From Moniliella sp. 'wahieum' (lineage: Eukaryota > Basidiomycota > Moniliellomycetes > Moniliellales > Moniliellaceae): 64,000 nucleotides of DNA. Positions 1-64,000 of the stretch are shown here, piece after piece (positions within the stretch are counted from its first letter, which is position 1; each line of letters opens with the position of its first letter). Location: the NCBI GenBank assembly GCA_003971905.1, contig RSEE01000046.1, positions 459,490 through 523,489 on the forward strand, given 5' to 3'. The position numbers and the translations under genes were made by a program. Under the pieces are notes generated by a model. That model was not told the DNA's origin and did no database searches. It worked only from the letters and a program-made list of their open reading frames with translations.

Positions 1-113
1 TCCACTTCGAACCATGTCCTCTGCTTTCGCTTCTTTCCCACCACGAGAACGATTTTTACGCTCCTTGCCCTAGTCCCGACTCTGGCCTCCCTGCCCGCCT
101 TAGCCCCGACTGT
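1..113 (+). repeat. Diverged dispersed repeat, copy A (cut by window edge)
   Basis: This stretch matches 35608-35720 read on the minus strand. Both copies share blocks such as ACCATGTCCTCTGCT, AGTCCCGACTCTGG and TTAGCCCCGAC in the same order with small indels, at roughly 75-80% identity by eye. Copy B continues beyond the point where copy A meets the window edge, so this copy probably extends to the left. No coding capacity is convincing in either copy. Its nature is unknown; a decayed transposon end or gene fragment is possible. Positions 114-560 hold no supported gene: there is a TATATATATA run near 250-259 and a GATCACC heptad repeat near 494-513. Confidence 0.5.
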
Positions 114-559
114 GACAGCCTAAGCCGCATACACTCCACATCCTCTGATATGCTTCTCCCCCTTCATTCCGGTTATTCTGAACCGAGGCTAATAAGCGAG
201 ATCCCCGAGAGCATTTCGTCGTCGCTGTAATTATGATGCAAAAGTCGGAGTATATATATAGCCTCGCCCACCCACACAACACTACTTTGAGCTGTGAGCG
301 CGCATAGCTCAGTACTGGCCCCATAATAATTGCCCGGCTTACCCATCGATGTGTCGAAAGAAAGGCAACGACCGCATATGGATATGACCAGTTGTTGTTG
401 AGATATCCATGAGGATCCACAGACCCTTGCGGCAGTCCTGCTCAGCCGCTAGCGTGGCCAGCTCGAGCGGGAGCGGTTAAATTCCGCGGCCTCACCGATC
501 ACCGATCACCACTCATTTATTATCCTCAGCGCAATTCCGCCTTTCCAGCTCCATTTTTT

Positions 560-910
560 TTCTTCACCCCACCTGACGGTGCCGACCGCAACGGCAACAC
601 ACTCCCCCACCTTGACCAGGATGAGGCTTGACGAACCGCTGAGGCCACCACTGCAGATCCACGTTGCTCCCGGAAGCGGCATTCCCGTATCTCTGCTGCT
701 GCTGCTGCCGAAATTGCCTCCTTCCTTTCGGCGCACGCCACCCGAACCCGCACCCCCGATGCCGAGACCCACGACGCTGCATCGGCCGCCTTTGGCGAGG
801 GAATGCTCAGGATGAAGGGGCGACACCCCAGCGCGTCCTCATGGCCAGCCAACTTGCTCGCCTGCGCACTGCTTTGAACGAGGACGCTGCCGCTAAACAG
901 GGCAGCAAGT
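560..910 (+). other. Possible first exon of an unidentified protein
   Basis: One frame reads an alanine-rich, helix-like stretch (…AAEIASFLSAHATRTRT…) and, after a one-base break near 830, continues as LMASQLARLRTALNEDAAAK. It runs into GTAAGC at 909-914, a good 5' splice site. An in-frame stop near 615 shows that a second frame break or a later start is needed upstream. I could not find a convincing second exon between 912 and 1700; open stretches at 1100-1320 and 1402-1704 look unconserved. I do not recognise the protein. It could equally be a chance open frame in GC-rich DNA, so the call is weak. The rest of 912-2050 holds nothing I can support. Confidence 0.2.
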
Positions 911-2050
911 AAGCATATGTCTCTTCCGTCTTGAAGAGGGGCCATCCATGGCAATTATGGCCACCAAATCGCCGCTGTCTTGTCACCTCCTCCATTTCAT
1001 CCTACCAACTGGGCCTCTCAAATACAGTCGCATCACCCTCATCATTTTCTCTTGGGTTTCCTGGCCGGAAGCCGATGATCTCTACGCTTTATCACTTGGG
1101 ACTTGCCGTTTCCGGGCCGGCAAAAAATTCTCCAACCTTGGTGTGGTTTCTGCGAGACCTACAATTGTCTTGCTTGAACGCCAGCCCCGAGTCATACGGA
1201 GAGACGTCTGTGGACGTGACTCCAATGCCGATCTCCCATGCCCATCAACTATGAAAAAGGGCGCTACCATGCAATCTACACAAACGAATGGCCCGTCATG
1301 ACGCGATAGAATCCGGCACTAACAGGAGGCAAGGCTCCTTCGGGGGGTGGACAGATGTGAATGGGGATTGACTATAATTGCTCACTGAAAAGAAAGCCTG
1401 AATGAAGAGGAAGAGAACGTGTGGTTGCTGCGACAAAGCACGACGTCGTTGGACGAATACTTTGGGTAACATGGTAACAAGCGGGTACGAGATCTGGTGT
1501 CGAAGGAAGGAGGGTGCCAAGTCGGCCTATCTGGTGGGTGCACTCTTCAATGTCGGGAAAGAAATGGCCTTATTGGGGCCTGCGGCTGGGAATGCCTATC
1601 GACTTTTGAGTAAGGGCGACTGGAGCATCGCCCAGGCGCGGTACGAGGAACGCCAGGCGGTGGACCAAACAGCAAAAACGGCCTGTCCTCAAGGTGGCCT
1701 CTAGTGAGTGTCAGCCGCAAGAGAGGGCTGCTCTCCCAATGTTGGAGAAGACGGTGCGCGCGGGATGCGAACAGCACGGTGCTTGTAAGCATTTGCGGCG
1801 GCTGGGCGTCCAGCGTCCGCCCTCGTCGGCCTCAAGTTGGTTTGGACCAGGGCGAAGAAGAGCCTTACCTAATCTGCATCCCCACGTGCCAGCTGCGGCC
1901 GAGGTGGGCGAGGGTGGGCTGTGGGGCCTGGCGGGCCTCCGGTGTGATTCAAGGGATCCTGCGGTATTTACTGGCTGCCCCAGACTGATTTTGAGACGTG
2001 GAAGATCCCCGGACGCCCACCATTGCCATCTGCCCCTCTCCTTGCCCGGC

Positions 2051-2797
2051 ATGGTGCGCGGCACATTGATTGCGCGTGTGAGCGATGGTCTTCCGCTCGC
2101 GCAGAGCAGCGAGGACCAGAACTCGGCCCAACTCGCCGAGTACGCCGCAGGCCAAACTCGTCGTCCGTCGCCTGGGGCCCGGAAGCGAGCCGCGCTGCAG
2201 CATCGAAAGTGGCGCGATGACCCTTCACTACCTTGTCCGCCCTCCCGCCCCCGACCCAGCGGCGGTAGTGTATGTGGCCATTTGCGAAAAATCGTACCCG
2301 CGCAAGCTCGCTTTGCCTACCTCGACGAACTGGCTGTGGAGTTTGGCCAGTCGCATGGACCCCAAGTAGCCCAGCGGACACTTCGACCATATGCGTTTGT
2401 CGCGTTTGACACCTTCATCCAACGCACCACCCGACTCTATGCCGACGCTCGCACCGCCCAATCAGTCAAGTCGAGCAACCTGGACAAGCTCAACGAGGAC
2501 CTGGCCGACGTAACACGCATCATGACCAAGAACATGGAGGACCTTCTTTGGCGCGGGGACAGTCTGGACCAAATGTCAACCATGTCCAGCTCCCTGCGGG
2601 ACGAGTCGTTGAAGTACCGCAGGTCGGCACGGAAGATCAACATTGACGCCATGATCCGCAAATGGGCACCGTGCGTAGTTTCTGAAGCTTAGGCTGATTG
2701 GCATGTTCTGCGAAAGGACTAACGTTTCTTGTCTCTCGTCAGAGTGGGTGCCATTGGCGTTCTGTTTGTCTTTATTGTGTACATCAAGTTCTTCTAA
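2051..2797 (+). CDS. SEC22: Sec22-type R-SNARE (ER-Golgi vesicle fusion)
   Basis: Sec22 is the longin-domain R-SNARE that acts in COPII/COPI transport between ER and Golgi. About 224 residues are expected, as in the family. The protein starts MVRGTLIARVSDGLPL at the ATG at 2051, the typical longin start; the open frame upstream is not part of it. The longin domain continues through AICEKSYPRKLA and AYLDELAVEF. The SNARE motif reads NLDKLNEDLADVTRIMTKNM, then EDLLWRGDSLDQMSTMSS, with the zero-layer Arg in WRGD. A C-terminal membrane anchor (VGAIGVLFVFIVYIKFF) follows an intron at 2671-2742 that has CTAAC as branch point. Frame breaks lie near 2146 and at a shortened T-run near 2312. Seen directly: the motifs and splice sites. 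The function follows from the family. Confidence 0.9.
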
Positions 2798-3028
2798 AAA
2801 TACCTGGGGAGCACCTGCTTTGTCTGGCTGGCTAGTGAGGCCATCAGTGAGGCCAGTCTGGTAGCTGGCTCTTGCTCCTCCATGTCGCAAGCACAGCGTC
2901 AGACGCACAAGCCATCTAATCATCCTGCCCCGCACTCTGCCTGCTGCATAGTACTGAAACCTGCGCCACACACCTCTCAGAGAGGGGGAAAATCGATCCT
3001 TGACGCATTGATGCATACCGCCGAACCA

Positions 3029-3936
3029 TCACTTCTTGGCATCCTTGGGTGGCTCCTCCTCCTTGGGCGGCGGAACCAGCTGGTATTCGTTGGGCAGGTA
3101 CGACACCCCCTCGCCCACTTGTTCCCACGGAGAGGTGCCCTCAAAGTTGCGGAAAGCTTGGGTCAGCTGCAAGGGCTCTTGCACCACGCGCTTCTTCTCT
3201 TCGTCGTACCGCAGTTCGGTGTACCCCGTCAAGGGGAAGTCCTTGCGCAGCGGGTGACCCTCAAAGCCTGCGCACCAATGGGGTTAGACATGTGCACAGC
3301 ACGCAGCACAGGGAAACACGTACCATAGTCAGTCATGATCCGGCGCAGGTCCGGATGGCCAACAAAGAAGACACCAAACAGATCGTACACCTCACGCTCC
3401 ATCCAGTCTGCCGAGCGGAAGAGGCCGGTCGCACTGGGAATGGGGGTCACCTCGTCACCGTAGGTCTTGACGCGAATCCGCGAGTTGAAGTTGATCGAGA
3501 GGAGGTGGTAGACAATCTCAAAGCGCTGCGAGCGTGAGGGGAAGTCAACGGCGGTCAGGTCCTGCAGTTGGGTGTACTGGCACTGGGTGTGGTCGCGCAG
3601 AAATTCAAGGACGGGGAGTGACACTGGCCGGAGCAATGTAGAGGGTCAACTCGTCCTTGACCACTGTGAACTGCTGGATGAACTTGGGCAGCATGCTGGT
3701 GAGGTAGGCGCCATAGTCGTGGAGGGGAAGGCTGATCGCCTGGTACTTTTCCGCTGGGTTGATGCCGGCTGGCTCGATGAAGGGCGAGTCGGGTTGACGC
3801 GGTCACCGCCGGCCGGGTACGGGGGCTGGGCCAGGGCGCGGACAGAGGAAGAGAAGGCGCGGAGGGGGATGCGGGGAGCAATCCTAGGCGTCGCACGCGC
3901 AGCGGCGCGGATGCTGAGAGCGGCAAGGGCCACCAT
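3029..3936 (-). CDS. NDUFS3: NADH:ubiquinone oxidoreductase 30-kDa subunit (NDUFS3), mitochondrial
   Basis: This is a core subunit of the Q-module of respiratory complex I, in the mitochondrial matrix arm. The N-terminus ([20 protein letters not shown]) is Arg/Ala-rich with no acidic residues, a mitochondrial targeting peptide. The 30-kDa-family core is clear: [20 protein letters not shown], then the signature [20 protein letters not shown] and [20 protein letters not shown], ending [17 protein letters not shown] and a Lys-rich tail. An intron at 3268-3323 (donor GTACGT, 56 nt) falls inside DYG/FEG. Breaks of frame near 3630 and 3780 interrupt the N-terminal third. About 283 residues, normal for the fungal subunit. 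The promoter side carries two CACGTG boxes (4112-4128). Confidence 0.92.
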
Positions 3937-4111
3937 GGTTGTCGGCGCGGCGCGGCGGGGAGGCGGTGGGTGGGGGGGCCGTCGAGGCAGAGGTGGAGGT
4001 GGGCTTGCAGTCAGCGGACCTGGCAGGCACGGTGCCAGTAGCCCATTACTAACCCAGGTGGACCCGAGCAGACCGACGTTCTGAAAGTTTACAGCACCGT
4101 TTCCATGTCCC

Positions 4112-4128
4112 CACGTGACGGTCACGTG
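4112..4128. promoter_or_regulatory. Paired CACGTG (E-box/Cbf1-type) sites upstream of NDUFS3
   Basis: Two CACGTGA cores lie 5 bp apart, about 180-190 bp upstream of the NDUFS3 start codon. CACGTG is the site of bHLH regulators such as Cbf1 in fungi. The role here is inferred from sequence only. Other CACGTG copies occur at 8751-8756 and near 22319, 27426, 29380, 42718 and 52697, always in intergenic DNA. The remainder of 4140-4620 shows no gene and probably contains the 3' UTR of the next gene. Confidence 0.4.
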
Positions 4129-4621
4129 ATGCACTCGTCGCCAGCTTCATGTCCAACCGCTGGGGCAGCCACCCCCCAACATATACATGCTACCGCTGGT
4201 GACTATACCCCCCCCATGGAGGCTCTGCAGGCTGGAAACGATCAGGGAAGAGACGAATGTGGCATCGGGTCCGAATGAATGATGGTGGACGCTAGGCGCG
4301 AACAGAAGCGTGCTGCGCATGAGGGTCTGTCAGGATAGAATGGGATGCGGATGGAAGGGGCTGCAGAGCAGCAGGAATGCAAAACGGGCAGCATCACACT
4401 GCAAGGATGTATCCCTGTGGGCAACAACCGAGGCAGCACAGAAGAACGTTGCGGGGGGGAAAACGTGTTGATGGCCCTTAGAAGAAGCACGAACGGCAGG
4501 ATTACCTTGGAGGAAAGGGAGCACGGGCGGGCCACTGTTCAACACTGATACAGACAACATCCCCAATGTAAAGGCGCGAGGAGAGACTGCAGCGGGGTCG
4601 AGACAGATCCTGCCAGGCGTA

Positions 4622-6576
4622 TTAGGGCGCAACCAGGGACAAGCGATGGAGACGACGAATCTCGTGGAGCGTGTCAAGAAGGGTAGCCTCTACTCGCTTA
4701 TCACGGTCTTCAAGCTCCTGTGCTTGAGCAACCAAAGGGTCGAGTAACGTGCCAATCGCCAATGCCGCTGCATCTTGCTCCGCACGCAAGGAAGCCACTG
4801 CCGCTGCCACCCCATCCTCGGGAGCGGGGAAGGAGCCGACTTGGCATTTCCTTTGCCTGTGCCCGTGCCAGAGGCAGCTGCAAAAGACATCCCGCCGGAA
4901 GAGGCAGCAGCAGCAAATGCGGCGGTCGTAGAGGGGGCAGTCAAAGTGGTCCATCGGGCCTTATGGTCAGCGAGCTCAGCGCAGACCTTTTCAGCGTCTC
5001 GTGCGTTTTGGGCCTTGATCTCAGCCAGTTCGAGGCGGTGGGCGGTTCGGGCAGCATCCCACTTGGTCCGGAGCGCTTCGTACGCAGCTTCTTGCCGGGC
5101 TGCTTCCCTCCGCTGCTTGCCCATTTTGCCTCCAGCTCACGTAGACGCGTTCCCTTGTCGCGCGAGGCGGCGCCCAAGGTCCGGGCCCGGTGTTCGGCCC
5201 CACGCAACCGGTCTCGCGCATCGGCCAATAGGCGTTCTCTCCGAGCCAACATGCGCTCGGCTGCTTGCACAGCCTCCTCCGCCCGCGCTCGGGCTTCTCG
5301 TGCGTCGCCGAGAGCGCGGGAAATGTCGCGCTGCTCAGCTTGCACACTCACCAAGGCACGTTGGGTTGAGGCCAGACCTTCACGAGCTTCCTGGACCTCG
5401 TCGGTCAAGTATCGGATCACGGCACCAGTTGAAATGGGAGGATGGGAAATACCTTGTGGTTCCAAAAGGGACTCGGGTTCCTTGGCAGCCGTCTCAGAAG
5501 AGGGAGGGAGACTGGTCTCTTCTCGGTGTACGTCCCTTTCTGGGAATGAGAGGGTAGCTCCTTATCCACTTGCTCCAACAAAGGTGGGATAGAGCCCGAG
5601 GCAGGGGAGTGGGGCAACGAGCCATGAGGAGCGGCAGGCGAAGAAGAAACCGAAGAGGCAGTGCGCAAATGAGATGGAGAGGTACTCCGCCAAAGCGAGC
5701 GACTGGCTCCAGCCATAGCCGCCGAGAGCGAGGCGCGCTTCCAAGGTAATGTGGCAGCAGTACGCAAGCCCTTGTTGCTGCGCCCCCACGAACCCTTGGA
5801 TTGGTGCTGAATTCCCTCCCCGCGGCCCGAAGGATTTGAGCTTACTGCGCTAGGCGGAGCAAGACCAGAGGACGAGGGCGTGCCACCCTGACTGCTCAAT
5901 GGACTCCCCTCGCCCTGAGCCGGGGTCGTCAGCTGTGGTGCGGCAGGCTGTTTGGGAGTCAATGGTGCAACCAGGGTGGAGGTGGAGGTGGAAGAGGACA
6001 CGTCGGTATGTGAAGCTGACGATGACGATGGCCGCGAAGCAGAGTTACGCTCTGATCCCGGTGGTTGGGAAGCAGCGTCCGCATCGTTTCCCCCTTCCTT
6101 CTCAGCTGGTGCCTGTGCAGTCAGGTTGTCCTCAGTGGCGGGGGCATCCGCGTTAGGGTGGAGAGCCGGTTCCAGAGCCTGTGCTGGTGCTCGGATGGGA
6201 GCGCGCCCCTCAACTTGCTGTGAAGCAATGTGCTCGCGCACCCGTCGAAATGCATTCGCAACCTGTGCGTTGCGGTCCTCCAGGGCTGCTTTCAGTTCGA
6301 AAATGCGGGCGGACCGGTCGGCTGGATCGGCAGGGGGGATATGGTCAGTGTTCACAGAGAGAAGGGACGGCGGAAACACCTACTGGGATTGGGTGTGCTG
6401 GGAGGAGGCGGGAAGATGGTGGGAGAGTCGGTGGTGGACCTGTGTTCGCTGGCAGGGGGCACTGTGGCTGCGGCCAGCAGCGCTTCGCGCGCGGCGCGGG
6501 CGTCTTCAACATCTGCTCTGCGCGCGGGCATGCGAGCCGAAGATGCAGGGGGCGGGGTGGATATGCGGGAGCTCAT
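4622..6576 (-). CDS. Hypothetical coiled-coil protein, low-complexity Ser/Pro middle
   Basis: About 630 residues; I do not recognise the family. The first exon begins MSSRISTPPPASSARMPARR and joins, across an intron at 6322-6383 (donor GTAGGT, phase 1), to an amphipathic segment DRSARIFELKAALEDRNAQV. A long Ser/Pro/Thr-rich region follows, then a coiled coil with repeated Glu/Arg/Ala heptads (STGAVIRYLTDEVQEAREGL onward, and AARTAHRLELAEIKAQNARD). The end is another helical segment, LAQAQELEDRDKRVEATLL-like. Frame breaks near 5530, 5125 (a missing A in an A-run) and 4830 (a missing C) each restore a continuous coiled coil when bridged. A cytoskeletal or septum/spindle scaffold role would fit the architecture but is only a guess. 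Confidence 0.6.
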
Positions 6577-7131
6577 GGGGGGCGGCGATGGATGGGTGGT
6601 GGGGAGAAGGGGGAGGAGGGGGGGAGTGGGTTAGATGCAGGCTGCGCAGGCGCTACTGATGGGGGTCGGACGCCATGAGAAGGTGCTGCGGGTGTGGCGC
6701 GGTGTGACACGTGCAAATTGAAACTACACTCAGCCGGGCCATCGCGCGCGCCCCGTGTACGCAGCCCGCACGCGCCACTCGCCCTGACTAGCACTCGTCC
6801 CTCAGCTGCCCCCGCACACCGCCAGCCCAGCGCAGCACATTTCAAACTGCCATTCCATTCCCAGGTCTATCCGCTGGCCTGCCCACCGTCTGCGGACGCC
6901 CCGACGTCATCATCAACACAACGCATGCTTCATCAGCCTCCCGCTTGCCTTCATGTCTCCGCTCCCGTCCTCTCCTACGTCTCGAGCAGCTGCTGTGCAA
7001 AACTTCCTGCCTGGGCCATAGAATCGGATGCACCATCCGACGCAGCAGCCGCAGCAATGGCCTCTGCACCTCAGCGCTTGGCTCAGCATGCCGCCGCGCG
7101 AGCGCGTGCGCGCTTGGTGCGGTTGCCCCTC
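6577..7131. other. Intergenic region between the coiled-coil and telobox genes
   Basis: Short open frames exist on both strands but none shows a conserved motif or a plausible splice structure. The sequence is GC-rich, includes purine-rich runs near 6590-6630, and should hold the promoter of the coiled-coil gene and the 3' UTR of the telobox gene. Confidence 0.4.
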
Positions 7132-8376
7132 CTAGCTGCTATCCGCCACGATGGCCGGATGCTGGGCAGCGTATTCCTGCATCTGTGCCTGCAGTTGTGC
7201 CATGTCCATCCCGGTCGTCATCTGGCTGTCATCGGCTGCTTGGGGGTGCTGCGAAGCGTCAGGCGCAAAACGCTGCAAATACAGGAGCCAAGCATGGATA
7301 CTGGCACGGGCCGCCGCCTGGGCCGTCTGGTGGGCCGCAGCATGCAACTGCGTGATCGTAGTCTTGCGGCGGCGCTGTGAGCCTGGACTACGCGCGACAG
7401 GCACCGAATTCATCACCGATGCGTATGCGGCGGCAGCTTGGTGGGCTTGTAAATGCAGTTGAGTTGCCTCTTCAACAGCGGAAGCCGTCTGGGCCTCAAG
7501 CTGTTGTCGCATCTTTGTCTTTTGGACCTCAAGCCGTTGTCGCTTCTTTGTCGCTTGGGCCTCAAGCCGTTTTCGCTTCTTTGTCTCTTCGTCCATTCGG
7601 GGACGGCCGCCCGTCTTGCCCTGGTTATACTTGCGCTCGTTCGTGCGCTTCTTTTCGGGTACAGGGGTCAGAGGATCATCAACTGGGAGCGCTGGGGGTG
7701 GGGTAAGCGGAGACGACGTCACCAGCCTCAGATGTGCCTGCCACTGTCCGCCCTTCTTCGTCTTCCTTCTCTTGGTCATCTGGCTGCTGAGATGGACTGA
7801 GTTTGCGTCGTTTGGTAGGAGGGCGTCGATGAGGCTTTCGTTCCTCGTTGGGAAGCCCAAGTTCGCTACGCAGAAACCCGTTTCGCAGCCCCTCCTCAAT
7901 AGAGGGGACCGGTGGTGCTGGTTGAAGCCAGACACCCTCCTCCTCATCATCCTACACAAAAGGTCCAAGGTTAGTACCAACGAAAGGAAAGTAACGGGTC
8001 AGACTCGAAACTTGGTACTTACCCACAGAGTCTTGTGGAGAATGTTCTTCCAAAAGGGGATCTCTTGGTTCGAGCGTTTCATGCGCAATAGCTCATTACG
8101 CGACTTGTCCTTGAGTTGCACATTGTTGCGTCCTGCTAGCATATTGGAACGTTCGCCCCCAACGCCATGCCAGCGCAAAACAACATTATAGGGACGAATT
8201 GAAGGGTGCGCTTGCTTGTACGCACAAATTTCGTCCAGCGATTCAAGCAGCACTTCTGCCTCTATGGCCTCCCATGAGACGCGACCATTGGTGTTACCGC
8301 CTGTGCTGTAATTGGAGCCGCCCTTAATGTAAGGTAAGCCACTTTTCTTGTTGGGGCCAAACAGATGGTGCAACAT
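7132..8376 (-). CDS. Telobox/Myb-like DNA-binding protein with basic coiled coil
   Basis: About 390 residues. The N-terminal exon has the shape of a Myb/SANT repeat: VSWEAIEAEVLLESLDEICA, a tryptophan in VVLRWHGVGGERS, then RNNVQLKDKSRNELLRMKR. The LKDKxRN core resembles the VDLKDKWRN telobox of TRF/Tbf1/Taz1-type telomere-repeat binders. An intron at 7952-8022 (GTAAGT donor, TGTGTAG acceptor) joins LHKTLW to an acidic DDEEEG stretch. Then come a basic KRRKL patch, a break of frame near 7690, a Lys/Arg-rich coiled coil (TKKRKRLEAQATKKRQRLEV) and a Gln/Ala/His-rich tail. The Myb call rests on motif spacing, and the second Trp position is not canonical. The protein could bind telomeric or promoter TTAGGG-like sites, or be another SANT-type factor. 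Confidence 0.55.
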
Positions 8377-8951
8377 ACTATTAAGCGGAGGAAGGGGTTG
8401 GATCGTGCCATAATCAACCTTGTACGTTCAGTTGAACCTGCGAGTAGCTCCGAGCGGGGGCGCGGTACGGTGTTGTTGCCCTCGCCCTGGTGAGGGTTTG
8501 GCTGTGATGGTGGCGGGTGAAGCTTGCAGCTGGGCCAGTGAAACCGGGGAGAAAGTGGTTGTCCACGCACTCCGTCCACAGATCCGCCCACGACCGATGG
8601 TGATCGATGATCATGCATGGACATGCATGGACCCAGACACACTTCGTGCACAACACTGCCCCTCTGCTTATTGCTGCTGTTTTGGGGACGGCCTGCACAG
8701 CGGAAAGGGAACTTGCACCGATCGTAGCTGGTTAAATTCCGACAATACGTCACGTGACAAGTGACGCGCAAGGCGCGACGCCGCTGAGCATCAGCACCGC
8801 TCAGAGGCGCAAAGAATGGGAGACGAACTTCATGTTGGAGCTGCTTTCATTAATCAAGCACGCCCTGTCCGGCATAACCGAGGCAAGGGAACCTGCTTTG
8901 TCTCCACCCGTCCTAGCTCTAGTCCAACCACATCACAACAGCTAAAAAATA
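8377..8951. other. Intergenic, with ATCGAT/ATGCAT motifs and CACGTG
   Basis: No gene is supported. It contains a GATCGATGATCATGCATGG-like island at 8599-8632, part of the palindrome-heptad series, and a CACGTGA at 8751-8757. Confidence 0.4.
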
Positions 8952-9038
8952 CGCCCCACGTGGGACTCGAACCCACAACCGTGAGATGGACCTCTTCAGC
9001 ATAAGAGTCTCAAATTCTACCGATTGAAATAGCGAGGC
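8952..9038 (-). tRNA. tRNA-Lys(CUU) with 14-nt intron
   Basis: On the minus strand the acceptor arm GCCTCGC pairs with GTGGGGC, and discriminator G is at 8952. The T arm is GTGGG-TTCGAGT-CCCAC. The anticodon stem TGAGA/TCTCA encloses a loop with anticodon CTT, which decodes AAG lysine. The 14-nt intron (8988-9001) starts one base after the anticodon, the canonical place, and its AAGAG can pair with CTCTT of the anticodon region as usual for pre-tRNA. The D arm is weakly paired, but AATCGGTAGA matches the family. CCA is not encoded, as expected for a eukaryote. The segment 9039-9304 downstream of the OYE gene holds no other gene. Confidence 0.9.
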
Positions 9039-9304
9039 AGTTATGCAGGACCACGGTGCTACCCGTTACGTTGAGCTCAGTGGCCTATTCTGTTTTCACC
9101 GCCCTGCTAAAAGCCTGCCACCCATTCCCCTCCATAAAAAGACAGAAGAAGTGATACGAAAACAGCTATAGCTTCCCGCTCTGTAATACAAGCACACAAG
9201 TCCAAGAAAAGCAATTGATTACAGTCTTTATTTCTCACCTCCTACCCTCGTATCAGACGACAGCACACCGATTGCAGATGATGTGTGGGCAGTTGGAGAC
9301 GCGA

Positions 9305-10483
9305 TTAAGTTGCAGTAGGCCAGTCAGTGTAGCCCTTCGCCGACGAGTCGTACCACGTCTCCTTGGGCGCCACGGGAGCCCATTCCTTGCCCTCCTTGAT
9401 GCGCTCAACCAAGTCCGGGTTGGAGATGTAGTACCGACCCCACGCAATGGCGTCAGCGACGCCCGTGTCAACAGCCTGCTTAGCCGTCTCGGCAGTGAAC
9501 GATTCGTTCAACACCACAGGGCCTTGGAACGCCTTGCGCATCAGGTCATGGATGGGGGGCTGCCCCATGTCGCCCTTGTGTTCACCAGTGAACTGGTCCC
9601 AGAAGGCATTCTTGTCCTTCGTCTCACGCAGCTCGATCCAAGCAGTCCCCGCCTCCCGAGCGGCCGCGGCAGCAAGCGGGTACGTCGTTTCATACTGGTC
9701 GTCAATCGCGCCCTGCGAGTCTCCGTTGGGAGAGAAACGCGTGCCAACCTTGTCTCCGCCAATGGCAGCAGCGACAGCATTGACCACTTCACTGTAAAAC
9801 CGCACCCGCTTCTCCGGGCTTCCACCGTAGTCGTCGGTACGGTGGTTAGTAGAGCTGCACAAGAATTGGTCGATCAAGTAGCCTACACAGAAGACATGGT
9901 CAGTCAAGTGCTTAGTCAAATGAAGATCATAGCGATGTCTCCGGCACGTACCGTTGGCACCATGGATCTGCACGCCATCAAATCCAGCTTCAATCGCGTT
10001 CTTGGCGGCCTGAGCGTAGTCCCTGACCGTAGCGGCGATCTCAGGAACAGTCAACGGCCGAGCTTGCTCTGGATCAGCAAAGCCGGTTTGAGTAAAGACC
10101 TTCAACGACGGCGTAGTGGCCGAAGAAGAGACAGGTGTCTGTCCTCCGAGGAGCGAGGAGTGCGACATCCGGCCTCCGTGCCAAAGCTGACAAACAATCT
10201 TACCCCCCTTTTGGTGGACAATGGAGGTAATGGGCTTCCACGCGGTGATCTGCTCCTGCGTCCAAATCCCAGGGATGTTGGGGTTAGGCACACCGATTGG
10301 GCTGATGGCTGTTCCCTCGCTGATGATCAAGCCGGCCGTGGCACGCTGACCATAGTACTCCCCCATCACAGGGGTCGGAACATGGGTTTCCGTCGCCCGG
10401 GTCCGAGTGAGCGGTGCAAGAAAGATACGGTTGGACACCGTAATACTTCCAAGCTTGAGCGGGGTAAAGAGTTTGTTGGACAT
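9305..10483 (-). CDS. Old Yellow Enzyme-family ene-reductase (NADPH dehydrogenase)
   Basis: This FMN-dependent TIM-barrel flavoprotein reduces activated C=C bonds of enones and nitro compounds with NADPH, most likely in the cytosol. About 369 residues, normal for the family. It opens MSNKLFTPLKLGSITVSNRI and carries LAPLTRTRA (FMN-binding Thr). The active-site HGANGY (His and Asn bind substrate, Tyr donates the proton) lies around residues 174-179, and the family hallmark RTDDYGGSPEKRVRF follows. The C-terminal AIAWGRYYISNPDLVERI is the phosphate-binding end. An intron at 9883-9951 (69 nt, hence frame-neutral) interrupts ANG/YLID. The ATG at 10483 is preferred, as the open frame above it lacks ATG. 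Notably this gene has no frame break. Confidence 0.93.
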   Translation of the reverse strand: MSNKLFTPLKLGSITVSNRIFLAPLTRTRATETHVPTPVMGEYYGQRATAGLIISEGTAISPIGVPNPNIPGIWTQEQITAWKPITSIVHQKGGKIVCQLWHGGRMSHSSLLGGQTPVSSSATTPSLKVFTQTGFADPEQARPLTVPEIAATVRDYAQAAKNAIEAGFDGVQIHGANGTCRRHRYDLHLTKHLTDHVFCVGYLIDQFLCSSTNHRTDDYGGSPEKRVRFYSEVVNAVAAAIGGDKVGTRFSPNGDSQGAIDDQYETTYPLAAAAAREAGTAWIELRETKDKNAFWDQFTGEHKGDMGQPPIHDLMRKAFQGPVVLNESFTAETAKQAVDTGVADAIAWGRYYISNPDLVERIKEGKEWAPVAPKETWYDSSAKGYTDWPTAT

Positions 10484-10557
10484 GTAGAAAGTAGTTGTCA
10501 CTAGAGGTGGGAGAAGATGCGAGATGTGTGGTGTGATGAGCTGAAAGAAACACAGAG

Positions 10558-10570
10558 GCCTTTAAATACT
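10558..10570 (-). promoter_or_regulatory. Probable TATA box of the OYE gene
   Basis: The minus strand reads AGTATTTAAAGG here, about 80 bp upstream of the start codon, in a position and form usual for a fungal TATA element. Initiation downstream of it would give a short leader of about 40-50 nt. Confidence 0.4.
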
Positions 10571-12430
10571 TTTCGGTATGGCTTGTGAGGCCTGAGGCTC
10601 CTTCACAGCGTAACAGCGTCACGTTGTTCGTGCCTGGGCCGGGTACCACTGTCCGTGCGGCTTTGACCTCACAGGCTGCCACCCAGCATTGCTGAGGACG
10701 TGAGAAGACGGCATCCTGAGGGCCTGTTGACCGCCGAAGGGAGCGGGCAACAGGGTGGGTTACGATTGTATTGCGGTCATCATACATCAATGATGTCAAT
10801 GGTGCGTGATCGACGATCCAATTGTTACGCGAGTAACTGGCAAAGTATAATGTGACCGGAGTTAGCGCAGTTGGTTGCCTCTGTTTCAGCCTGCTTCAGC
10901 CCACGTCACACGTCACACATCGTGATGCACATCGCCACAAGCCCACGTCGGAGCCGAAAGTTCTACGCCGCCAGTGTAGGCTGCCCCAGTGCTGCTACAG
11001 GTTGTCCCCAGCTTGGTGGACCAAGCGTTCCTCTGACCCACTGCTACGTCCTTGGCTTATGTTGCATTGTTGGCAGGGGTTATTCAAGTGAGGAGTCGAA
11101 GAAGGTCGTAGATGTATCTACTGGGTCGGCGACAAGCTGTTTTATCGCCGATCATTTGACCGAACTGGCCCGGTTTGACCGATGGCTCCGTCACCGACAG
11201 CACCGCGAATCACGCGTCAGCGACTTCTGCTACGCTCTCGTCTGTGAGACAGAGGTCGGCCACCGCCCATCTCGCGGTGAAGTTGACTTGAGAAGAGTTT
11301 CAACCTTCAAGTGAAAAGCATATGAGGTGGATCCACAGTCCCATATGCTTAACGATGCCGCGAAGCATGAAGCTTGGCGCTTGAATCTTGAAGCCCGAGC
11401 TTGTTATGCTAATTGAAGCTTGGGGAGAGATTGAGGGCTAGTAAAAGACTAATTACTAAAGTGGGCCTACTCAGGCCCGCATTCCCTCAGCAACAAGAAA
11501 AGGATTTTAAGCCCGAATCATCAGCAGCGATTACATAGAGCGTTCGGACTATTACGGGTGGCGGCTGCTACGGCCTGTTACGACCGCCGGACACATTTGC
11601 GCGAATAACGGACTCAACATGCTCTTGTGCGCGGCGGCCCCTTTCCGCCTCTGGTCCGCCCTTCTTGTTACACCTCCACGATGCCCCCCCTCATCGCATC
11701 CCCAACACTTCTGCCTCTGCCTTGCTGGCCTCCCACAATATTAAAAACGTTTTCAATTGACCTAACGGATCCATTCTACTCGTCAAAAAGCGCGTTAGGC
11801 TAATAAATGTATGCTCTTGTCTCGCGGTAGCTGCGGCTCGAGTCGCCTGCGGCTGTTTCTTCTGTGGTATCTCTCCCACATGTCACAGCATCTTCCCATG
11901 TCATCTTCCGATATATCAATGCCGTATCAAATTGCCATCTTCCGATATCAATGTCATCTTCTGATATCATCGAGAGCATCTATTATCTCTATGTTGTGTG
12001 CATTCCATTGACAGAGCTTAAGGATGGGACAGGGGGAACGCTACGTCTAAACCGAACCGTTCATCTTGCGGGGGTTGTTTGGAAGCGCCACTAAGGTCAA
12101 GGAACCAGGGGGATTGCCAGGATATCAGGACCCTCCGGCTCTCGCCATCCGGTCCCGTACCCTAGGAAGCGCGTGTGGACACGGAGGAACGTGGTTGACA
12201 TACGAGCGAGGAACCATTTCCACTGAGACTTAGTAGCCAACTCCTTCCAATGCGCAAACAACTTGCCCGCCGTCTTGGTGCCGTAGTATCCTCGCGTCGA
12301 AACCAGGGGGAAAAATAAGATCGGCTGGGAAATCCTGCACACTTTTACGTCATAGGCACGTGCCGACCGGTGCCACGTTCCCAGCCACCCGCAGCCAGAG
12401 AATCGGTGATATTATTTGCCCTCTCCAGCG
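10571..12430. other. Gene-poor intergenic DNA
   Basis: Open frames on both strands lack motifs. Visible features are a CGTCACA heptad repeat at 10901-10930, AAGCTT-type motifs at 11368-11400 and 11413-11420, and imperfect GATATCA/TCTTCCGATATCA repeats at 11896-11970. The segment 12000-12350 is open in several frames, with no family resemblance seen. Confidence 0.35.
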
Positions 12431-12523
12431 TGGAACGGTAGCGACGGTGGAACGGTGGCTAAGGTGGCGAAGGGGACCGGTGGCTAAGGTGGCGAAGGGG
12501 GAACGGTGGCTAAGGTGGCGACG
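12431..12523 (+). repeat. Imperfect ~26-bp tandem repeat (3.5 units)
   Basis: The unit reads approximately GGAACGGTGGCTAAGGTGGC followed by GAAGGG. Copies start near 12431 (short), 12448, 12475 and 12500, and differ by single bases and small gaps. The array abuts the two GC-rich hairpins at 12533-12572, which suggests one composite element. Confidence 0.7.
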
Positions 12524-12532
12524 CAGCACCAA

Positions 12533-12572
12533 GCTGGGGCGAAGCCCCAGCCGACCGGGCCGTAGGCCCGGT
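12533..12572. repeat. Two adjacent perfect GC-rich hairpins (double-hairpin element)
   Basis: Hairpin 1 has arms GCTGGGGC (12533-12540) and GCCCCAGC (12544-12551) around GAA. Hairpin 2 has arms ACCGGGCC (12554-12561) and GGCCCGGT (12565-12572) around GTA. Each is an 8-bp perfect stem with a 3-nt loop, with 2 nt between them. Such paired GC hairpins are best known from mobile GC clusters or double-hairpin elements of organelle genomes; here they sit in nuclear intergenic DNA. Origin and function are unknown. Confidence 0.75.
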
Positions 12573-13463
12573 GGTCCTCCTCGTATATACATCCTCTCAG
12601 CCATATCCTCAGGCAACAATTATTATGAACCCTATCACCCGGTTGAGTGGCTTAGCTTGATGTTGCATCATGCCACTCCCTACGCCGTCGCTTCGGCTCC
12701 GATGAGGTATTATAACAGGGTATAGAGCAGAAGATAGTGTCATGAGTGACGACGGGGGGCCGAGCCCGACCGAGTCCGGCCGAACTCTTCCCCTCCCTTT
12801 GGCAGTACCGCCTAAGAAAAGATGGTGCAGGTGGATCTTGTTTGGTGAACCCCGCAACACAGCTCCTGTCCACTTTCCGTCCTTCTCGTTGATATATTAT
12901 CGACTACCGTCGTCAACCGCAACGCACTCAAGAATAACAGTATTGCACTTTTGGGGTATCAACGGTTTCGTTCTCTGTTTCCAACCCTCTGACACCTGTG
13001 AAGAACATATCTTTTACCAACCGCCAATGGATGACAGGTTGCCTAGCGACCAACGACCGACAAGGGTGTGGTGATATGGAGGTATTGTATCGGTAACAAT
13101 TGTCGAAAAGAGGCCAGGTGGCATCCGCTTTTCCTATGCCTTTCATTCGCTTTCCCTTCCCCTCTCATATCTCATCTCTATCCTTGGTCTGCAATGTAGG
13201 GCAGTTGCCAAGTATATGATTCCATTAGACACCGTATGGCATGCAAGGCTGAGGTGTGGACGAGGGAAGAGAGCCTCTACGAATCAACCGTAAAAAAGAA
13301 GAATGTTGGCTATGATGGTGTAGCTCTCACCAGCAGGCCAGAGAGTATATAAGGGTTAGCATGACACTGTTGTGAGAGATTGGCGAAAACACAGACGGTA
13401 GGCGACTGACGAAGACGGGGACTGGTTCCGACAGACCACTTTCGCCCTTTCTCTCTTCGAGCT

Positions 13464-13510
13464 TTAAGCTTCATCGATCATCGATCAACCACATGTCTTC
13501 ATCGATCATC
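13464..13510. repeat. Palindrome-heptad island (AAGCTT/ATCGAT + C)
   Basis: The array reads AAGCTT-C, ATCGAT-C, ATCGAT-C, then AACC, ACATGT and a further ATCGAT-C. Each unit is a 6-bp palindrome plus one spacer base, and the change from AAGCTT to ATCGAT keeps the 7-bp register. Confidence 0.75.
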
Positions 13511-13669
13511 TGCCTACGTTTGCATCTGCACAAATGGCGGAGTTTTTACTGCCACCTCGTCTGTTGGTTGAGGTGACCTTTGAGGTGACCTTTCCGGGAG
13601 GCCTGAGTAGGTTGCAGTTTTGATCTGAACTCGAACGTTGCTGTTTCACCATAACGGACGTCTGAAATT

Positions 13670-13724
13670 CGGAAAGCGGAAGCGGAAAGCGGAAAGCGGA
13701 ACGTTGAACATCGAACGTTGAACC
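13670..13724. repeat. Heptad island: GCGGAAA units followed by AACGTT-G units
   Basis: Three heptads of GCGGAAA type pass directly into AACGTT-G, AACATC-G, AACGTT-G. The 7-bp period is kept across the change of sequence. The GCGGAAA part is not palindromic, unlike most other islands. Confidence 0.7.
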
Positions 13725-14892
13725 GCGGCTACGTCACGGTGACGTATGCACGCGGGATATACTAGAGTACACTCCCTCTCATATCCCGCTCTCCCGCAAA
13801 AGGGGTGTCTGGGGCCCCTGTCAGGTAGCCGAGGTCTGCCACTGCCATAGAGCTGTGAAGTCCTCTTGGGCCTGCTAGGCCCCTTTTCGCCTTGGCGGCA
13901 CCCGCACCACAGCAGACCAAGCCCTCTGCTGGCCAATGCCCGCCCAGGATCTGGAGTGCTAGTGGCGTGCGAGATACCTGATGGGGGTGGTCTTCCGGTG
14001 ACTCTAGGTCGGGCAGAGCTTATCTAATGGACAGAGCACCCTTGATACCTCGGTGCTGTTCTGAGGCGCTCGCAAAATATGTGGGCAAAAAAAGACGCAC
14101 CAATTCATTGCCCCCGCCGATCTGCCCGCGTGGGAGCACACTGAAGTACTGGCTAAATCAAGTGAGTAGTGCGACACCGACCTGGTTAGGTTTGGAGGCA
14201 CGCTGGGTCCCTCTCGCCGCTGCCAGACGGAGGGGGACGCTGGAGACGTGCGTCTCCCAGGATGGACACCACGTGCTGGAGACCGTCTGGCCCCTCCTGT
14301 GCATCACCGCCCTCAGCGAGCTCAGTACGTTTACAGTGCTCAACGCCAGATACTCAGCTCGATCAGATGTCAGATCTCAGATCGGAGCGCTGGGCGTGTG
14401 ATATTGATACGCGCCCAGCCTCAGCGCCTCAGCAGAGCCTCTGCCTTCCGAATGAGGCCGGAGGGCCTCAGCGCCTGTGAACGTGAGCCTGTGAACGCAT
14501 GTGCATGTGAGCCCTCTGGCCTCTCGCGCCACATGCGTCATGCTGGGGTGTGTGCACACGCGTAGTGACCGCCTTCGCGACTCTCGCGGCGCCTTGTTGG
14601 TTCGCACCCGAGGGCTCCTACTGTAGCTACGATAGCGACAGGCCGCGCCCGCTAGGCTGTAGAACAGGCCAGACCATAGGCTAGGCCAGTGGTGGCTGGA
14701 CAACCCCTCGCTCAGCCGCACCATCCGTCTCTTTGTTCCGTCCGCATCGCCAGCATCGCATCAGCGACCCTTGCATCCTAGCACCGCACCAGCCCGTCGA
14801 TTAGAGCCCACACGCGACCCGGCGTTCGCTTATGCTCACCATCTCCATCTCCACCTCCATCTCATTCTCCCTCGCCCCTCTCCTTCCCCCTC

Positions 14893-17800
14893 ATGTCTGC
14901 CCCCGACGGTGTTTGCTCCTTCCTGCGCCGCCTCCCGCAGCGGGGTCCTACGACCTCTCTGGGTGACCATATCGCGACCTACGTTACCGATGGCGCTCAG
15001 GGGGTCCGCTCGTTGCTGCACTGTCTTGCCGATGGTCCTCGCCCAGCGCTTTGGTCCTCCGACCTCGACCGCCCGCCATTGGATCATGCGACAGCACGCC
15101 ATATCATCTCCTCCTTTCGCCTGCCCTCCAGTACCCGTACCTTGAACCGGCCCTTGCGCTCGGGCGACCGTGTGGTCGTTGCCCTGCCCACGGGCCCAGA
15201 AAACGCTTTGGTCTTGATGGCCATCGCAGCCTACTACACTCGCCGCCCCCGTCAACGCTGCTTGCACTGCCGAAGAAATCCGTGACGATGCACATCGCCT
15301 CTCTGCCCGGGCTATCGTCACCACGCGCGAAGCAGTTGGGCGCCTCGACCTCGCCGCTCGCTATGCCGAGGGGATTGAAATCGTTTTCGTCAATTTCCGA
15401 CACGCCGGGCCAGCGGGTCTGTTCGACCTTGCTGTCCTTGACCAGGGCCATATTGTTGCCGCGCCGTCTGATCGTCACTCTGACCCACTGCGACCAAATG
15501 GCTTAAGCGACCAGGCCTTGGTACTCCACACCTCTGGCACATCCGGCACCAAAAAAGTAGTCCCTTATACGCTCCGGCATCTTATTGTCGGCACCTGCTG
15601 TGTCGTTGAATCATGGAAGCTCACTCCTGATTCGGTCAACAGTACGTCCTTTTCGCTGTCTTCATATCGTGTTGGCCTTTCCGAGATTCTAACCCCGTTC
15701 CTTGTTGGCACTGGTAGTGAACATGATGCCACTCTTCCATGTCGGCGGCATCGTGCGCAACTTGTGGGCCCCCTTCTTCTCTGGCGGAAGCTCCATCATG
15801 TGCGCGGGATTTGACCCTTCAAGTTGGTGGACCATCGCTCGACGCTTGGGTGCTACGTGGTACTACGCGGCACCTACCATGCACCATGCCATCCTGTCGA
15901 CCAAGCCCACGGGAATCAATCCAGCGCGGGATCTCAAGATCAATATGATTGGGAATGCTGCTGGCGGCCTGTTACCGTCCTGGCGGCACAAATGCGTCAA
16001 ACGTTTCATTGTGCGGTGCTCCCTTCTTATGGCATGACCGAATGGTACGTCTTTTGGCCCTTCTATCTCTCTAACACACTTTTGATGCAAGCTGACTCTC
16101 GGTCTGCCGTGAATGTGGTTCAGTATGCCCATTGCCTCCCCACCCACATCGTACCGTCTGGATCGGCCTGGCTGCTCAGGTCTGGCGTGCGGCCCTGACA
16201 TGGCCATCCGTGACCCATCCAATCTGGAGCGCGTCATGCCCATTGGTGCGACAGGAGCCGTCTGCGTACGCGGGCTTCCCACTTTTGATGGGTATGAACT
16301 GCCGGACGGCACGCTAGACACTTCCTGCTTTACTTCAGGTGGCTGGTTTGACTCGGGGGACATGGGCCACATGGACCCGGACGGCTTCCTCTTCATTACA
16401 GGCCGCTCCAAAGAGATCATCAACAAGGGTGGTGAAGTTATATCCCCGTTGGAGATTGAGGAGGCCATTATGGCCCACCTCAAGGACAGGGTTAAAGCTA
16501 CCCTGGCCTTCTCCATCGACCACACTGTGCTTCAGGAAACGATTGGGGTGGTGATTGTGCCTCAACCCGACTTGCCTCGAATTGGCCTGCTGGACTTACA
16601 AAACAGATTGCGGGATGTGCTCCATCCGTCCAAATGGCCCTTTGCGCTGGTCTACATGGACGATCTTCCCAAAAACCAAGCGGGCAAAGCGTTGCGCATC
16701 AAGCTCAGCCACCGTCTCAATCTGGGACCAATGACCGACGATACGCCCTTATCGGAGCGGCACTGGGAAGCTCAGGTACCAGACCCTAATGCCCCTCTCA
16801 CCGCCCCCATCCCTTGCAGGAAAGTGGCCATGGACTTGAGAGTGATTGCAGAGGCGTGCCACCGCATCCCCGGTGTACACGAGGCTGCGCTTCGTCTCTG
16901 TCCCGATGGATCTCCTGAAGCTTTTCTTTATCTCGCTCAGGCTGTGCCGTACCAGGCGACCGACTTGGACCATGCTCTAACGAAGGTACTGCCGGGGTAT
17001 CTTGTTCCCAATCCGCTCCACGTTTTTCGCCAGCCCTTGGCCCGTACGAAAGATGGCAAGTACGACTTTGAAACGATGGAAGAGGAGGTTCGGTTGGTTA
17101 GTGCGGCCGACTTGAGTAGGACCGCCCGCATCGTGCGCAACTGTATGGCCCATTTGCTTGCTATGGATCCCGGCGGCCTGACGGCCGAGTCAGACTTTTT
17201 CTTGTTGGGCGGAACCTCGCTTTTACTTGGCCGATTGGTCCATTCGATCAAGAAAGAGACAGGTGCTGTCCTGCAAGTTTCGTCGGTCTTTACCAATTCG
17301 ACGGTACAAGGGATTGCCGACTTGGTCGATCAGCAGCTCAGGTCCTACGGCGAGGAGGGTAAGGAGGATGATGAGTATTGGGACGAAGATGTGGGTCTGC
17401 TGCGCAGCTCCGCTCATGCCTACGAAGACGATGGCGATGTTCCCGAGTACCTTTCGAATCACGGGCAAACTGCGCGCAGCCAGACCAACCCCTTTGTCCT
17501 CCTTATCCAGTGGCTTCCTCTTATGACTTTTTACCCTCTCAAAGCTGCATGGACCTGGACGGTGCTCATTCACGGACTCGGATTTTCTGCCTACTACATC
17601 AACGACAACTTTTGGAAGCGGGTTGGGGTGCTGCTCGCGTCCCTCTTTGTCGCTGGCCTCTCCAGTCGCATCCTCTGCCCCATCACGGCAATTGCATTCA
17701 AATGGTTTGTCATTGGTCGTTATCGGCCCGGCAAGTACCCCATGTGGTGCAACTACCACTTGCGCTGGTGGATTGTCAATCAATCCTTGGACATGGCGGG

Positions 17801-19890
17801 CAAGGGACTGTTTAATCTGACGCCCTGGACGCGACAGTGTTACTATCGTCTGCTTGGTGCTTCGATCGGCAAGGATGTCAAGATCGACAAGTTTGCCAAA
17901 CTCGCCGAATTTGACCTACTGACCATCCTTGATGGTGCTCGCATCGATCGTTCCCTCCTCCGTGGCTTTTGCGTCGAGCGCGACTCGTACTTTCGGCTTG
18001 AACCCATCATTGTCGGCCGGCAGTGCATCGTTAACACCTATACCCAGATCAGTCCTGGCGCGTACCTCGCCGATGGCACAGTCTGGGGACCCCAAGCTTC
18101 CTCCCATGAACAACCCTCACCCGACTCGTTTGCAGCGTACAATAAGGGCGAGGTTTCCCAGCCTCACATGCTCCTCATTCTTCTCCTGGGCTTGCCAATC
18201 AAGTATGGCATCATGTTCCTCTGCTACGTACCTTGGTTTGCTTCCCTGTTTATGTTGCTCTCTCAGCCTTTCCTCTTTAGCCGTTCCGATTCGGTCAAGG
18301 GTGTTGTGGCCTGGTTTGCTTACGGACGGCGTATCAAGTGGCACTACGTGGCGCGGATTGTGCGTAACTGCCTACCGCCGCTGTCGGAGGTCTTACTTGG
18401 CATCGTGGTCAAACGTCTCTTTCTCGGACTCAACAAAGAAGGTTCGATGCAAAACGCGTCGCAGTGGGTGCTCTTCCGCCGTTGGCTATGCGCCGAATTG
18501 TTATCCCAACCCCAACTCCGGCGTGGGTTTGCTGTTATTGGCACGCACTACGAAATGACCTCGGTCGTCTACCGGGCCATGGGTGCCCAAGTTGGCCGCC
18601 GCGTCTACTGGCCTGGCAGTGGCATCTACTGTCCCGACCCCGAGCTGCTCAGGGTAGGCCATGACGTTGTGTTTGGTTCGCGCTCCGAACTAGTTACTTC
18701 GGATTCGCTTGGATTCGCCCGGATCTCGATTGCGTCCGGTGCGATGGTGGCCGACAGGGTGACGATGATGCCGGAACGACGGTGGACCGGTACGCGGTGA
18801 TGGGCTCGGGCGCGCTGACCATGCGAAATAAGTACTATGAACCCTTGTCGGTTTGGATGGGTAATCGGCAAGGCGAGGCCGTTAGCTTTGGCACCTCTCT
18901 TCCTCCCCCCAACCCAGAGGAGACGATCCGGCCGTTTGGGCGGGCGTTTTATCAGCGGAAGGCGCCCTACTTTGTTATCCCTTATCCCCTTATTGTCTTT
19001 ATCAATACGTTCGTCTCGGTGTAAGCACCGTGTATTGGGCCACACCAGCTGCGGCCACCATCCTCATCCTCAACCGATGCCGGAAAGAATGGGACCACAA
19101 GGCCCCCGGGCTTTTCGGACCATTGGTACCGCCCTGCCTTGGTCTATGTCTTCTTTGCACTTTCGTTTATGGTGATTATGACGGTGCAGGCGTTGCTGGC
19201 GTTTGCATGGGTGATTGGGACAAAGTGGCTCCTCATCGGAAGACGGCAGGAAGGGCGATACGATTGGGATCAATCCTCCTACTGCCAGCGCTGGCAATTG
19301 CACCTCTCTCTCCCGCTTGCTTGGTCAAGGATTTGGGGGGCGGTTGTTAGGCTGCATTTCGGGCACGTGGTACGCTGTCACATATCTCCGCCTCCTGGGC
19401 GCTGACATTGGCAAGGACTGCGCCATCTGGGCCGGCGGTCGGCCCAGCTTGCAAATCACTGAGCCGGAACTGGTCACGATCGGCAACCGGGTGGCCATTG
19501 ACGATGCTTCGGTGGTTGCTCACCTCAATTCCCGCGGTCGATTTAGCCTCAACAAGTTGAGTATTGGTGATGGTTGTGCCCTTCGCACCGGATCGGCTCC
19601 TCTCGGGAGCGAGTATGGAGCCCCACTCGATCCTGCTCGAACACACTCTCGTGGCATCCGGCGAGATTGCTGAGGCGGGCCAAACCTATGCCGGTTGGCC
19701 TGCTCGCCAATTGCGTTTCCGTCGTGGTTATAATAGTTCCGTCGAGGAGAAGATGACCGACCCTTCCCCGACTTACCAGTTGCCCTTCGACTCGGCCCAC
19801 AGCTCTAGCATCGTCCTGCCCTCCCCTGTTGTCTTGCCCATCAGCCGATGGGAACGCCAAGGCGCTTCGTCAGCGACACTCAAGCCCTAA
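14893..19890 (+). CDS. Adenylation-carrier-membrane-beta-helix enzyme (NRPS-like, Pls/TIGR02353 type)
   Basis: About 1,610 residues after bridging. The AMP-binding domain has LHTSGTSGTKKVV (A3, about residue 213), NMMPLFHVGGIVRNL, PSYGMTE (A5, about 352), TGRSKEIINKGGEVISP (about 451) and the catalytic-Lys end PKNQAGKALRIKL (about 542). A carrier domain follows, with the phosphopantetheine site FFLLGGTSLLLGRL (Ser about 719). After an acidic linker come several hydrophobic segments alternating with hexapeptide-type beta-helix stretches (RLLGASIGKDVKIDKFAKLA; LRLLGADIGKDCAIWAGGRP), the layout of the terminal domain shared with bacterial epsilon-poly-lysine synthetase. No HHxxxDG condensation motif was seen. 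Introns are 15642-15717 and 16045-16123. Frame breaks occur near 15240, 15970, 18775, 19020, 19130, 19310 and 19600. Expected reaction: ATP-dependent activation of an acyl or amino acid and loading on the carrier; the product is unknown. Confidence 0.8.
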
Positions 19891-21046
19891 AGAGAAATGA
19901 CAACCGTGGCATTCCCCTCCCCCCCTTTCCGCCGGTTTCATTCTACGACCCTCCGACCCGTTCTTTTCCTCCTACGATCCACAACCGCCTTGTTGGGACA
20001 TGCGTTAAACTAGCAGATCTCTGTTGCCGAAGCGGTCGACCATTGGCTTGGAGACGGGTGTTTGTGCTTTTAGCATATGGTTGTATTGACATTAGCGCTG
20101 CTCCTCCCTCGTCCCCCACGTTCCAGTGCCGTTTGCGTCGCCACCTCCTCCCCCACCCTCTCTCATATTCATCTCTCTCTTCCGTTTCTTGATCCGCACC
20201 TGTTGTCGCACACGCTTCACGTATTTGCACTTTCATCTGTCGATTATGTATCAGCATTGTTTTTTTTTCTTACATGAATGCTATGGCCCAAACCTGTTTT
20301 CCTCACTTTCCTACTGTGCGCTATCACAGATATAGCAACCCCACTGGTCGTAACACCAACCATCGTGCTCGCAACTATTAATGGTGTGGAGACTACAAAG
20401 GACGGTTTAATACTATACCCCGACTGATATGGCAACCGGTGATGGCAACCCGAGGGGAGAAGGGTAGAAGGGTAAAAGCCCAACACATCGATAGGACTCG
20501 AGTCGGGAGGAGTGTGGTGGTGCGGATTGAGGTCGGCAAGTTGGCGGGGGAGAGAGGGAAGACAGCCTGGGTGATCTAGTGGAGCGGAGAGGATCGATAA
20601 TGAGGTCAACGCCATGGTCGCTGAAATGCGTCCGCCCTCGTCGCTGCGGGGCGGAGGCGGCAACGGAGGCATTAACACTGGCTGCAGTGGTGGCAGTAGC
20701 GGAGGCGGGGAGGACGGTGGTGTAACGCTCCTGTCGCGTTGGGCAGTGGCTGTGGGACTGTGTGTGGACGTTGGCTTGAATTCTTCTGGACGTTCAGACC
20801 AACGCTTGAGGTGAGTTGCAGACGTTCCCGGCGGCCTCGGCTCAGTTCTTGCTGGACAACCCTCGTTCTAACGACCCTCCCTAAGCTCACCCACATCGTC
20901 CACGCACCCCACAGAAGATCCACCCACCGTCTCATTTGCATATCGCCTCCTCAACGATTCTTCAGCACCCATTACCCGATCCCGTCCCGAGTTGCTGAAT
21001 GGCTGTCTTCACAAAAGCTGTCGCGTAATAACGGATATGATCCAGG
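19891..21046. other. Intergenic region between the adenylating enzyme and the GNAT gene
   Basis: A pyrimidine-rich 3' region lies at 20090-20280. On the minus strand a Ser/Pro/Thr-rich open stretch spans about 20244-20941 in two frames, starting near a hydrophobic segment (WVDLLWGAWTMWVSLGRVV). It shows no domain and no convincing splice sites, so I do not call it a gene. Confidence 0.3.
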
Positions 21047-21974
21047 CTATACCTGGGGTACCAACCTCCGGGCTCGACGTCGTATCACTAAACAACCACT
21101 ACTATATAGAAAACACACTGGGCCTTCGTGGCCCTCGCAAAAGTTCATTACTCGCGTTGTGCGGCCAATGTTGGCGAAAAGAGACCAAGTCTTGAATCTG
21201 GTGCCTTTAGCGTCAAAGTTTGCGGGCTCCAACCACTTCTCAAATGCCGCCTTGGCCACAGGCCATTCAATCAATCATCGCCAGCCACGCCGTGTCGCGG
21301 GAGCGTCCCTTGTAAATAACATGGTTGTAGAAAACACCCTCAAACGTCAGGCCAAATCGCTGTGCTGCTCGTTTCGACGGCTCATTAAAATTGTCCGCCT
21401 TCCATTCCACTCGGCGCACGTTGAGCTTCTCAAAGGAAAGGGAAAGAAGAAGGTAGACTGTCTCGGTGGAGGACCGAGTGCGTTGCAACAGGGGGCTGAA
21501 CAGCACATGCCCCACCTCGTCGGTTCCGTTCGCATAATCGAAACGCATGAGCGCGATAATACCCACCACTTGTTGTTGGGTGTCCTTGCTGCCTGGCACA
21601 CCACGCTGGACGGGCGAAGCAAGAATGGCGTAGGTAAACATGGACGAGTCCTGCTCTCGTTCCTTGAGCCACGCGTTGAAAGCTTCCTCCGTTTCCGGAT
21701 GGCAGTAGGGCATGTAGTTCCAATGGCCTTCATCCGTCATTTTCCACAGCGTCTCGACCAAGTCGGGGCGGTGGGCTTCGTAGTTCAGAGGCACTAGGCT
21801 CACATATTTGCCCACCAATGGCTCCGTACGGGAGGGTGCCAAGGCACCCGTAAAGTCAACTGCCGGTCCGATGCGTTTGCCCTGTGTGCTGGTGCGCAGC
21901 GGCGCGGGCGCACGGGCCGCGGGGACAGCAGGGGGAGAGTGACATGATGCGGACGATAATGGGACTGCTCGCAT
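21047..21974 (-). CDS. GNAT-family N-acetyltransferase (RimJ/RimL-like, fungal YIR042C type)
   Basis: About 308 residues. Core motifs in order: LVGKYVSLVPLNYEAHRPDL, WNYMPYCHPETEEAFNAWL, the acetyl-CoA-facing strand VVGIIALMRFDYANGTDEVG, and the C-terminal fungal-type motif FEKLNVRRVEWKADNFNEPS, then KRAAQRFGLTFEGVFYNHVI. This order is typical of GNATs that modify small molecules or protein N-termini. A frame break near 21270 joins DTAWLAMID to EWPVAKAAFEKWLEPANF, a tail usual in this fungal group; the stop at 21047 may lie somewhat beyond the original end. ATG 21974 is the first in-frame ATG below a TATA box. The Ala/Pro-rich N-terminus may be a targeting sequence or a disordered extension. 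The substrate cannot be read from sequence. Confidence 0.82.
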
Positions 21975-22115
21975 CGGAAGATCAGCAAAGAGAAAATGTG
22001 AATGGAGGGGGTAGATAAGGAGGGCCCACAACGCACCCAGAAAGAAGCGAGCAAAAGGTGTGCCAAAGGGTATTTGACGATGGGGATGCTGATATTACGA
22101 AGCGTACTGCCCAGG

Positions 22116-22128
22116 CCTTGTCTTTTAT
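22116..22128 (-). promoter_or_regulatory. TATA box of the GNAT gene
   Basis: The minus strand reads CGTATAAAAGAC, a near-consensus TATA element, about 145 bp upstream of the start codon. It implies a leader of roughly 110 nt. Confidence 0.5.
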
Positions 22129-22287
22129 ACGCTACCAGGGTTGGTCGTGATGATGGCGATGACGATGGTTAGAGCCTGACAGAGCATGGGATGAGAATTC
22201 TGCCAGAGGCCGCACGGTATAGGGCCGTGTCGACAGAGTCATCCACCAAATTCCGAAACTCGCCGTGCGGAGATAACCGATACTCCG

Positions 22288-22356
22288 TAACATGTCGCAT
22301 GTCACACGTCACATGTGTCACGTGTCATGCATCAGATCATGCATCATGCATCATGG
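22288..22356. repeat. Palindrome-heptad island (ACATGT/ACACGT/ATGCAT + C)
   Basis: Units read ACATGT-C, GCATGT-C, ACACGT-C, ACATGT-G, then CACGTG and ATGCAT-C repeated. Several units are perfect 6-bp palindromes and the rest are one-base variants. A second cluster with ATCGAT-C units follows at 22397-22428. Confidence 0.7.
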
Positions 22357-22429
22357 AGCCACACACTAGCCAGCGGCCGTGATCTCAATGACCTGTATGA
22401 TCGATCATCGATCACATCACGCATATGTT

Positions 22430-23337
22430 TTGTGCATGTTACCGGGGTTACCAGCCGGCGGGGTTGTGTTACCTGTTAGCAACTATGCGAGAGGCGGCCG
22501 AACAAATTCGAGACAATTGTTCGGAGGTTCAAGCTTATTGCAGCTTGACTCGCGTCCCTCACCTTTCGACTTCCATTGCCCCACCCTTCTATATCCGCGG
22601 TCGTGCCCCCTTTCGACTCCCCGTCAAGTCGCTGTGCCTTCGGTTTTATTTCTTTCGCCTTATTAGCTCCCGGTACTTCTCAGCCACACAACCTGTAGTT
22701 TTTCGTTCCCAGTCTTCCGATTGCCCCTCCCGCCCTGTGGCTTGGCATCACATATAGTAGAGACGCCGTGTCATTCATGTCATCGTCGATTCCACGCAGG
22801 GGAGGCGTGGACATGTTTGTTGAGCATCGGGTGTGGCTCGTGCTTTTTGGCCAATGTCCCTTCATCCTCATCAGGCCTGGGAGAGTTCCATTGTTTTCTC
22901 TCTCATGTTTTTCCTTGTTCCGCGCTTAGCCCCTATACTGGTGGCGACTCGCTGCTTGGTGTTCCTCTGGAGGCGTTGCCGGCTGCTTAGATCACCACCA
23001 CCACCAGTGCGATTGCATCACCTTTGAGGACCATCAGGACTCCAGGTCTCATCACATGCATTTGACTCGATCTTCTCGATTCTCAACTCACCGACTCATC
23101 CTCCATGCATCAGGCCCGCGCATTCAGTACTCCCCCCAGTCACACCTGCATTGCAGGAGCAGGCGGCTTTTGCCTCGCGTCAGCCCTCCTATGAAAGGGA
23201 TATGTCGTCCTATGTACTCCACTAAGTAAGCCTAGGCGGCTATAACCACATCAAGGGGGCGTTGTCCCTGAGTCATAGAAGGTCATAAAATGACCAAAAT
23301 TTACCCCGCACCGACATGCTCACGTAACCGCGCGCAG
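22430..23337. other. Intergenic DNA
   Basis: No gene is supported on either strand. The region is moderately AT-rich for the window, contains pyrimidine-rich runs at 22550-22680 and 22870-22930, and ends in the repeat cluster upstream of GPC1. Confidence 0.35.
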
Positions 23338-23338
23338 A

Positions 23339-23386
23339 AGTGACTAGTGACTAGTGACTAGTGAAGCTTGAAGCTTGAAGCTTGAA
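23339..23386. repeat. Palindrome-heptad island: ACTAGT-G switching to AAGCTT-G
   Basis: Three ACTAGT-G heptads are followed directly by three AAGCTT-G heptads with no change in register or spacer base. This is the clearest example of the palindrome being exchanged while the 7-bp period is kept. Confidence 0.85.
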
Positions 23387-23490
23387 GGAGCAAGGCAGGG
23401 GAAGAAGTGATGCAAACAGGGGAAAGCAGTCCACAGGCGCCACAGGCAGGGGGAACAGAGGCGGAACGGGGCCCCTTTGCACAGGATTGT

Positions 23491-23573
23491 TCAGTTGAAC
23501 GTTGAGCGTTGAGCGCTGAGCAGCTTAGTACGTCCATGCAACGTTCAACGTTCAACTGAACGTTCAACGTTTA
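23491..23573. repeat. Inverted pair of AACGTT heptad arrays
   Basis: The left arm (23491-23511) holds AACGTT-G, AGCGTT-G, AGCGCT-G. The right arm (23539-23559) holds AACGTT-C units. The 21-bp arms are complementary except for one base, with a loop of about 27 nt. Further AACGTT units follow to 23573. Confidence 0.75.
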
Positions 23574-23615
23574 ATCAATGGATCCGCGTTGCCCACCTGC
23601 CGTTGAGGTGCTGCG

Positions 23616-23652
23616 CCAGGGTTAAGACTTAGAACTTAGATCTTAACCCTGG
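23616..23652. repeat. Perfect 12-bp inverted repeat upstream of GPC1
   Basis: CCAGGGTTAAGA (23616-23627) and TCTTAACCCTGG (23641-23652) flank a 13-nt loop that is itself a CTTAGA doublet. The hairpin ends 137 bp before the GPC1 start codon. It may be a cruciform or operator; function unknown. Confidence 0.7.
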
Positions 23653-23789
23653 ACAGGTCGCCTCAGGGGCCCCAGAAGAGCCACAGACGCGCCAGGGTCC
23701 TTCAAGGCACACACGTCCCTTCCCACGAGTCCCCACTGCATCCCATCCATCTGCCTCTTCCCCCCGCTTTGACACTCCCCACCACAACC

Positions 23790-25194
23790 ATGTCCGGTCA
23801 GACGTGGGGCAGCCTCGGGAGCATCGTGGACATCGACGCCAGCAGCGACTCGGACGCAGAAGAGGGCAGCTCGGGCCTACTGGACCTGTTCGAATACCTT
23901 CACCGCCGCGGCGCCCAACTCGATCGACACCACGCTTCACCTGCATCATCTAAGGCAGACCTGCCCTCACGCGCGAATGAGCTAAAGAATGCAGCACTGA
24001 GCCGGGTGCAGCATGCTGCCGAGCATGCCTCCCAATTGCACCACGAACAGAGCCAAAAGTTCCATGAAGACCTCCAGCGCTTCCGGGAGGATGTGGGGAA
24101 GCGGATCGACGTCCTGTCCGAGAGCTGGAACGATACGCGCAACGTGCGTTTCCGCGACAAGTGGTCGTTTGTTATGGGCGTCATGATCATCGTTGGGTTT
24201 TCCATGGCCATCTTTGGTCGGCCTACATGGGTGCCGGTGATGTATACGGGGCTGGCAGCAGTGTATCTGCCATTGCGCTTTTACCAGTATGCGATCCAGC
24301 GTCCATGGGGGTACTTTTTACTAGACTATTGTTATGCGTCCAACCTGCTTGCCCTCACCTACCTCTGGATCGCCCCCGACTCCAAGTTCCTCTGGACCGT
24401 GTCGTACTGCCTCCGCCCACGGTCCCCTTGCCGTTTCGGTGGCCGCATGGCGCAACAGCCTCGTCCTGCACAACATTGACAAGATGACCAGCGTGTTTAT
24501 CCACATGACCCCGCCCGTCGTCTTCCACACATCCACTTTTTGCTTTCTGACGAAGAACGGAGCCAAGCGTACCCGGCGGCCGCGCGGACCGCATCGCTGG
24601 ACCTGGGCACCTCGATCGGATTTTGTTTTGTTGTCTATGCACTGTGGCAAGCTGGGTACTACTACTTTATCTCCTACCGTAAGCGGGAGAAGATCCGTTC
24701 GGGCAAGCGCATCAACTCGTTTCGACTATGAGCTCTGGCAAGGGAGCGATTGGCCATCTCATCTCGTCGGTGCCAAACAAATGGCGCGAACCCTTTTTCA
24801 TGTGTGCGTTGCTTGCTTCCGTTACTTCTTTTGCTCTTGTATAATATCATACTGACCCACCGTTCGCTGCCTGGTTCTAGTTATCCAATTTGTCTACACT
24901 TTCCTCTCGATCCTCCCTGCCCCGCTCGTCTTTTATCGGCACCAACACATCGCCACAGGGTTTTTGGTGGTAATCTTTGTTGTTGCGACTTACAATGGCG
25001 GCAGTTTCTACATTGAAGTGTTTGGCCGCCAATTTGAAAAGCAACTGATCGCCCTCCAAAAGCAGGTCCAAGAAACGCGTGCTATGGAGCACAGTGCCCA
25101 GATTGCGGAGTCGACAGAGGCGGAACTGAGTGCTCCTGCGAAAGCCACCACGGCTCTAGCCTCCGACCACAGCGGTGAGCTGCGCCAGCGCTAG
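23790..25194 (+). CDS. GPC1: Glycerophosphocholine acyltransferase Gpc1 (DUF2838 membrane protein)
   Basis: Gpc1 acylates glycerophosphocholine to lyso-PC in the phosphatidylcholine remodelling route at the ER/membrane. About 440 residues, close to yeast Gpc1. After an acidic, coiled N-terminus (…QKFHEDLQRFREDVGKRIDV), the conserved core runs RFRDKWSFVMGVMIIVGFSM, RFYQYAIQRPWGYFLLDYCY, ASNLLALTYLWIAPDSKFLW, AVSVAAWRNSLVLHNIDKMT and SVFIHMTPPVVFH, all typical of the family with multiple membrane spans. Later segments include GFCFVVYALWQAGYYYFISY and VIQFVYTFLSILPAPLVFY, then a cytosolic coiled tail. Breaks of frame lie near 24418, 24540 and 24722. An intron covers about 24799-24880; its acceptor TTCTAG is clear, but the donor phase is off by one base, perhaps a sequence error. 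Confidence 0.9.
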
Positions 25195-25955
25195 GGGTCC
25201 CGAAGAGTGCTGCCCAAACGCCTCTTGCCCGTGCCACCCCTTTCTCCCTCTCATTCCCTCTCCCCTTTTCATCCTCCTCTCTCTCGTTTGTTCGAATTGA
25301 TGCTTATTGTCAATCAGTACTCATCGTTTCTCCGTGATTTGTCACAACATTCCTGTCCATTTTGTGTCGCTCCACAACCCATATTCGAGCAATTCGCGGG
25401 CTACATGATGATAATGCAGTTCAGAGACGATACCGACCCACTGTGTGCCCCCGTTCCATTCTCAACCAATCATGAAGCATCAGCTGTGGTGTCGATGAAT
25501 ATTTTCTCACGAAAAGAACAAGGTGCCCCTGTTCGTCCCCAGCAAAAGCATGTTTGATACTGACAAGGTTCGCTCTTTGTGATGGTCTGGGGATGGCGAG
25601 GACGGTCGGAGATACACAAGGGGAGAGACCCACTAAACTTCTAACGAAAACGGATGTGGTTGATCATGATGGAGATGCAATTATGTAACAAACCGCGTAC
25701 ATAGTACGAAAGAACGGCAAAAGGGATAATGAATACAAAAAATAAGTGAGCCGAGCAACTGCGCATGCGAGAGGGAAAAAGCGGACTGACGAAGTCCGCC
25801 GTATCGACAAAAATGGAACCGTCGAGGGCGGTACAGAAGAACATCGGAAACGATGGAGAAAGGAAAGAGTTCGGAGAAGTAGGGAAGGTCCTGGGAATGA
25901 TCGGAAGAAGAGAAGAGTCGAGAAAAGGTGAATGGGCACAGTGTTGCCTGTGTAA
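25195..25955. other. Convergent 3' region of GPC1 and the zinc-finger gene
   Basis: A pyrimidine-rich 3' UTR-like tract follows GPC1 (25205-25290). The minus-strand side is purine-rich (25840-25930). No gene is supported. Confidence 0.4.
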
Positions 25956-26850
25956 TTATTCAACAGTCGAAAGTCCCTCGCTAGGCTGCACCTTCACTGG
26001 CCAAACTGGTGTGAACGGATGGGTGGGAGGGAACGGAGGTGCTGGGGGCTGGTACTGATGGCTGGGCTGATGAACCTGCGCGCCGGAGGCTGGTTTCACA
26101 TCGGGAGGAAGAAGAAGCGCAAGATGCTTTCGCTTTACATGGGTCACGAGGCGAGGGCGCTGCGGTATTGCACCTGACATCCACCCCATTGACACTCAAA
26201 GAGCTTGGTCTGCGAGTCCAACTCCCGCTTGGGCCCAAGACGAGACCTGTTTGCTTTGGCCCCGTTGCCCGTCGAGGCAGTGCTACCGGCGGCCGTGGGA
26301 ACAGGATTGCGGTTGGACCCCCAACTGTGATGTTGATCATTGCGGGGGTTTCTTCGTTCTTAGTAGGAGTACATCCCGTAAACGAGTCTTGCCAGCCGGA
26401 TCGGAGGAGCGTCAGATGCTCCTGTTGGGATGCGGAGAGGGACCCAGACATCCACAGCTGTTCGGGTTGGATGGGGTCACGAGCAACCGTTGGATCGGCA
26501 CCTTTGGGAGGTAACCCTTCCAACACCGTTTCTGCCCCGCAAGGCAGGCCGACGGGAAGGAGGGGGGCATAGCATGATAGGCTGTTACTGGCCACACATT
26601 CCGACGTAGGTGGTGCCCACTGGTGGGACATTTCCTCGGTCAACATGATTGGCGAGGGGAGTTCGGGTCCGAAGAGAGGGAGACACGGGACAAAAAGAGA
26701 ATCCGTGACCTTAGTACAATGTGTAGCCTCTTCCATTGTGACGAGGGATTGAGTTTGATGCAGCCCTTGCCAATGGGGGAAGGCCAACATCTCGGCCTCT
26801 TCTAATGCCTTGCTGCTGGGCCATCCCCAACCCTGGTTGACGGTCTTCAT
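25956..26850 (-). CDS. C2H2 zinc-finger protein (putative transcription factor)
   Basis: About 297 residues, starting MKTVNQGWGWPSSKALEEAE. The N-terminal two thirds is Ser/Pro/Leu-rich and unrecognised. After a break in the G5 run near 26320, the frame reads AAGSTASTGNGAKANRSRLG, then KRELDSQTKLFECQWGGCQV. With another one-base break near 26160 it continues to VTHVKRKHL. This gives C-x4-C, about 14 residues, H-x4-H, a single C2H2 finger of the CxxxxC type. The tail is Pro/Gln-rich and ends in STVE. A single C-terminal finger behind a long low-complexity region suggests a transcription regulator, but the target is unknown. The finger depends on bridging the second break. Confidence 0.6.
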
Positions 26851-29664
26851 GGGAGCAGTGCGGGTGGGGGGGAAGAGGGCCCTTCATGCCCGTGATGAAC
26901 AGGAAAGACGAGGGAGACGAATTCCTCACGACGGCTTCGTGTCGTGCCGGGCATATATACAACTCGGCTCTCCCATATAGCTACCCCCCCCCTATAAGGG
27001 GCAGATGCTTTAGCATGGTACCTCACTGGCACGTTATACGTGCTGTTAAACGTGTGGTGAGTGGTTTTGTTGGGCCGCCCCCATTACGAAACTGCCACAT
27101 GGCGCATTGGGGCCTATAGGGGAGGGAAATCAGATACAGCGCCCAGCGCACGACGATTTGGTGCCTGTTTCGAGAGATACTGAGTAATGGTACGTCTCTG
27201 TCGGCGACAGCCGGTCACCGGTGATAATGCCCGGCCCGCGAGGAACTGAACGTCACCCGTGCTGTGGTCAATAGCAAAGCTAAACAGAGTTTCTGTTGTC
27301 TGAGAGGCAAGGGGGTTGTAGCGGCCACTTAGTAGTACTTATATCTTTGAGAGAGGGCATGTGGTAGAGGGGTCGTGCGGCAGAGTGCAAACAGACGGCG
27401 TCATGGATGCTCTCACACACAGTGACACGTGACATCTGCTGGCGAGGGCCACACCGAGGTTAAATTGGGAAGATATACAACGGAATTTTTTTCACGCCTG
27501 CACCTTTTTGCCGCGAGTTGTTTTGAGGTCTAAGGGTAGAAAAACTCACTTCGCCGATCCTACGCCCCCCCTTCCACCCCCCTTCGGCCTTCAACTTGGT
27601 CTCCGATTGGAGGGTTGCCGGTGGCTTTTGTGCAAGCGTACACGACAATATGCTGGCTTCGGTGGTCGTCCGTTTGATGTCGAAGCAAAAGCAGGCCGGC
27701 TGGCTAATGGGGATGAGTCAATGAGAGATGCCACCAGGACGACATTTCGATGCCACCAACACAGAAAGAAGAAAAGTTCGCGTCACAACATATACATAGT
27801 CTTCAAACAAGACAAAACTTACAAGTCAATTCACAACTCATCTTGAGTTATTCTCTTGCAGCCGGGTGGGCAGGTTAAGCATTACGAGCGCAGCGGTGGC
27901 AGCGACAAAACGACTTTTTCACCATCATAGGCGTTATATGAGGTGGGTCTCCAGTCGGAGATTGGGCACGATCTAATCCCACCAGAGGGTGTCATGCACA
28001 AAAGCCACAGCCCAACATGGAAGGACGACGGTTCATCACAAAAGCCGCAGGCCCAACATGCAAAGACGACGATTGATAAAAGCCGCAGGCCCAACATGAA
28101 AGCGACGGCTCACACATGGCGTGGCGCTTGTACTATAAACCCCCGTATTTTCGTTATACGGGTATTTTGCCACGGGGCGACAGCGAGCGGATGAGCCATG
28201 AGCTTTGCGCAGGGGCTGAGTGCTGATCCCGGCTGTGCTCATCCACGTTCCTCTTGTCTCCCTTGCCTGGGTTGTGTCTACGTCAAGACTGTCCTGTGGT
28301 TATCCGAGTCACACACAGTGTAACATGACCATCTGTGGTCTAAATTACCTCTCATCACCGAGGTCTCCCTATAGGTCTACCAAGGTCTTCCCCCACCCCC
28401 TTAGGATCCTCACAGGCCTCACGCCTCACGTCCAGTCATGTCTCGTTGGTGGAGCATGTCATCTTTTCTTCCTGTAGTTAATGTACATCTCCTACATAAG
28501 GCTGACAAGGATAGCTTCTATGCATCACATTTCTCTTATTCCCTACAGACCAAAACATCCCTCAGTACCTCCAACCTCTCCCCGTCGGTTGATCTACTTC
28601 AATCTACAGACGCGCACACTCTCCTCTCCAACCCCCAGTATACTTTTTGCCAATAACAGGAGACAAAACGTGGTTGTATTATGATTGAAGTTTGTTAAAG
28701 GATGGAGTGAGCGGATAACACACATGCCATTGACTTTACAGCCAAACCACAGGTATGCGCAAAAGTCTTTGCATTTTGTTCCAGACATCCCATGCGCGTA
28801 GGGCTGGTTATCCCGGTTATCGATTATTCCTGATGCACCTGATGCCAGCCTCCTTCCCTTCCGCTTCCGCGGCCTCTCGAGGAGAGGCAGGGTCGATCTA
28901 CCCGACCCCAGTGTTGTGTGAGAGGGTCAGGGAATATCGATCTCTCGATGGCCGACTCGAAGGGGCTTTTCTTCGCCAGTTGGCTCGTGTGTCATCCGGT
29001 TTATTAGCTTGTGGCATAGTTAGAGAGAAGTCGTCAAGTATAGATCCCTTGATGGAGGACTTGCTGTTGTTGTTGTCCACAGCTAGTGTTTGATCATGCC
29101 CACTATATTATCTCTTCGCCAGGCACGAGACCGCCCTGTGATGGTTCATGATGGCCTTGACGTGCGCCCTAACTGGAGTTTTTTGATCCACCTGCACACG
29201 CACATTGAGTGATGACATGGGAGTTATTCAGAAGGCGTACCGTCAACTAGACATTCTACTCAACGGATGGAGTATTGCACCCGACCACCACCACCCCAAA
29301 CCTGCTATTAGCGGGATGTTGGCTTCGGTTCGGCGGATGACCGCTTCTCCAGCTTCATCTTTTCTTTCACGGCCACGTCACGTGCCGGCTGGCTGAGCCC
29401 TGGTGCGTTGTCACGTGGTCAAGGCACGGCGGCTGTGTTCACCGAGGCCCCCAGCTGGGCTGCAAGAGACTTGTCTGCTGCTTTCTTTTGCGCGCGCCGA
29501 ACGCAAAGAATTGTCAGCCAGAGCGGCGGCTGATACTAGCTGGCAATCACTGAGCCGACTAGGAGCGGAGACAGCACCTGGACACTGGGCAAGTAGCTCC
29601 AGCTTCCACGCCAAACAGCGCCGCCTCACCACCACCACAGCCAGGCCCCACCACTCTTCTCATC
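26851..29664. other. Gene-poor intergenic DNA
   Basis: No coding region is supported over 2.8 kb. It contains the short tandem repeat at 27995-28112, a CACGTG near 27426, and near 29370-29420 a CACGTCACGTGCC/CACGTGG cluster that probably belongs to the GCV3 promoter. Confidence 0.35.
27995..28112 (+). repeat. Imperfect ~40-bp tandem repeat, 3 copies
   Basis: Each copy contains AAAGCCRCAGSCCCAACATG followed by an A/G-rich link ending in GACGRC. Copies start near 27999, 28038 and 28078 and differ by several substitutions and short gaps. Confidence 0.65.
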
Positions 29665-30277
29665 ATGGCTGCTCGTACCGTCTTTGCCCGCGCTGCTCTC
29701 GGGGCCCGTCTTGCTCCGACTCTTGCCGCCGCCGCGCGCCCCTCAGCCCTGCGCGCTGCCCTGCCTCGCCGCGTCGCCGTGTCTGCCTTGTCCGCCCGGG
29801 CCCTCCACACCTCGCCCCGGGCTTTGGAGATCGTCACGCGCTACACCAAGGAGCACGAATGGATCGCTTACGACACCGAACTGAACATTGGCACGATTGG
29901 TATTACGGATCATGCCCAGAACACGCTGGGCGACACCACCTTCATTGACCTCCCTGGCCTGGGCGCCGAGTTTGAGGCCGGTGGTACGTATGGTCATATT
30001 ACGTGTGATCCGCCTGCCGCTCATACTAACTCATCCGTATGGACAGACTCGATTGGAGGTGTCGAGTCCGTCAAGGCCGCCTCCGACATTTATGCGCCCG
30101 TGTCGGGCATTGTGGAGGCGGTGAACGAGGCGCTGCAGGACAACCCCGGTTTGATCAACAAGTCCCCGAGGACAAGGGGTGGCTACTCAAGGTCCGCCTG
30201 GCCAACCCGGCCGAGGTGGAAACGCTGCTCAAAAGGACACTTACGACACGCTTGTCGAGGAGGAGTCCGACGCCTAA
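29665..30277 (+). CDS. GCV3: Glycine cleavage system H protein, mitochondrial
   Basis: The H protein carries the lipoyl arm that shuttles the aminomethyl group between the P, T and L proteins of the glycine decarboxylase complex in the mitochondrial matrix. About 183 residues. The first 50 residues ([20 protein letters not shown]…ALHTSPRA) are a typical targeting peptide. The mature part is highly conserved: [40 protein letters not shown], then [20 protein letters not shown] with the lipoylated Lys in ESVKAA, and [13 protein letters not shown]. An intron at 29984-30046 (GTACGT donor, ACTAAC branch) splits G/DSIGG. Frame breaks near 30170 (a missing C) and 30232 (a missing A) lead to the usual end, [12 protein letters not shown]. 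Confidence 0.95.
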
Positions 30278-31178
30278 GCCTCATCACGCGTGCAAGTGTC
30301 CTTTCGTCCCTTGCTTCCTCCCTCTACCACATCCGGCCAGGTTTGGTCTGTTTTGCATGCTGCTCATCAGACCCCTCCATTGAACCAGACTGTATACCGT
30401 TCCACCGGTCTCTTGGCGCTCAGCTCCAGTCTGAGCCGGGCTCGATTGCCCCCCGTGGCGCTTCCCCGCGCTGGCTCTGCTTGCTCCAATGCACATTTCG
30501 ACGATAATAATAGCTCGGGCCTTAGCTTAGGCCGTATAGGCCAAGGCTAGTGGGCGAAGCATTGGCGAGAGCGCGATCTTGGTGGGCAAGGAGGGGGTGC
30601 TTCAACACCTTCACTGCCACGTTCAAGAGAGATGCACCGCCGAACCGCATTGTTATTGGTCCTATTGATGGGGCAGTGCGCAGCCCTATTGCGTCCGAAT
30701 CGAAGATCTAACCCGACCCCGCCGGGTTCTCCGCAGTCTAGATGGTTTTCTCAGTGGTTCCTAGGGGTTCCCGATGGCTGCCGAAGCAATTCACAAGGCA
30801 GAAGAGGGTTAAACGTTAAACGTTAAACGTTAAACCGAACAGCGATCGATGATCGATGATCGATGATCGAGGTGATTCGGGGCTATGAATATAACCGCTG
30901 CTAGGGTTGACCGTACTAACGCACTGTTGCGATTGGGGCGCACCAGCCCCGTTCATCGTCATCAATCACCGATCATCTCAGTCATCCTGGTCGACGACTG
31001 CCGCCCGCTCCTCCCACCAGCATCGCCGCCGCTTGCCCGTCCTTATCCCCGTCCCTCCTGTCCTCATCTCCATGCCGGCCGTCGCAAGCCCTGAGAGCCC
31101 GAGAGAGGCCGACCACAGACGACTGGGCCCGCCAGCCGCGCGTCGTCGCACGCCTCGCCCTCGCCCTCGGTGGCGCAG
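30278..31178. other. Intergenic DNA with an AACGTT/ATCGAT heptad island
   Basis: The 3' UTR of GCV3 and the promoter of the NMNAT gene lie here. The only distinctive sequence is the repeat island at 30808-30871. Open frames at 30885-31200 on both strands look like shadows of GC-rich sequence. Confidence 0.4.
30808..30871. repeat. Palindrome-heptad island: AACGTT-A array then ATCGAT-G array
   Basis: Three AACGTT-A units (GTTAAAC period) are followed within about 8 bp by three to four ATCGAT-G units. Both have a 7-bp period. Confidence 0.85.
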
Positions 31179-32497
31179 ATGCAACGCGCCATGCCCCGCA
31201 TGACCGACAGCACCACTGGTCCCGGCGGGCCGTCGTCACTCAAGTTTGCCGCTCTGAGCGTCAACTCGTTCCAGCTCGACAGCCCTCCGTTTATTGGCAC
31301 CCCGTTGGCTCCGACGGAGTCGTGCCCGACCAGCCGCTCCCCGACGCCCCCGCCCCGAGGCCGGAGCCCACTCCCCAGGCACGACGCCGTATGCCCAGCC
31401 ACACCCTCACCCTCCCGCTCCGCTTGGCTCTGCTGCTGCGACGCCTCTCTCGCCCCACCTGCATCGGAATGCCGACGTGAGTGCCTTTATAACTCGACGG
31501 GCTACATCGCGCCGATCCCGAGCGCCCGTTGTACTCCAGCTTCCACAACGATATTGATGGCATTGAGGACTCCACCTCGGTCCTGACCGGCGAAGACGAG
31601 GTGGATGCCGACGCAGATCTCTCCCAGATTCGAGTGCCGGTACAGGCGCAGACCAAGCAGAGTACTCTTTTCCCAAACATCGCCTGCCTCAACGCATGCA
31701 CGATGAATCCAAGACCCCCCTCGTCATTGTGGCCTGTGGTTCCTTTTCTCCCCCCACCTATCTCCACTTGCGTATCTTTGAGATGGCCAAGGATGCCATC
31801 TTGGAGTCGGGGAAATACGAACTGTTGGCCGGGTATTACTCGCCCGTTTCGGACCATTACAAAAAGGCCGGCTTGGCACCCTCTACGCACCGAGTGCGCA
31901 TGTGTGAGCTAGCAGTGGAGAAGACGTCCACCTGGCTCATGGTGGACGCATGGGAATCGCTTCAAGACGAGTACCAGCGCACGGCTGTCGTCCTGGACCA
32001 TTTCGATGAATGCCTCAACAAATGTACGAGGGTGGAATCTTACTCAATGATGGCACTCGTAAGCCCGTGCGGATCATGCTCTTGGCCGGCGGCGACTTGA
32101 TCCAGAGCATGGGCGAGCCCGGGGTCTGGGCTGAGGCCGATTTGCGACACATTCTGGGTCAGTTTGGATGCCTGATCGTTGAACGGACGGGGGCCGACGT
32201 TTGGTCCTTCCTCTTGTCCATGACCTGCTCTGGGCTGAGCGCAAACACCTGCTTGTTATTAAACAGACGATCGTACGTATTACCTTTCCCCCGTTTCCCC
32301 CGTCGTTGCAACTGCGGTAATTTGTGGCACTGACGTGGGCTTCCGTGTTAGTACAACGACATTTCCTCCAGCAAGGTACGCCTCTTTATCAAGAGGGCAT
32401 GAGCGTCAAGTACCTCTTGCCCAACTCTGTGATTAACTACATTAATCAACACCGACTGTACCGCCTCCCCGAGCCAATCGCAGAGCCTGCGCCCTAA
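31179..32497 (+). CDS. NMA1: Nicotinamide/nicotinate mononucleotide adenylyltransferase
   Basis: NMNAT joins NMN or NaMN to ATP, giving NAD or deamido-NAD, the central step of NAD synthesis. About 413 residues, like yeast Nma1/Nma2, which also have a long N-terminal extension. Here the first 170 residues are Ser/Pro- and acid-rich (DDxxSVLTGEDEVDADADLS-like). The catalytic part starts TPLVIVACGSFSPPTYLHLR; the GSFSPPTYLH element is the nucleotidyltransferase (H/T)xxH-type site. Then come YYSPVSDHYKKAGLAPSTHR, LLAGGDLIQSMGEPGVWAE and, after an intron at 32273-32351, NDISSSKVRLFIKR (the ISSTxxR motif), ending in KYLLPNSVINYINQHRLY. Several frame breaks occur, near 31400, 31480, 31545, 31690, 32010, 32220 and 32400. 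ATG 31179 is the first in the coding frame, but an upstream start is possible. Confidence 0.92.
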
Positions 32498-32957
32498 TGT
32501 GGGAGGTGATCATCCTGCGGCCTCTCTTTGCTTCTGGATAGGTTTCCGCGTCTGGCTCATCAGGCTTGCGGCCTGTGGGCTCTCGTTGTCTCAACGAGCA
32601 TAGTGTTCCCTACCTCAGGAAACTGTAATTTTTATCATCCCGTGCCAACACACTCTGCGTTTTTCGTCCGCTTTCCTACGATAGACCTGTTGAGCATTGA
32701 GCACTCATGACCATTCTATTGTCAGGAAGCCGTTTGCTGGGGGCTTCTGCTACCTCGCACCATCCCCCCCCCCGTGCACCATGTATAGAATCATCGTGCA
32801 CGTCCTCGTACTCTCTGCGCGCCACCTTTATGATGGGATGCACCTACTCTACCTCGCCCCTCAGTCTGATTTCACGTCCTTCTAAAGTTAGACCGCGGCT
32901 TTAGTAGCTCAGCGCCCATTATCATGAATTCATAGTTCTTGATGGGTCGGCAGACGC
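32498..32957. other. Convergent intergenic region
   Basis: These 460 bp separate the stop codons of the NMNAT gene and the reductase gene. They show no coding signal and presumably hold both 3' UTRs and terminators. A C9 run lies near 32765. Confidence 0.4.
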
Positions 32958-34112
32958 TTAGTTGAGTGCGAGAACCTCGGCGCTCGGCACGCCTGTCCAG
33001 CCACGCTTGACATAGTCGTTGAACGCAATAATCTCCCCATCCACAATCTTTTGAACATCTTGTAGAACACACCGAGCACGCTCTCCGCCTTGCTACCATC
33101 CACACGAGTCTGAATCACGCCCACACCGCTGCCCGGACGACCCTCGTGAACGCGCTGCTTCAACTCGGGCGTAGCCACCTCGACGTGCACCGCATCGCTA
33201 AACTCTTGCCACGTGTAGGTGTTGGCATATGCGGGGATGCTGTCCGAAAAGACAAGATGGGTTAGATACGAAGCCAAACACAGGTTCACCACATGATTCA
33301 AAAAGGAGGAGGACGTACCGTTGCCGCCTGCTGCAGGCACGGAAAGGGACTTGACGTGCATCTCCGCCACGTCACGCACATCCACATACCCTCCCATGGG
33401 CTCTTGGTACTTGTCCAACGGGACCTTACCCGCAAACAGCTCCCACTGGATCCGGAGGGAAAAGTTGAGCTTCTCGGCGCTGCAACGGCTTGATGGGCGG
33501 GCCAAAGATGACGGTGGGACATATGGTGGTCAAGTCAACGCGGATTGGTGGGTTTCAATAAAGTCCCACGCAGCTCGCTCAGCAAGGACCTTGGAAGCTT
33601 CGTAGCCGTGCTTCTTGCCTTCCCCGGTCGGGTCGGCGCGGTAGAGCTGAAGCGCCGCCGTGTTCCAGTCGTCGGCAGTGAAGACGGCGTTGGCGGCAGC
33701 GTCGGGCGCAATGATGGCCGAGGTGGAGGAGGTGAGGACGATACGGGAGACAGAACCCTGGGCTTGCACCTTCCAACACGTTCGTCGTCCCTTGCACTGC
33801 GGGGGCAATCAAGCTATCGTCTGGGTGGAGGGTGGGGTCGCTGTCGACGGGCGAGCCGGTATGGATCACACCCTTCACACCTTGAACGGCGGCATCAAAG
33901 CCACCCTTGGTACGCAGGTCCTCCACAATCACATATTCAAACTTGTCTCCGTACTTGGCATAGATCTGCTGCAGGTATTGTCCCTTGGCGGCGGAGCGGA
34001 CGGTGGTGCGGACACGGTAGCCAGCACGCAGCGCGTACTCGCACACCCACGCACCGACAAAGCCGCTGCCGGAGGTGACGAGGATCAGGGAGTTGGGAGG
34101 GACGGGGGCCAT
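32958..34112 (-). CDS. NAD(P)-dependent aldehyde/ketone reductase, Gre2/dihydroflavonol-reductase-like
   Basis: This is an extended SDR of the Gre2/DFR group, which reduces methylglyoxal, isovaleraldehyde and other carbonyls with NADPH in the cytosol. About 358 residues. The nucleotide-binding start is LILVTSGSGFVGAWVCEYAL, followed by AGYRVRTTVRSAAKG (Arg for NADPH). VKGVIHTGSPV, RIVLTSSTSAII (catalytic Ser) and the active-site YEASKVLAERAAWDFI (YxxxK) are all present, then PMGGYVDVRDVAEMHVKSL. An intron at 33240-33318 precedes the C-terminal part. Breaks near 33060, 33480, 33535 and 33770 must be bridged; the true end reads VDGEIIAFNDYVKRGWTGVP and stops at 32958. Confidence 0.88.
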
Positions 34113-35159
34113 GACGGAAAGGGTGGACGGAGGGAGAAACGAAGGCGATGGAGACGCTGGCGGGGTGTCGAGGGTTGGGCAGGGGGGGTGGGCCTTATAT
34201 CTATCTTCTGTTGGGGCCACTGCGCTTTGATCCTGGGGGCCAGAAGAAGGAGCCCGAGAGCATCAACGATTCCACAACACGTCATGCAGTCACAAAGTCA
34301 CCATATGTCTCGGTCACACACGGGGCCACCCGACCTCAGGCGCATCATGACGGTCCTGCCAGTCATGAAGGTTGTGTCGGAGCTCTCAAGCTGACTGCCT
34401 CAACCCACCAGCACCTACCTACTGCCCCCTCGCCCACTGTGTGACGTCATGCACGTTGACCTTCACACAGCGCCGAGTCAACGAAAATGGCCTACGAAGA
34501 AGGGAGAGACTCTGGTTGCGCGTCGATCCCCGTCGGCCTCATCGGCCTCAGTGCTCTCAGTACCTTCGTATTCTCAGTGCATTCGTGCTCTCGGTACTCA
34601 CAGTGCCTCATTCAGGCAAGCCGACCATTAGAGTAGACCTCAGACGCTCATTGCATCGGTCATCGACATCGTCGTCTCTCTTAGGCCAACCCTGACTATG
34701 GTGATCGATCAGGTGATCCAACAAAAGTGCAATACCCGATTCACTATTGCCCATCCCCAAAGTACCATCATATTGGGGTTACCAGGTTACTATTATTCTT
34801 TTGCTGGAGTGTGCCTGAGTGCCTGTCACTTGTGTTTACTCCAGAGTGTGATGAGTACTGAGTGGGAATCAGAAAGGAGTTTGGGACGAGCACGCCGCCG
34901 CAATGCTTGGCTCCTTTTGTGTTAAGAGTCTGAGGAAGACGAGTAGACCCACAAAAAGGATTCGTGGGTAGAGGGGAGTAGACATGGCCAGGAAGGGCCG
35001 GGAGACGAAGGAAAGTTGATTACAGGATTAATACCTAAAGGCCTTTATAACCACAGAAGACCGCAACACCCTCTCTCTCAATACAATGGAGAAGACTCTC
35101 AATACCTTCCTGCAACATTGAACGTTCTGGATTGGTTCCTGATGGAGCCAGCCTGAGGC

Positions 35160-35440
35160 CCGAGCGCTTCTGAGCGCTGCTGAGCCTCTCAGCCTCAGCG
35201 CTCAGCCTCAGTGCTCAGCCTCAGCTCAGTTCTCTGAGAGTTGTGCGTCCTCGCATGTGACATGTGATCGTCGTAACCCCTGACTGATGCATGTGATAAT
35301 AGGGAGATCCCCCCACAAGAATATCCGCTGTATCACGCATCTCAGCGCCGAGGCTCAGCGCTCAAACTAAGCTGTCTTCCCTTCTTCCTTTGTCAGCGGC
35401 TAACGCTTGTGGCTTCAAGCTTCAAGCTTCACTCACTAGC
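35160..35440. repeat. Cluster of AGCGCT/CTCAGC and AAGCTT-C heptad repeats
   Basis: At 35160-35228 CTCAGC, AGCGCT and TCAGCC units alternate with 6-7 bp spacing. A shorter copy lies at 35345-35368. At 35411-35440 two AAGCTT-C heptads are followed by ACTCACTAG. Together these resemble the other palindrome-heptad islands in a more degraded form. Confidence 0.6.
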
Positions 35441-35607
35441 CCAAAGGATTTTCCGTTTGCCTCACTTCCTTCGGCTTCCTCGTCGGGCCCCGCTGGGTAC
35501 GCCTATATTATTCAACACTTGGTCTTGGCTCTGTGGCCACATTCTGAAAGGGCGGGGTAAATTGTAGCCCAGGTCCAAGAACTGATTGCAAGAACTGGTG
35601 GGTGCGT

Positions 35608-35720
35608 GTCACGGTCGGGGCTAAAAGGCGAGGGAGACCAGAGTCGGGACTAGTAGGATAAGGGATGTAGCAATCGTTCGTGGGGAAGAAGCAAGAGCAG
35701 AGGACATGGTGCGAAACGGA
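35608..35720 (-). repeat. Diverged dispersed repeat, copy B
   Basis: The minus strand matches window positions 1-113 (copy A), with shared blocks ACCATGTCCTCTGCT, GTCCCGACTCTGG and TTTAGCCCCGACCGTGACA-like. Similarity may extend further upstream on the minus strand, past 35720, but the partner sequence lies outside the window. Confidence 0.5.
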
Positions 35721-38700
35721 AGAACGGGGAAAGAGCGAGACGCTTGAGACGAAGAAATTGGAAATGGGAGCGAGCTCGATCAGCGCAACCAAATAACTAA
35801 TTGCTTTTTTTTGCTTTGTTTTTGGGCTTAATTTGGGGGGCTGGGCCAACAAAAAGTTGGGGTATTGTGCGCAACCACCACCACCTATCGCCTACTTCCG
35901 TTGTAACGATGAGCCACACCAACGCCTAGGACCAGGCCGTGGAGAATATACTAGCCGCCTGAACGCGGTTGGCCATGCGACATCCATCCTTTTGCCCCCA
36001 GAGTATATTAACCACATCGAACATCAAAAGTCTCCGCGACTGTGAGATATGGCGTCCTGTATCCTGATTCCCGGTGGTGCTTAATGACGCCAGTAATCGC
36101 TCATGGTATCTGCTCGGCTCTGACACTACAGGGATCAAAAGACAACTGCCTTGGACCTTTTTCTACCGTCTTCCACACTCCCGTTGGAGGGCGCAGTTTC
36201 GCCCACCTTGTTTCCTTTTTATTAAGCGTTTTTTGCTTCCCTCCCTCTGTGGAAGGGAGCGTTCCGTCGGAAGATGCCACACTCTCCTCCGAGCGGCCCA
36301 TTATATTAGGATGAAGAATCATACTACATCTGGTCTTGATCCCTCACCATTCATCTGTGGGGCGGTACTACATGAGAGAGCGATCACTCATACAGCATGT
36401 TCAAGACGCAGCAAGCCGATATCATTTTTCAAGTCCTCAACAACGGTTCGCATACCGCGCTGCAGAAAAGTTCTCCAATGTTTCAGGGCGGGCCGCGGGA
36501 GAGGGCCTGATACTTCTCTCGAAAAGAACGGCATTGCGGTCACGCGGGGTAAGCGTCTACTAGTGAGCCCCATCGTTTGCTGGTCCCGAAGTCGGATGGA
36601 ACAATTTTCCTGTCGGTTCAGCGCTGCCATGCCGGCTTTGGGTGTAGTGGTGAACGTTGACCCCATCAAGTATGCCAGACTGGCAATCCAGGCGTTCCAG
36701 TTGACCCTTAGAAGCTCGCACTGAGAGCCACGGCTATTTGCTTAGCTCTGTCAATGCTGTTTTCAATGCTGTTTTTTTTGTCTTTTCGTTTTCCATCCCT
36801 CAGTTGCCACCAACACGTTCTTTGCTCTCCATATTACAAGCAGAAGAGACTAGGAATTTTTGGACGCCTTCAGTCCAAGCCACGCCCTCGTCTTATAAGC
36901 ACAGAAACGATAGCAAAAATCGTTTGGGATGCCATAGCGAGAACCATGCGCATTCGGTTCCGTCGTTAACAAGTTTTGATTATATCTCTTACCGACCTCG
37001 ACCCGGTTTGGTATCCTCGTCCTCGTCCAATCCCCTTTCGCTACCAGTTCATCTCTCCAGAATGCACCTATATGCCGTTGGTCTGAAGGGATGCACGAAC
37101 TATAGACGCTCCCTCCCTGTTATCAGGTTTCGGATTTGGATTCTGCTATCTACTTTCAGAGGTGGGTTCAAGGCAAAGGAAAGCAACGTTTTCGGCTGAG
37201 TGGACATTGTGCTGGTGGGAGTGGCATTCGAGAAGCTTGGTCCGCCACCCACATGTGCCGCAAACGCAAGTCTAGTTCTAGCTTCAATTTCCCATTGACG
37301 AGGCGCTCTCACTTTTCTTTCTTTCCCCGCGAGAGTTCCTCGCCTCTTTGGCCCTAGCCATGGGATTCATATATTGCACTTTGGCTGCCCGCTGGGACTG
37401 GAGGTCGGGAGACACTCGACGGGCAAATCCAAGTGCTCTCTGCCTCCCAATTGGGTGCCGGGCCCACTCCCATTTCGAACTACCCTCGATCAGGCGGTAA
37501 CATATGGTAGTTAGCGGCCCAAATGGCCTTTGCTCGTATTCTGACCCAGTTGGCCCTCATGCATCTTTTCCCCGGGTTCCGAACATACTGAATGAGAAGA
37601 CGCCATGGGTACTCCATGTCACCTCCGTTCCCATCGCCTGGTTGCCACTGGGCGCCTAGTTGCCACTGACCACGCTCGCCCACTGCGGATTCGGGTCGCC
37701 CTATCGCCTCTTTGAGCCGGAGCAAGGTGTCCCTCTGTTCCCACACGACAAGCACGGCCCACCCATGAAAGACGCAAGCTTGGTTCGTATCGACGCTCCG
37801 CCTCGTGGCACAAACGATGGCGTGTAGGCTACAGTGAGTTGCAACTGCAACCAGCGCTGTCCTAGCCAGTGCGCACGGATGGGCGAGGCGCGATTGGCCC
37901 TTTTGGCGTTGTGCCACCTCACTTGGACCTGCGCGACCTGACCGGGCCTGCCACTGACACTGACCGGAGCGGGTGCGAGGTGGTGATTGCAACGGAGGGT
38001 GTGGTGGTAGCCTATATCGCAACCCCATCGTCGCCACCGCGGGGTTTGCTGCGGGTCAAACTCTGTCAGACTGTCCAGCGCAGTGGCGTTGCTCTGCAGA
38101 GGACACCAGGATGGTCGGTTGTTGCGTGGAGGGTGGATGATCTGATGGCTGACGCGGGGGAAGACGGGAATGGGAGGGCGGGTGTGAGCATGCTAGGGTT
38201 GGCATGCAGCGACAGGCGTTGGGACGGAGCGCCCAGCTGCGCCTCAGCGCTGGGGCCATCGGCCCACTAGGAGGGTTGCAATGTGATGCGCGCAGAGGGC
38301 CCGCACACGCAGCCCTGGTCGAGCCAGAGTCGATAGGTGCCACCCGTTGGGGAGTGGCAAAACAGGGCTTGACATGTGGGGTTCCCAAGCGTTCCCACCA
38401 GATACTCAGATCCATGCCCAGCACCAACGTCCCCCCACGCTGATCCAATCGATCCAATCGTTAATCGGGAGACGAGCGGATCCAGATTCAACCGTGTCGG
38501 CCTATGTTCGCAGCCCATCGACCATCCTGCCTCCTGCCTCCCTCCATCTCCCGGCGTGATGGTCACGCGTTGCAACTGCACGTGGCCCCACGGGGTACTG
38601 CTTGCTCCCGCACCCCCACGGTGCGTCAAAGTGGGCCGGCGGGGAGGGCGGGGACGCGCCTGGCCAGGCCTAGCCGAGCACCGGTTCCTTCTGTCGAACG

Positions 38701-38958
38701 CTGGCTCAACGTTCAACCTGAGCGATAATCAATCAGTCCTGCCCACTCAGTACGTACTCAGTGCCAGTGGCACATGCAACCCTAGCCTTGGCGTCCAGCG
38801 CACGGCCCCCCCGTGGCTCGGCTGGGGTGCTCGGCGGTGATCTGGGGCGATAGTGGATGGACCACCCATCGATCCATCCTGCCCGCCCAAACAGACGCAC
38901 ACACGCCACCCATCCTCTCTCTGCCCGCGCCCGCCTGGCTCTGCTCTGCGTGTCCACC

Positions 38959-41213
38959 ATGTCTGCTGTGCTGCTGCTGCCTCGCTGCCGCCGCCGCGCC
39001 CGCCGCCCCGGACTACGCGGCGGCCACCGACGGCACGCGCCTCATCGCACAAGACCCGTGGCTGGAGCCCTACGCGCCCGTCTTGCGCAAGCGCCATGCC
39101 CGCTACGCCGACAAGCAGCGCATTGCCGCCGCCGCGAGGGCAGCCTGGCCGACTTCTCCTGGGCTATCAGCGCTATGGCCTCCACCCCGACCCCGCCACC
39201 GGCGCCATCGTCTACCGCGAGTGGGCGCCCGGGCAGAGACCGCCTCGCTCATCGGCGACTTCAACAGCTGGGACCCCCACGCCAACCCCATGACCCGCGA
39301 CCAGTTTGGCGTCTGGTCCGTCACCGTCCCCCCCGTGGATGGCAAGCCGGCCACCCCCACCAGTCCAAGATCAAGATCAGCATGACCACCGCTGGCGAGC
39401 GCATCGACCGCCTGCCCGCCTGGATCAACGCGTGACCCAAGACCTTAGTGTGTCGCCGGCGTACGATGCGGTGTTTTGGAACCCCCGCCCGAGGAGCGGT
39501 ACGTGCTCCAGCATCCGCGGCCCAAGGCTCCCGTCGACATCAAGATCTATGAATCGCACGTGGGCATCGCCACCCCCCACGAGGCGCGTAGGCACGTACA
39601 AGGAGTTTACCCGCGACGTTCTGCCTATGATCAAGGACCTGGGGTACAACACGATTCAGCTCATGGCTGTGCAGGAACACGCGTACTACGCAAGCTTTGG
39701 TTACCAAGTCACCTCCTTCTTTGCCCCCAGCAGCCGCTATGGCACCCCGAGGACCTCAAGCAACTCGTCGACACGGCTCACCAGTTGGGCCTCACAGTGC
39801 TCCTCGACATTGTGCATAGTCACTCGTCCAAAAATGTTCTCGACGGGCTCAACATGTTTGACGGAACGGACCACCTCTACTTCCATGAGGGCGCCAAGGG
39901 CCGCCATGACCTTTGGGACTCTCGTACATTTAACTATGGCAACTGGGAGGTGCTCCGCTTCCTTTTGTCCAATTGCCGATACTGGGTGGACGAATACGGC
40001 TTTGATGGTTTCCGCTTCGATGGTGTGACAAGCATGTTGTACACGTACGTTTCTTCTCTCCCCTCCCGCTCCTTTCTTCATACGAACTTGATTGCTGACT
40101 CTGAGCCCCCGGCCTCTCTTTTCACATGCAGACATCACGGGATTGGAACGGGCTTCAGCGGTGGATACCACGAGTACTTTGGCCCAGACGTGACGAGGAA
40201 AGCGTGTGTTACCTGCAGTTGGCCAAACGATATGCTCCACTGTCTTCACCAAGGCTCCATGACGACCATTGCGGAGGACGTGTCGGGCATGCCGGGCTTG
40301 TGCCGCCCTGTCGCAGAGGGTGGGGGGATTCGACTACCGACTCAGCATGGCTGTGCCTGACATGTGGATCAAACTGATTAAGGAGCAATCCGACGAAGAC
40401 TGGGATTTGGGCAACATTGTGTGGACGTTGACCAATCGCCGTCATGGGGAAAAGTCGATTGCGTATGCTGAGAGCCATGATCAAGCGTTGGTTGGAGATA
40501 AGGTACGTTCTCTCTTGCTTCTTCGCTTCTCCCTTGCCTTGAACTGCCTTGCAAGACTTGCTCACACACCCTCCTTTTCCCTTAGACACTTGCCTTTTGG
40601 CTCATGGACGCTGAAATGTACACCAACATGTCGGACTTGACCGAGCGGACACGGTTATTGACCGTGGCCTATCGTTGCACAAGATGATCCGCCTCCTCAC
40701 TTCGGCCTTGGGCGGCGAAGGCTACCTCAACTTTATTGGAAATGAGTTTGGTCATCCCGAATGGCTCGACTTTCCTCGCGAAGGCAACGGGAACAGCTTC
40801 CTTCATGCGCGCCGGCAGTTCAACTTGGTCAAAGACGGATTGCTGCGGTACAAGTATTTATGGCTGTGGACAAGAGCATGAACGACCTCGAGACGACCTA
40901 CAAATGGCTCGCTGCACCGCAGGCGTATGTGTCGCTAAAGCATGAAGCAGACCGGGTGCTGGTGTTGAGCGGGCCAACTTGCTGTTTGTGTTTAACTTTG
41001 ATGCGACGCGGTCCTACACGACTATCGGGTGGGCACGGCCTGGCCGGGCAAGTACAAGGTGGTGCTCGACTCGGATGCCAAGAGGTAGGCGGGCATGGCC
41101 GCGTGGATCACTCGACCGAATACTTCTCCACCAACTTGCCCTGGAACGGACGCGACCATTTCCTCCAACTCTACATCCCTACCCGTACCGTCCTTGTTTT
41201 GGCCCACGACTGA
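38959..41213 (+). CDS. GLC3: 1,4-alpha-glucan (glycogen) branching enzyme, GH13_8
   Basis: It introduces alpha-1,6 branches into glycogen in the cytosol. About 695 residues, the normal size. The N-terminal CBM48-like part includes [31 protein letters not shown] and [17 protein letters not shown]. The GH13 barrel shows [13 protein letters not shown] (region I), [15 protein letters not shown] with the nucleophile Asp (about residue 351), [10 protein letters not shown] with the acid/base Glu (about 408) and [14 protein letters not shown] (region IV, about 475). The C-terminus includes [20 protein letters not shown] and [16 protein letters not shown]. Introns are at 40045-40131 and 40503-40585. 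Frame breaks are numerous, near 38995, 39145, 39230, 39355, 39475, 39590, 39745, 40190, 40320, 40650, 40860, 40960 and 41090. It converges with the SDR gene at 41672. Confidence 0.95.
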
Positions 41214-41671
41214 AGAAAAGAGCAAACCCGGTGTTCAACCTGCCTTGGCACCAACAAACTTAGCCCTGTTCCTATTGTCTCGTGCACCTGCCTGTCCTGA
41301 TCCATCTTGTCTATCCAAAGTACATTGCTCCTATGCACACGGCACCTCACTTTTCTAGCCACACTTAAGAACAAATTCGATGAGAAAGTGCACATGTGCA
41401 TGATGCCAACCAGGAATGCAGTTGTTCGTAGCACACGCGGCTGGAGGGAGGACCGAAACAACCCAAGAAAGTCATCCTGGGGGAGAGTCAATGATCGCCT
41501 GCATGGCCAACACCACCTCCCCCTCATTGCCGTTCAGGCTGTCCTGCTGGCTGACAATTTGAAAAGACGCGGTGCAGTGCGTCGTGCCTGCTTGGTTCCA
41601 AGCGGATAAGGACCCCATTGTCAAGGATGGATTGCTCTCCTGATCTCCATACGGCAGCCCCTCCCCGCGCA
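41214..41671. other. Convergent intergenic region (GLC3 / SDR)
   Basis: No gene is supported. The 458 bp presumably contain the two 3' UTRs. Confidence 0.4.
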
Positions 41672-42532
41672 TCAGCTCAATGGGACGAGCGGTTGTGGGA
41701 TCATAAGCTTGGGCAGACGCGTCGATTGGGCGCGGAAAGTCTGGTCCCAAGCCTGGATCATCGCCGGCCCAGGTCCCGCTGAGACTTCGTCCAAATTCGC
41801 CTGCCATCCTTGCGCCAGTTCGGACATGAACTGATCCACCGTCAGCGCCGTGTGCTTGTTGTCGCCGGGGTCGCGACGGTCGCGATGCAGATGGGGTGTG
41901 TACGCCGGCGGGATAATCTCGACGACCTTGATGTTGGTGTCCTTGGAGCAGAAGCGCCATGGTGTGTAGAAGTGCAAATACGCCTTGGTGCCATTATATG
42001 ATCAGTGCGCACCATCGTGCCGGCTTGGTCGTCTACCCGCCGCCGCACCATTGCACCAGAGGGACGTACCCGGGATTGATAATGCTAAAGGGAACAATGC
42101 CAAGGATGGAAGAAGAAACGTTCATAATCGTCGCGCCCGGCAGGCTTTTAAAGTGGGGTAGAAACGATCGATCAAATGGGCTGGGGCGCGGATGTTGATG
42201 TCAATCTCCTGGTCCAAGGTGGCGAGGTTCATGTGCTCGACATAGAGTTCGCGCTGGACACCGGCATTGTTGATGAGGCAGTCCGTGTCAGCGTGGTCCG
42301 CGAGGATGCGCGCAGCAAGCTCCGCCAGGCCTGCCGTCTGCGCCACATCGTACACATAGTACGCCGCCCCGAGCTCCTGCGCCGCCTGGGCCAGAGTAGC
42401 CTCCGTGCGACCGACCAGCACCACGCTCTTGCCCTGCTGCACGAGCCAGGCGGCCATGGCCTTGCCCAGGCCACCCGCCGCGCCGGTGATGACGGCCTTG
42501 TGGAAGTCGAGCGTGGCGAAGGAGGGCGACAT
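41672..42532 (-). CDS. Short-chain dehydrogenase/reductase, DltE-like
   Basis: A classical SDR of about 260 residues, probably a cytosolic NAD(P)-dependent oxidoreductase of unknown substrate. It begins MSPSFATLDFHKAVITGAAG with the cofactor motif TGAAGGLGKAMA. CLINNAGVQRELYVEH follows (NNAG), then LDQEIDINIRAPAHLIDRFY, TIMNVSSILGIVPFSI (catalytic Ser) and YNGTKAYLHFYTPWRF (Tyr-x3-Lys). VVEIIPPAYTPHLHRD is the DltE-type segment after the active site. An intron near 42000-42075 has a clear donor (GTACGTCC), but no AG stands at the expected acceptor just before TATAATGGC. A frame break lies near 42130. The ATG at 42532 fits the family start. Confidence 0.82.
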
Positions 42533-43503
42533 GGTGGAGCAGCGCTGCGGCACCAAGGCGCGGCGAGCGGCTGTTCCATGCAGGCCTCTTGTTTGCTGCT
42601 GACCGCCCACGCCTCCCGCCGGGCGCACGGCCAATGACGCCGCCTATGTCCGTTGCGGCCGAGCGGAGCACATGTTATTAGTGACGCAGATGCAGGTGCT
42701 CCGTGCCTGCCATTCGTCACGTGCGCCGTCACCCCATCATGCACCACAGGTCACACGTGGGTCACATGACCATGATCGTTGCAATTTGAAATTGCCTGTC
42801 TGATTCAGTGCATACCCCAGCCACCCAGGGGATGCAACGCGCCGGTTCCCCGACCCCATGACCACCGTCCCTTGCCCCCGTCGTTGAAACGACGAGGTGG
42901 AGACGGCCAGGCGGCCAGCTATCGCTCTACTCTGTCACGTACTGGCCCAGTACCGAAAACAAAAGGCCAAGAACGGGAACGAGGACCAACCAAGAAACGA
43001 GGATCGTTGAAGAACCGCAAGAGAGAAAAATAGGGCGGTGGGAAGTGGAGCTTGCAAGTCGAGACCAGGAGCGTGGAACATTCTTGCGTGAGGTCCGGCA
43101 AAAAGCCGGACGGAGTAAGGGATGTGAGAGATGATGGGAGAACGGGATGGAATGTAATGCGGTGACCGGTGACCGAGGACATGGGGGTGGGAGGGGAAGC
43201 GGTCGGACACTTGAAGAAAATGTACAAGTCCAGGCTTTTCATTGGCTCAAGCCACCAAGGATTAGAGACAGCGGGTAAGGAACCCAGGCTAGGTTATGGG
43301 CTTACGATTTGCGGGGGGCGTTACGTTGGTAAATCCCGTCCACACGCCGACCAGAGGAAGGAATACAATCAATGCAAGTGTCACGATCGAGTCCCTGTGC
43401 CACCACTTGACAACCTCAAGGCGGTGCGCCAAGAACGTCTAATTCAGGGTTGAGGGGGAGGGAAGCTAATAGGCACAATCCGTTGGGGGTCAGTACATGC
43501 CCT
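42533..43503. other. Intergenic region with a CACGTG site
   Basis: No gene is supported. The SDR promoter lies in the left part, with TCACGTGC near 42717 and TCACATG nearby. The right part (42900-43480) is purine-rich and may be the 3' UTR of the RRM gene. Confidence 0.35.
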
Positions 43504-44191
43504 TTACCGGCTGCTTCTCACACAAGAGTCCTGTCCAACGTACCCGGGTTGCGCAGCATACCCGGCCTGCGAGGACGGGTAGGCTCCTTGAGCACCAAAT
43601 CCAGGCTGGGCAGGCGATCCAAATGCACCCTGCGGCGCAAACGATGTCTGCGGCGCGCCGTACCCGGCTGCCAGCGGGCACCAACCCCTTGAGGCGGGGC
43701 AAACGTTCCAGTAGTGGGGTAGCCGGGCATACCCACAGCGGCCGCTGCCGCCGCAGGGTCAGAGAAAGCCGCTTGGCCCGTTGGTACGGCGCAGACAGGC
43801 CCGGGGCAAAGCCCTGACCAGGCGGAAGGCCAAACGACGCTGGCGCGGCCGCGAAACCCGAAGCGCCGTACCCAGCACCAGCACCAAAGCTAGGGAAGCC
43901 CCCAGTGGCATACCCCACGTTGTACCCGCCTTGCGACCGCATCGGCCGGGAGTTGGCCATGTTGACACGGATCGTACGACCATCGAGCACTTGCTCGTTC
44001 ATGTTCTGGATCGCAGCGTCGGCTTCTTCTTGGGTAGCGTACGTCACGAACCCAAACCCGCGCGAACGGCCGGTCTCGCGGTCACGCATCACCACATAGT
44101 CCGTCAAAGCGCCCCACGTGGCAAATGCGTGCGCCAGACCGTCATCCGTCGTGTTCCAGCTGAGGTTGCCCACGTAAACTTTGGCGACCAT
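43504..44191 (-). CDS. Single-RRM, glycine-rich RNA-binding protein
   Basis: About 229 residues. One RNA-recognition motif fills the N-terminus: KVYVGNLSWNTTDDGLAHAF (RNP2 = VYVGNL), then TGRSRGFGFVTYATQEEADA (RNP1 = RGFGFVTY), ending NEQVLDGRTIRVNMANSRP. The rest is Gly/Ala/Pro/Gln-rich low complexity (GGFPSFGAGAGYGASGFAAA, then QPGYVGQ-type repeats). This matches small glycine-rich RNA-binding proteins that act as RNA chaperones or in mRNA processing and stress granules. Two frame breaks fall in the C-terminal region (near 43770 and 43690), and the stop at 43504 is that of the Gln/Tyr/Gly-rich frame. The 5' leader is strongly purine-rich on the plus strand (44200-44440). Confidence 0.85.
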
Positions 44192-44877
44192 CTGGAGGGG
44201 CTCGGGGTTAGCAGAAGGACAGGACGAGGTCGCGGGTGGGGAGGGGAACGCACAGTGAAAAGGGGGTAAGTGGGAGGAGTAGGGAGAGGCTGGGAACCGT
44301 GAAGATGGTGCAAAAATGAACGAGGCAGACACGCCGGGGCCAATAGGAAGGTGGAGGAAGGGAGGGGAAGAGAAGCACAGGCGCGGAAAGGGACGCGAAG
44401 CCAGGAACGAACGGAGCTGGTTCGAGCCAAAACGGAAACGGCAGATGGAGGCAAGGTGCTGCAACCTGCATGACCCAACCGAAAACGCCGCAGGCCAACC
44501 CTAGCAGGACCTCGCAGCCTTGTTAGTACTGACTGGGCGCCCCCTGGACAACACCCCAGCGGCGAATACACACTGGCGCCCTGCCGTCCCGCGCGAGGCC
44601 ACCGGAATGCAATGATCAATGATGCATGATGCATGCATGATGGCCCAGAGGTTCCTGGGAGCCTCTCACACACCGGTGCAACACGTGTAGCCTGAAATCT
44701 GCCACACAAAGTTGACGTAACTGTACGCGACAGGGGCGGATCACATGACCACACGCTCCGCAGCGATCGCGCTTCTAGTAGAGCCTCTCGACCGCACTTG
44801 GGCTTCACTCCATCTGGTGGTTCTGCAACCACCTCCTGCACGCGGCGAGCAACATCCTCTCCCGCAGCGTTTCCGCT
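44192..44877. promoter_or_regulatory. Shared divergent promoter region (RRM / ZCCHC10-like)
   Basis: The 686 bp lie between two divergent start codons. They contain the CT-rich leader of the RRM gene, an ATGCAT heptad island at 44611-44643, and an ACACGTGT near 44679. No other gene is seen. Confidence 0.45.
44611..44643. repeat. Palindrome-heptad island (ATGCAT + G)
   Basis: Two ATGCAT-G heptads are preceded by TGATCA and followed by a partly overlapping ATGCATGATGG. The island lies within the divergent promoter of the RRM and ZCCHC10-like genes. Confidence 0.7.
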
Positions 44878-45809
44878 ATGTTTCCTTCTCGACGCCGTGG
44901 TGCCAATCCGCGGGGCCTGAGCTCTCGCGGCGCCGGCGCCCCGGATGCGCCCCCGCCCAAGTGCCAGCGCTGCCTCCAGCTCGGCCATGCCACTTACCAG
45001 TGCACCCGACCCCGCGTCTACGTCAGTCGCCCTACCCGCTCTCAGGCATTGGTCGATAGCCGCGCCTCCAAAAAATTGAAGGTCAAGGGCGGAGACCAGC
45101 ACACTATGCCGGCCGACGACATTCACCTCCCCAAGAACGCGTACGTGTCAGCCTTCCTGCTAGCTTACTCTCCAGGCTTCTCAGACTCAACTGCATTTTT
45201 TGCTTGGGCGAAGTCTATTGTTGGAATCCCGACTCACATCTTTCCTCCTGCACTGCTTTTTTCCAGATCGGGCACGGCCAGCGCTGTTCTTGCTGCCCGC
45301 AAGGACGACCGCGCCAGTTCCCGCTCCAAGCGGCGCCGTCCCAGCTCGAGTTCGGATCGCAGTAGGAGTTCAAGCCGCAGTTCAAGCCGCAGTTCAAGCC
45401 GCAGCTCAAGCCGGAGCTCGAGCCGGAGCTCACGCTCCGATTCCCGCAGTTCCCGGTCAAGGAGCATCAGCAGCTCATACTATAGTGCTTCCTCTCGCTC
45501 TCGTTCCTTCTCGTCATCCTACGACTCGCGCTCGCATCACCCTCCGACTCTCGCTCTCCCGCTCTCCACGCCGTACTCTCAGCCCATCTCCCTCCCGCTC
45601 CCGCTCCCGCTCCCGCTCCAAATCCCCCTCTAACTCCCGCTCCAGCTCCGCTCCCGCTCTCCTTCGTCCAACGTTCTCCTGATCACAAACGCGCACGCCG
45701 CGATCGCGATCGCACCTCACCCAGCCCTGCCCCACCTCCTCGGGCGCCCCTAACGTGCAGAACCACCAGCAACGAGGACAAACAGGATCCGAAGGACAAG
45801 CAAAACTAG
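44878..45809 (+). CDS. ZCCHC10-like zinc-knuckle protein with long SR tail
   Basis: About 268 residues. Near residue 28 lies a CCHC knuckle, KCQRCLQLGHATYQCTRPR (C-x2-C-x4-H-x4-C), followed by VYVSRPTRSQALVDSRASKK; this is the ZCCHC10 (zf-CCHC_3) arrangement. After an intron at 45141-45266 (126 nt, longest seen here) comes SGTASAVLAARKDDRASSRS, then a run of SSSR repeats coded by about six tandem copies of a 12-bp unit (AGTTCAAGCCGC type, 45368-45440), then SRSRS and an acidic-basic tail. Breaks of frame in the repeats (near 45530 and 45650) make the last third uncertain; the frame with DHKRARRDRDRTSPSPAPPP is the most protein-like and stops at 45807-45809. A nuclear splicing-related role fits SR proteins but is inferred. 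Confidence 0.72.
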
Positions 45810-46242
45810 CCTCCACCCCGATCTGTCCTCCTTCACCGTCGTCTGGCCCGTTTCCTCTACATCACCCTCGCCTTCGTCGCGGCCGCGAGCACCTTCGCTG
45901 TCTCCTCCCGCTTGACTAGAGCGCTACGTACGTGTCCTGCGCTCCAGGCGCGCAACGTACCTCCCCACCTGCCATCCGAGGACCCTAAGCCCTCACTGAA
46001 ATGGAGGGGCGTATGCAGGTCTGGTGTAATCTTACTTGCAGCAGCAATACGGCTCCATTGTGCAAGGAACAGATCCAATCACAGGAGAGGGGGGGTAGCC
46101 CTCTACTGGATGTAGAGGGATAGAGAGGGAAGGCAGCGTAGCGAGAGGGCAAGTGAAAATGCGGAGGGACGAGAATTCGGCATCTGCTTGGCGCGGAATG
46201 CTCCGTTTGATAAATACGTGTATTCCCGCATGTCAAAGACAA

Positions 46243-46335
46243 GGCGAGATAGCGAGTGGTTAACGCGCTGTGTTTAGGTTCCTTGGCCTACAACCGCAGT
46301 CCTCCGGGGCGTGGGTTCGAACCCCACTCTCGTCA
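46243..46335 (+). tRNA. tRNA-Leu(UAG) with 15-nt intron
   Basis: The acceptor arm GGCGAGA pairs with TCTCGTC (46328-46334), with discriminator A at 46335. The D arm GCGAGTGGTTAACGC is of leucine type. The anticodon stem CTGTG/CGCAG encloses anticodon TAG (46275-46277), which decodes CUA. The 15-nt intron (46279-46293) begins one base after the anticodon and contains CCTA, which can pair with the anticodon TAGG. An 11-nt variable arm (TCCTCCGGGGC) supports a class II tRNA. The T arm is GTGGG-TTCGAAC-CCCAC. A T7 run just downstream (46337-46343) fits a Pol III terminator. The stretch 45810-46242 before it holds no gene. Confidence 0.92.
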
Positions 46336-46336
46336 A

Positions 46337-46343
46337 TTTTTTT
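46337..46343 (+). terminator. Pol III T-run terminator of tRNA-Leu
   Basis: A T7 run starts two bases after the mature tRNA end, the usual Pol III stop signal. Confidence 0.7.
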
Positions 46344-48782
46344 CACCTGTTTGAATTGGATGATAGCGACTAAGGGCACATGTGACAGCCTCATGTGAGC
46401 CAGTAAGCAAGGACCAACATGAACCCAGCGACGCAGATTACGAGTGCTGGCTGGCACATGATGGGGGACTGGTTACAGACATAAACATCTCACAGGGTGT
46501 AGTAGCGGTAGCGTAGCCAGTGGTACAGATAGATGGTGAGGCCCGGAGCTCTGATGCATGATGGTCCTCGGCGGCGATGCAATCGCACTAGTGGGTGGTG
46601 GTGGTCTTAGGCCAGCCAACGCACGCTACAGAGGAACATCAAGCAGGTCGTCGCCACCAAGGACTGCTAGGTTGCGAAGCAAGGAAAACAGAAGCGAGAA
46701 AACAACGGAACTTCTATAGGCCTGATGGGCCTGATGGGCCTGAGGTCTGATGAGGGGTTGAAGGGACCTTGACTCAAACACGCGCCCTGCCCGTGGTTGC
46801 TCAACAAAACAGGCGCGAGCAGAGTGACAAGGGGATGGGGGGGGGGCACTGGGAAGCTTGGGCGGGGGACTCTAGCGCTCAACGCTACGCTGAGATCCCC
46901 TGCTTACCCCTGGGGGAGGCGAGCAGGCAGGGGAACAAGTGTTGTGGGGATGCAATCAGGCGAAGGCAACCCGGAGGCGCCAGAGGAGGGCGGGGTCAGG
47001 GGGGGGGAGCGGGGCAGCCTCAAGGGCTGATCTTGGCCGACGGAGATGGACGTCCACGCAGGATTGATGTTGTCGATGATCATCGATCACAGAAGGCTGC
47101 ACCGTCGACTTACACCCAACCTCAGAAGGCCCAAGAAGTTCTATCAGGATATCACAGTGCACCCAGTTCTTCGGCTTAAAACGTGTTGACCAATGTGGAG
47201 CTGGGCCGGCTGTACTCCGATGCAGTCGGACTTCGGGCGTGACATGTGACATGTTGGCGTGGTAAGCGCTCCCATGTAAGACTGGCATGCTGCCGGAGGT
47301 GCTGCCTTGGGAGATAGATATGCTGACCGAGTGGCGTGCTGTCATCTGCTGTCACCTTCATCACATGTCCATGTCACATGTCATATGTTTTGATCTGCTG
47401 GTGAGCTGCTGGATCGCTGGAATCGGACGTCTGCGTCGCTGCCTGCCGCTATGCTCCCGGCGATCGCTTCCCGTTTGCCCGGGCGTCGGTCCACGTTCCT
47501 GTTCGAGGCACACTAGCGCACACCGCCGCTGAACGATCTGAACGCCTGAACCTCAACGTCTCAACGTACAGCGTAAACCAGAAACGATCTAGTGATGGTT
47601 GATTTTCATGTCAGGCATCTGCTCACTGTCGTGGCGACGATCGCGATGAGCGCTGTCGATGAGTCGATGAGGCTGGCTTGAATTGGATGCCTGGAAAGGC
47701 AACACGGAAGCGAGCCAGGGTTTTCGCTTGACGGCGACCGGTGACAGTGACCGATGAGTACTCGACGGAGTACGTACTTACGTTTGTGCCGACAAAGGGA
47801 CCCAGAGTTAGCGCATGACGCGTGAGTACGTGAGTACCTGTGAGTATGCCAGCGTGTAATGGTCACCCTAAAAAGATTCTGGGCTTTTGATGGCTCTTCA
47901 GCCTGGTGCTCCAGCAGTTCAGCCCGCTCCGCCAGCGCCGTTTGCTGAGTGCTGAGTTACTTTTTAGGCGGGTACGTTACCCCCGCCACTGGCACAGGAC
48001 CCGAAAACCATCGGCTTCCGGCAGCCAGGGCAGGTAGTAGATAGTAAGACCGGTAATATAACGGCACCCGGCAACATGCAACAGGTGGCCGTGGCCATGG
48101 CAGGCCAGGGCGGCCCACTGGGCTCACCGGCACTGGTCACTGGTCACTTGTAGTCACATGCACACTGGTCCAGTTCCCCACTACGTATCCGCCCAGAATG
48201 GATCCCACGGCAGGCCGTTTCGAATCACCTCAGCCGTCCGTCGCTGTCTCCCTCTCTGTCGGATCATCGGTCAGATCGGCAGAAACCTCCATCGCTCCAC
48301 ACTTCCTCCCCGCCCTCCCCACCCACGGAAGCTGCAAAATCCACCTGCCTCTCCGGCAAGTCACACACCGCAGGCCTTAGGGCGGTGAGCTCAGTCGCTC
48401 AGCTGCTCATTCGCCTTGTGCCCCTCAGCCTCAGACAGCACTGCGCCACTTGAGCGCTTGAGCTTAGCACAGTCTTCACGTATTTGCCTGGCAACTCGTC
48501 AAGCGTTCCTGCGCTGTACCATGGCACCTGCAAATCCCGATAACACGCGGCCTGAGCTTTTCGTCTTTCTTTTATCCCCTGCCCCTCCACCCCCCCCCCA
48601 AGTTCCTTTCCCCCCCTCTCCTCTTTGCCCTCTTCTAGCGCCGCTTCTATTCTTCTTCCATTCCGGTTCCTTCTTCGCCCTACCGGCCACGCCGCTTCCC
48701 CACCTGTTGTCTTTTCACAGGCACACACACACCGATTATGCCTGCTGCCGCTGCCGCCACATAGCCCCACCCCATCCCCAAC
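46344..48782. other. Gene-poor intergenic DNA (2.4 kb)
   Basis: No protein gene is supported. Visible features are a GGCCTGATG triplet repeat at 46720-46745, an ATCGAT/ATGATC cluster at 47070-47090, ACATGTC motifs at 47230-47250 and 47365-47390, and GAGTACGT-type repeats at 47755-47850. The last 250 bp are CT-rich and form the likely leader of the glucanase gene. Confidence 0.35.
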
Positions 48783-50755
48783 ATGCCCTCTTTTGAAACC
48801 ACCATGGCCACGTCCGAGTCCACCGACAGCTCTCCCGGGATTGGGCGAAACCGCCACTCTCTCTCGTTCGTCCCGAGTCCAGTGCAACCATTTACGGGCG
48901 ATCCAATACGCCAGCCAGCAAGCTGTCCAAGGACGAGCTCCGTCCTTCCTCTCGCCCTGCAAGCGCCGGACTGATCCGAGCCACCGTCAGCGCAAACGTC
49001 ATTGCCGAGTCCGAGTCCGAGTGGGTGCCGACGCACCCACGCAAGCCTTATGCCCACAACGATTCCGAGTCATGGGCTGGCACTTCCACCCCATCGACTC
49101 CGGGGAAGAACCGGTCTCCTTTTTCGTCGGGTTTTGGGGTGCAAAGACCTCGCGGTCGTACGTTCTAGAGGTATGTGTCTGCTGTACCATTTGAGGAGCA
49201 GATGAACCTAACCATCCTCTTTTTCTGTGCCCTTCGTTTCGTTAGACTGCGACGCTAGAAAAATTAGGCGAAGGTCAAGCAGGCGGAGAACAACCAGGCG
49301 GAGCAGAGGCCGCTGTAGGAGGCGAACCTACGTTGGCACGCAAGTCATGGGTCAAGCGCCATCCCTGGTGGCTCGCTTTCCTGCTTCTTTTGCTGGTCGC
49401 CTTGGGGGCCGGGTTAGGCGCTGGATTGGGCGTAGGCTTGTCGCACAAGAACGCCTCCTCCAATGGTGCGGGCGTAGGCAGTACTCCGTCTCACTCTCAT
49501 CCCGTGCCTACCTCTTCTTCATCTTCCCCCCCGCAGCGTCGAGCACCGCGGGTCCCCCGCTCGACTCCAGCGGCAACGATCCAACCAAGATCACGCCCCT
49601 GGCACAATGGAAATGGACCAACCCCACCTCCAAGGCAATGGGGGTGAGTCTGGGTAATTGGCTTGTTCACGAGCGCTGGATCGACGAGGATTGGTGGACA
49701 AGCTATGCTCCCGATGCCGTGGACGAGTGGACTTTGCACCAGACGCTGGGAGCCAAAACCACCCAGGTGTTGGATGAGTATATGTCCACATTCATCAATG
49801 AGAGTGACGTCGAATTCCTGTGGCAAGTCGGAATCAACATGGTTCGCATTCCGTGCGCTTACTGGTTTTGGGTTCCGACCCAAGGCAACGAGCCCTACAT
49901 TAACGGAACTCACCTGAACCATCTGACTCAAATGATGGGGTGGCTGTGGAAACGCGGGATGCGCGCCGTGATTGATTTGCATCAGATGATGGGGTCCCAA
50001 TCAGGTGACCAGGCCAGTGGGCAAAATACAACCTCTCCCACTTGGTGGAACTCTACTAACCAGAAGCGATCTGATGAACTGATGCAAGCGCTGGTCCAAT
50101 GGCTTGAGCCGCACCCCTATCGCTCGTCCGTTGTGGCTGCCATTACGCCCGTCAATGAGCCCAACGGCCCTCTCGGCGCGACACCCAGTCATCTTCAAAC
50201 GACGATGGGCTTCTACAACCGAACCTATCCCGTTCTCTCCGAAGCGAATATAACCATGTTTTTCCACCATGCCTTTGCCCCCAATCCGACTCAATACTGG
50301 CAGGGATTCGCCCAGGACAAGAATCCCGACCTGCTCGTCTTGAACGATAACCCCTATCCAGGCTTTTACCCAGCCAAGAACGACACATCCCAATCATCCA
50401 GGCAGTCTGCAGCAACGCCCACTCTTACTCTTCCTTCCCCGTCCCTACCGTCAAACTGAATGGAGCCTGATCAACGGCATTGTTGCCAACGCCACATGGA
50501 ACGCGCAATACTACTCTACTCAGGCTACCGCCTACGGTTGGTCGGGCGGTAGCTTCTTCTGGAGTTACAAGGTGATGAACTCATCCCACCGTTTTCGCTG
50601 CCTCGCCCATCTGGCAAGCACAATGGAGCTTCCTTACCCAGGTCCAGGCCGGCGCCATCCCCCGCGTCCAACAGGGCCAAAACGCTCAGCAGTTCTTAGC
50701 TTCCCTGCCTGATCAGCCTTGCGGTGCAGGGCCGGACATGCCATGGTCTCAATAA
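48783..50755 (+). CDS. Membrane-anchored exo-1,3-beta-glucanase, GH5_9 (type II)
   Basis: It hydrolyses beta-1,3-glucan at the cell wall or surface; about 632 residues. A Ser-rich cytosolic N-terminus of about 165 residues is followed by a Lys/Arg stop (ARKSWVKRHP) and one membrane span WWLAFLLLLLVALGAGLGAG (about 168-195), giving a type II anchor as in ExgD-type enzymes. The luminal GH5 domain shows SLGNWLVHERWIDEDWW, NMVRIPCAYWFWV, AVIDLHQMMGSQSG, AITPVNEPNGPLG with the acid/base Glu (about 430), and TEWSL with the nucleophile Glu (about 533). It contains several N-x-S/T sites. An intron at 49171-49245 (GTATGT donor, CCTAAC branch) lies before the anchor. Breaks of frame lie near 48870, 49130, 49545, 50395 and 50580. 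Confidence 0.92.
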
Positions 50756-51538
50756 CGTCTCCACCAGCCCATGCACATCTTCCCCCTCCCATGGCCTTTT
50801 TACAGACAGTATCAATTCTCTGCGCATGTTTCGCCCATCACCGATCATCGCCGTCGTTCCCTGCCACCCCACACTGTATACTTCACATCGCTCTTACTGT
50901 TGCCCATTGTTTTGGTTCTGCTGTTTCTCAATCTCATGCTGTCAATTAGTATGACCCCGCCGAGTGCCCCCATGATCTGGCTGCGAAGTGTCAGGAGGTC
51001 GCCATGATTGCATGACCTGGGCCTCCCTCATAGTGCATATTAGCTAGTGAAATTTGCTGTCGGGACGTTGATTTTGAAAGGAGGAATACGTATGCTGCAT
51101 CATGATGATGTGCATGATGGGCGTGGAGATAATAGATAGAGTAGGAGTAAGCAGTGAACTGGTGCTTCGTGACGGAAAGCAATGAAGGACGGGGTGAGGA
51201 TGCAGTCAGGGGATGGCAGACCTGACTAAGGCAACAAATGGGTGGATCAGGCCGAAGGTGATGACACTGTAACTGCTTGAGTGCTGCGTTTGTGGCGCTG
51301 GTATTGAACAGCAACTGTGCCACCTGAGGCTTGGGATGGGACGCGGGCGATGGCAATATAGAAGAGCAGGAGGATAGGCGCAAGAGGATCGACGCAGATT
51401 GGTGTGGCCTATAGCAATTCTCAAGACAATACTATCCACAATTCATCGAAAAGAAAACAACAGTATCATATGTTCGTCAAAGAAAGCCGAACGAGACGAA
51501 GAGGTCATTTTCGAGGAACGTGGGGAAGAGAGGCACTG
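50756..51538. other. Intergenic DNA
   Basis: A pyrimidine-rich 3' UTR-like tract follows the glucanase gene. No further gene is supported on either strand. Purine-rich sequence precedes the stop codon of the next gene. Confidence 0.35.
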
Positions 51539-52337
51539 TTAGGCAATGCTATGCCCCGAATCAGAGACAATGAGTTGGCCAATCGTGACTGGACTCTTCA
51601 AGAGACCAAGGTAAGTCTGGGCAACTTCCGCAGGCGTCGCGAGGGCTTTGGTCAATGTGCCTTGGGCGAAACCCTCCTGAACTTCGGCGGGGTAAGGGTC
51701 GAGTAGCGGGGTCGCCACTGGTCCTGGGGCCACCACGTTCACGCGCACGTTCAACCCGATAGCAGCATAGTCAAGCGAGATGGATTTGGCAAGGTTGTGC
51801 AGACCACCAATGAGGGAAATTACGCTTGCCCCAGCGTTTGGTCGCACAAGGATGGATCCTGTGGTATAGACCAGCGCCCCACCGCGGGCAAAAAAGTCGG
51901 TTGCGACATGAGCCAATTGCAGCACCAGGCCCACCCGCGTCTCAAACGTCAACACGGCCTTTGCATAGTCAAGCCTGTCCACCGTGTCAAACGGGGGAAG
52001 CCCACCCGGGCGGCGGTGAGGACGATGTTGTCTACCTTGCCCCCCCACTCGGTAGGAAGCTGAGAGAAGAAGCGGCGTAGTTCTTCCTCGTTGCCGCGCC
52101 CCGGTTCAGGTCGAGGGTGCGCCCCCAGGTGCGGCTGGCATCGGCGTTGTACTGTTCCGCTGGGTTGGTCAGGTGCGCCACTGCGTCGTCCACCTTCGCT
52201 TGGCTCGACGATGCCACCACCACTTGCGCGCCTTCCTCCACCAGCCCCGAGGCAACCCCAAAGCCGATTCCCGAAGTGCCGCCGATCACGACGGTCCGTT
52301 TGCCACGCAAGACTCCAACAACTTTAGGTGCGGCCAT
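51539..52337 (-). CDS. Short-chain dehydrogenase-like protein lacking the YxxxK motif
   Basis: About 266 residues. The cofactor motif is intact: KRTVVIGGTSGIGFGVASGL, then EGAQVVVASSSQAKVDDAVA. After a frame break near 52060 the chain continues VDNIVLTAAR, RGGALVYTTGSILVRPNAGA (Ser-region equivalent) and SVISLIGGLHNLAKSISLDY, then NVRVNVVAPGPVATPLLD, a conserved SDR C-terminal motif, and ends IGQLIVSDSGHSIA. At the place of the catalytic Tyr-x3-Lys the sequence has Ile-Ser-Leu-Ile-Gly-Gly-Leu, with no tyrosine at the expected position. Fungal SDRs of this subgroup often have lost this tyrosine, so it is probably a divergent family member and not an error. The substrate is unknown. A TATTTATA element lies at 52411-52419. 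Confidence 0.8.
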
Positions 52338-52410
52338 CTTGTGAAAAACAGCGAAGTATAGTCGGTGGTGTTGGAGAGAGAAAAACGGGGCGAGGGGATC
52401 GATAACGAGG

Positions 52411-52419
52411 TATAAATAG
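52411..52419 (-). promoter_or_regulatory. TATA-like element of the SDR gene
   Basis: The minus strand reads CTATTTATACC about 75-80 bp upstream of the SDR start codon. Confidence 0.45.
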
Positions 52420-53565
52420 TGCCATTATGCATTATGCATCACGCTATGACAGAGAGCGACTCCGAAGAACCGCTGCCCCGGATCCTGGCTATTTGTGTCC
52501 ACAACAGCCACAACCCGCTTGGAGTTGAACGTGAGGCTCACACCCGTTGGGGGGCTGACGCCATGTCCTGGAACTTGAAGCTTGAAGCTTGATGGTGGAG
52601 CTAGAGTATCGATGATTGATGATCCATGACAAACGCACGAACCCCTGCGCCAGACCGCGGAAATGCTTTCCCCCACTTACCGGCGTTACCAGCCTCACGT
52701 GACGTGTCACATGATCCATGTCACATGTGGAGTCGCTCCTCTGCTGCCCGCCTGACCAGCTTCACCCGATACACCCGACTGAGGGCTTCCGCGGACAGGC
52801 TCCGCGGCAGGCTCACGCGACAAGAACGTCCGGTCGTCCCAGGGGTCCTGGAGCTCGTCCTCGCCCTGCCTCTCTCCGCTGGTTCAGGAGCGTCCCAATA
52901 ACGCCGCCTGCACCACCCAACACCAACTTGGTGTACTTCCCATAAACTCCAAGAGAGAAAGGAACCCGAATCCGGGGAATAGTCATTCACCGCTTGCACC
53001 ACCGTCCCCCGGTCGAATCGAGTTGAACACGTTCTTAACATCAAAACCCCGTAGTTGAACTTGCTCCAAGCCGGTCTCTTCCTCACAGACCAAACGACCA
53101 ACAGCCGCACAATCGGCTCCATACCGCCTTTTTTGCACCTGACGCCCAACTGAGTGCTACAGACGAGTAACCACATCGACATGTAGAAGAAGCACCTTGT
53201 CCATAACGCAGTAAAACAGCTCACCGCAAGCAATCAAGTCTCTCTCCACCATCTGGCCTTTTTGCAAGAGCCGTCAACCTGGTGGCGCGCAACAGCCGAC
53301 CACCCGGGCACGTCCCATGAAACATGGCTCATGCCCTGACCTTGAGAGCTGCTCTAAAGTCATCGTGCTTCAGAGCCAACTGGAGAAGAGGGATCGACAT
53401 TCCGCCCACGCGTCCCCACCCCACGGGAGAAGCTGCTTGTCGCGCCATAGATGCCCTTATGGCCAAGGATGTGAGCGGTAGAGTGGGAGGATATGGGGGC
53501 ATGCATTGGTCTGTGGGGGGGCTGCGGGGAGATCATTGAAGGATCGGTAAGTGGACATGGCATAG
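52420..53565. other. Intergenic DNA with AAGCTT and ACATGT motifs
   Basis: AAGCTT-G heptads lie at 52571-52592 with ATCGATGATTGATGATCC following, and CACGTGA/ACATG motifs at 52696-52730. A 170-codon open frame on the minus strand (52721-53233) is Trp/Arg/Cys-rich and matches nothing I know. It could be a chance frame, so it is not called as a gene. Confidence 0.35.
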
Positions 53566-54190
53566 TTAGAGAGAGACCGAACGAAGGTCCAATGGCTCCC
53601 CCTCCTTTTGAGGCGACACCTTCCCGCGTTGCTCAATAGGACGAGAACCAATGTCAGCTTCCCACGCTTTAATCCCCCCAGCCAGGACAGCCACCTGCTC
53701 GGGCACATGAGCAGCGGCTGACTCGTTGCCATGGGCTAAATAGTATTCTTCCAGAGCATCGGCGAACCAGCCTGCCGCACGAGGACCCCGCCCTTGGGAC
53801 GAGTTGCAGTGGAAGGCGATGAGGGGCACCGGAGCGAGGAGGGGGCAGAGCGAATTGCGAGTTGCGTACATCGAGTGGGCTGGAAGGTTGATCGCGCCGG
53901 GGATGACGCTCTGGGGGAAGAGAAAGCAGGTCAGAACGCTCAGAGGGATCCCGGGGACCCAGGATCGGACTTGCAGCCGACGTGGGAAGAGAAACGGACC
54001 TCGCAGTCGGTACGACGCACATCCACCACTACCACATCCACCCCGGGCTGGGCCCCGGAGCGGAGGAGGGCAGCCAGTTCGTCCACGCTAACGCGACGCA
54101 GGGGGCGCTCGCGCGCTCCGGGGCAGGATAGGCGGCATGCCAGTTGCCGGCTTGGATGGGGTGCTGAACAGCAGGGAGGGAGGCCGACAT
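53566..54190 (-). CDS. Rhodanese-domain protein, Ych1/CDC25-arsenate-reductase-like
   Basis: About 178 residues. The first exon begins MSASLPAVQHPIQAGNWHAA and ends RSGAQPGVDVVVVDVRRTDC-E. An intron at 53911-53999 (GTCCGT donor, CCCCCAG acceptor) joins it to SVIPGAINLPAHSM, the rhodanese turn. The active-site loop is AFHCNSSQGRGPRAAGWFAD: Cys-x5-Arg followed by GP and Ala, as in yeast Ych1 and near the Acr2/CDC25 class. This suggests phosphatase, sulfurtransferase or arsenate-reductase chemistry; which one cannot be read from sequence. The C-terminal segment EQVAVLAGGIKAWEADIG (GGxxxW) is the usual rhodanese end, and a short Lys/Glu tail follows. One frame break lies near 54105. Confidence 0.85.
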
Positions 54191-54697
54191 GGCGGTGGGG
54201 GAGCCCGTGCGGTGCGCGGAGACTCGAGGTGGAGGGTCGCGGTGCGCTCTGGTCAGCCGGGTGCTCGGCACGCCAACGCCGAAGCGGGGCAGGGCGCGGC
54301 AGGCTTAGGTCATCTGGCCGCCGAACACGCGATGGCGTACGTAACGGGTAACACGTAAGCGTAACCCCCCTCGTGCCGGCGGCGGGGCACAGTCAGCTGG
54401 ATAAGGTCCAAGGCGCAAGGGGTTCGCCCAGCCCTACCTCTGGGGCGCCAAGCCTTGGAGCCGGCGCAGCGTCCGCCCCCCGCCACATCCGCCCACGTCA
54501 GCCAGCCAGCCCAGCAACCACGCCCCCGCCATGGCTCATCCGCGCCGCTGCTGCGGCGACCTTGGCGCGCCATTAGCCAGAGCAGGCGAAGAACACAGAT
54601 CGATCGATGCGTAATGGTCCTTTTTTTCGTCTCGCCCCGCAGTCCCAGCACCAATCCCCCCTCAATCCCCTCCTCCACCCCCCCCCACTGCCACGCC
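54191..54697. other. Intergenic DNA
   Basis: GC-rich, with the promoter of the rhodanese gene on the left. Pro-rich open frames on both strands show no domain. Confidence 0.35.
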
Positions 54698-55010
54698 CAA
54701 GGCTATTGGCATCGATCTCGGCACTGCATTCTCGTGCGTTGCTGTCTGGGAGAACGACTGGGCGACAGTCGTTTCAACAATTGGAGCAAATCCATCACCC
54801 CCTCCTGTGTGGCCTTCGACCAGAGACGGCAACTCATTGGAAATGATGTCACTCACCTCATGTTCGGGACCAATCTGGACAACACGGCGATTGACGCCTC
54901 GGTTACCCCCCTAGACGTATGTTCAAAGATTCAATAGTCCCCTGGCGCATCAAACTCGAGGCAGAGGTCATCGCCACCGGGCTAGCCCGTATGCGATACC
55001 TCAATAGTCC
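54698..55010 (+). pseudogene. Truncated Hsp70 ATPase-domain remnant
   Basis: The frame from about 54700 reads KAIGIDLGTAFSCVAVWEND, the phosphate-1 signature of Hsp70 (IDLGTTxSCVxV). After a one-base break near 54775 it continues NNWSKSITPSCVAFDQRRQL, then IGNDVTHLMFGTNLDNTAID, which aligns with the family pattern NRTTPSYVAF…RLIGD…NPTNTVFD. Beyond 54935 only faint similarity is left (SIVPWRIKL, compare the DxKxWPFKV region), and the frames close with stops. No further Hsp70 sequence follows in the next 1 kb, so about 90 of roughly 640 codons remain. The remnant is more diverged than any Hsp70 expected in fungi. It is probably a pseudogene fragment; a small expressed protein is less likely. 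Confidence 0.65.
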
Positions 55011-55309
55011 TGAGGCCTATGACCTATGACGTAGTCACGGCCGGGCCCGCCGGCCAGCCCGGTGACCGCCCAACGGTGACCGCCGCCTGCGAGATGTTGG
55101 CCGACGGCCTAGACATATTCCCAACTCCCGAGGGATGTCACGGGACTGGCTGGATGTCACGAGATCCTGTGATACATCTAGATGACTGGAGGGATCCCAC
55201 CTGATGTATTCCAGGGTATTTTTGGCCCGGGCCGGGGGACTTCCGGGGGTGTCCTTAATTGCCCCCCCCGTTTAATTAGCACCCGCCTGCCAGCACGCTG
55301 CATCACATG

Positions 55310-55640
55310 CCGCGCCGCCCATGTGCAACGCCATCACCGCCACCGCCACCGCACCCCACCACCGCGCGCCACCGCCACCCCGCAGCTGCCGCTTGCCCAC
55401 AGCCACCGCCACCACCCCGGTACTGCCGCTTGCACCCCCACCACCCCACCCCCACCCCCACCACCTCTGCCACCACCCCCACCTTTCTCACCTTGCATCG
55501 TTTTCATAGCGCGCATCGTCCATACCTGCAATGGCATATAGTCCCGCCCCGTCGCTAGCCCCATGCCAAATTTCAGCCCAATCGGCCTGCAGACGGCCGA
55601 GATATCGCGATTTTGGTACGCGCACGCCCTCGCGTCGCGC
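55310..55640 (+). repeat. Dispersed repeat with CAC-rich start, copy 1
   Basis: A CCACC/ACCGCC triplet-rich tract is followed by CGCATCGTCCATACCTGC and then GCCAAATTTCAGCCCA…GAGATATCGCGATTTTGG. The same order recurs at 58360-58650. It lies just upstream of the OrsD-like gene. The segment 55011-55309 before it holds no gene. Confidence 0.55.
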
Positions 55641-55818
55641 GCGTACATGCGCCGCGTCCCGCGCAACGCCACCGCCGTCGATGGACACGCTTGCACTGCG
55701 CCTGTGTAATAAAATGTCCCGCGACCGCGACGCGCCGCATCCACGCTTTTATTTTCATCCATTTCTCAATTCTTCCCACGCGCTCGCGTCTGCTACCGCG
55801 CCATCACCCTCTCCCAAC

Positions 55819-57519
55819 ATGGCCGCCCCTCCCGACACGCCCGCTCCTACAGCTGGCTCTGGCCACGCCACTTGCCACCATCCCCCCGGGTACATCGCTC
55901 TGCAACCCCCGGCGGCCCTTCCCACCGTCCATTGCCCCCTCGGCCGCACCCTCAACCACGCGGCCAAACGCAACCACCCCTCTCCCACGTCGCCTGCGCC
56001 GCCCACCGCCTCCATCCTCATCCTCCCAATCTCCCCTCACTTCCATCCCCGGCTTGTCTCCTGCACATCTCCCCGCTCGCGGATCAAGCGGCAGCCCGAC
56101 ACCGCCTCGCTCCCTTCGCCCACCCGCCACCAGCCGCGACGGCGCCTGTCCTGCAGCAACGGGCCGACGGCACACTCACAGCACCCCTTCAGCCACATCC
56201 CCTGCCCCCGGCCCCGGCCCACCTCGCCTCCTGCGCCGTCCCCCAGGCCGCTCGGCCTCAGCAGCAACCGGGCACCGTCACCACCAAAATCCTCCTCTCT
56301 CCCGGCATAGAGAAGCACACTGTGCGCATTCAAGGCACCGCCCATGGTAAGCCGACCCCATCCTCCCTTCCAACCAGTGCTGACCACATGTCGGACCAGG
56401 CTTGCTGACCACATGTCGGACCAGGCTACCAATGCTCCGCCTGCCCTACCTCTTCGCTTACGCCCGGAGCGGCTCGCAAACACGCAAGTTCATGCCTTCA
56501 ACTCAAGGGCCGAATTGCCGCTTCAGTCTTCAATGACCCTTACCACCTCGTCCGTCGTTCGCTGCAGCCGCTCGGCTTGGATTACGACCCGACTGTGCGC
56601 CTTCTGTATTGCTCCGGCTGCAAATATTTTGTCACCGACTCGCACCTTACTTGGAATCGGATCGACTCCTTTCGCGACGCAGGCAGTCATCCGCTGCTCA
56701 ACGTTGACAACGCCAAACTTGCTCGCAAGGCCTTGCGCACCTTGCCCCACACATGTACCCCGGCAGGGATTTGAAAGACAAATTCGGCCACTTTCTTCAC
56801 GAACCAGTCGACCACATCCCCATCTCGGCTCCCAAGCAGGTGTGCAGCACATGCTTCAAGAATAAACAACCACATCCCTCTTAATGAGCACTCCCACAAG
56901 ACCGGCCACGCCCCTCAATCGGTCTGGCTGACCCCAACGCGTCATGTACGGGGTAACACTTGCCATTGTCGGGCCCGGCCAACAGCCGCGATCGATGCTG
57001 CGAGGCGCCTTGATGCAGCAGCAGCTGTCCAGTCGCCCCCTCCAACCAGCCCGGTCCGCAACCGAGGAACGGATGACGATACAACGAGCAACAGATCCCG
57101 AGAGAGCGACGGATACTAGCGACACCGAGTGGAGAGACGTGGATGAGGCCAGCGACGCCGAACCGGAATGGGACGAGCCACCAGCGCGCATCCGGCCACC
57201 CACACGCACCCAGCAAGCATCCCCTTCCGTCGGCCGAAGATTGAGGGCCATCGCCGGCGACCCTATCAGTTCCGCAAGCGAGGAGAGTGAGGCAGAGTCG
57301 AGCGAGGCAGAGGCGAGCGAGGCAGAGTCGAGCGAGGCAGGCCGGCCGACGCAGTCTCCCTCGCCCTCGCCTGCCCCGCGGCGGCCGCGCAACCACCCTC
57401 CCCCAACCGCGGCGCCGCCCGATCGTCCTCATCCCCGTCCCCTGCGCGACGCCTCTCCGCCACGGCGGCCTCTGCTGACATACACCGACCTTACGCGGAG
57501 GAGGGCTCGCCCAGCTTGA
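55819..57519 (+). CDS. Zinc-finger protein with OrsD-like (DUF3505-type) modules
   Basis: About 540 residues. A Pro/Ser-rich start (MAAPPDTPAPTAGSG) leads to VTTKILLSPGIEKHTVRIQG. An intron from 56346 to 56424 joins H-G to YQCSACPTSSLTPGAARKHA, a C-x2-C…H motif. Then comes LGLDYDPTVRLLYCSGCKYF, a second C-x2-C in the setting known from OrsD-like proteins. After a break near 56755 the frame reads MYPGRDLKDKFGHFLHEPVD, then KQVCSTCFKNKQPH and, across a break near 56880, IPLNEHSHKTGHAPQ (C-x2-C…H-x5-H). The C-terminal third is acidic, with EASDAEPEWDEPP and SEAESSEAEASEAES repeats. OrsD-like domains often sit in fungal helicase or transposon-linked genes; no helicase follows here. The end point is uncertain. 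Confidence 0.45.
56385..56427 (+). repeat. Tandem duplication of a 3' splice site (25-bp unit)
   Basis: GCTGACCACATGTCGGACCAG occurs twice, 25 bp apart, ending at 56399 and 56424. Each copy carries a branch-like CTGAC and the acceptor CCAG|G. Only the second acceptor keeps the zinc-finger frame open. Confidence 0.75.
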
Positions 57520-58358
57520 TGCCTCACATACCCGGGGAGGATCCGCTGACCGTTGCGGATGGCGAGCATTTCATGGGCTCCTTCCTCGCATGTGGCATGT
57601 GTCCGAGTTGATGGCCGGGGTACCGCTGATGCGCTTGCCGAGATGCGGTATCTGCCAAACATGAACCTAGTCTTATATTGGCGTGTGATGAGTCCTGTCA
57701 AAACGCGGCTCAATTAGTACTGAGACAGGTATTTTAGCACAAACTGGGACACCCCACGAAAAGTCAGCCACCACAGTGTGATGGGGACCAACATGTGGTG
57801 CCTGACGTTTGGTGCTCTCACATTTCGGGTGGGGGCTGAGTCCTGGAATGCGGTATTCACGCTGTCACGCCTGGAATGTGACATGTGAGCGGGGAAAATG
57901 CGGGGTTAGACATGTTGTGAGGTCTGACATTTTTTGATGGCGTTCCTTGCGGAAACGTAGCGGGCCCTGCCACGCTGCTTGCGCCGTGCCCGGTCCCGAC
58001 TCTGGCCTGTGTGTAGCCAGGGCCACGCTCCGTGGATAATCGGCAACGACGATAGGGCCATTCGCGACCAAGGTAATTGGTTGTTTTCTGGTCGAGGGCA
58101 GGTGACGGGGCGTGCCGGCCCGGACCGTGGCTAGGTGCGCTTGGTGATCGGTCCTGCATATGACCAACGAGCCGCTTGTCATAGTGGTCAGGCCTGTCTT
58201 TACCTTGCGTTCTGGGTCAATCCGCCAAGCGGGCCCTGCCACGCTGCTTGCGCCGTGCCCGGTCCCGACTCTGGCCTGTGGCCATCCGACCGCTGTCCAC
58301 CGCTGTGCGCGCTGCCGGCGCAGCGCATCTGATGTTGGTGTGCGCAAACCATGAATCC
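57520..58358. repeat. Repeat-rich non-coding DNA with a 53-bp exact direct repeat
   Basis: The segment beginning GCGGGCCCTGCCACGCTG occurs at about 57960-58012 and again at about 58228-58280, identical over some 53 bp through CTCTGGCCTGTG. Neighbouring sequence is only partly alike. No gene is supported. Confidence 0.7.
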
Positions 58359-58359
58359 A

Positions 58360-58650
58360 GCGCCGCCACCGCCACCACCACCGCCGCAACCCCAGCCACA
58401 TCCACCACCACACCACTTTCACCCCCACCACCACCATGTCACCATGCTGGCCGTCTCGTGGTGAGCATCGTCCATATCCGTGCTTCATTTGGCGCTAGCA
58501 CACCTCTATGCGCGTTGCCCCTGATCGTGAGGCAGATGGAGGATCTGATGCATGCTTCCAACAGTGCTTGCTCACCGTTGGTAGCATGCCAAATGTGAGC
58601 CAGAACGGATGAGAGACGGCTGAGATATCGCCATTTTGGTCCCGCCGGCA
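58360..58650 (+). repeat. Dispersed repeat with CAC-rich start, copy 2
   Basis: CCACCACC-rich sequence, then GAGCATCGTCCATATCCGTGC, then TGCCAAATGTGAGCCAGAA…GAGATATCGCCATTTTGG. This corresponds in order to 55310-55640, with about 70% identity in the alignable blocks. Confidence 0.55.
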
Positions 58651-58799
58651 TACGCCACCATCTCATCCCAGCATGCATCGATCCCAGCCGCTCCCGCTCA
58701 GGTGCACGCCCCATCCAAGCCTCCCGCTGCAGCGTACTCCCTCGCCTTCCACCAGGGCAGGCCTACATCGACTAACATCTGCATCTGTCCACCAGCTGA

Positions 58800-59330
58800 A
58801 GCGATGGTGCACAGCAGGTCCAAACACGGGCAGGTGGGTGTTGATGGCGCCGCCGCTCCACCAGTTGTCGTCGGATGTCAGAGATGGTCGCGCCCCATCG
58901 TGCACTACAAGCAGGGCTTCCAGGGGAGGTAAGGCGCCCCAGGATTGGTCCAGCATTGAGGTCAGAACACGCCCCAACATCTGATGTTAGCTTGATTCGG
59001 ATGAAGGTCTATGTTGACGGTGCCGGCACAGCACCAATCTTCATCAAACAATACATTGCATACATCACAGCATGCACAGGAAGCGGCTTTCAGGAGCAGC
59101 AATGCGCTTCAGGATTGGACCAGGATTTGGGGTCACACCACATGTGAACATCAGAGGTTAGGTCCAAACAGCGGATGGTCGATGTTGATGCTGCCGGCGC
59201 TTTCAACCAATTCTGGACGAATCAGAGATCTGTCAACGGTGTAGCGTAGCCCAGAATCAAGGCTTTCAAGATGATGATGCGCTTTTGGATTGTCCAGGAT
59301 TGAGGTCACCCACATCCAATCAGCTCAGGT
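58800..59330 (+). repeat. Diverged tandem repeats (unit roughly 140-230 bp, 3 copies)
   Basis: Shared blocks recur in the order AGGTCCAAACA…GTTGATG…CCGGCG, then AGGCTTTCA or GGGCTTCCA, then CAGGATTGG(T/A)CCAG and TGAGGTCA. They appear near 58820-58960, 59010-59140 and 59160-59320. Divergence is high, so unit borders are approximate. Confidence 0.5.
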
Positions 59331-60479
59331 GCGGTCCGACGGCGCACTGCTCGAACAAACAGCGTCGGTGACCACCAACTCGGGCGAGTCAGAGCATGAG
59401 TGGTGGCGTAGCGTGCCCCTGGTAGTCCTCTTTCAGACGCGCACATGGTGGAGGGCAGGCGGTTGCACCACGGTGGAGAACGGGCGTGTGGCGAGGCGAG
59501 TTGGTGGGGCGGGGGCTTGTTCTAATTGGTGGCGACCGAGCTGATCTGACCGCGCAGGCTGCGCGTGCATCGGTGCAATTGCAAATGTTAATATTTTCAG
59601 CCAGCGGCGGGAATGCACTGGCCAGGCGACGGATCTGGTTGGTTTCTTACCACGCCCCCCCCCAACCCGGGGCTTTGCCCGCCCCCAAGGTCTGTTGCCT
59701 CGTTTCCCCTCGTTTTGAGCCTCCAATCTCACTTCACGCTTCCCGCGCCTCATCTGCCACCCCCAGGCCTCCGCTGACCACAGCTTCTGTCGTCTGCCCA
59801 GCTTCTGTGTTCTGCAGCCACCTCCCACCCGTCCCGGGCGGCTTTCTCACGTCCCCCTGCCTCCCCACCGCCCCAGCGCCCGCTCACCTCCCACGCACGC
59901 CCAGGCCATCCCACCACTGACTCGGCCATCCCCACCATTGACTCGGCCACCATCACTATTCATTCGGCCATCCACCGTCGGGCCGGCCAAGCGGAAGCAG
60001 GGAATGGTGCAGGGGATGGTGCTGGCGTTGTGCATGCTTCTGGCCTCGGTCTGGCGTCCTGGCGTCCAAGGTCACCGTCTCGGCTGCTGCCACCGCTGCC
60101 GCGCTTGAGTGGGCCGTCTGGACGCTTGGCTTGGCCATCTGGAAGCTCGTCTGCCCATGTACCACTTGCCTCGCACCCGTCCCAGCAGACCGTGCAGCTT
60201 GCCATGCCGTCCCCGTCCGACGCTCTGCCGGCCCGTGTGCACTCGCTTGGCTGCCTGCTGTCACCTGCTTGGGATGCTCATCCGAACGCCGTCTGGGCCA
60301 TGTGCAACGTCGTTCAGCAGAACGGACGCATGCCATCCCATCCATCTCCTTCCATCCCATGCCACCCTGCCTCATTCTGACCGCTCTTGCACCAGTGTTC
60401 TGCCCTATCATCTTCCACTCCTCCCTCGTCATGCCCCCATCCCAACGCTCGCCGGGGCCATGCTCAGCTCGAGTAGCCC
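59331..60479. other. Non-coding, pyrimidine-rich right-arm DNA
   Basis: Open frames on both strands are CT- or CA-rich low complexity with no motif. CCACCATTGACTCGGCCA-like doublets at 59915-59975 form a short tandem repeat (about 22 bp). Confidence 0.35.
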
Positions 60480-60499
60480 ATGTGCAAGTACATCGTCGT

Positions 60500-60740
60500 G
60501 CTCTGTTGTTGCGTCCAAGCTTGCGCTCGCCATCAATCTTGTGCTCATCATGTCCAAGCCGCTCTTGCGCTCTCTCCCAAGCGTGTGCTCGCCACCAAGC
60601 CTGTGCTCATCATCTCCAAGCCTGCACTCCCCATCAAGCCTGTGCTCGTCATCCCCAAGCTTGTACTCGCCACCAACCTCTGCCCATCATCTCCAAGCTG
60701 CGCCCTCCACCCACGCTCTCCATCCCCAAGCCTGCTCCCA
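60500..60740 (+). repeat. Minisatellite, unit about 39-48 bp
   Basis: The unit TCCAAGCYTGYRCTCRCCAY plus CAAGCCTGTGCTCATCA recurs about five times, with half units in between. In one frame it reads repeated KPVLIISKP-like peptides, but stops and drifting frames argue against a protein. Confidence 0.65.
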
Positions 60741-61059
60741 TCTCCACGCCTCTGCTCCCTGTCTTCAACACCAAGCATGTATAGGAACATAGCAATGCAT
60801 ACCATCATTCACTACCTCTCCATGCACTCTAGTACATGCACTACAGAAGCATCCGAGCACCTGTCATAGGATGTGAAGCGTACAATGACGACGACGTCGT
60901 GGGTCTTTGAGGCCACCTAACAACGACTGTCCCAGTTTGTCAAGCGCATCATGGCATGCACTTGGATAGATGATCAACAGGCGTACCAGGGCAAGTATCA
61001 ACGGTGTTCCAACGAAACAACAGCATGACTTTGGGACGGTATCAATGCCACCTTTAAGC

Positions 61060-61330
61060 AATGTGCTGATGCTGTTTGAGGAGCAAATGTACATTGTTCG
61101 GACAGGCGAACTGGGTGTATACCAGCCACTTCTGCTCATGTTACAAGCACCGTAGGACCAACGATGGAGATGTTTGAACTGCCACCCACTTGGGTTTTGA
61201 CGACTGATCTGAGTACGTTTGAGACGCAAATATACATTGTTGAGGATGCGAGCTAGGAGTATACTAGCACGCATACATGTTCGATCCACGTTCAACGAAC
61301 ATGAGAGGTGTTTGCACAGGCAATTATATG
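61060..61330 (+). repeat. Diverged ~137-bp tandem repeat (2 copies)
   Basis: GTTTGAGGAGCAAATGTACA (61073) and GTTTGAGACGCAAATATACA (about 61210) start matching stretches of some 60 bp ending GTATACCAGC/GTATACTAGC. Weaker similarity precedes and follows. Confidence 0.6.
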
Positions 61331-61499
61331 ACGGTAAACAGCTCTTCTCCAATGGTGTAACAGCGAATATACGAAGTTTGCAGGCAATGTATCCGGATGT
61401 TCAAGCAAGTATCGTTACCCACTTGGCATCTCATCCGTGGAGGAACAGCAACGACAGTCAGGATGTTTGAGCGCCGCATCAGGGCAACCGTCGAGGCAT

Positions 61500-61556
61500 C
61501 GGAGGGTGGGTGGGTGGGTGCGGGGTGGGTAGGGTTAGGGATGGGGGGGTGTAACT
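61500..61556 (+). other. G-rich tract with TTAGGG-like units (potential G-quadruplex)
   Basis: The tract contains four to five GGGT steps (GGGTGGGTGGGTGGGTG), then GGGGTGGGTAGGGTTAGGGA and a G7 run. TAGGGTTAGGG equals two fungal-type telomere units in direct repeat. It lies about 60 bp before the terminal minisatellite. Confidence 0.65.
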
Positions 61557-61614
61557 TTTGAAGGGTGGTCCAATCGAAAAAGGAGGCATATGCTGCAACG
61601 AGAGGACGATTTCG

Positions 61615-64000
61615 TCAGCGAGATATAGCCCTCGGCGAGCTAAAACTCTCTCCCTTCGGGTAGCGAGCTATAGCCTCGGCATAATCTCTCCCCTTGGGTA
61701 GCGAGCTATCGCCTCGGCATAACCTCTATCCTTCGGGGGGTAGCGAGCTATCGCCTCGGCATAACTCTCTCCCCTTCGGGTAGCGAGCTATGCCTCGGCA
61801 TAACTCTCTCCCTTCGGGTAGCGATATCGCCTCGGCATAACTCTCTCCCCTTCGGGTAGCGAGCTATCGCCTCGGCATAACTCTCCCCTTCGGGTAGCGA
61901 GCTATCGCCTCGGCATAACTCTCCCCTTCGGGTAGCGAGCTATCGCCTCGGCATAACTCTCCCTGGTTGGTAGCGAGCTATCGCCTCGGCATAACTCTCC
62001 CTTCGGGTAGCGAGCTATCGCCTCGGCATAATCTCTCCCTTCGGGTAGCGAGCTATCGCCTCGGCATAACTCTCTCCCCTTCGGGGCGAGCTATCGCCTC
62101 GGGCATAACTCTCCCTTCGGGTAGCGAGCTATCGCCTCGGCATCGGCATAACTTCTCCCTTCGGGTAGCGAGCTATCGCCTCGGCATAACTCTCTCCCCT
62201 TCGGGTAGCGAGCTATCGCCTCGGCATAATCTCTCCCTTCGGGTAGCGAGCTATCGCCTCGGCATAACTCTCTCCCCTTCGGGTAGCGAGCTATCGCCTC
62301 GGCATAACTCTCTCCCCTTCTCTTCGGGTACGAGCTATCGCCTCGGCATAACTCTCTCCCCTTCGGGTAGCGAGCTATCGCGCCTCGGCATAACTCTCTC
62401 CCCTTCGGGTAGCGAGCTATCGCCTCGGCATAACTCTCTCCCCTTCGGGTACGAGCTATCGCCTCGGCATAACTCTCTCCCCTTCGGGTAGCGAGCTATC
62501 GCCTCGGCATAACTCTCTCCCCTTCGGGTAGCGAGCTATCGCCTCGGCATAACTCACTCTCTCCCCTTCGGGTAGCGAGCTATCGCCTCGGCATAACTCT
62601 CTCCCCTTCCCCCTTCGGGTATCGAGCTATCGTCGAGCCTCGGCATAACTCCTCCCCCTTCGGTTAGCGACTATCGCCTCGGCATAACTCTCTCCCCTCG
62701 GGTAGCGAGCTATCGCCTCGGCATAACTCTCTCCCCTTCGGGTAGCGAGCTATCGCCTCGGCATAACTCTCTCCCCTTTCGGGTAGCGAGCTATCGCCTC
62801 GGCATAACTCTCTCCCCTTCGGGTAGCGAGCTATCGCCTCGGCATAACTCTCTCCCCTTCGGTAGCGAGCTATCGCCGGCATAACTCTCTCCCTTTCGGG
62901 TAGCGAGCTATCGCCTCGGCAATAACTCTCTCCCCTTCGGGTAGCGCTATCGCGCCTCGGCATAACTCTCTCCCCTTCGGGTAGCGAGCTATCGCCTCGG
63001 CATAACTCTCCCTCCCCTTCGGGTAGCGAGCTATCGCCTCGCATAACTCTCTCCCCCCCTTCGGTAGCGAGCTATCGCCTCGGCATAACTCTCTCCCCTT
63101 CGGGTAGCGAGCTATCGCCTCGGCATAACACTCTCCTCCTCCTTCGGGTAGCGAGCTATCGCCTCGGCATAACTCTCTCCCCTTCGGGTAGCGAGCTATC
63201 GCCTCGGCATAACTCTCTCTCTCCTTCGGGTAGCTATCGCCTCGGCATAAACTCTCTCCCTCTCTCCCCTTCGGGTAGCGAGCTATCGCCTCGGCATAAC
63301 CTCTCTCCCCTTCGGGTAGCGAGCTATCGCCTCGGCATACTCTCCCCTTCGGGTAGCGAGCTATCGCCTCGGCATAACCTCTCCCCTTCGGGTTAGCGAG
63401 CTATCGCCTCGGCATAACTCTCTCCCCTTCGGGTAGCGAGCTATCGCCTCGGCATAACTCTCTCCCCTTCGGGTAGCGAGCTATCGCCTCGGCATAACTC
63501 TCTCCCCTTCGGGTAGCGAGCTATCGCCTCGGCATAACTCTCTCCCCTTCGGGTAGCGAGCTATCGCCTCGGCATAACTCTCCCCTTCGGGTAGCGAGCT
63601 ATCGCCTCGGCATAACTCTCTCCCCTTCGGGTAGAGAGCTATCGCCTCGGCTAACTCTCTCCCCTTCGGGTAGCGAGCTATCGCCTCGGCATAACTCTCT
63701 CCCCTTCGGGTAGCGAGCTATCGCCTCGGCATAACTCTCTCCCCTTCGGGTAGCGAGCTATCGCCTCGGCATAACTCTTCCCTTCGGGTAGCGAGCTATC
63801 GCCTCGGCATAACTCTCTCCCCTTCGGGTAGCGAGCTATCGCCTCGGCATAACTCTCTCCCCTTCGGTAGCGAGCTATCGCCTCGGCATAACTCTCTCCC
63901 CTTCGGGTAGCGAGCTATCGCCTCGGCATAACTCTCTCCCCTTCGGGTAGCGAGCTATCGCCTCGGCATAACTCTCTCCCCTTCGGGTAGCGAGCTATCG
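61615..64000 (+). repeat. Large 40-bp minisatellite reaching the window end (about 59 copies)
   Basis: The unit is TAGCGAGCTATCGCCTCGGC followed by ATAACTCTCTCCCCTTCGGG. About 2.4 kb of head-to-tail copies run to the last base, so the array probably continues. Copies differ mainly by 1-4 bp indels in the CTCTCTCCCC part and by occasional substitutions. Each unit can fold: GCGA-GCTA-TCGC forms a 4-bp hairpin and CCC-CTTC-GGG a second one. Open frames inside are products of the repeat and shift frame every unit. No spacers occur, so it is not a CRISPR array. Confidence 0.95.

Follow-up and report, generated by a model that had tools for sequence, protein, structure and literature searches.

Intergenic DNA of Moniliella sp. 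'wahieum' (contig RSEE01000046.1, positions 459,490 to 523,489; the 64,000 nt are referred to as the window) contains short arrays in which unlike palindromes succeed one another in a 7-base register. What rule do these units obey, and what could have produced them? A preliminary description had given the unit as a hexamer palindrome followed by a single spacer base, without further limits. This proved too wide, as only palindromes of the type A....T were in excess, the T..A, C..G and G..C classes being near chance.

A ten-base element with a self-complementary core

In the palindromes that occur in register the first base is A and the last is T, which places the spacer base within TGA or TCA, a feature overlooked in the preliminary description. 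The element is TGA-N4-TGA (or TCA-N4-TCA), in which N4 is self-complementary. It can be written TGA-xy-y'x'-TGA, has a core length of 10 bp, and occurs singly or as arrays of 7-base units (Table 1). In the array at 30808, the spacer lies within TAA instead.

Counting TGA-N4-TGA together with its strand equivalent, we found 42 palindromic sites where 50 dinucleotide shuffles predicted 1.76. An order-5 Markov model raised the expectation to 4.3 (maximum 7 in 40 sequences), and noncoding sequence alone gave 1.3-1.7 against the same 42. Among all triplets tested as flanks of a palindromic N4 (folded by strand), only TGA/TCA and, weakly, TAA/TTA (6 versus 0.5) were enriched. Other even palindrome lengths, other flanking triplets and other self-complementary centres showed no comparable excess. 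CTC flanks with an odd spacer of 3 (36 versus 12.0, z 6.8) were taken for period-6 coding repeats. Exact period-7 repeats with runs of at least 8 matches numbered 23 against 1.25 in 20 shuffles. Period-6 repeats were likewise in excess (18 versus 1.25), which we put down to coding repeats.

The two flanks are direct repeats. Palindromic TGA-N4-TCA was found 5 times (3 and 2) where 1.7 were expected. The outer bases are linked, as T..A combinations numbered 18 against 1.7 and T lacking its A was seen 13 times (about 6.5 expected), and A-N4-T palindromes without both TGA flanks were enriched only about 1.7-fold. Within N4, 13 of the 16 palindromic tetramers were present (61.6 kb); AATT, ATAT and TATA were absent from the cores of the window. 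N4 is free except for self-complementarity, with no definable base preference. At sites without a second unit, tetramers with both pairs complementary were enriched 10-fold, those with one pair about 2-fold, and those with neither not at all. DNA motifs are usually defined by the bases that they hold; here the middle four positions are constrained by mutual complementarity, with almost any bases allowed, within a fixed TGA frame.

Near-palindromes, in which one pair is broken, were in excess when the mismatch was G.T on the TGA strand (16 versus 1.8) or A.C (7 versus 2.1), with other mismatches at 9 versus 8.2; some of the mismatch sites share arrays. One of 23 near-palindromic sites is within an RRM gene (44082) and one in a convergent gap (50838). 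A bZIP-like odd palindrome yxTSAx'y' was rejected as the primary unit, with 153 occurrences against 127 outside exact arrays (z about 2.5).

Table 1. Position, strand and composition of sites and arrays in the window.
Position	Strand	Sequence	Surroundings
8601..8610	+	single TGATCGATGA
8847..8856	-	single TCATTAATCA
10586..10595	+	single TGAGGCCTGA
11210..11219	-	single TCACGCGTCA
13466..13508	-	AAGCTTC, ATCGATC, ATCGATC, then another TCATCGATCA
14370..14379	-	TCAGATCTCA inside 7-bp repeat TCAGATC
22290..22414	-	TCA heptads, cores of the CATG, TGCA and TCGA types	upstream of GNAT gene
23341..23387	+	best array, (TGACTAG)3 then (TGAAGCT)3, palindrome changing in register	about 400-450 bp upstream of DUF2838 gene
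23494..23571	.	TGA heptads ACGT, GCGT, GCGC, then inverted TCA heptads ACGT
25314..25323	-	single TCAGTACTCA
30808..30835	.	AACGTT-A heptads (TAA variant)
30844..30870	+	(TGATCGA) array	upstream of cytidylyltransferase-like gene
34852..34861	+	single TGAGTACTGA
35195..35204	-	TCAGCGCTCA without in-register second copy	near-palindromic unit 13 bp further
35258..35267	+	TGACATGTGA inside 7-bp repeat CATGTGA
35355..35364	-	single TCAGCGCTCA
35412..35431	-	(TCAAGCT) array
36651..36660	+	single TGAACGTTGA
38706..38715	-	single TCAACGTTCA	about 100 bp upstream of approximate start of branching-enzyme gene
43163..43172	+	TGACCGGTGA inside 7-bp repeat CGGTGAC
44610..44635	+	TGATCAA then (TGATGCA)2	between divergent RRM and zinc-knuckle genes
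46552..46561	+	single TGATGCATGA
47080..47089	-	single TCATCGATCA
47239..47254	+	TGACATG heptads
47370..47383	-	TCACATG heptads, in opposite orientation to those at 47239
47816..47825	+	single TGACGCGTGA	TGAGTACG-type units of different length come next
52576..52592	+	(TGAAGCT) array	upstream of short-chain dehydrogenase gene
57879..57888	+	TGACATGTGA without exact repeat	7 bases before match the unit at 5/7

Arrays, single copies and their position relative to genes

Such arrays are far more numerous than chance predicts. A....T palindromes 7 bp apart formed 20 pairs against 0.4 in shuffles. At eight of the 11 sites named in the preliminary description (13464, 22288, 23339, 23491, 30808, 35411, 44611 and 52571) at least two A-N4-T palindromes stand in 7-bp register, at 22288 as pairs at 22339 and 22400 and at 23491 as pairs at 23540 and 23559. 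The other three sites lack such a pair: 8599 is a single heptad followed by a 10-bp period, 10901 has the repeat unit CACGTCA with a hexamer, ACACGT, that is not palindromic, and 13670 (13699..13723, + strand) reads AACGTTG-AACATCG-AACGTTG, with a broken middle unit and AACGTT copies 14 bp apart. The exchange of one palindrome for another without loss of register is real, both from AAGCTT-C to ATCGAT-C and from ACTAGT-G to AAGCTT-G. The series AACGTT, AGCGTT, AGCGCT is also present, but its middle member AGCGTT is no palindrome.

Arrays of at least three palindromic A-first units number four, and there are two further triples (448 and 55587) in which both the palindromes and the spacers differ. 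Judged by match thresholds, 17 sites lacked a second unit (1.74 expected), four of which (13499, 22325, 23496 and 43163) lie within or at most 30 bp from arrays. Under a strict rule, which allows no other TGA-N4-TGA within 30 bp and no period-7 run, 13 stand-alone sites were left against 1.7 expected (maximum 5), an enrichment of about 8-fold, suggesting that the arrays extend a 10-bp element. Tandem copies of one unit, the mark of a microsatellite, describe some of the arrays. Units vary within arrays, and there are the 13 stand-alone sites. The restriction to TGA/TCA (TAA) and a palindromic N4 goes beyond the constraint on unit length alone that governs microsatellites. Both plain slippage and a generic hairpin effect are disfavoured by the data.

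Loci 20-60 bp apart shared the same N4 in two of three pairs (0.23 expected), and in five of nine pairs (0.72 expected) when G or C was allowed on both sides. Other hexamer palindromes also showed weak local sharing. Sharing was confined to about 200 bp, and the idea of one core identity along a whole promoter was discarded. Clustering of loci in noncoding DNA was marginal (median neighbour at 343 versus 695 bp, p 0.052).

The description of the arrays as found only between genes holds as judged on our approximate coding map, with none of 29 loci inside the 16.9 kb of coding-like DNA. The corresponding p of 9e-5, computed by length, overstates the avoidance because open frames exclude TGA; with the expectation taken from the 53 non-palindromic TGA-N4-TGA, of which coding DNA holds 7, P was 0.016. 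The map covers part of the genes, with approximate starts, and the long gaps between mapped genes may contain further genes. The five convergent gaps, together 3.3 kb, held no locus (P 0.016, calculated on the 25 loci that fall in mapped gaps), the four divergent gaps 17 loci and the four tandem gaps eight. Relative to the approximate gene starts, 15 of 29 loci lie 85-590 bp upstream and ten 0.7-2.3 kb upstream, three are downstream of the nearest mapped start, and one is at 3.8 kb. No strand preference relative to the gene was seen among the 21 loci at most 1.4 kb upstream (11 TGA and 10 TCA, counted by hand).

Possible origins of the element

We tentatively prefer the reading that this is a promoter-region element with a dyad core that is read by protein and multiplied by 7-bp duplication. 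The dyad-symmetric middle would be recognized by a DNA-binding protein with two-fold symmetry, or by related proteins that differ in their xy; the flanking TGA (or TCA) copies would be the common part and xy the variable one. Local tandem duplication of 7 bp between two TGA copies would multiply the cores and give rise to arrays in which the register is kept when one core replaces another. A cluster of transcription factor binding sites would be expected in noncoding DNA upstream of genes and in either orientation. The positions of the loci agree with this, but they were judged on an approximate map, and with the fairer expectation avoidance of coding DNA has a P of 0.016. Such a cluster would also be expected to show a base preference in the core, which N4 does not. 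We know of no single protein that reads "any palindrome", and the occurrence of 13 of 16 tetramers means that several proteins would have to share the element in a putative role in gene control. A symmetric dimer is also expected to accept TGA-N4-TCA equally, and the counts of 5 against 42 for the direct form speak against this. If the element is selected, it points to a protein family or pairing process for which we found no description.

A purely mutational origin is the main rival and only slightly less probable. Self-complementary heptads would fold back, with the palindromes paired and a G.G or C.C mismatch at every seventh base (every third in CNG triplets), and polymerase slippage would make and keep them, functionless, in open promoter DNA. 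The preservation of complementarity rather than sequence and the excess of G.T and A.C near-palindromes are consistent with such folding. In a comparison with 60 noncoding windows chosen at random, those around 26 of 29 loci also folded better (mean z -1.15 versus -0.14, mononucleotide shuffles), although better folding follows from the palindromes themselves. Folding would not explain why participation is limited to A..T hexamers whose spacers lie in TGA/TCA (TAA), and the enriched stand-alone copies have nothing to slip against. If mutation is the cause, the process is unusually specific and acts outside genes. Decay of CpG was dismissed as an origin on the reasoning that it would yield TGA..TCA, not TGA..TGA.

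An improbable source of the element is an enzyme of the transposase, recombinase or topoisomerase type that cuts and joins DNA at a preferred symmetric site and would leave 7-bp duplications or 4-base self-complementary ends. By reasoning, if the 7 bp of an odd palindrome y'x'TGAxy were duplicated, TGA-xyy'x'-TGA would result directly, and the bases next to the 17 sites that lack a second unit matched this expectation more often than by chance (0.47 and 0.65 directly after the site, 0.47 two positions before it). The match is far from complete and ends after 1-2 bases while the 10-mer is perfect, which does not suit a decayed 14-bp duplication; in a sample of 17, positions further away also reach 0.53 by chance. 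Topoisomerase II duplications measure 2-4 nt, some 5 nt, according to a review (PMC11477040), the wrong length for a period of 7.

An element acting in RNA, with transcripts pairing via the palindromes and G.U permitted, seems very improbable. That G.T mismatches outnumber A.C mismatches on the TGA strand, by 16 to 7, agrees weakly with it; the sites are too few, and partly from shared arrays, to serve as proof of RNA pairing. The even strand distribution speaks against it, and in length the stems flanking 22 one-site loci did not clearly exceed those at random positions (p 0.07). Chance or composition has a negligible probability: we found no point in its favour, and both the local dinucleotide shuffles and the Markov models (up to order 5) speak against it. 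On a broader view, which we consider unlikely, self-complementarity and not base sequence would itself define a regulatory or chromosomal element, in which a fixed TGA frame surrounds any palindromic tetramer. The self-matching cores, differing from locus to locus, could let like sites recognize each other within a promoter or between chromosomes.

Comparison with known repeats and viral contigs

A described element with the TGA-palindromic-N4 rule was not found among the matches listed in the open-licence literature. CNG triplet repeats share the design of palindrome plus one spacer base, and form hairpins with one mismatch per unit. They differ from the TGA heptads in their period of 3 instead of 7, fixed sequence, long arrays and lack of a single-copy form. 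E-boxes (CANNTG), dimer sites in promoters, resemble the element in having fixed outer bases around a variable palindromic centre, but the TGA element has direct-repeat flanks and a four-base centre in which nearly all palindromes occur.

Bacterial heptamer repeats are closer in period. One study describes TAACTGA direct repeats in marine Beggiatoaceae, Cyanobacteria and Bacteroidetes that are likewise intergenic, with a 7-bp unit containing TGA in two to several copies (up to 43 in some species), but which are bacterial and built from one fixed unit without a palindromic core (PMC4679880). The GGGAATC / GGGGA(T/C)T repeats of Xanthomonas and Nostoc also form intergenic heptamer arrays, many with few copies, but are G-rich, were studied for quadruplex formation and have units that are not palindromic (PMC4692102). 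The single fixed type of these bacterial repeats contrasts with the 13 palindromic cores found here.

Viral contigs likewise carry tandem TGA-N4 arrays, mostly without the palindrome rule: five of 148 listed arrays of at least 5 units were more than 80% palindromic, four of these being alike and found via a palindromic-core scan. Among the arrays listed, no locus had more than three palindromic cores. A viral control in which TGA arrays of at least 3 units were masked and a cruder expectation was used, and which included one row of masked N, gave no TGA excess (54 versus 84); the same estimate gave 42 versus 5.6 palindromic TGA sites for the window. Viral arrays of the CTAG type match both the TGA and the AGT scans. 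ACT was in excess in the viral control, with 208 sites against 123.5.

Sequence rule of the element

The preliminary description had reported hexamer palindromes, each followed by one spacer base, in 7-bp register at 11 sites. When these were printed and read, eight carried at least two palindromes in register, and three (8599, 10901, 13670) did not. Tandem 7-bp repeats were in excess over shuffled sequence (23 period-7 exact repeats in the window versus 1.25). The palindrome-plus-spacer construction held for one class, the A..T hexamer palindromes, which gave 20 pairs at a distance of 7 bp versus 0.4 expected, but not for the other three classes, which were near chance. Arrays of at least three palindromic units were present but few, namely four of A-first units and two triples of unlike palindromes.

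Since the palindromes in register are of the A..T type, the spacer falls within TGA or TCA, rarely TAA. In a scan of all flanking triplets with palindromic spacers of 2, 4, 6, 8 and 10 bp, TGA/TCA around a 4-bp palindrome (N4) was far ahead of other combinations (42 sites versus 1.76, z 26.8), the runner-up being TAA/TTA (6 versus 0.5, z 5.5). Markov controls of order 2-5 gave means of 1.8-4.3 and a maximum of 7, and a control built from noncoding sequence only gave 1.3-1.7. The terminal 2.4 kb, a satellite, was excluded from scripted counts. Thirteen of the 16 palindromic tetramers were seen as N4; AATT, ATAT and TATA were absent from the 42 sites of the window. The outer T and A of the core were kept jointly (18 versus 1.7). 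Fully palindromic inverted forms were scarce: TGA-N4-TCA occurred 3 times (0.8 expected) and TCA-N4-TGA twice (0.9). TGA pairs on one strand were raised at distance 7 (95 versus 33) and likewise at distances 9 and 12 (z 4.3 each), the latter two being attributed to coding periodicity.

Of the 42 sites, match thresholds left 17 without a second unit on either side (shuffles 1.74, maximum 5). Four of these fall in or near arrays, and 13 sites clear a stricter rule for standing alone (1.7, maximum 5 in shuffles). The flanks of the 17 resemble the heptad chiefly in the one or two bases closest to the site. For sites with no second unit, both N4 pairs were complementary in 17 cases versus 1.7 expected, only the outer pair in 14 versus 6.0, only the inner pair in 10 versus 5.8, and neither in 20 versus 18.3. 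Over all sites, one G.T mismatch in N4 was found 16 times versus 1.8, one A.C mismatch 7 times versus 2.1, and one mismatch of another type 9 times versus 8.2. Complementarity is therefore what is kept, and departures are of the transition type.

Genes and placement

The window is eukaryotic sequence with 58% G+C over 64 kb. Pfam recognised, among others, genes for a complex I 30 kDa protein, NADH:flavin oxidoreductase, a carrier-protein synthetase-like protein, a GNAT protein, DUF2838, glycine cleavage H, a cytidylyltransferase-like protein, short-chain dehydrogenases, an RRM protein, a zinc-knuckle protein and a family 5 glycoside hydrolase; a branching enzyme gene was assigned by its alpha-amylase domain and solved relatives. 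The complex I protein matched a chain that we presume to be Chaetomium's (E 4.8e-44) and an animal chain (5.4e-44); because fungal-type and animal chains score equally, this lineage signal is not decisive. We take the host to be a fungus, judging by the gene set and the short introns as read.

Against a self-trained, approximate coding map of 16.9 kb, the described position between genes held: none of 29 loci fell inside it (p 9e-5 by length; P 0.016 taking as expectation the share of non-palindromic TGA-N4-TGA that fall in the map, 7/53). Of 23 near-palindromic sites, one (44082) was in coding sequence. Four divergent gaps (11.4 kb) held 17 loci and four tandem gaps (6.7 kb) held 8, versus none in the five convergent gaps between mapped genes (3.3 kb); four loci lay outside mapped gaps, and the longer gaps may contain unmapped genes. 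Relative to mapped starts, which are approximate and in part read by eye, 15 loci were 85-590 bp upstream, 10 were 0.7-2.3 kb upstream, one was at 3.8 kb and three were downstream of the nearest start. By hand count, TGA pointed in the gene's reading direction at 11 of 21 upstream loci.

Features of the window with their coordinates
Position	Feature	Detail
7490-7589	Minisatellite	unit ~33 bp
8951-9039	tRNA-Lys (CTT) gene	longer than typical, likely intron-bearing
12437-12521	Minisatellite	unit ~26 bp
23341-23387	Best array	(TGACTAG)3 then (TGAAGCT)3
23494-23571	Neighbouring array	
23616-23652	Perfect inverted repeat	12-bp arms (CCAGGGTTAAGA), 13-base centre belonging to 7-bp repeat; in promoter region carrying best arrays
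27992-28107	Minisatellite	unit ~41 bp
46243-46335	tRNA gene	longer than typical, likely intron-bearing; anticodon unclear
47500-47830	TGA/TCA cluster, units of 8 bp	TGAGTACG, TCAACGTC, TGAGTCGA; adjoins 7-bp ones
61644-64000	Satellite array	40-bp unit, ~59 copies, runs off window end

Possible origins of the element

A fixed frame with a free self-complementary centre implies either use by a reader with two-fold symmetry that comes in several versions, or formation by strand pairing. Tentatively, and judging from sequence, we favour a candidate element of the first kind, in which such a reader would use the TGA frame with its self-complementary centre, because the loci lie upstream of genes and are absent from mapped 3' gaps, copies occur alone, and the outer bases are kept jointly. 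Hairpin-driven repeat growth, by which strand pairing would itself make the heptads, accounts for the arrays and the wobble-like departures but leaves the restriction to TGA and the lone copies unexplained; we consider it only slightly less likely. The preference for direct TGA..TGA over the inverted arrangement fits an origin by 7-bp duplication, and is difficult for the read element and for hairpin growth alike. All counts weighed here come from one window of one genome, for which the gene map is approximate; several of the tests were run on the very sites that had suggested them.

Heptads in other sequences

Heptamer repeats of bacteria have been published (PMC4679880; PMC4692102), in the excerpts of these articles without the palindromic-core rule of the window's element. 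Among the matches listed from open-licence literature, seen as excerpts, nothing relevant to the element's sequences or rule appeared. The 17-mers of TGACTAG, TGAAGCT and TGAACGT heptads matched 13, 44 and 24 viral contig stretches, respectively, and TGA heptads as such are therefore widespread. Five of 148 listed TGA arrays of at least 5 units were over 80% palindromic; these arrays lay in viral loci among the matches listed from three scans, one of them selected for a palindromic core. Palindromic cores reached at most 3 per fetched viral locus, a rough comparison, given that the window exceeds these loci in length.

Five viral stretches (L277, L282, L284, L285, L290) carried multiple distinct arrays of heptads of the TGAACGT, TGAACAT and TGAACTT types, in some of these stretches on both strands. 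Four further stretches (L002, L008, L011, L012) mixed TGACTAG with TGACCAG or TGACTGG heptads. In viral loci from L014 on, ACT around a palindromic N4 (ACT-N4-ACT) was in excess, at 208 versus 123.5 by a crude estimate with TGA arrays masked.
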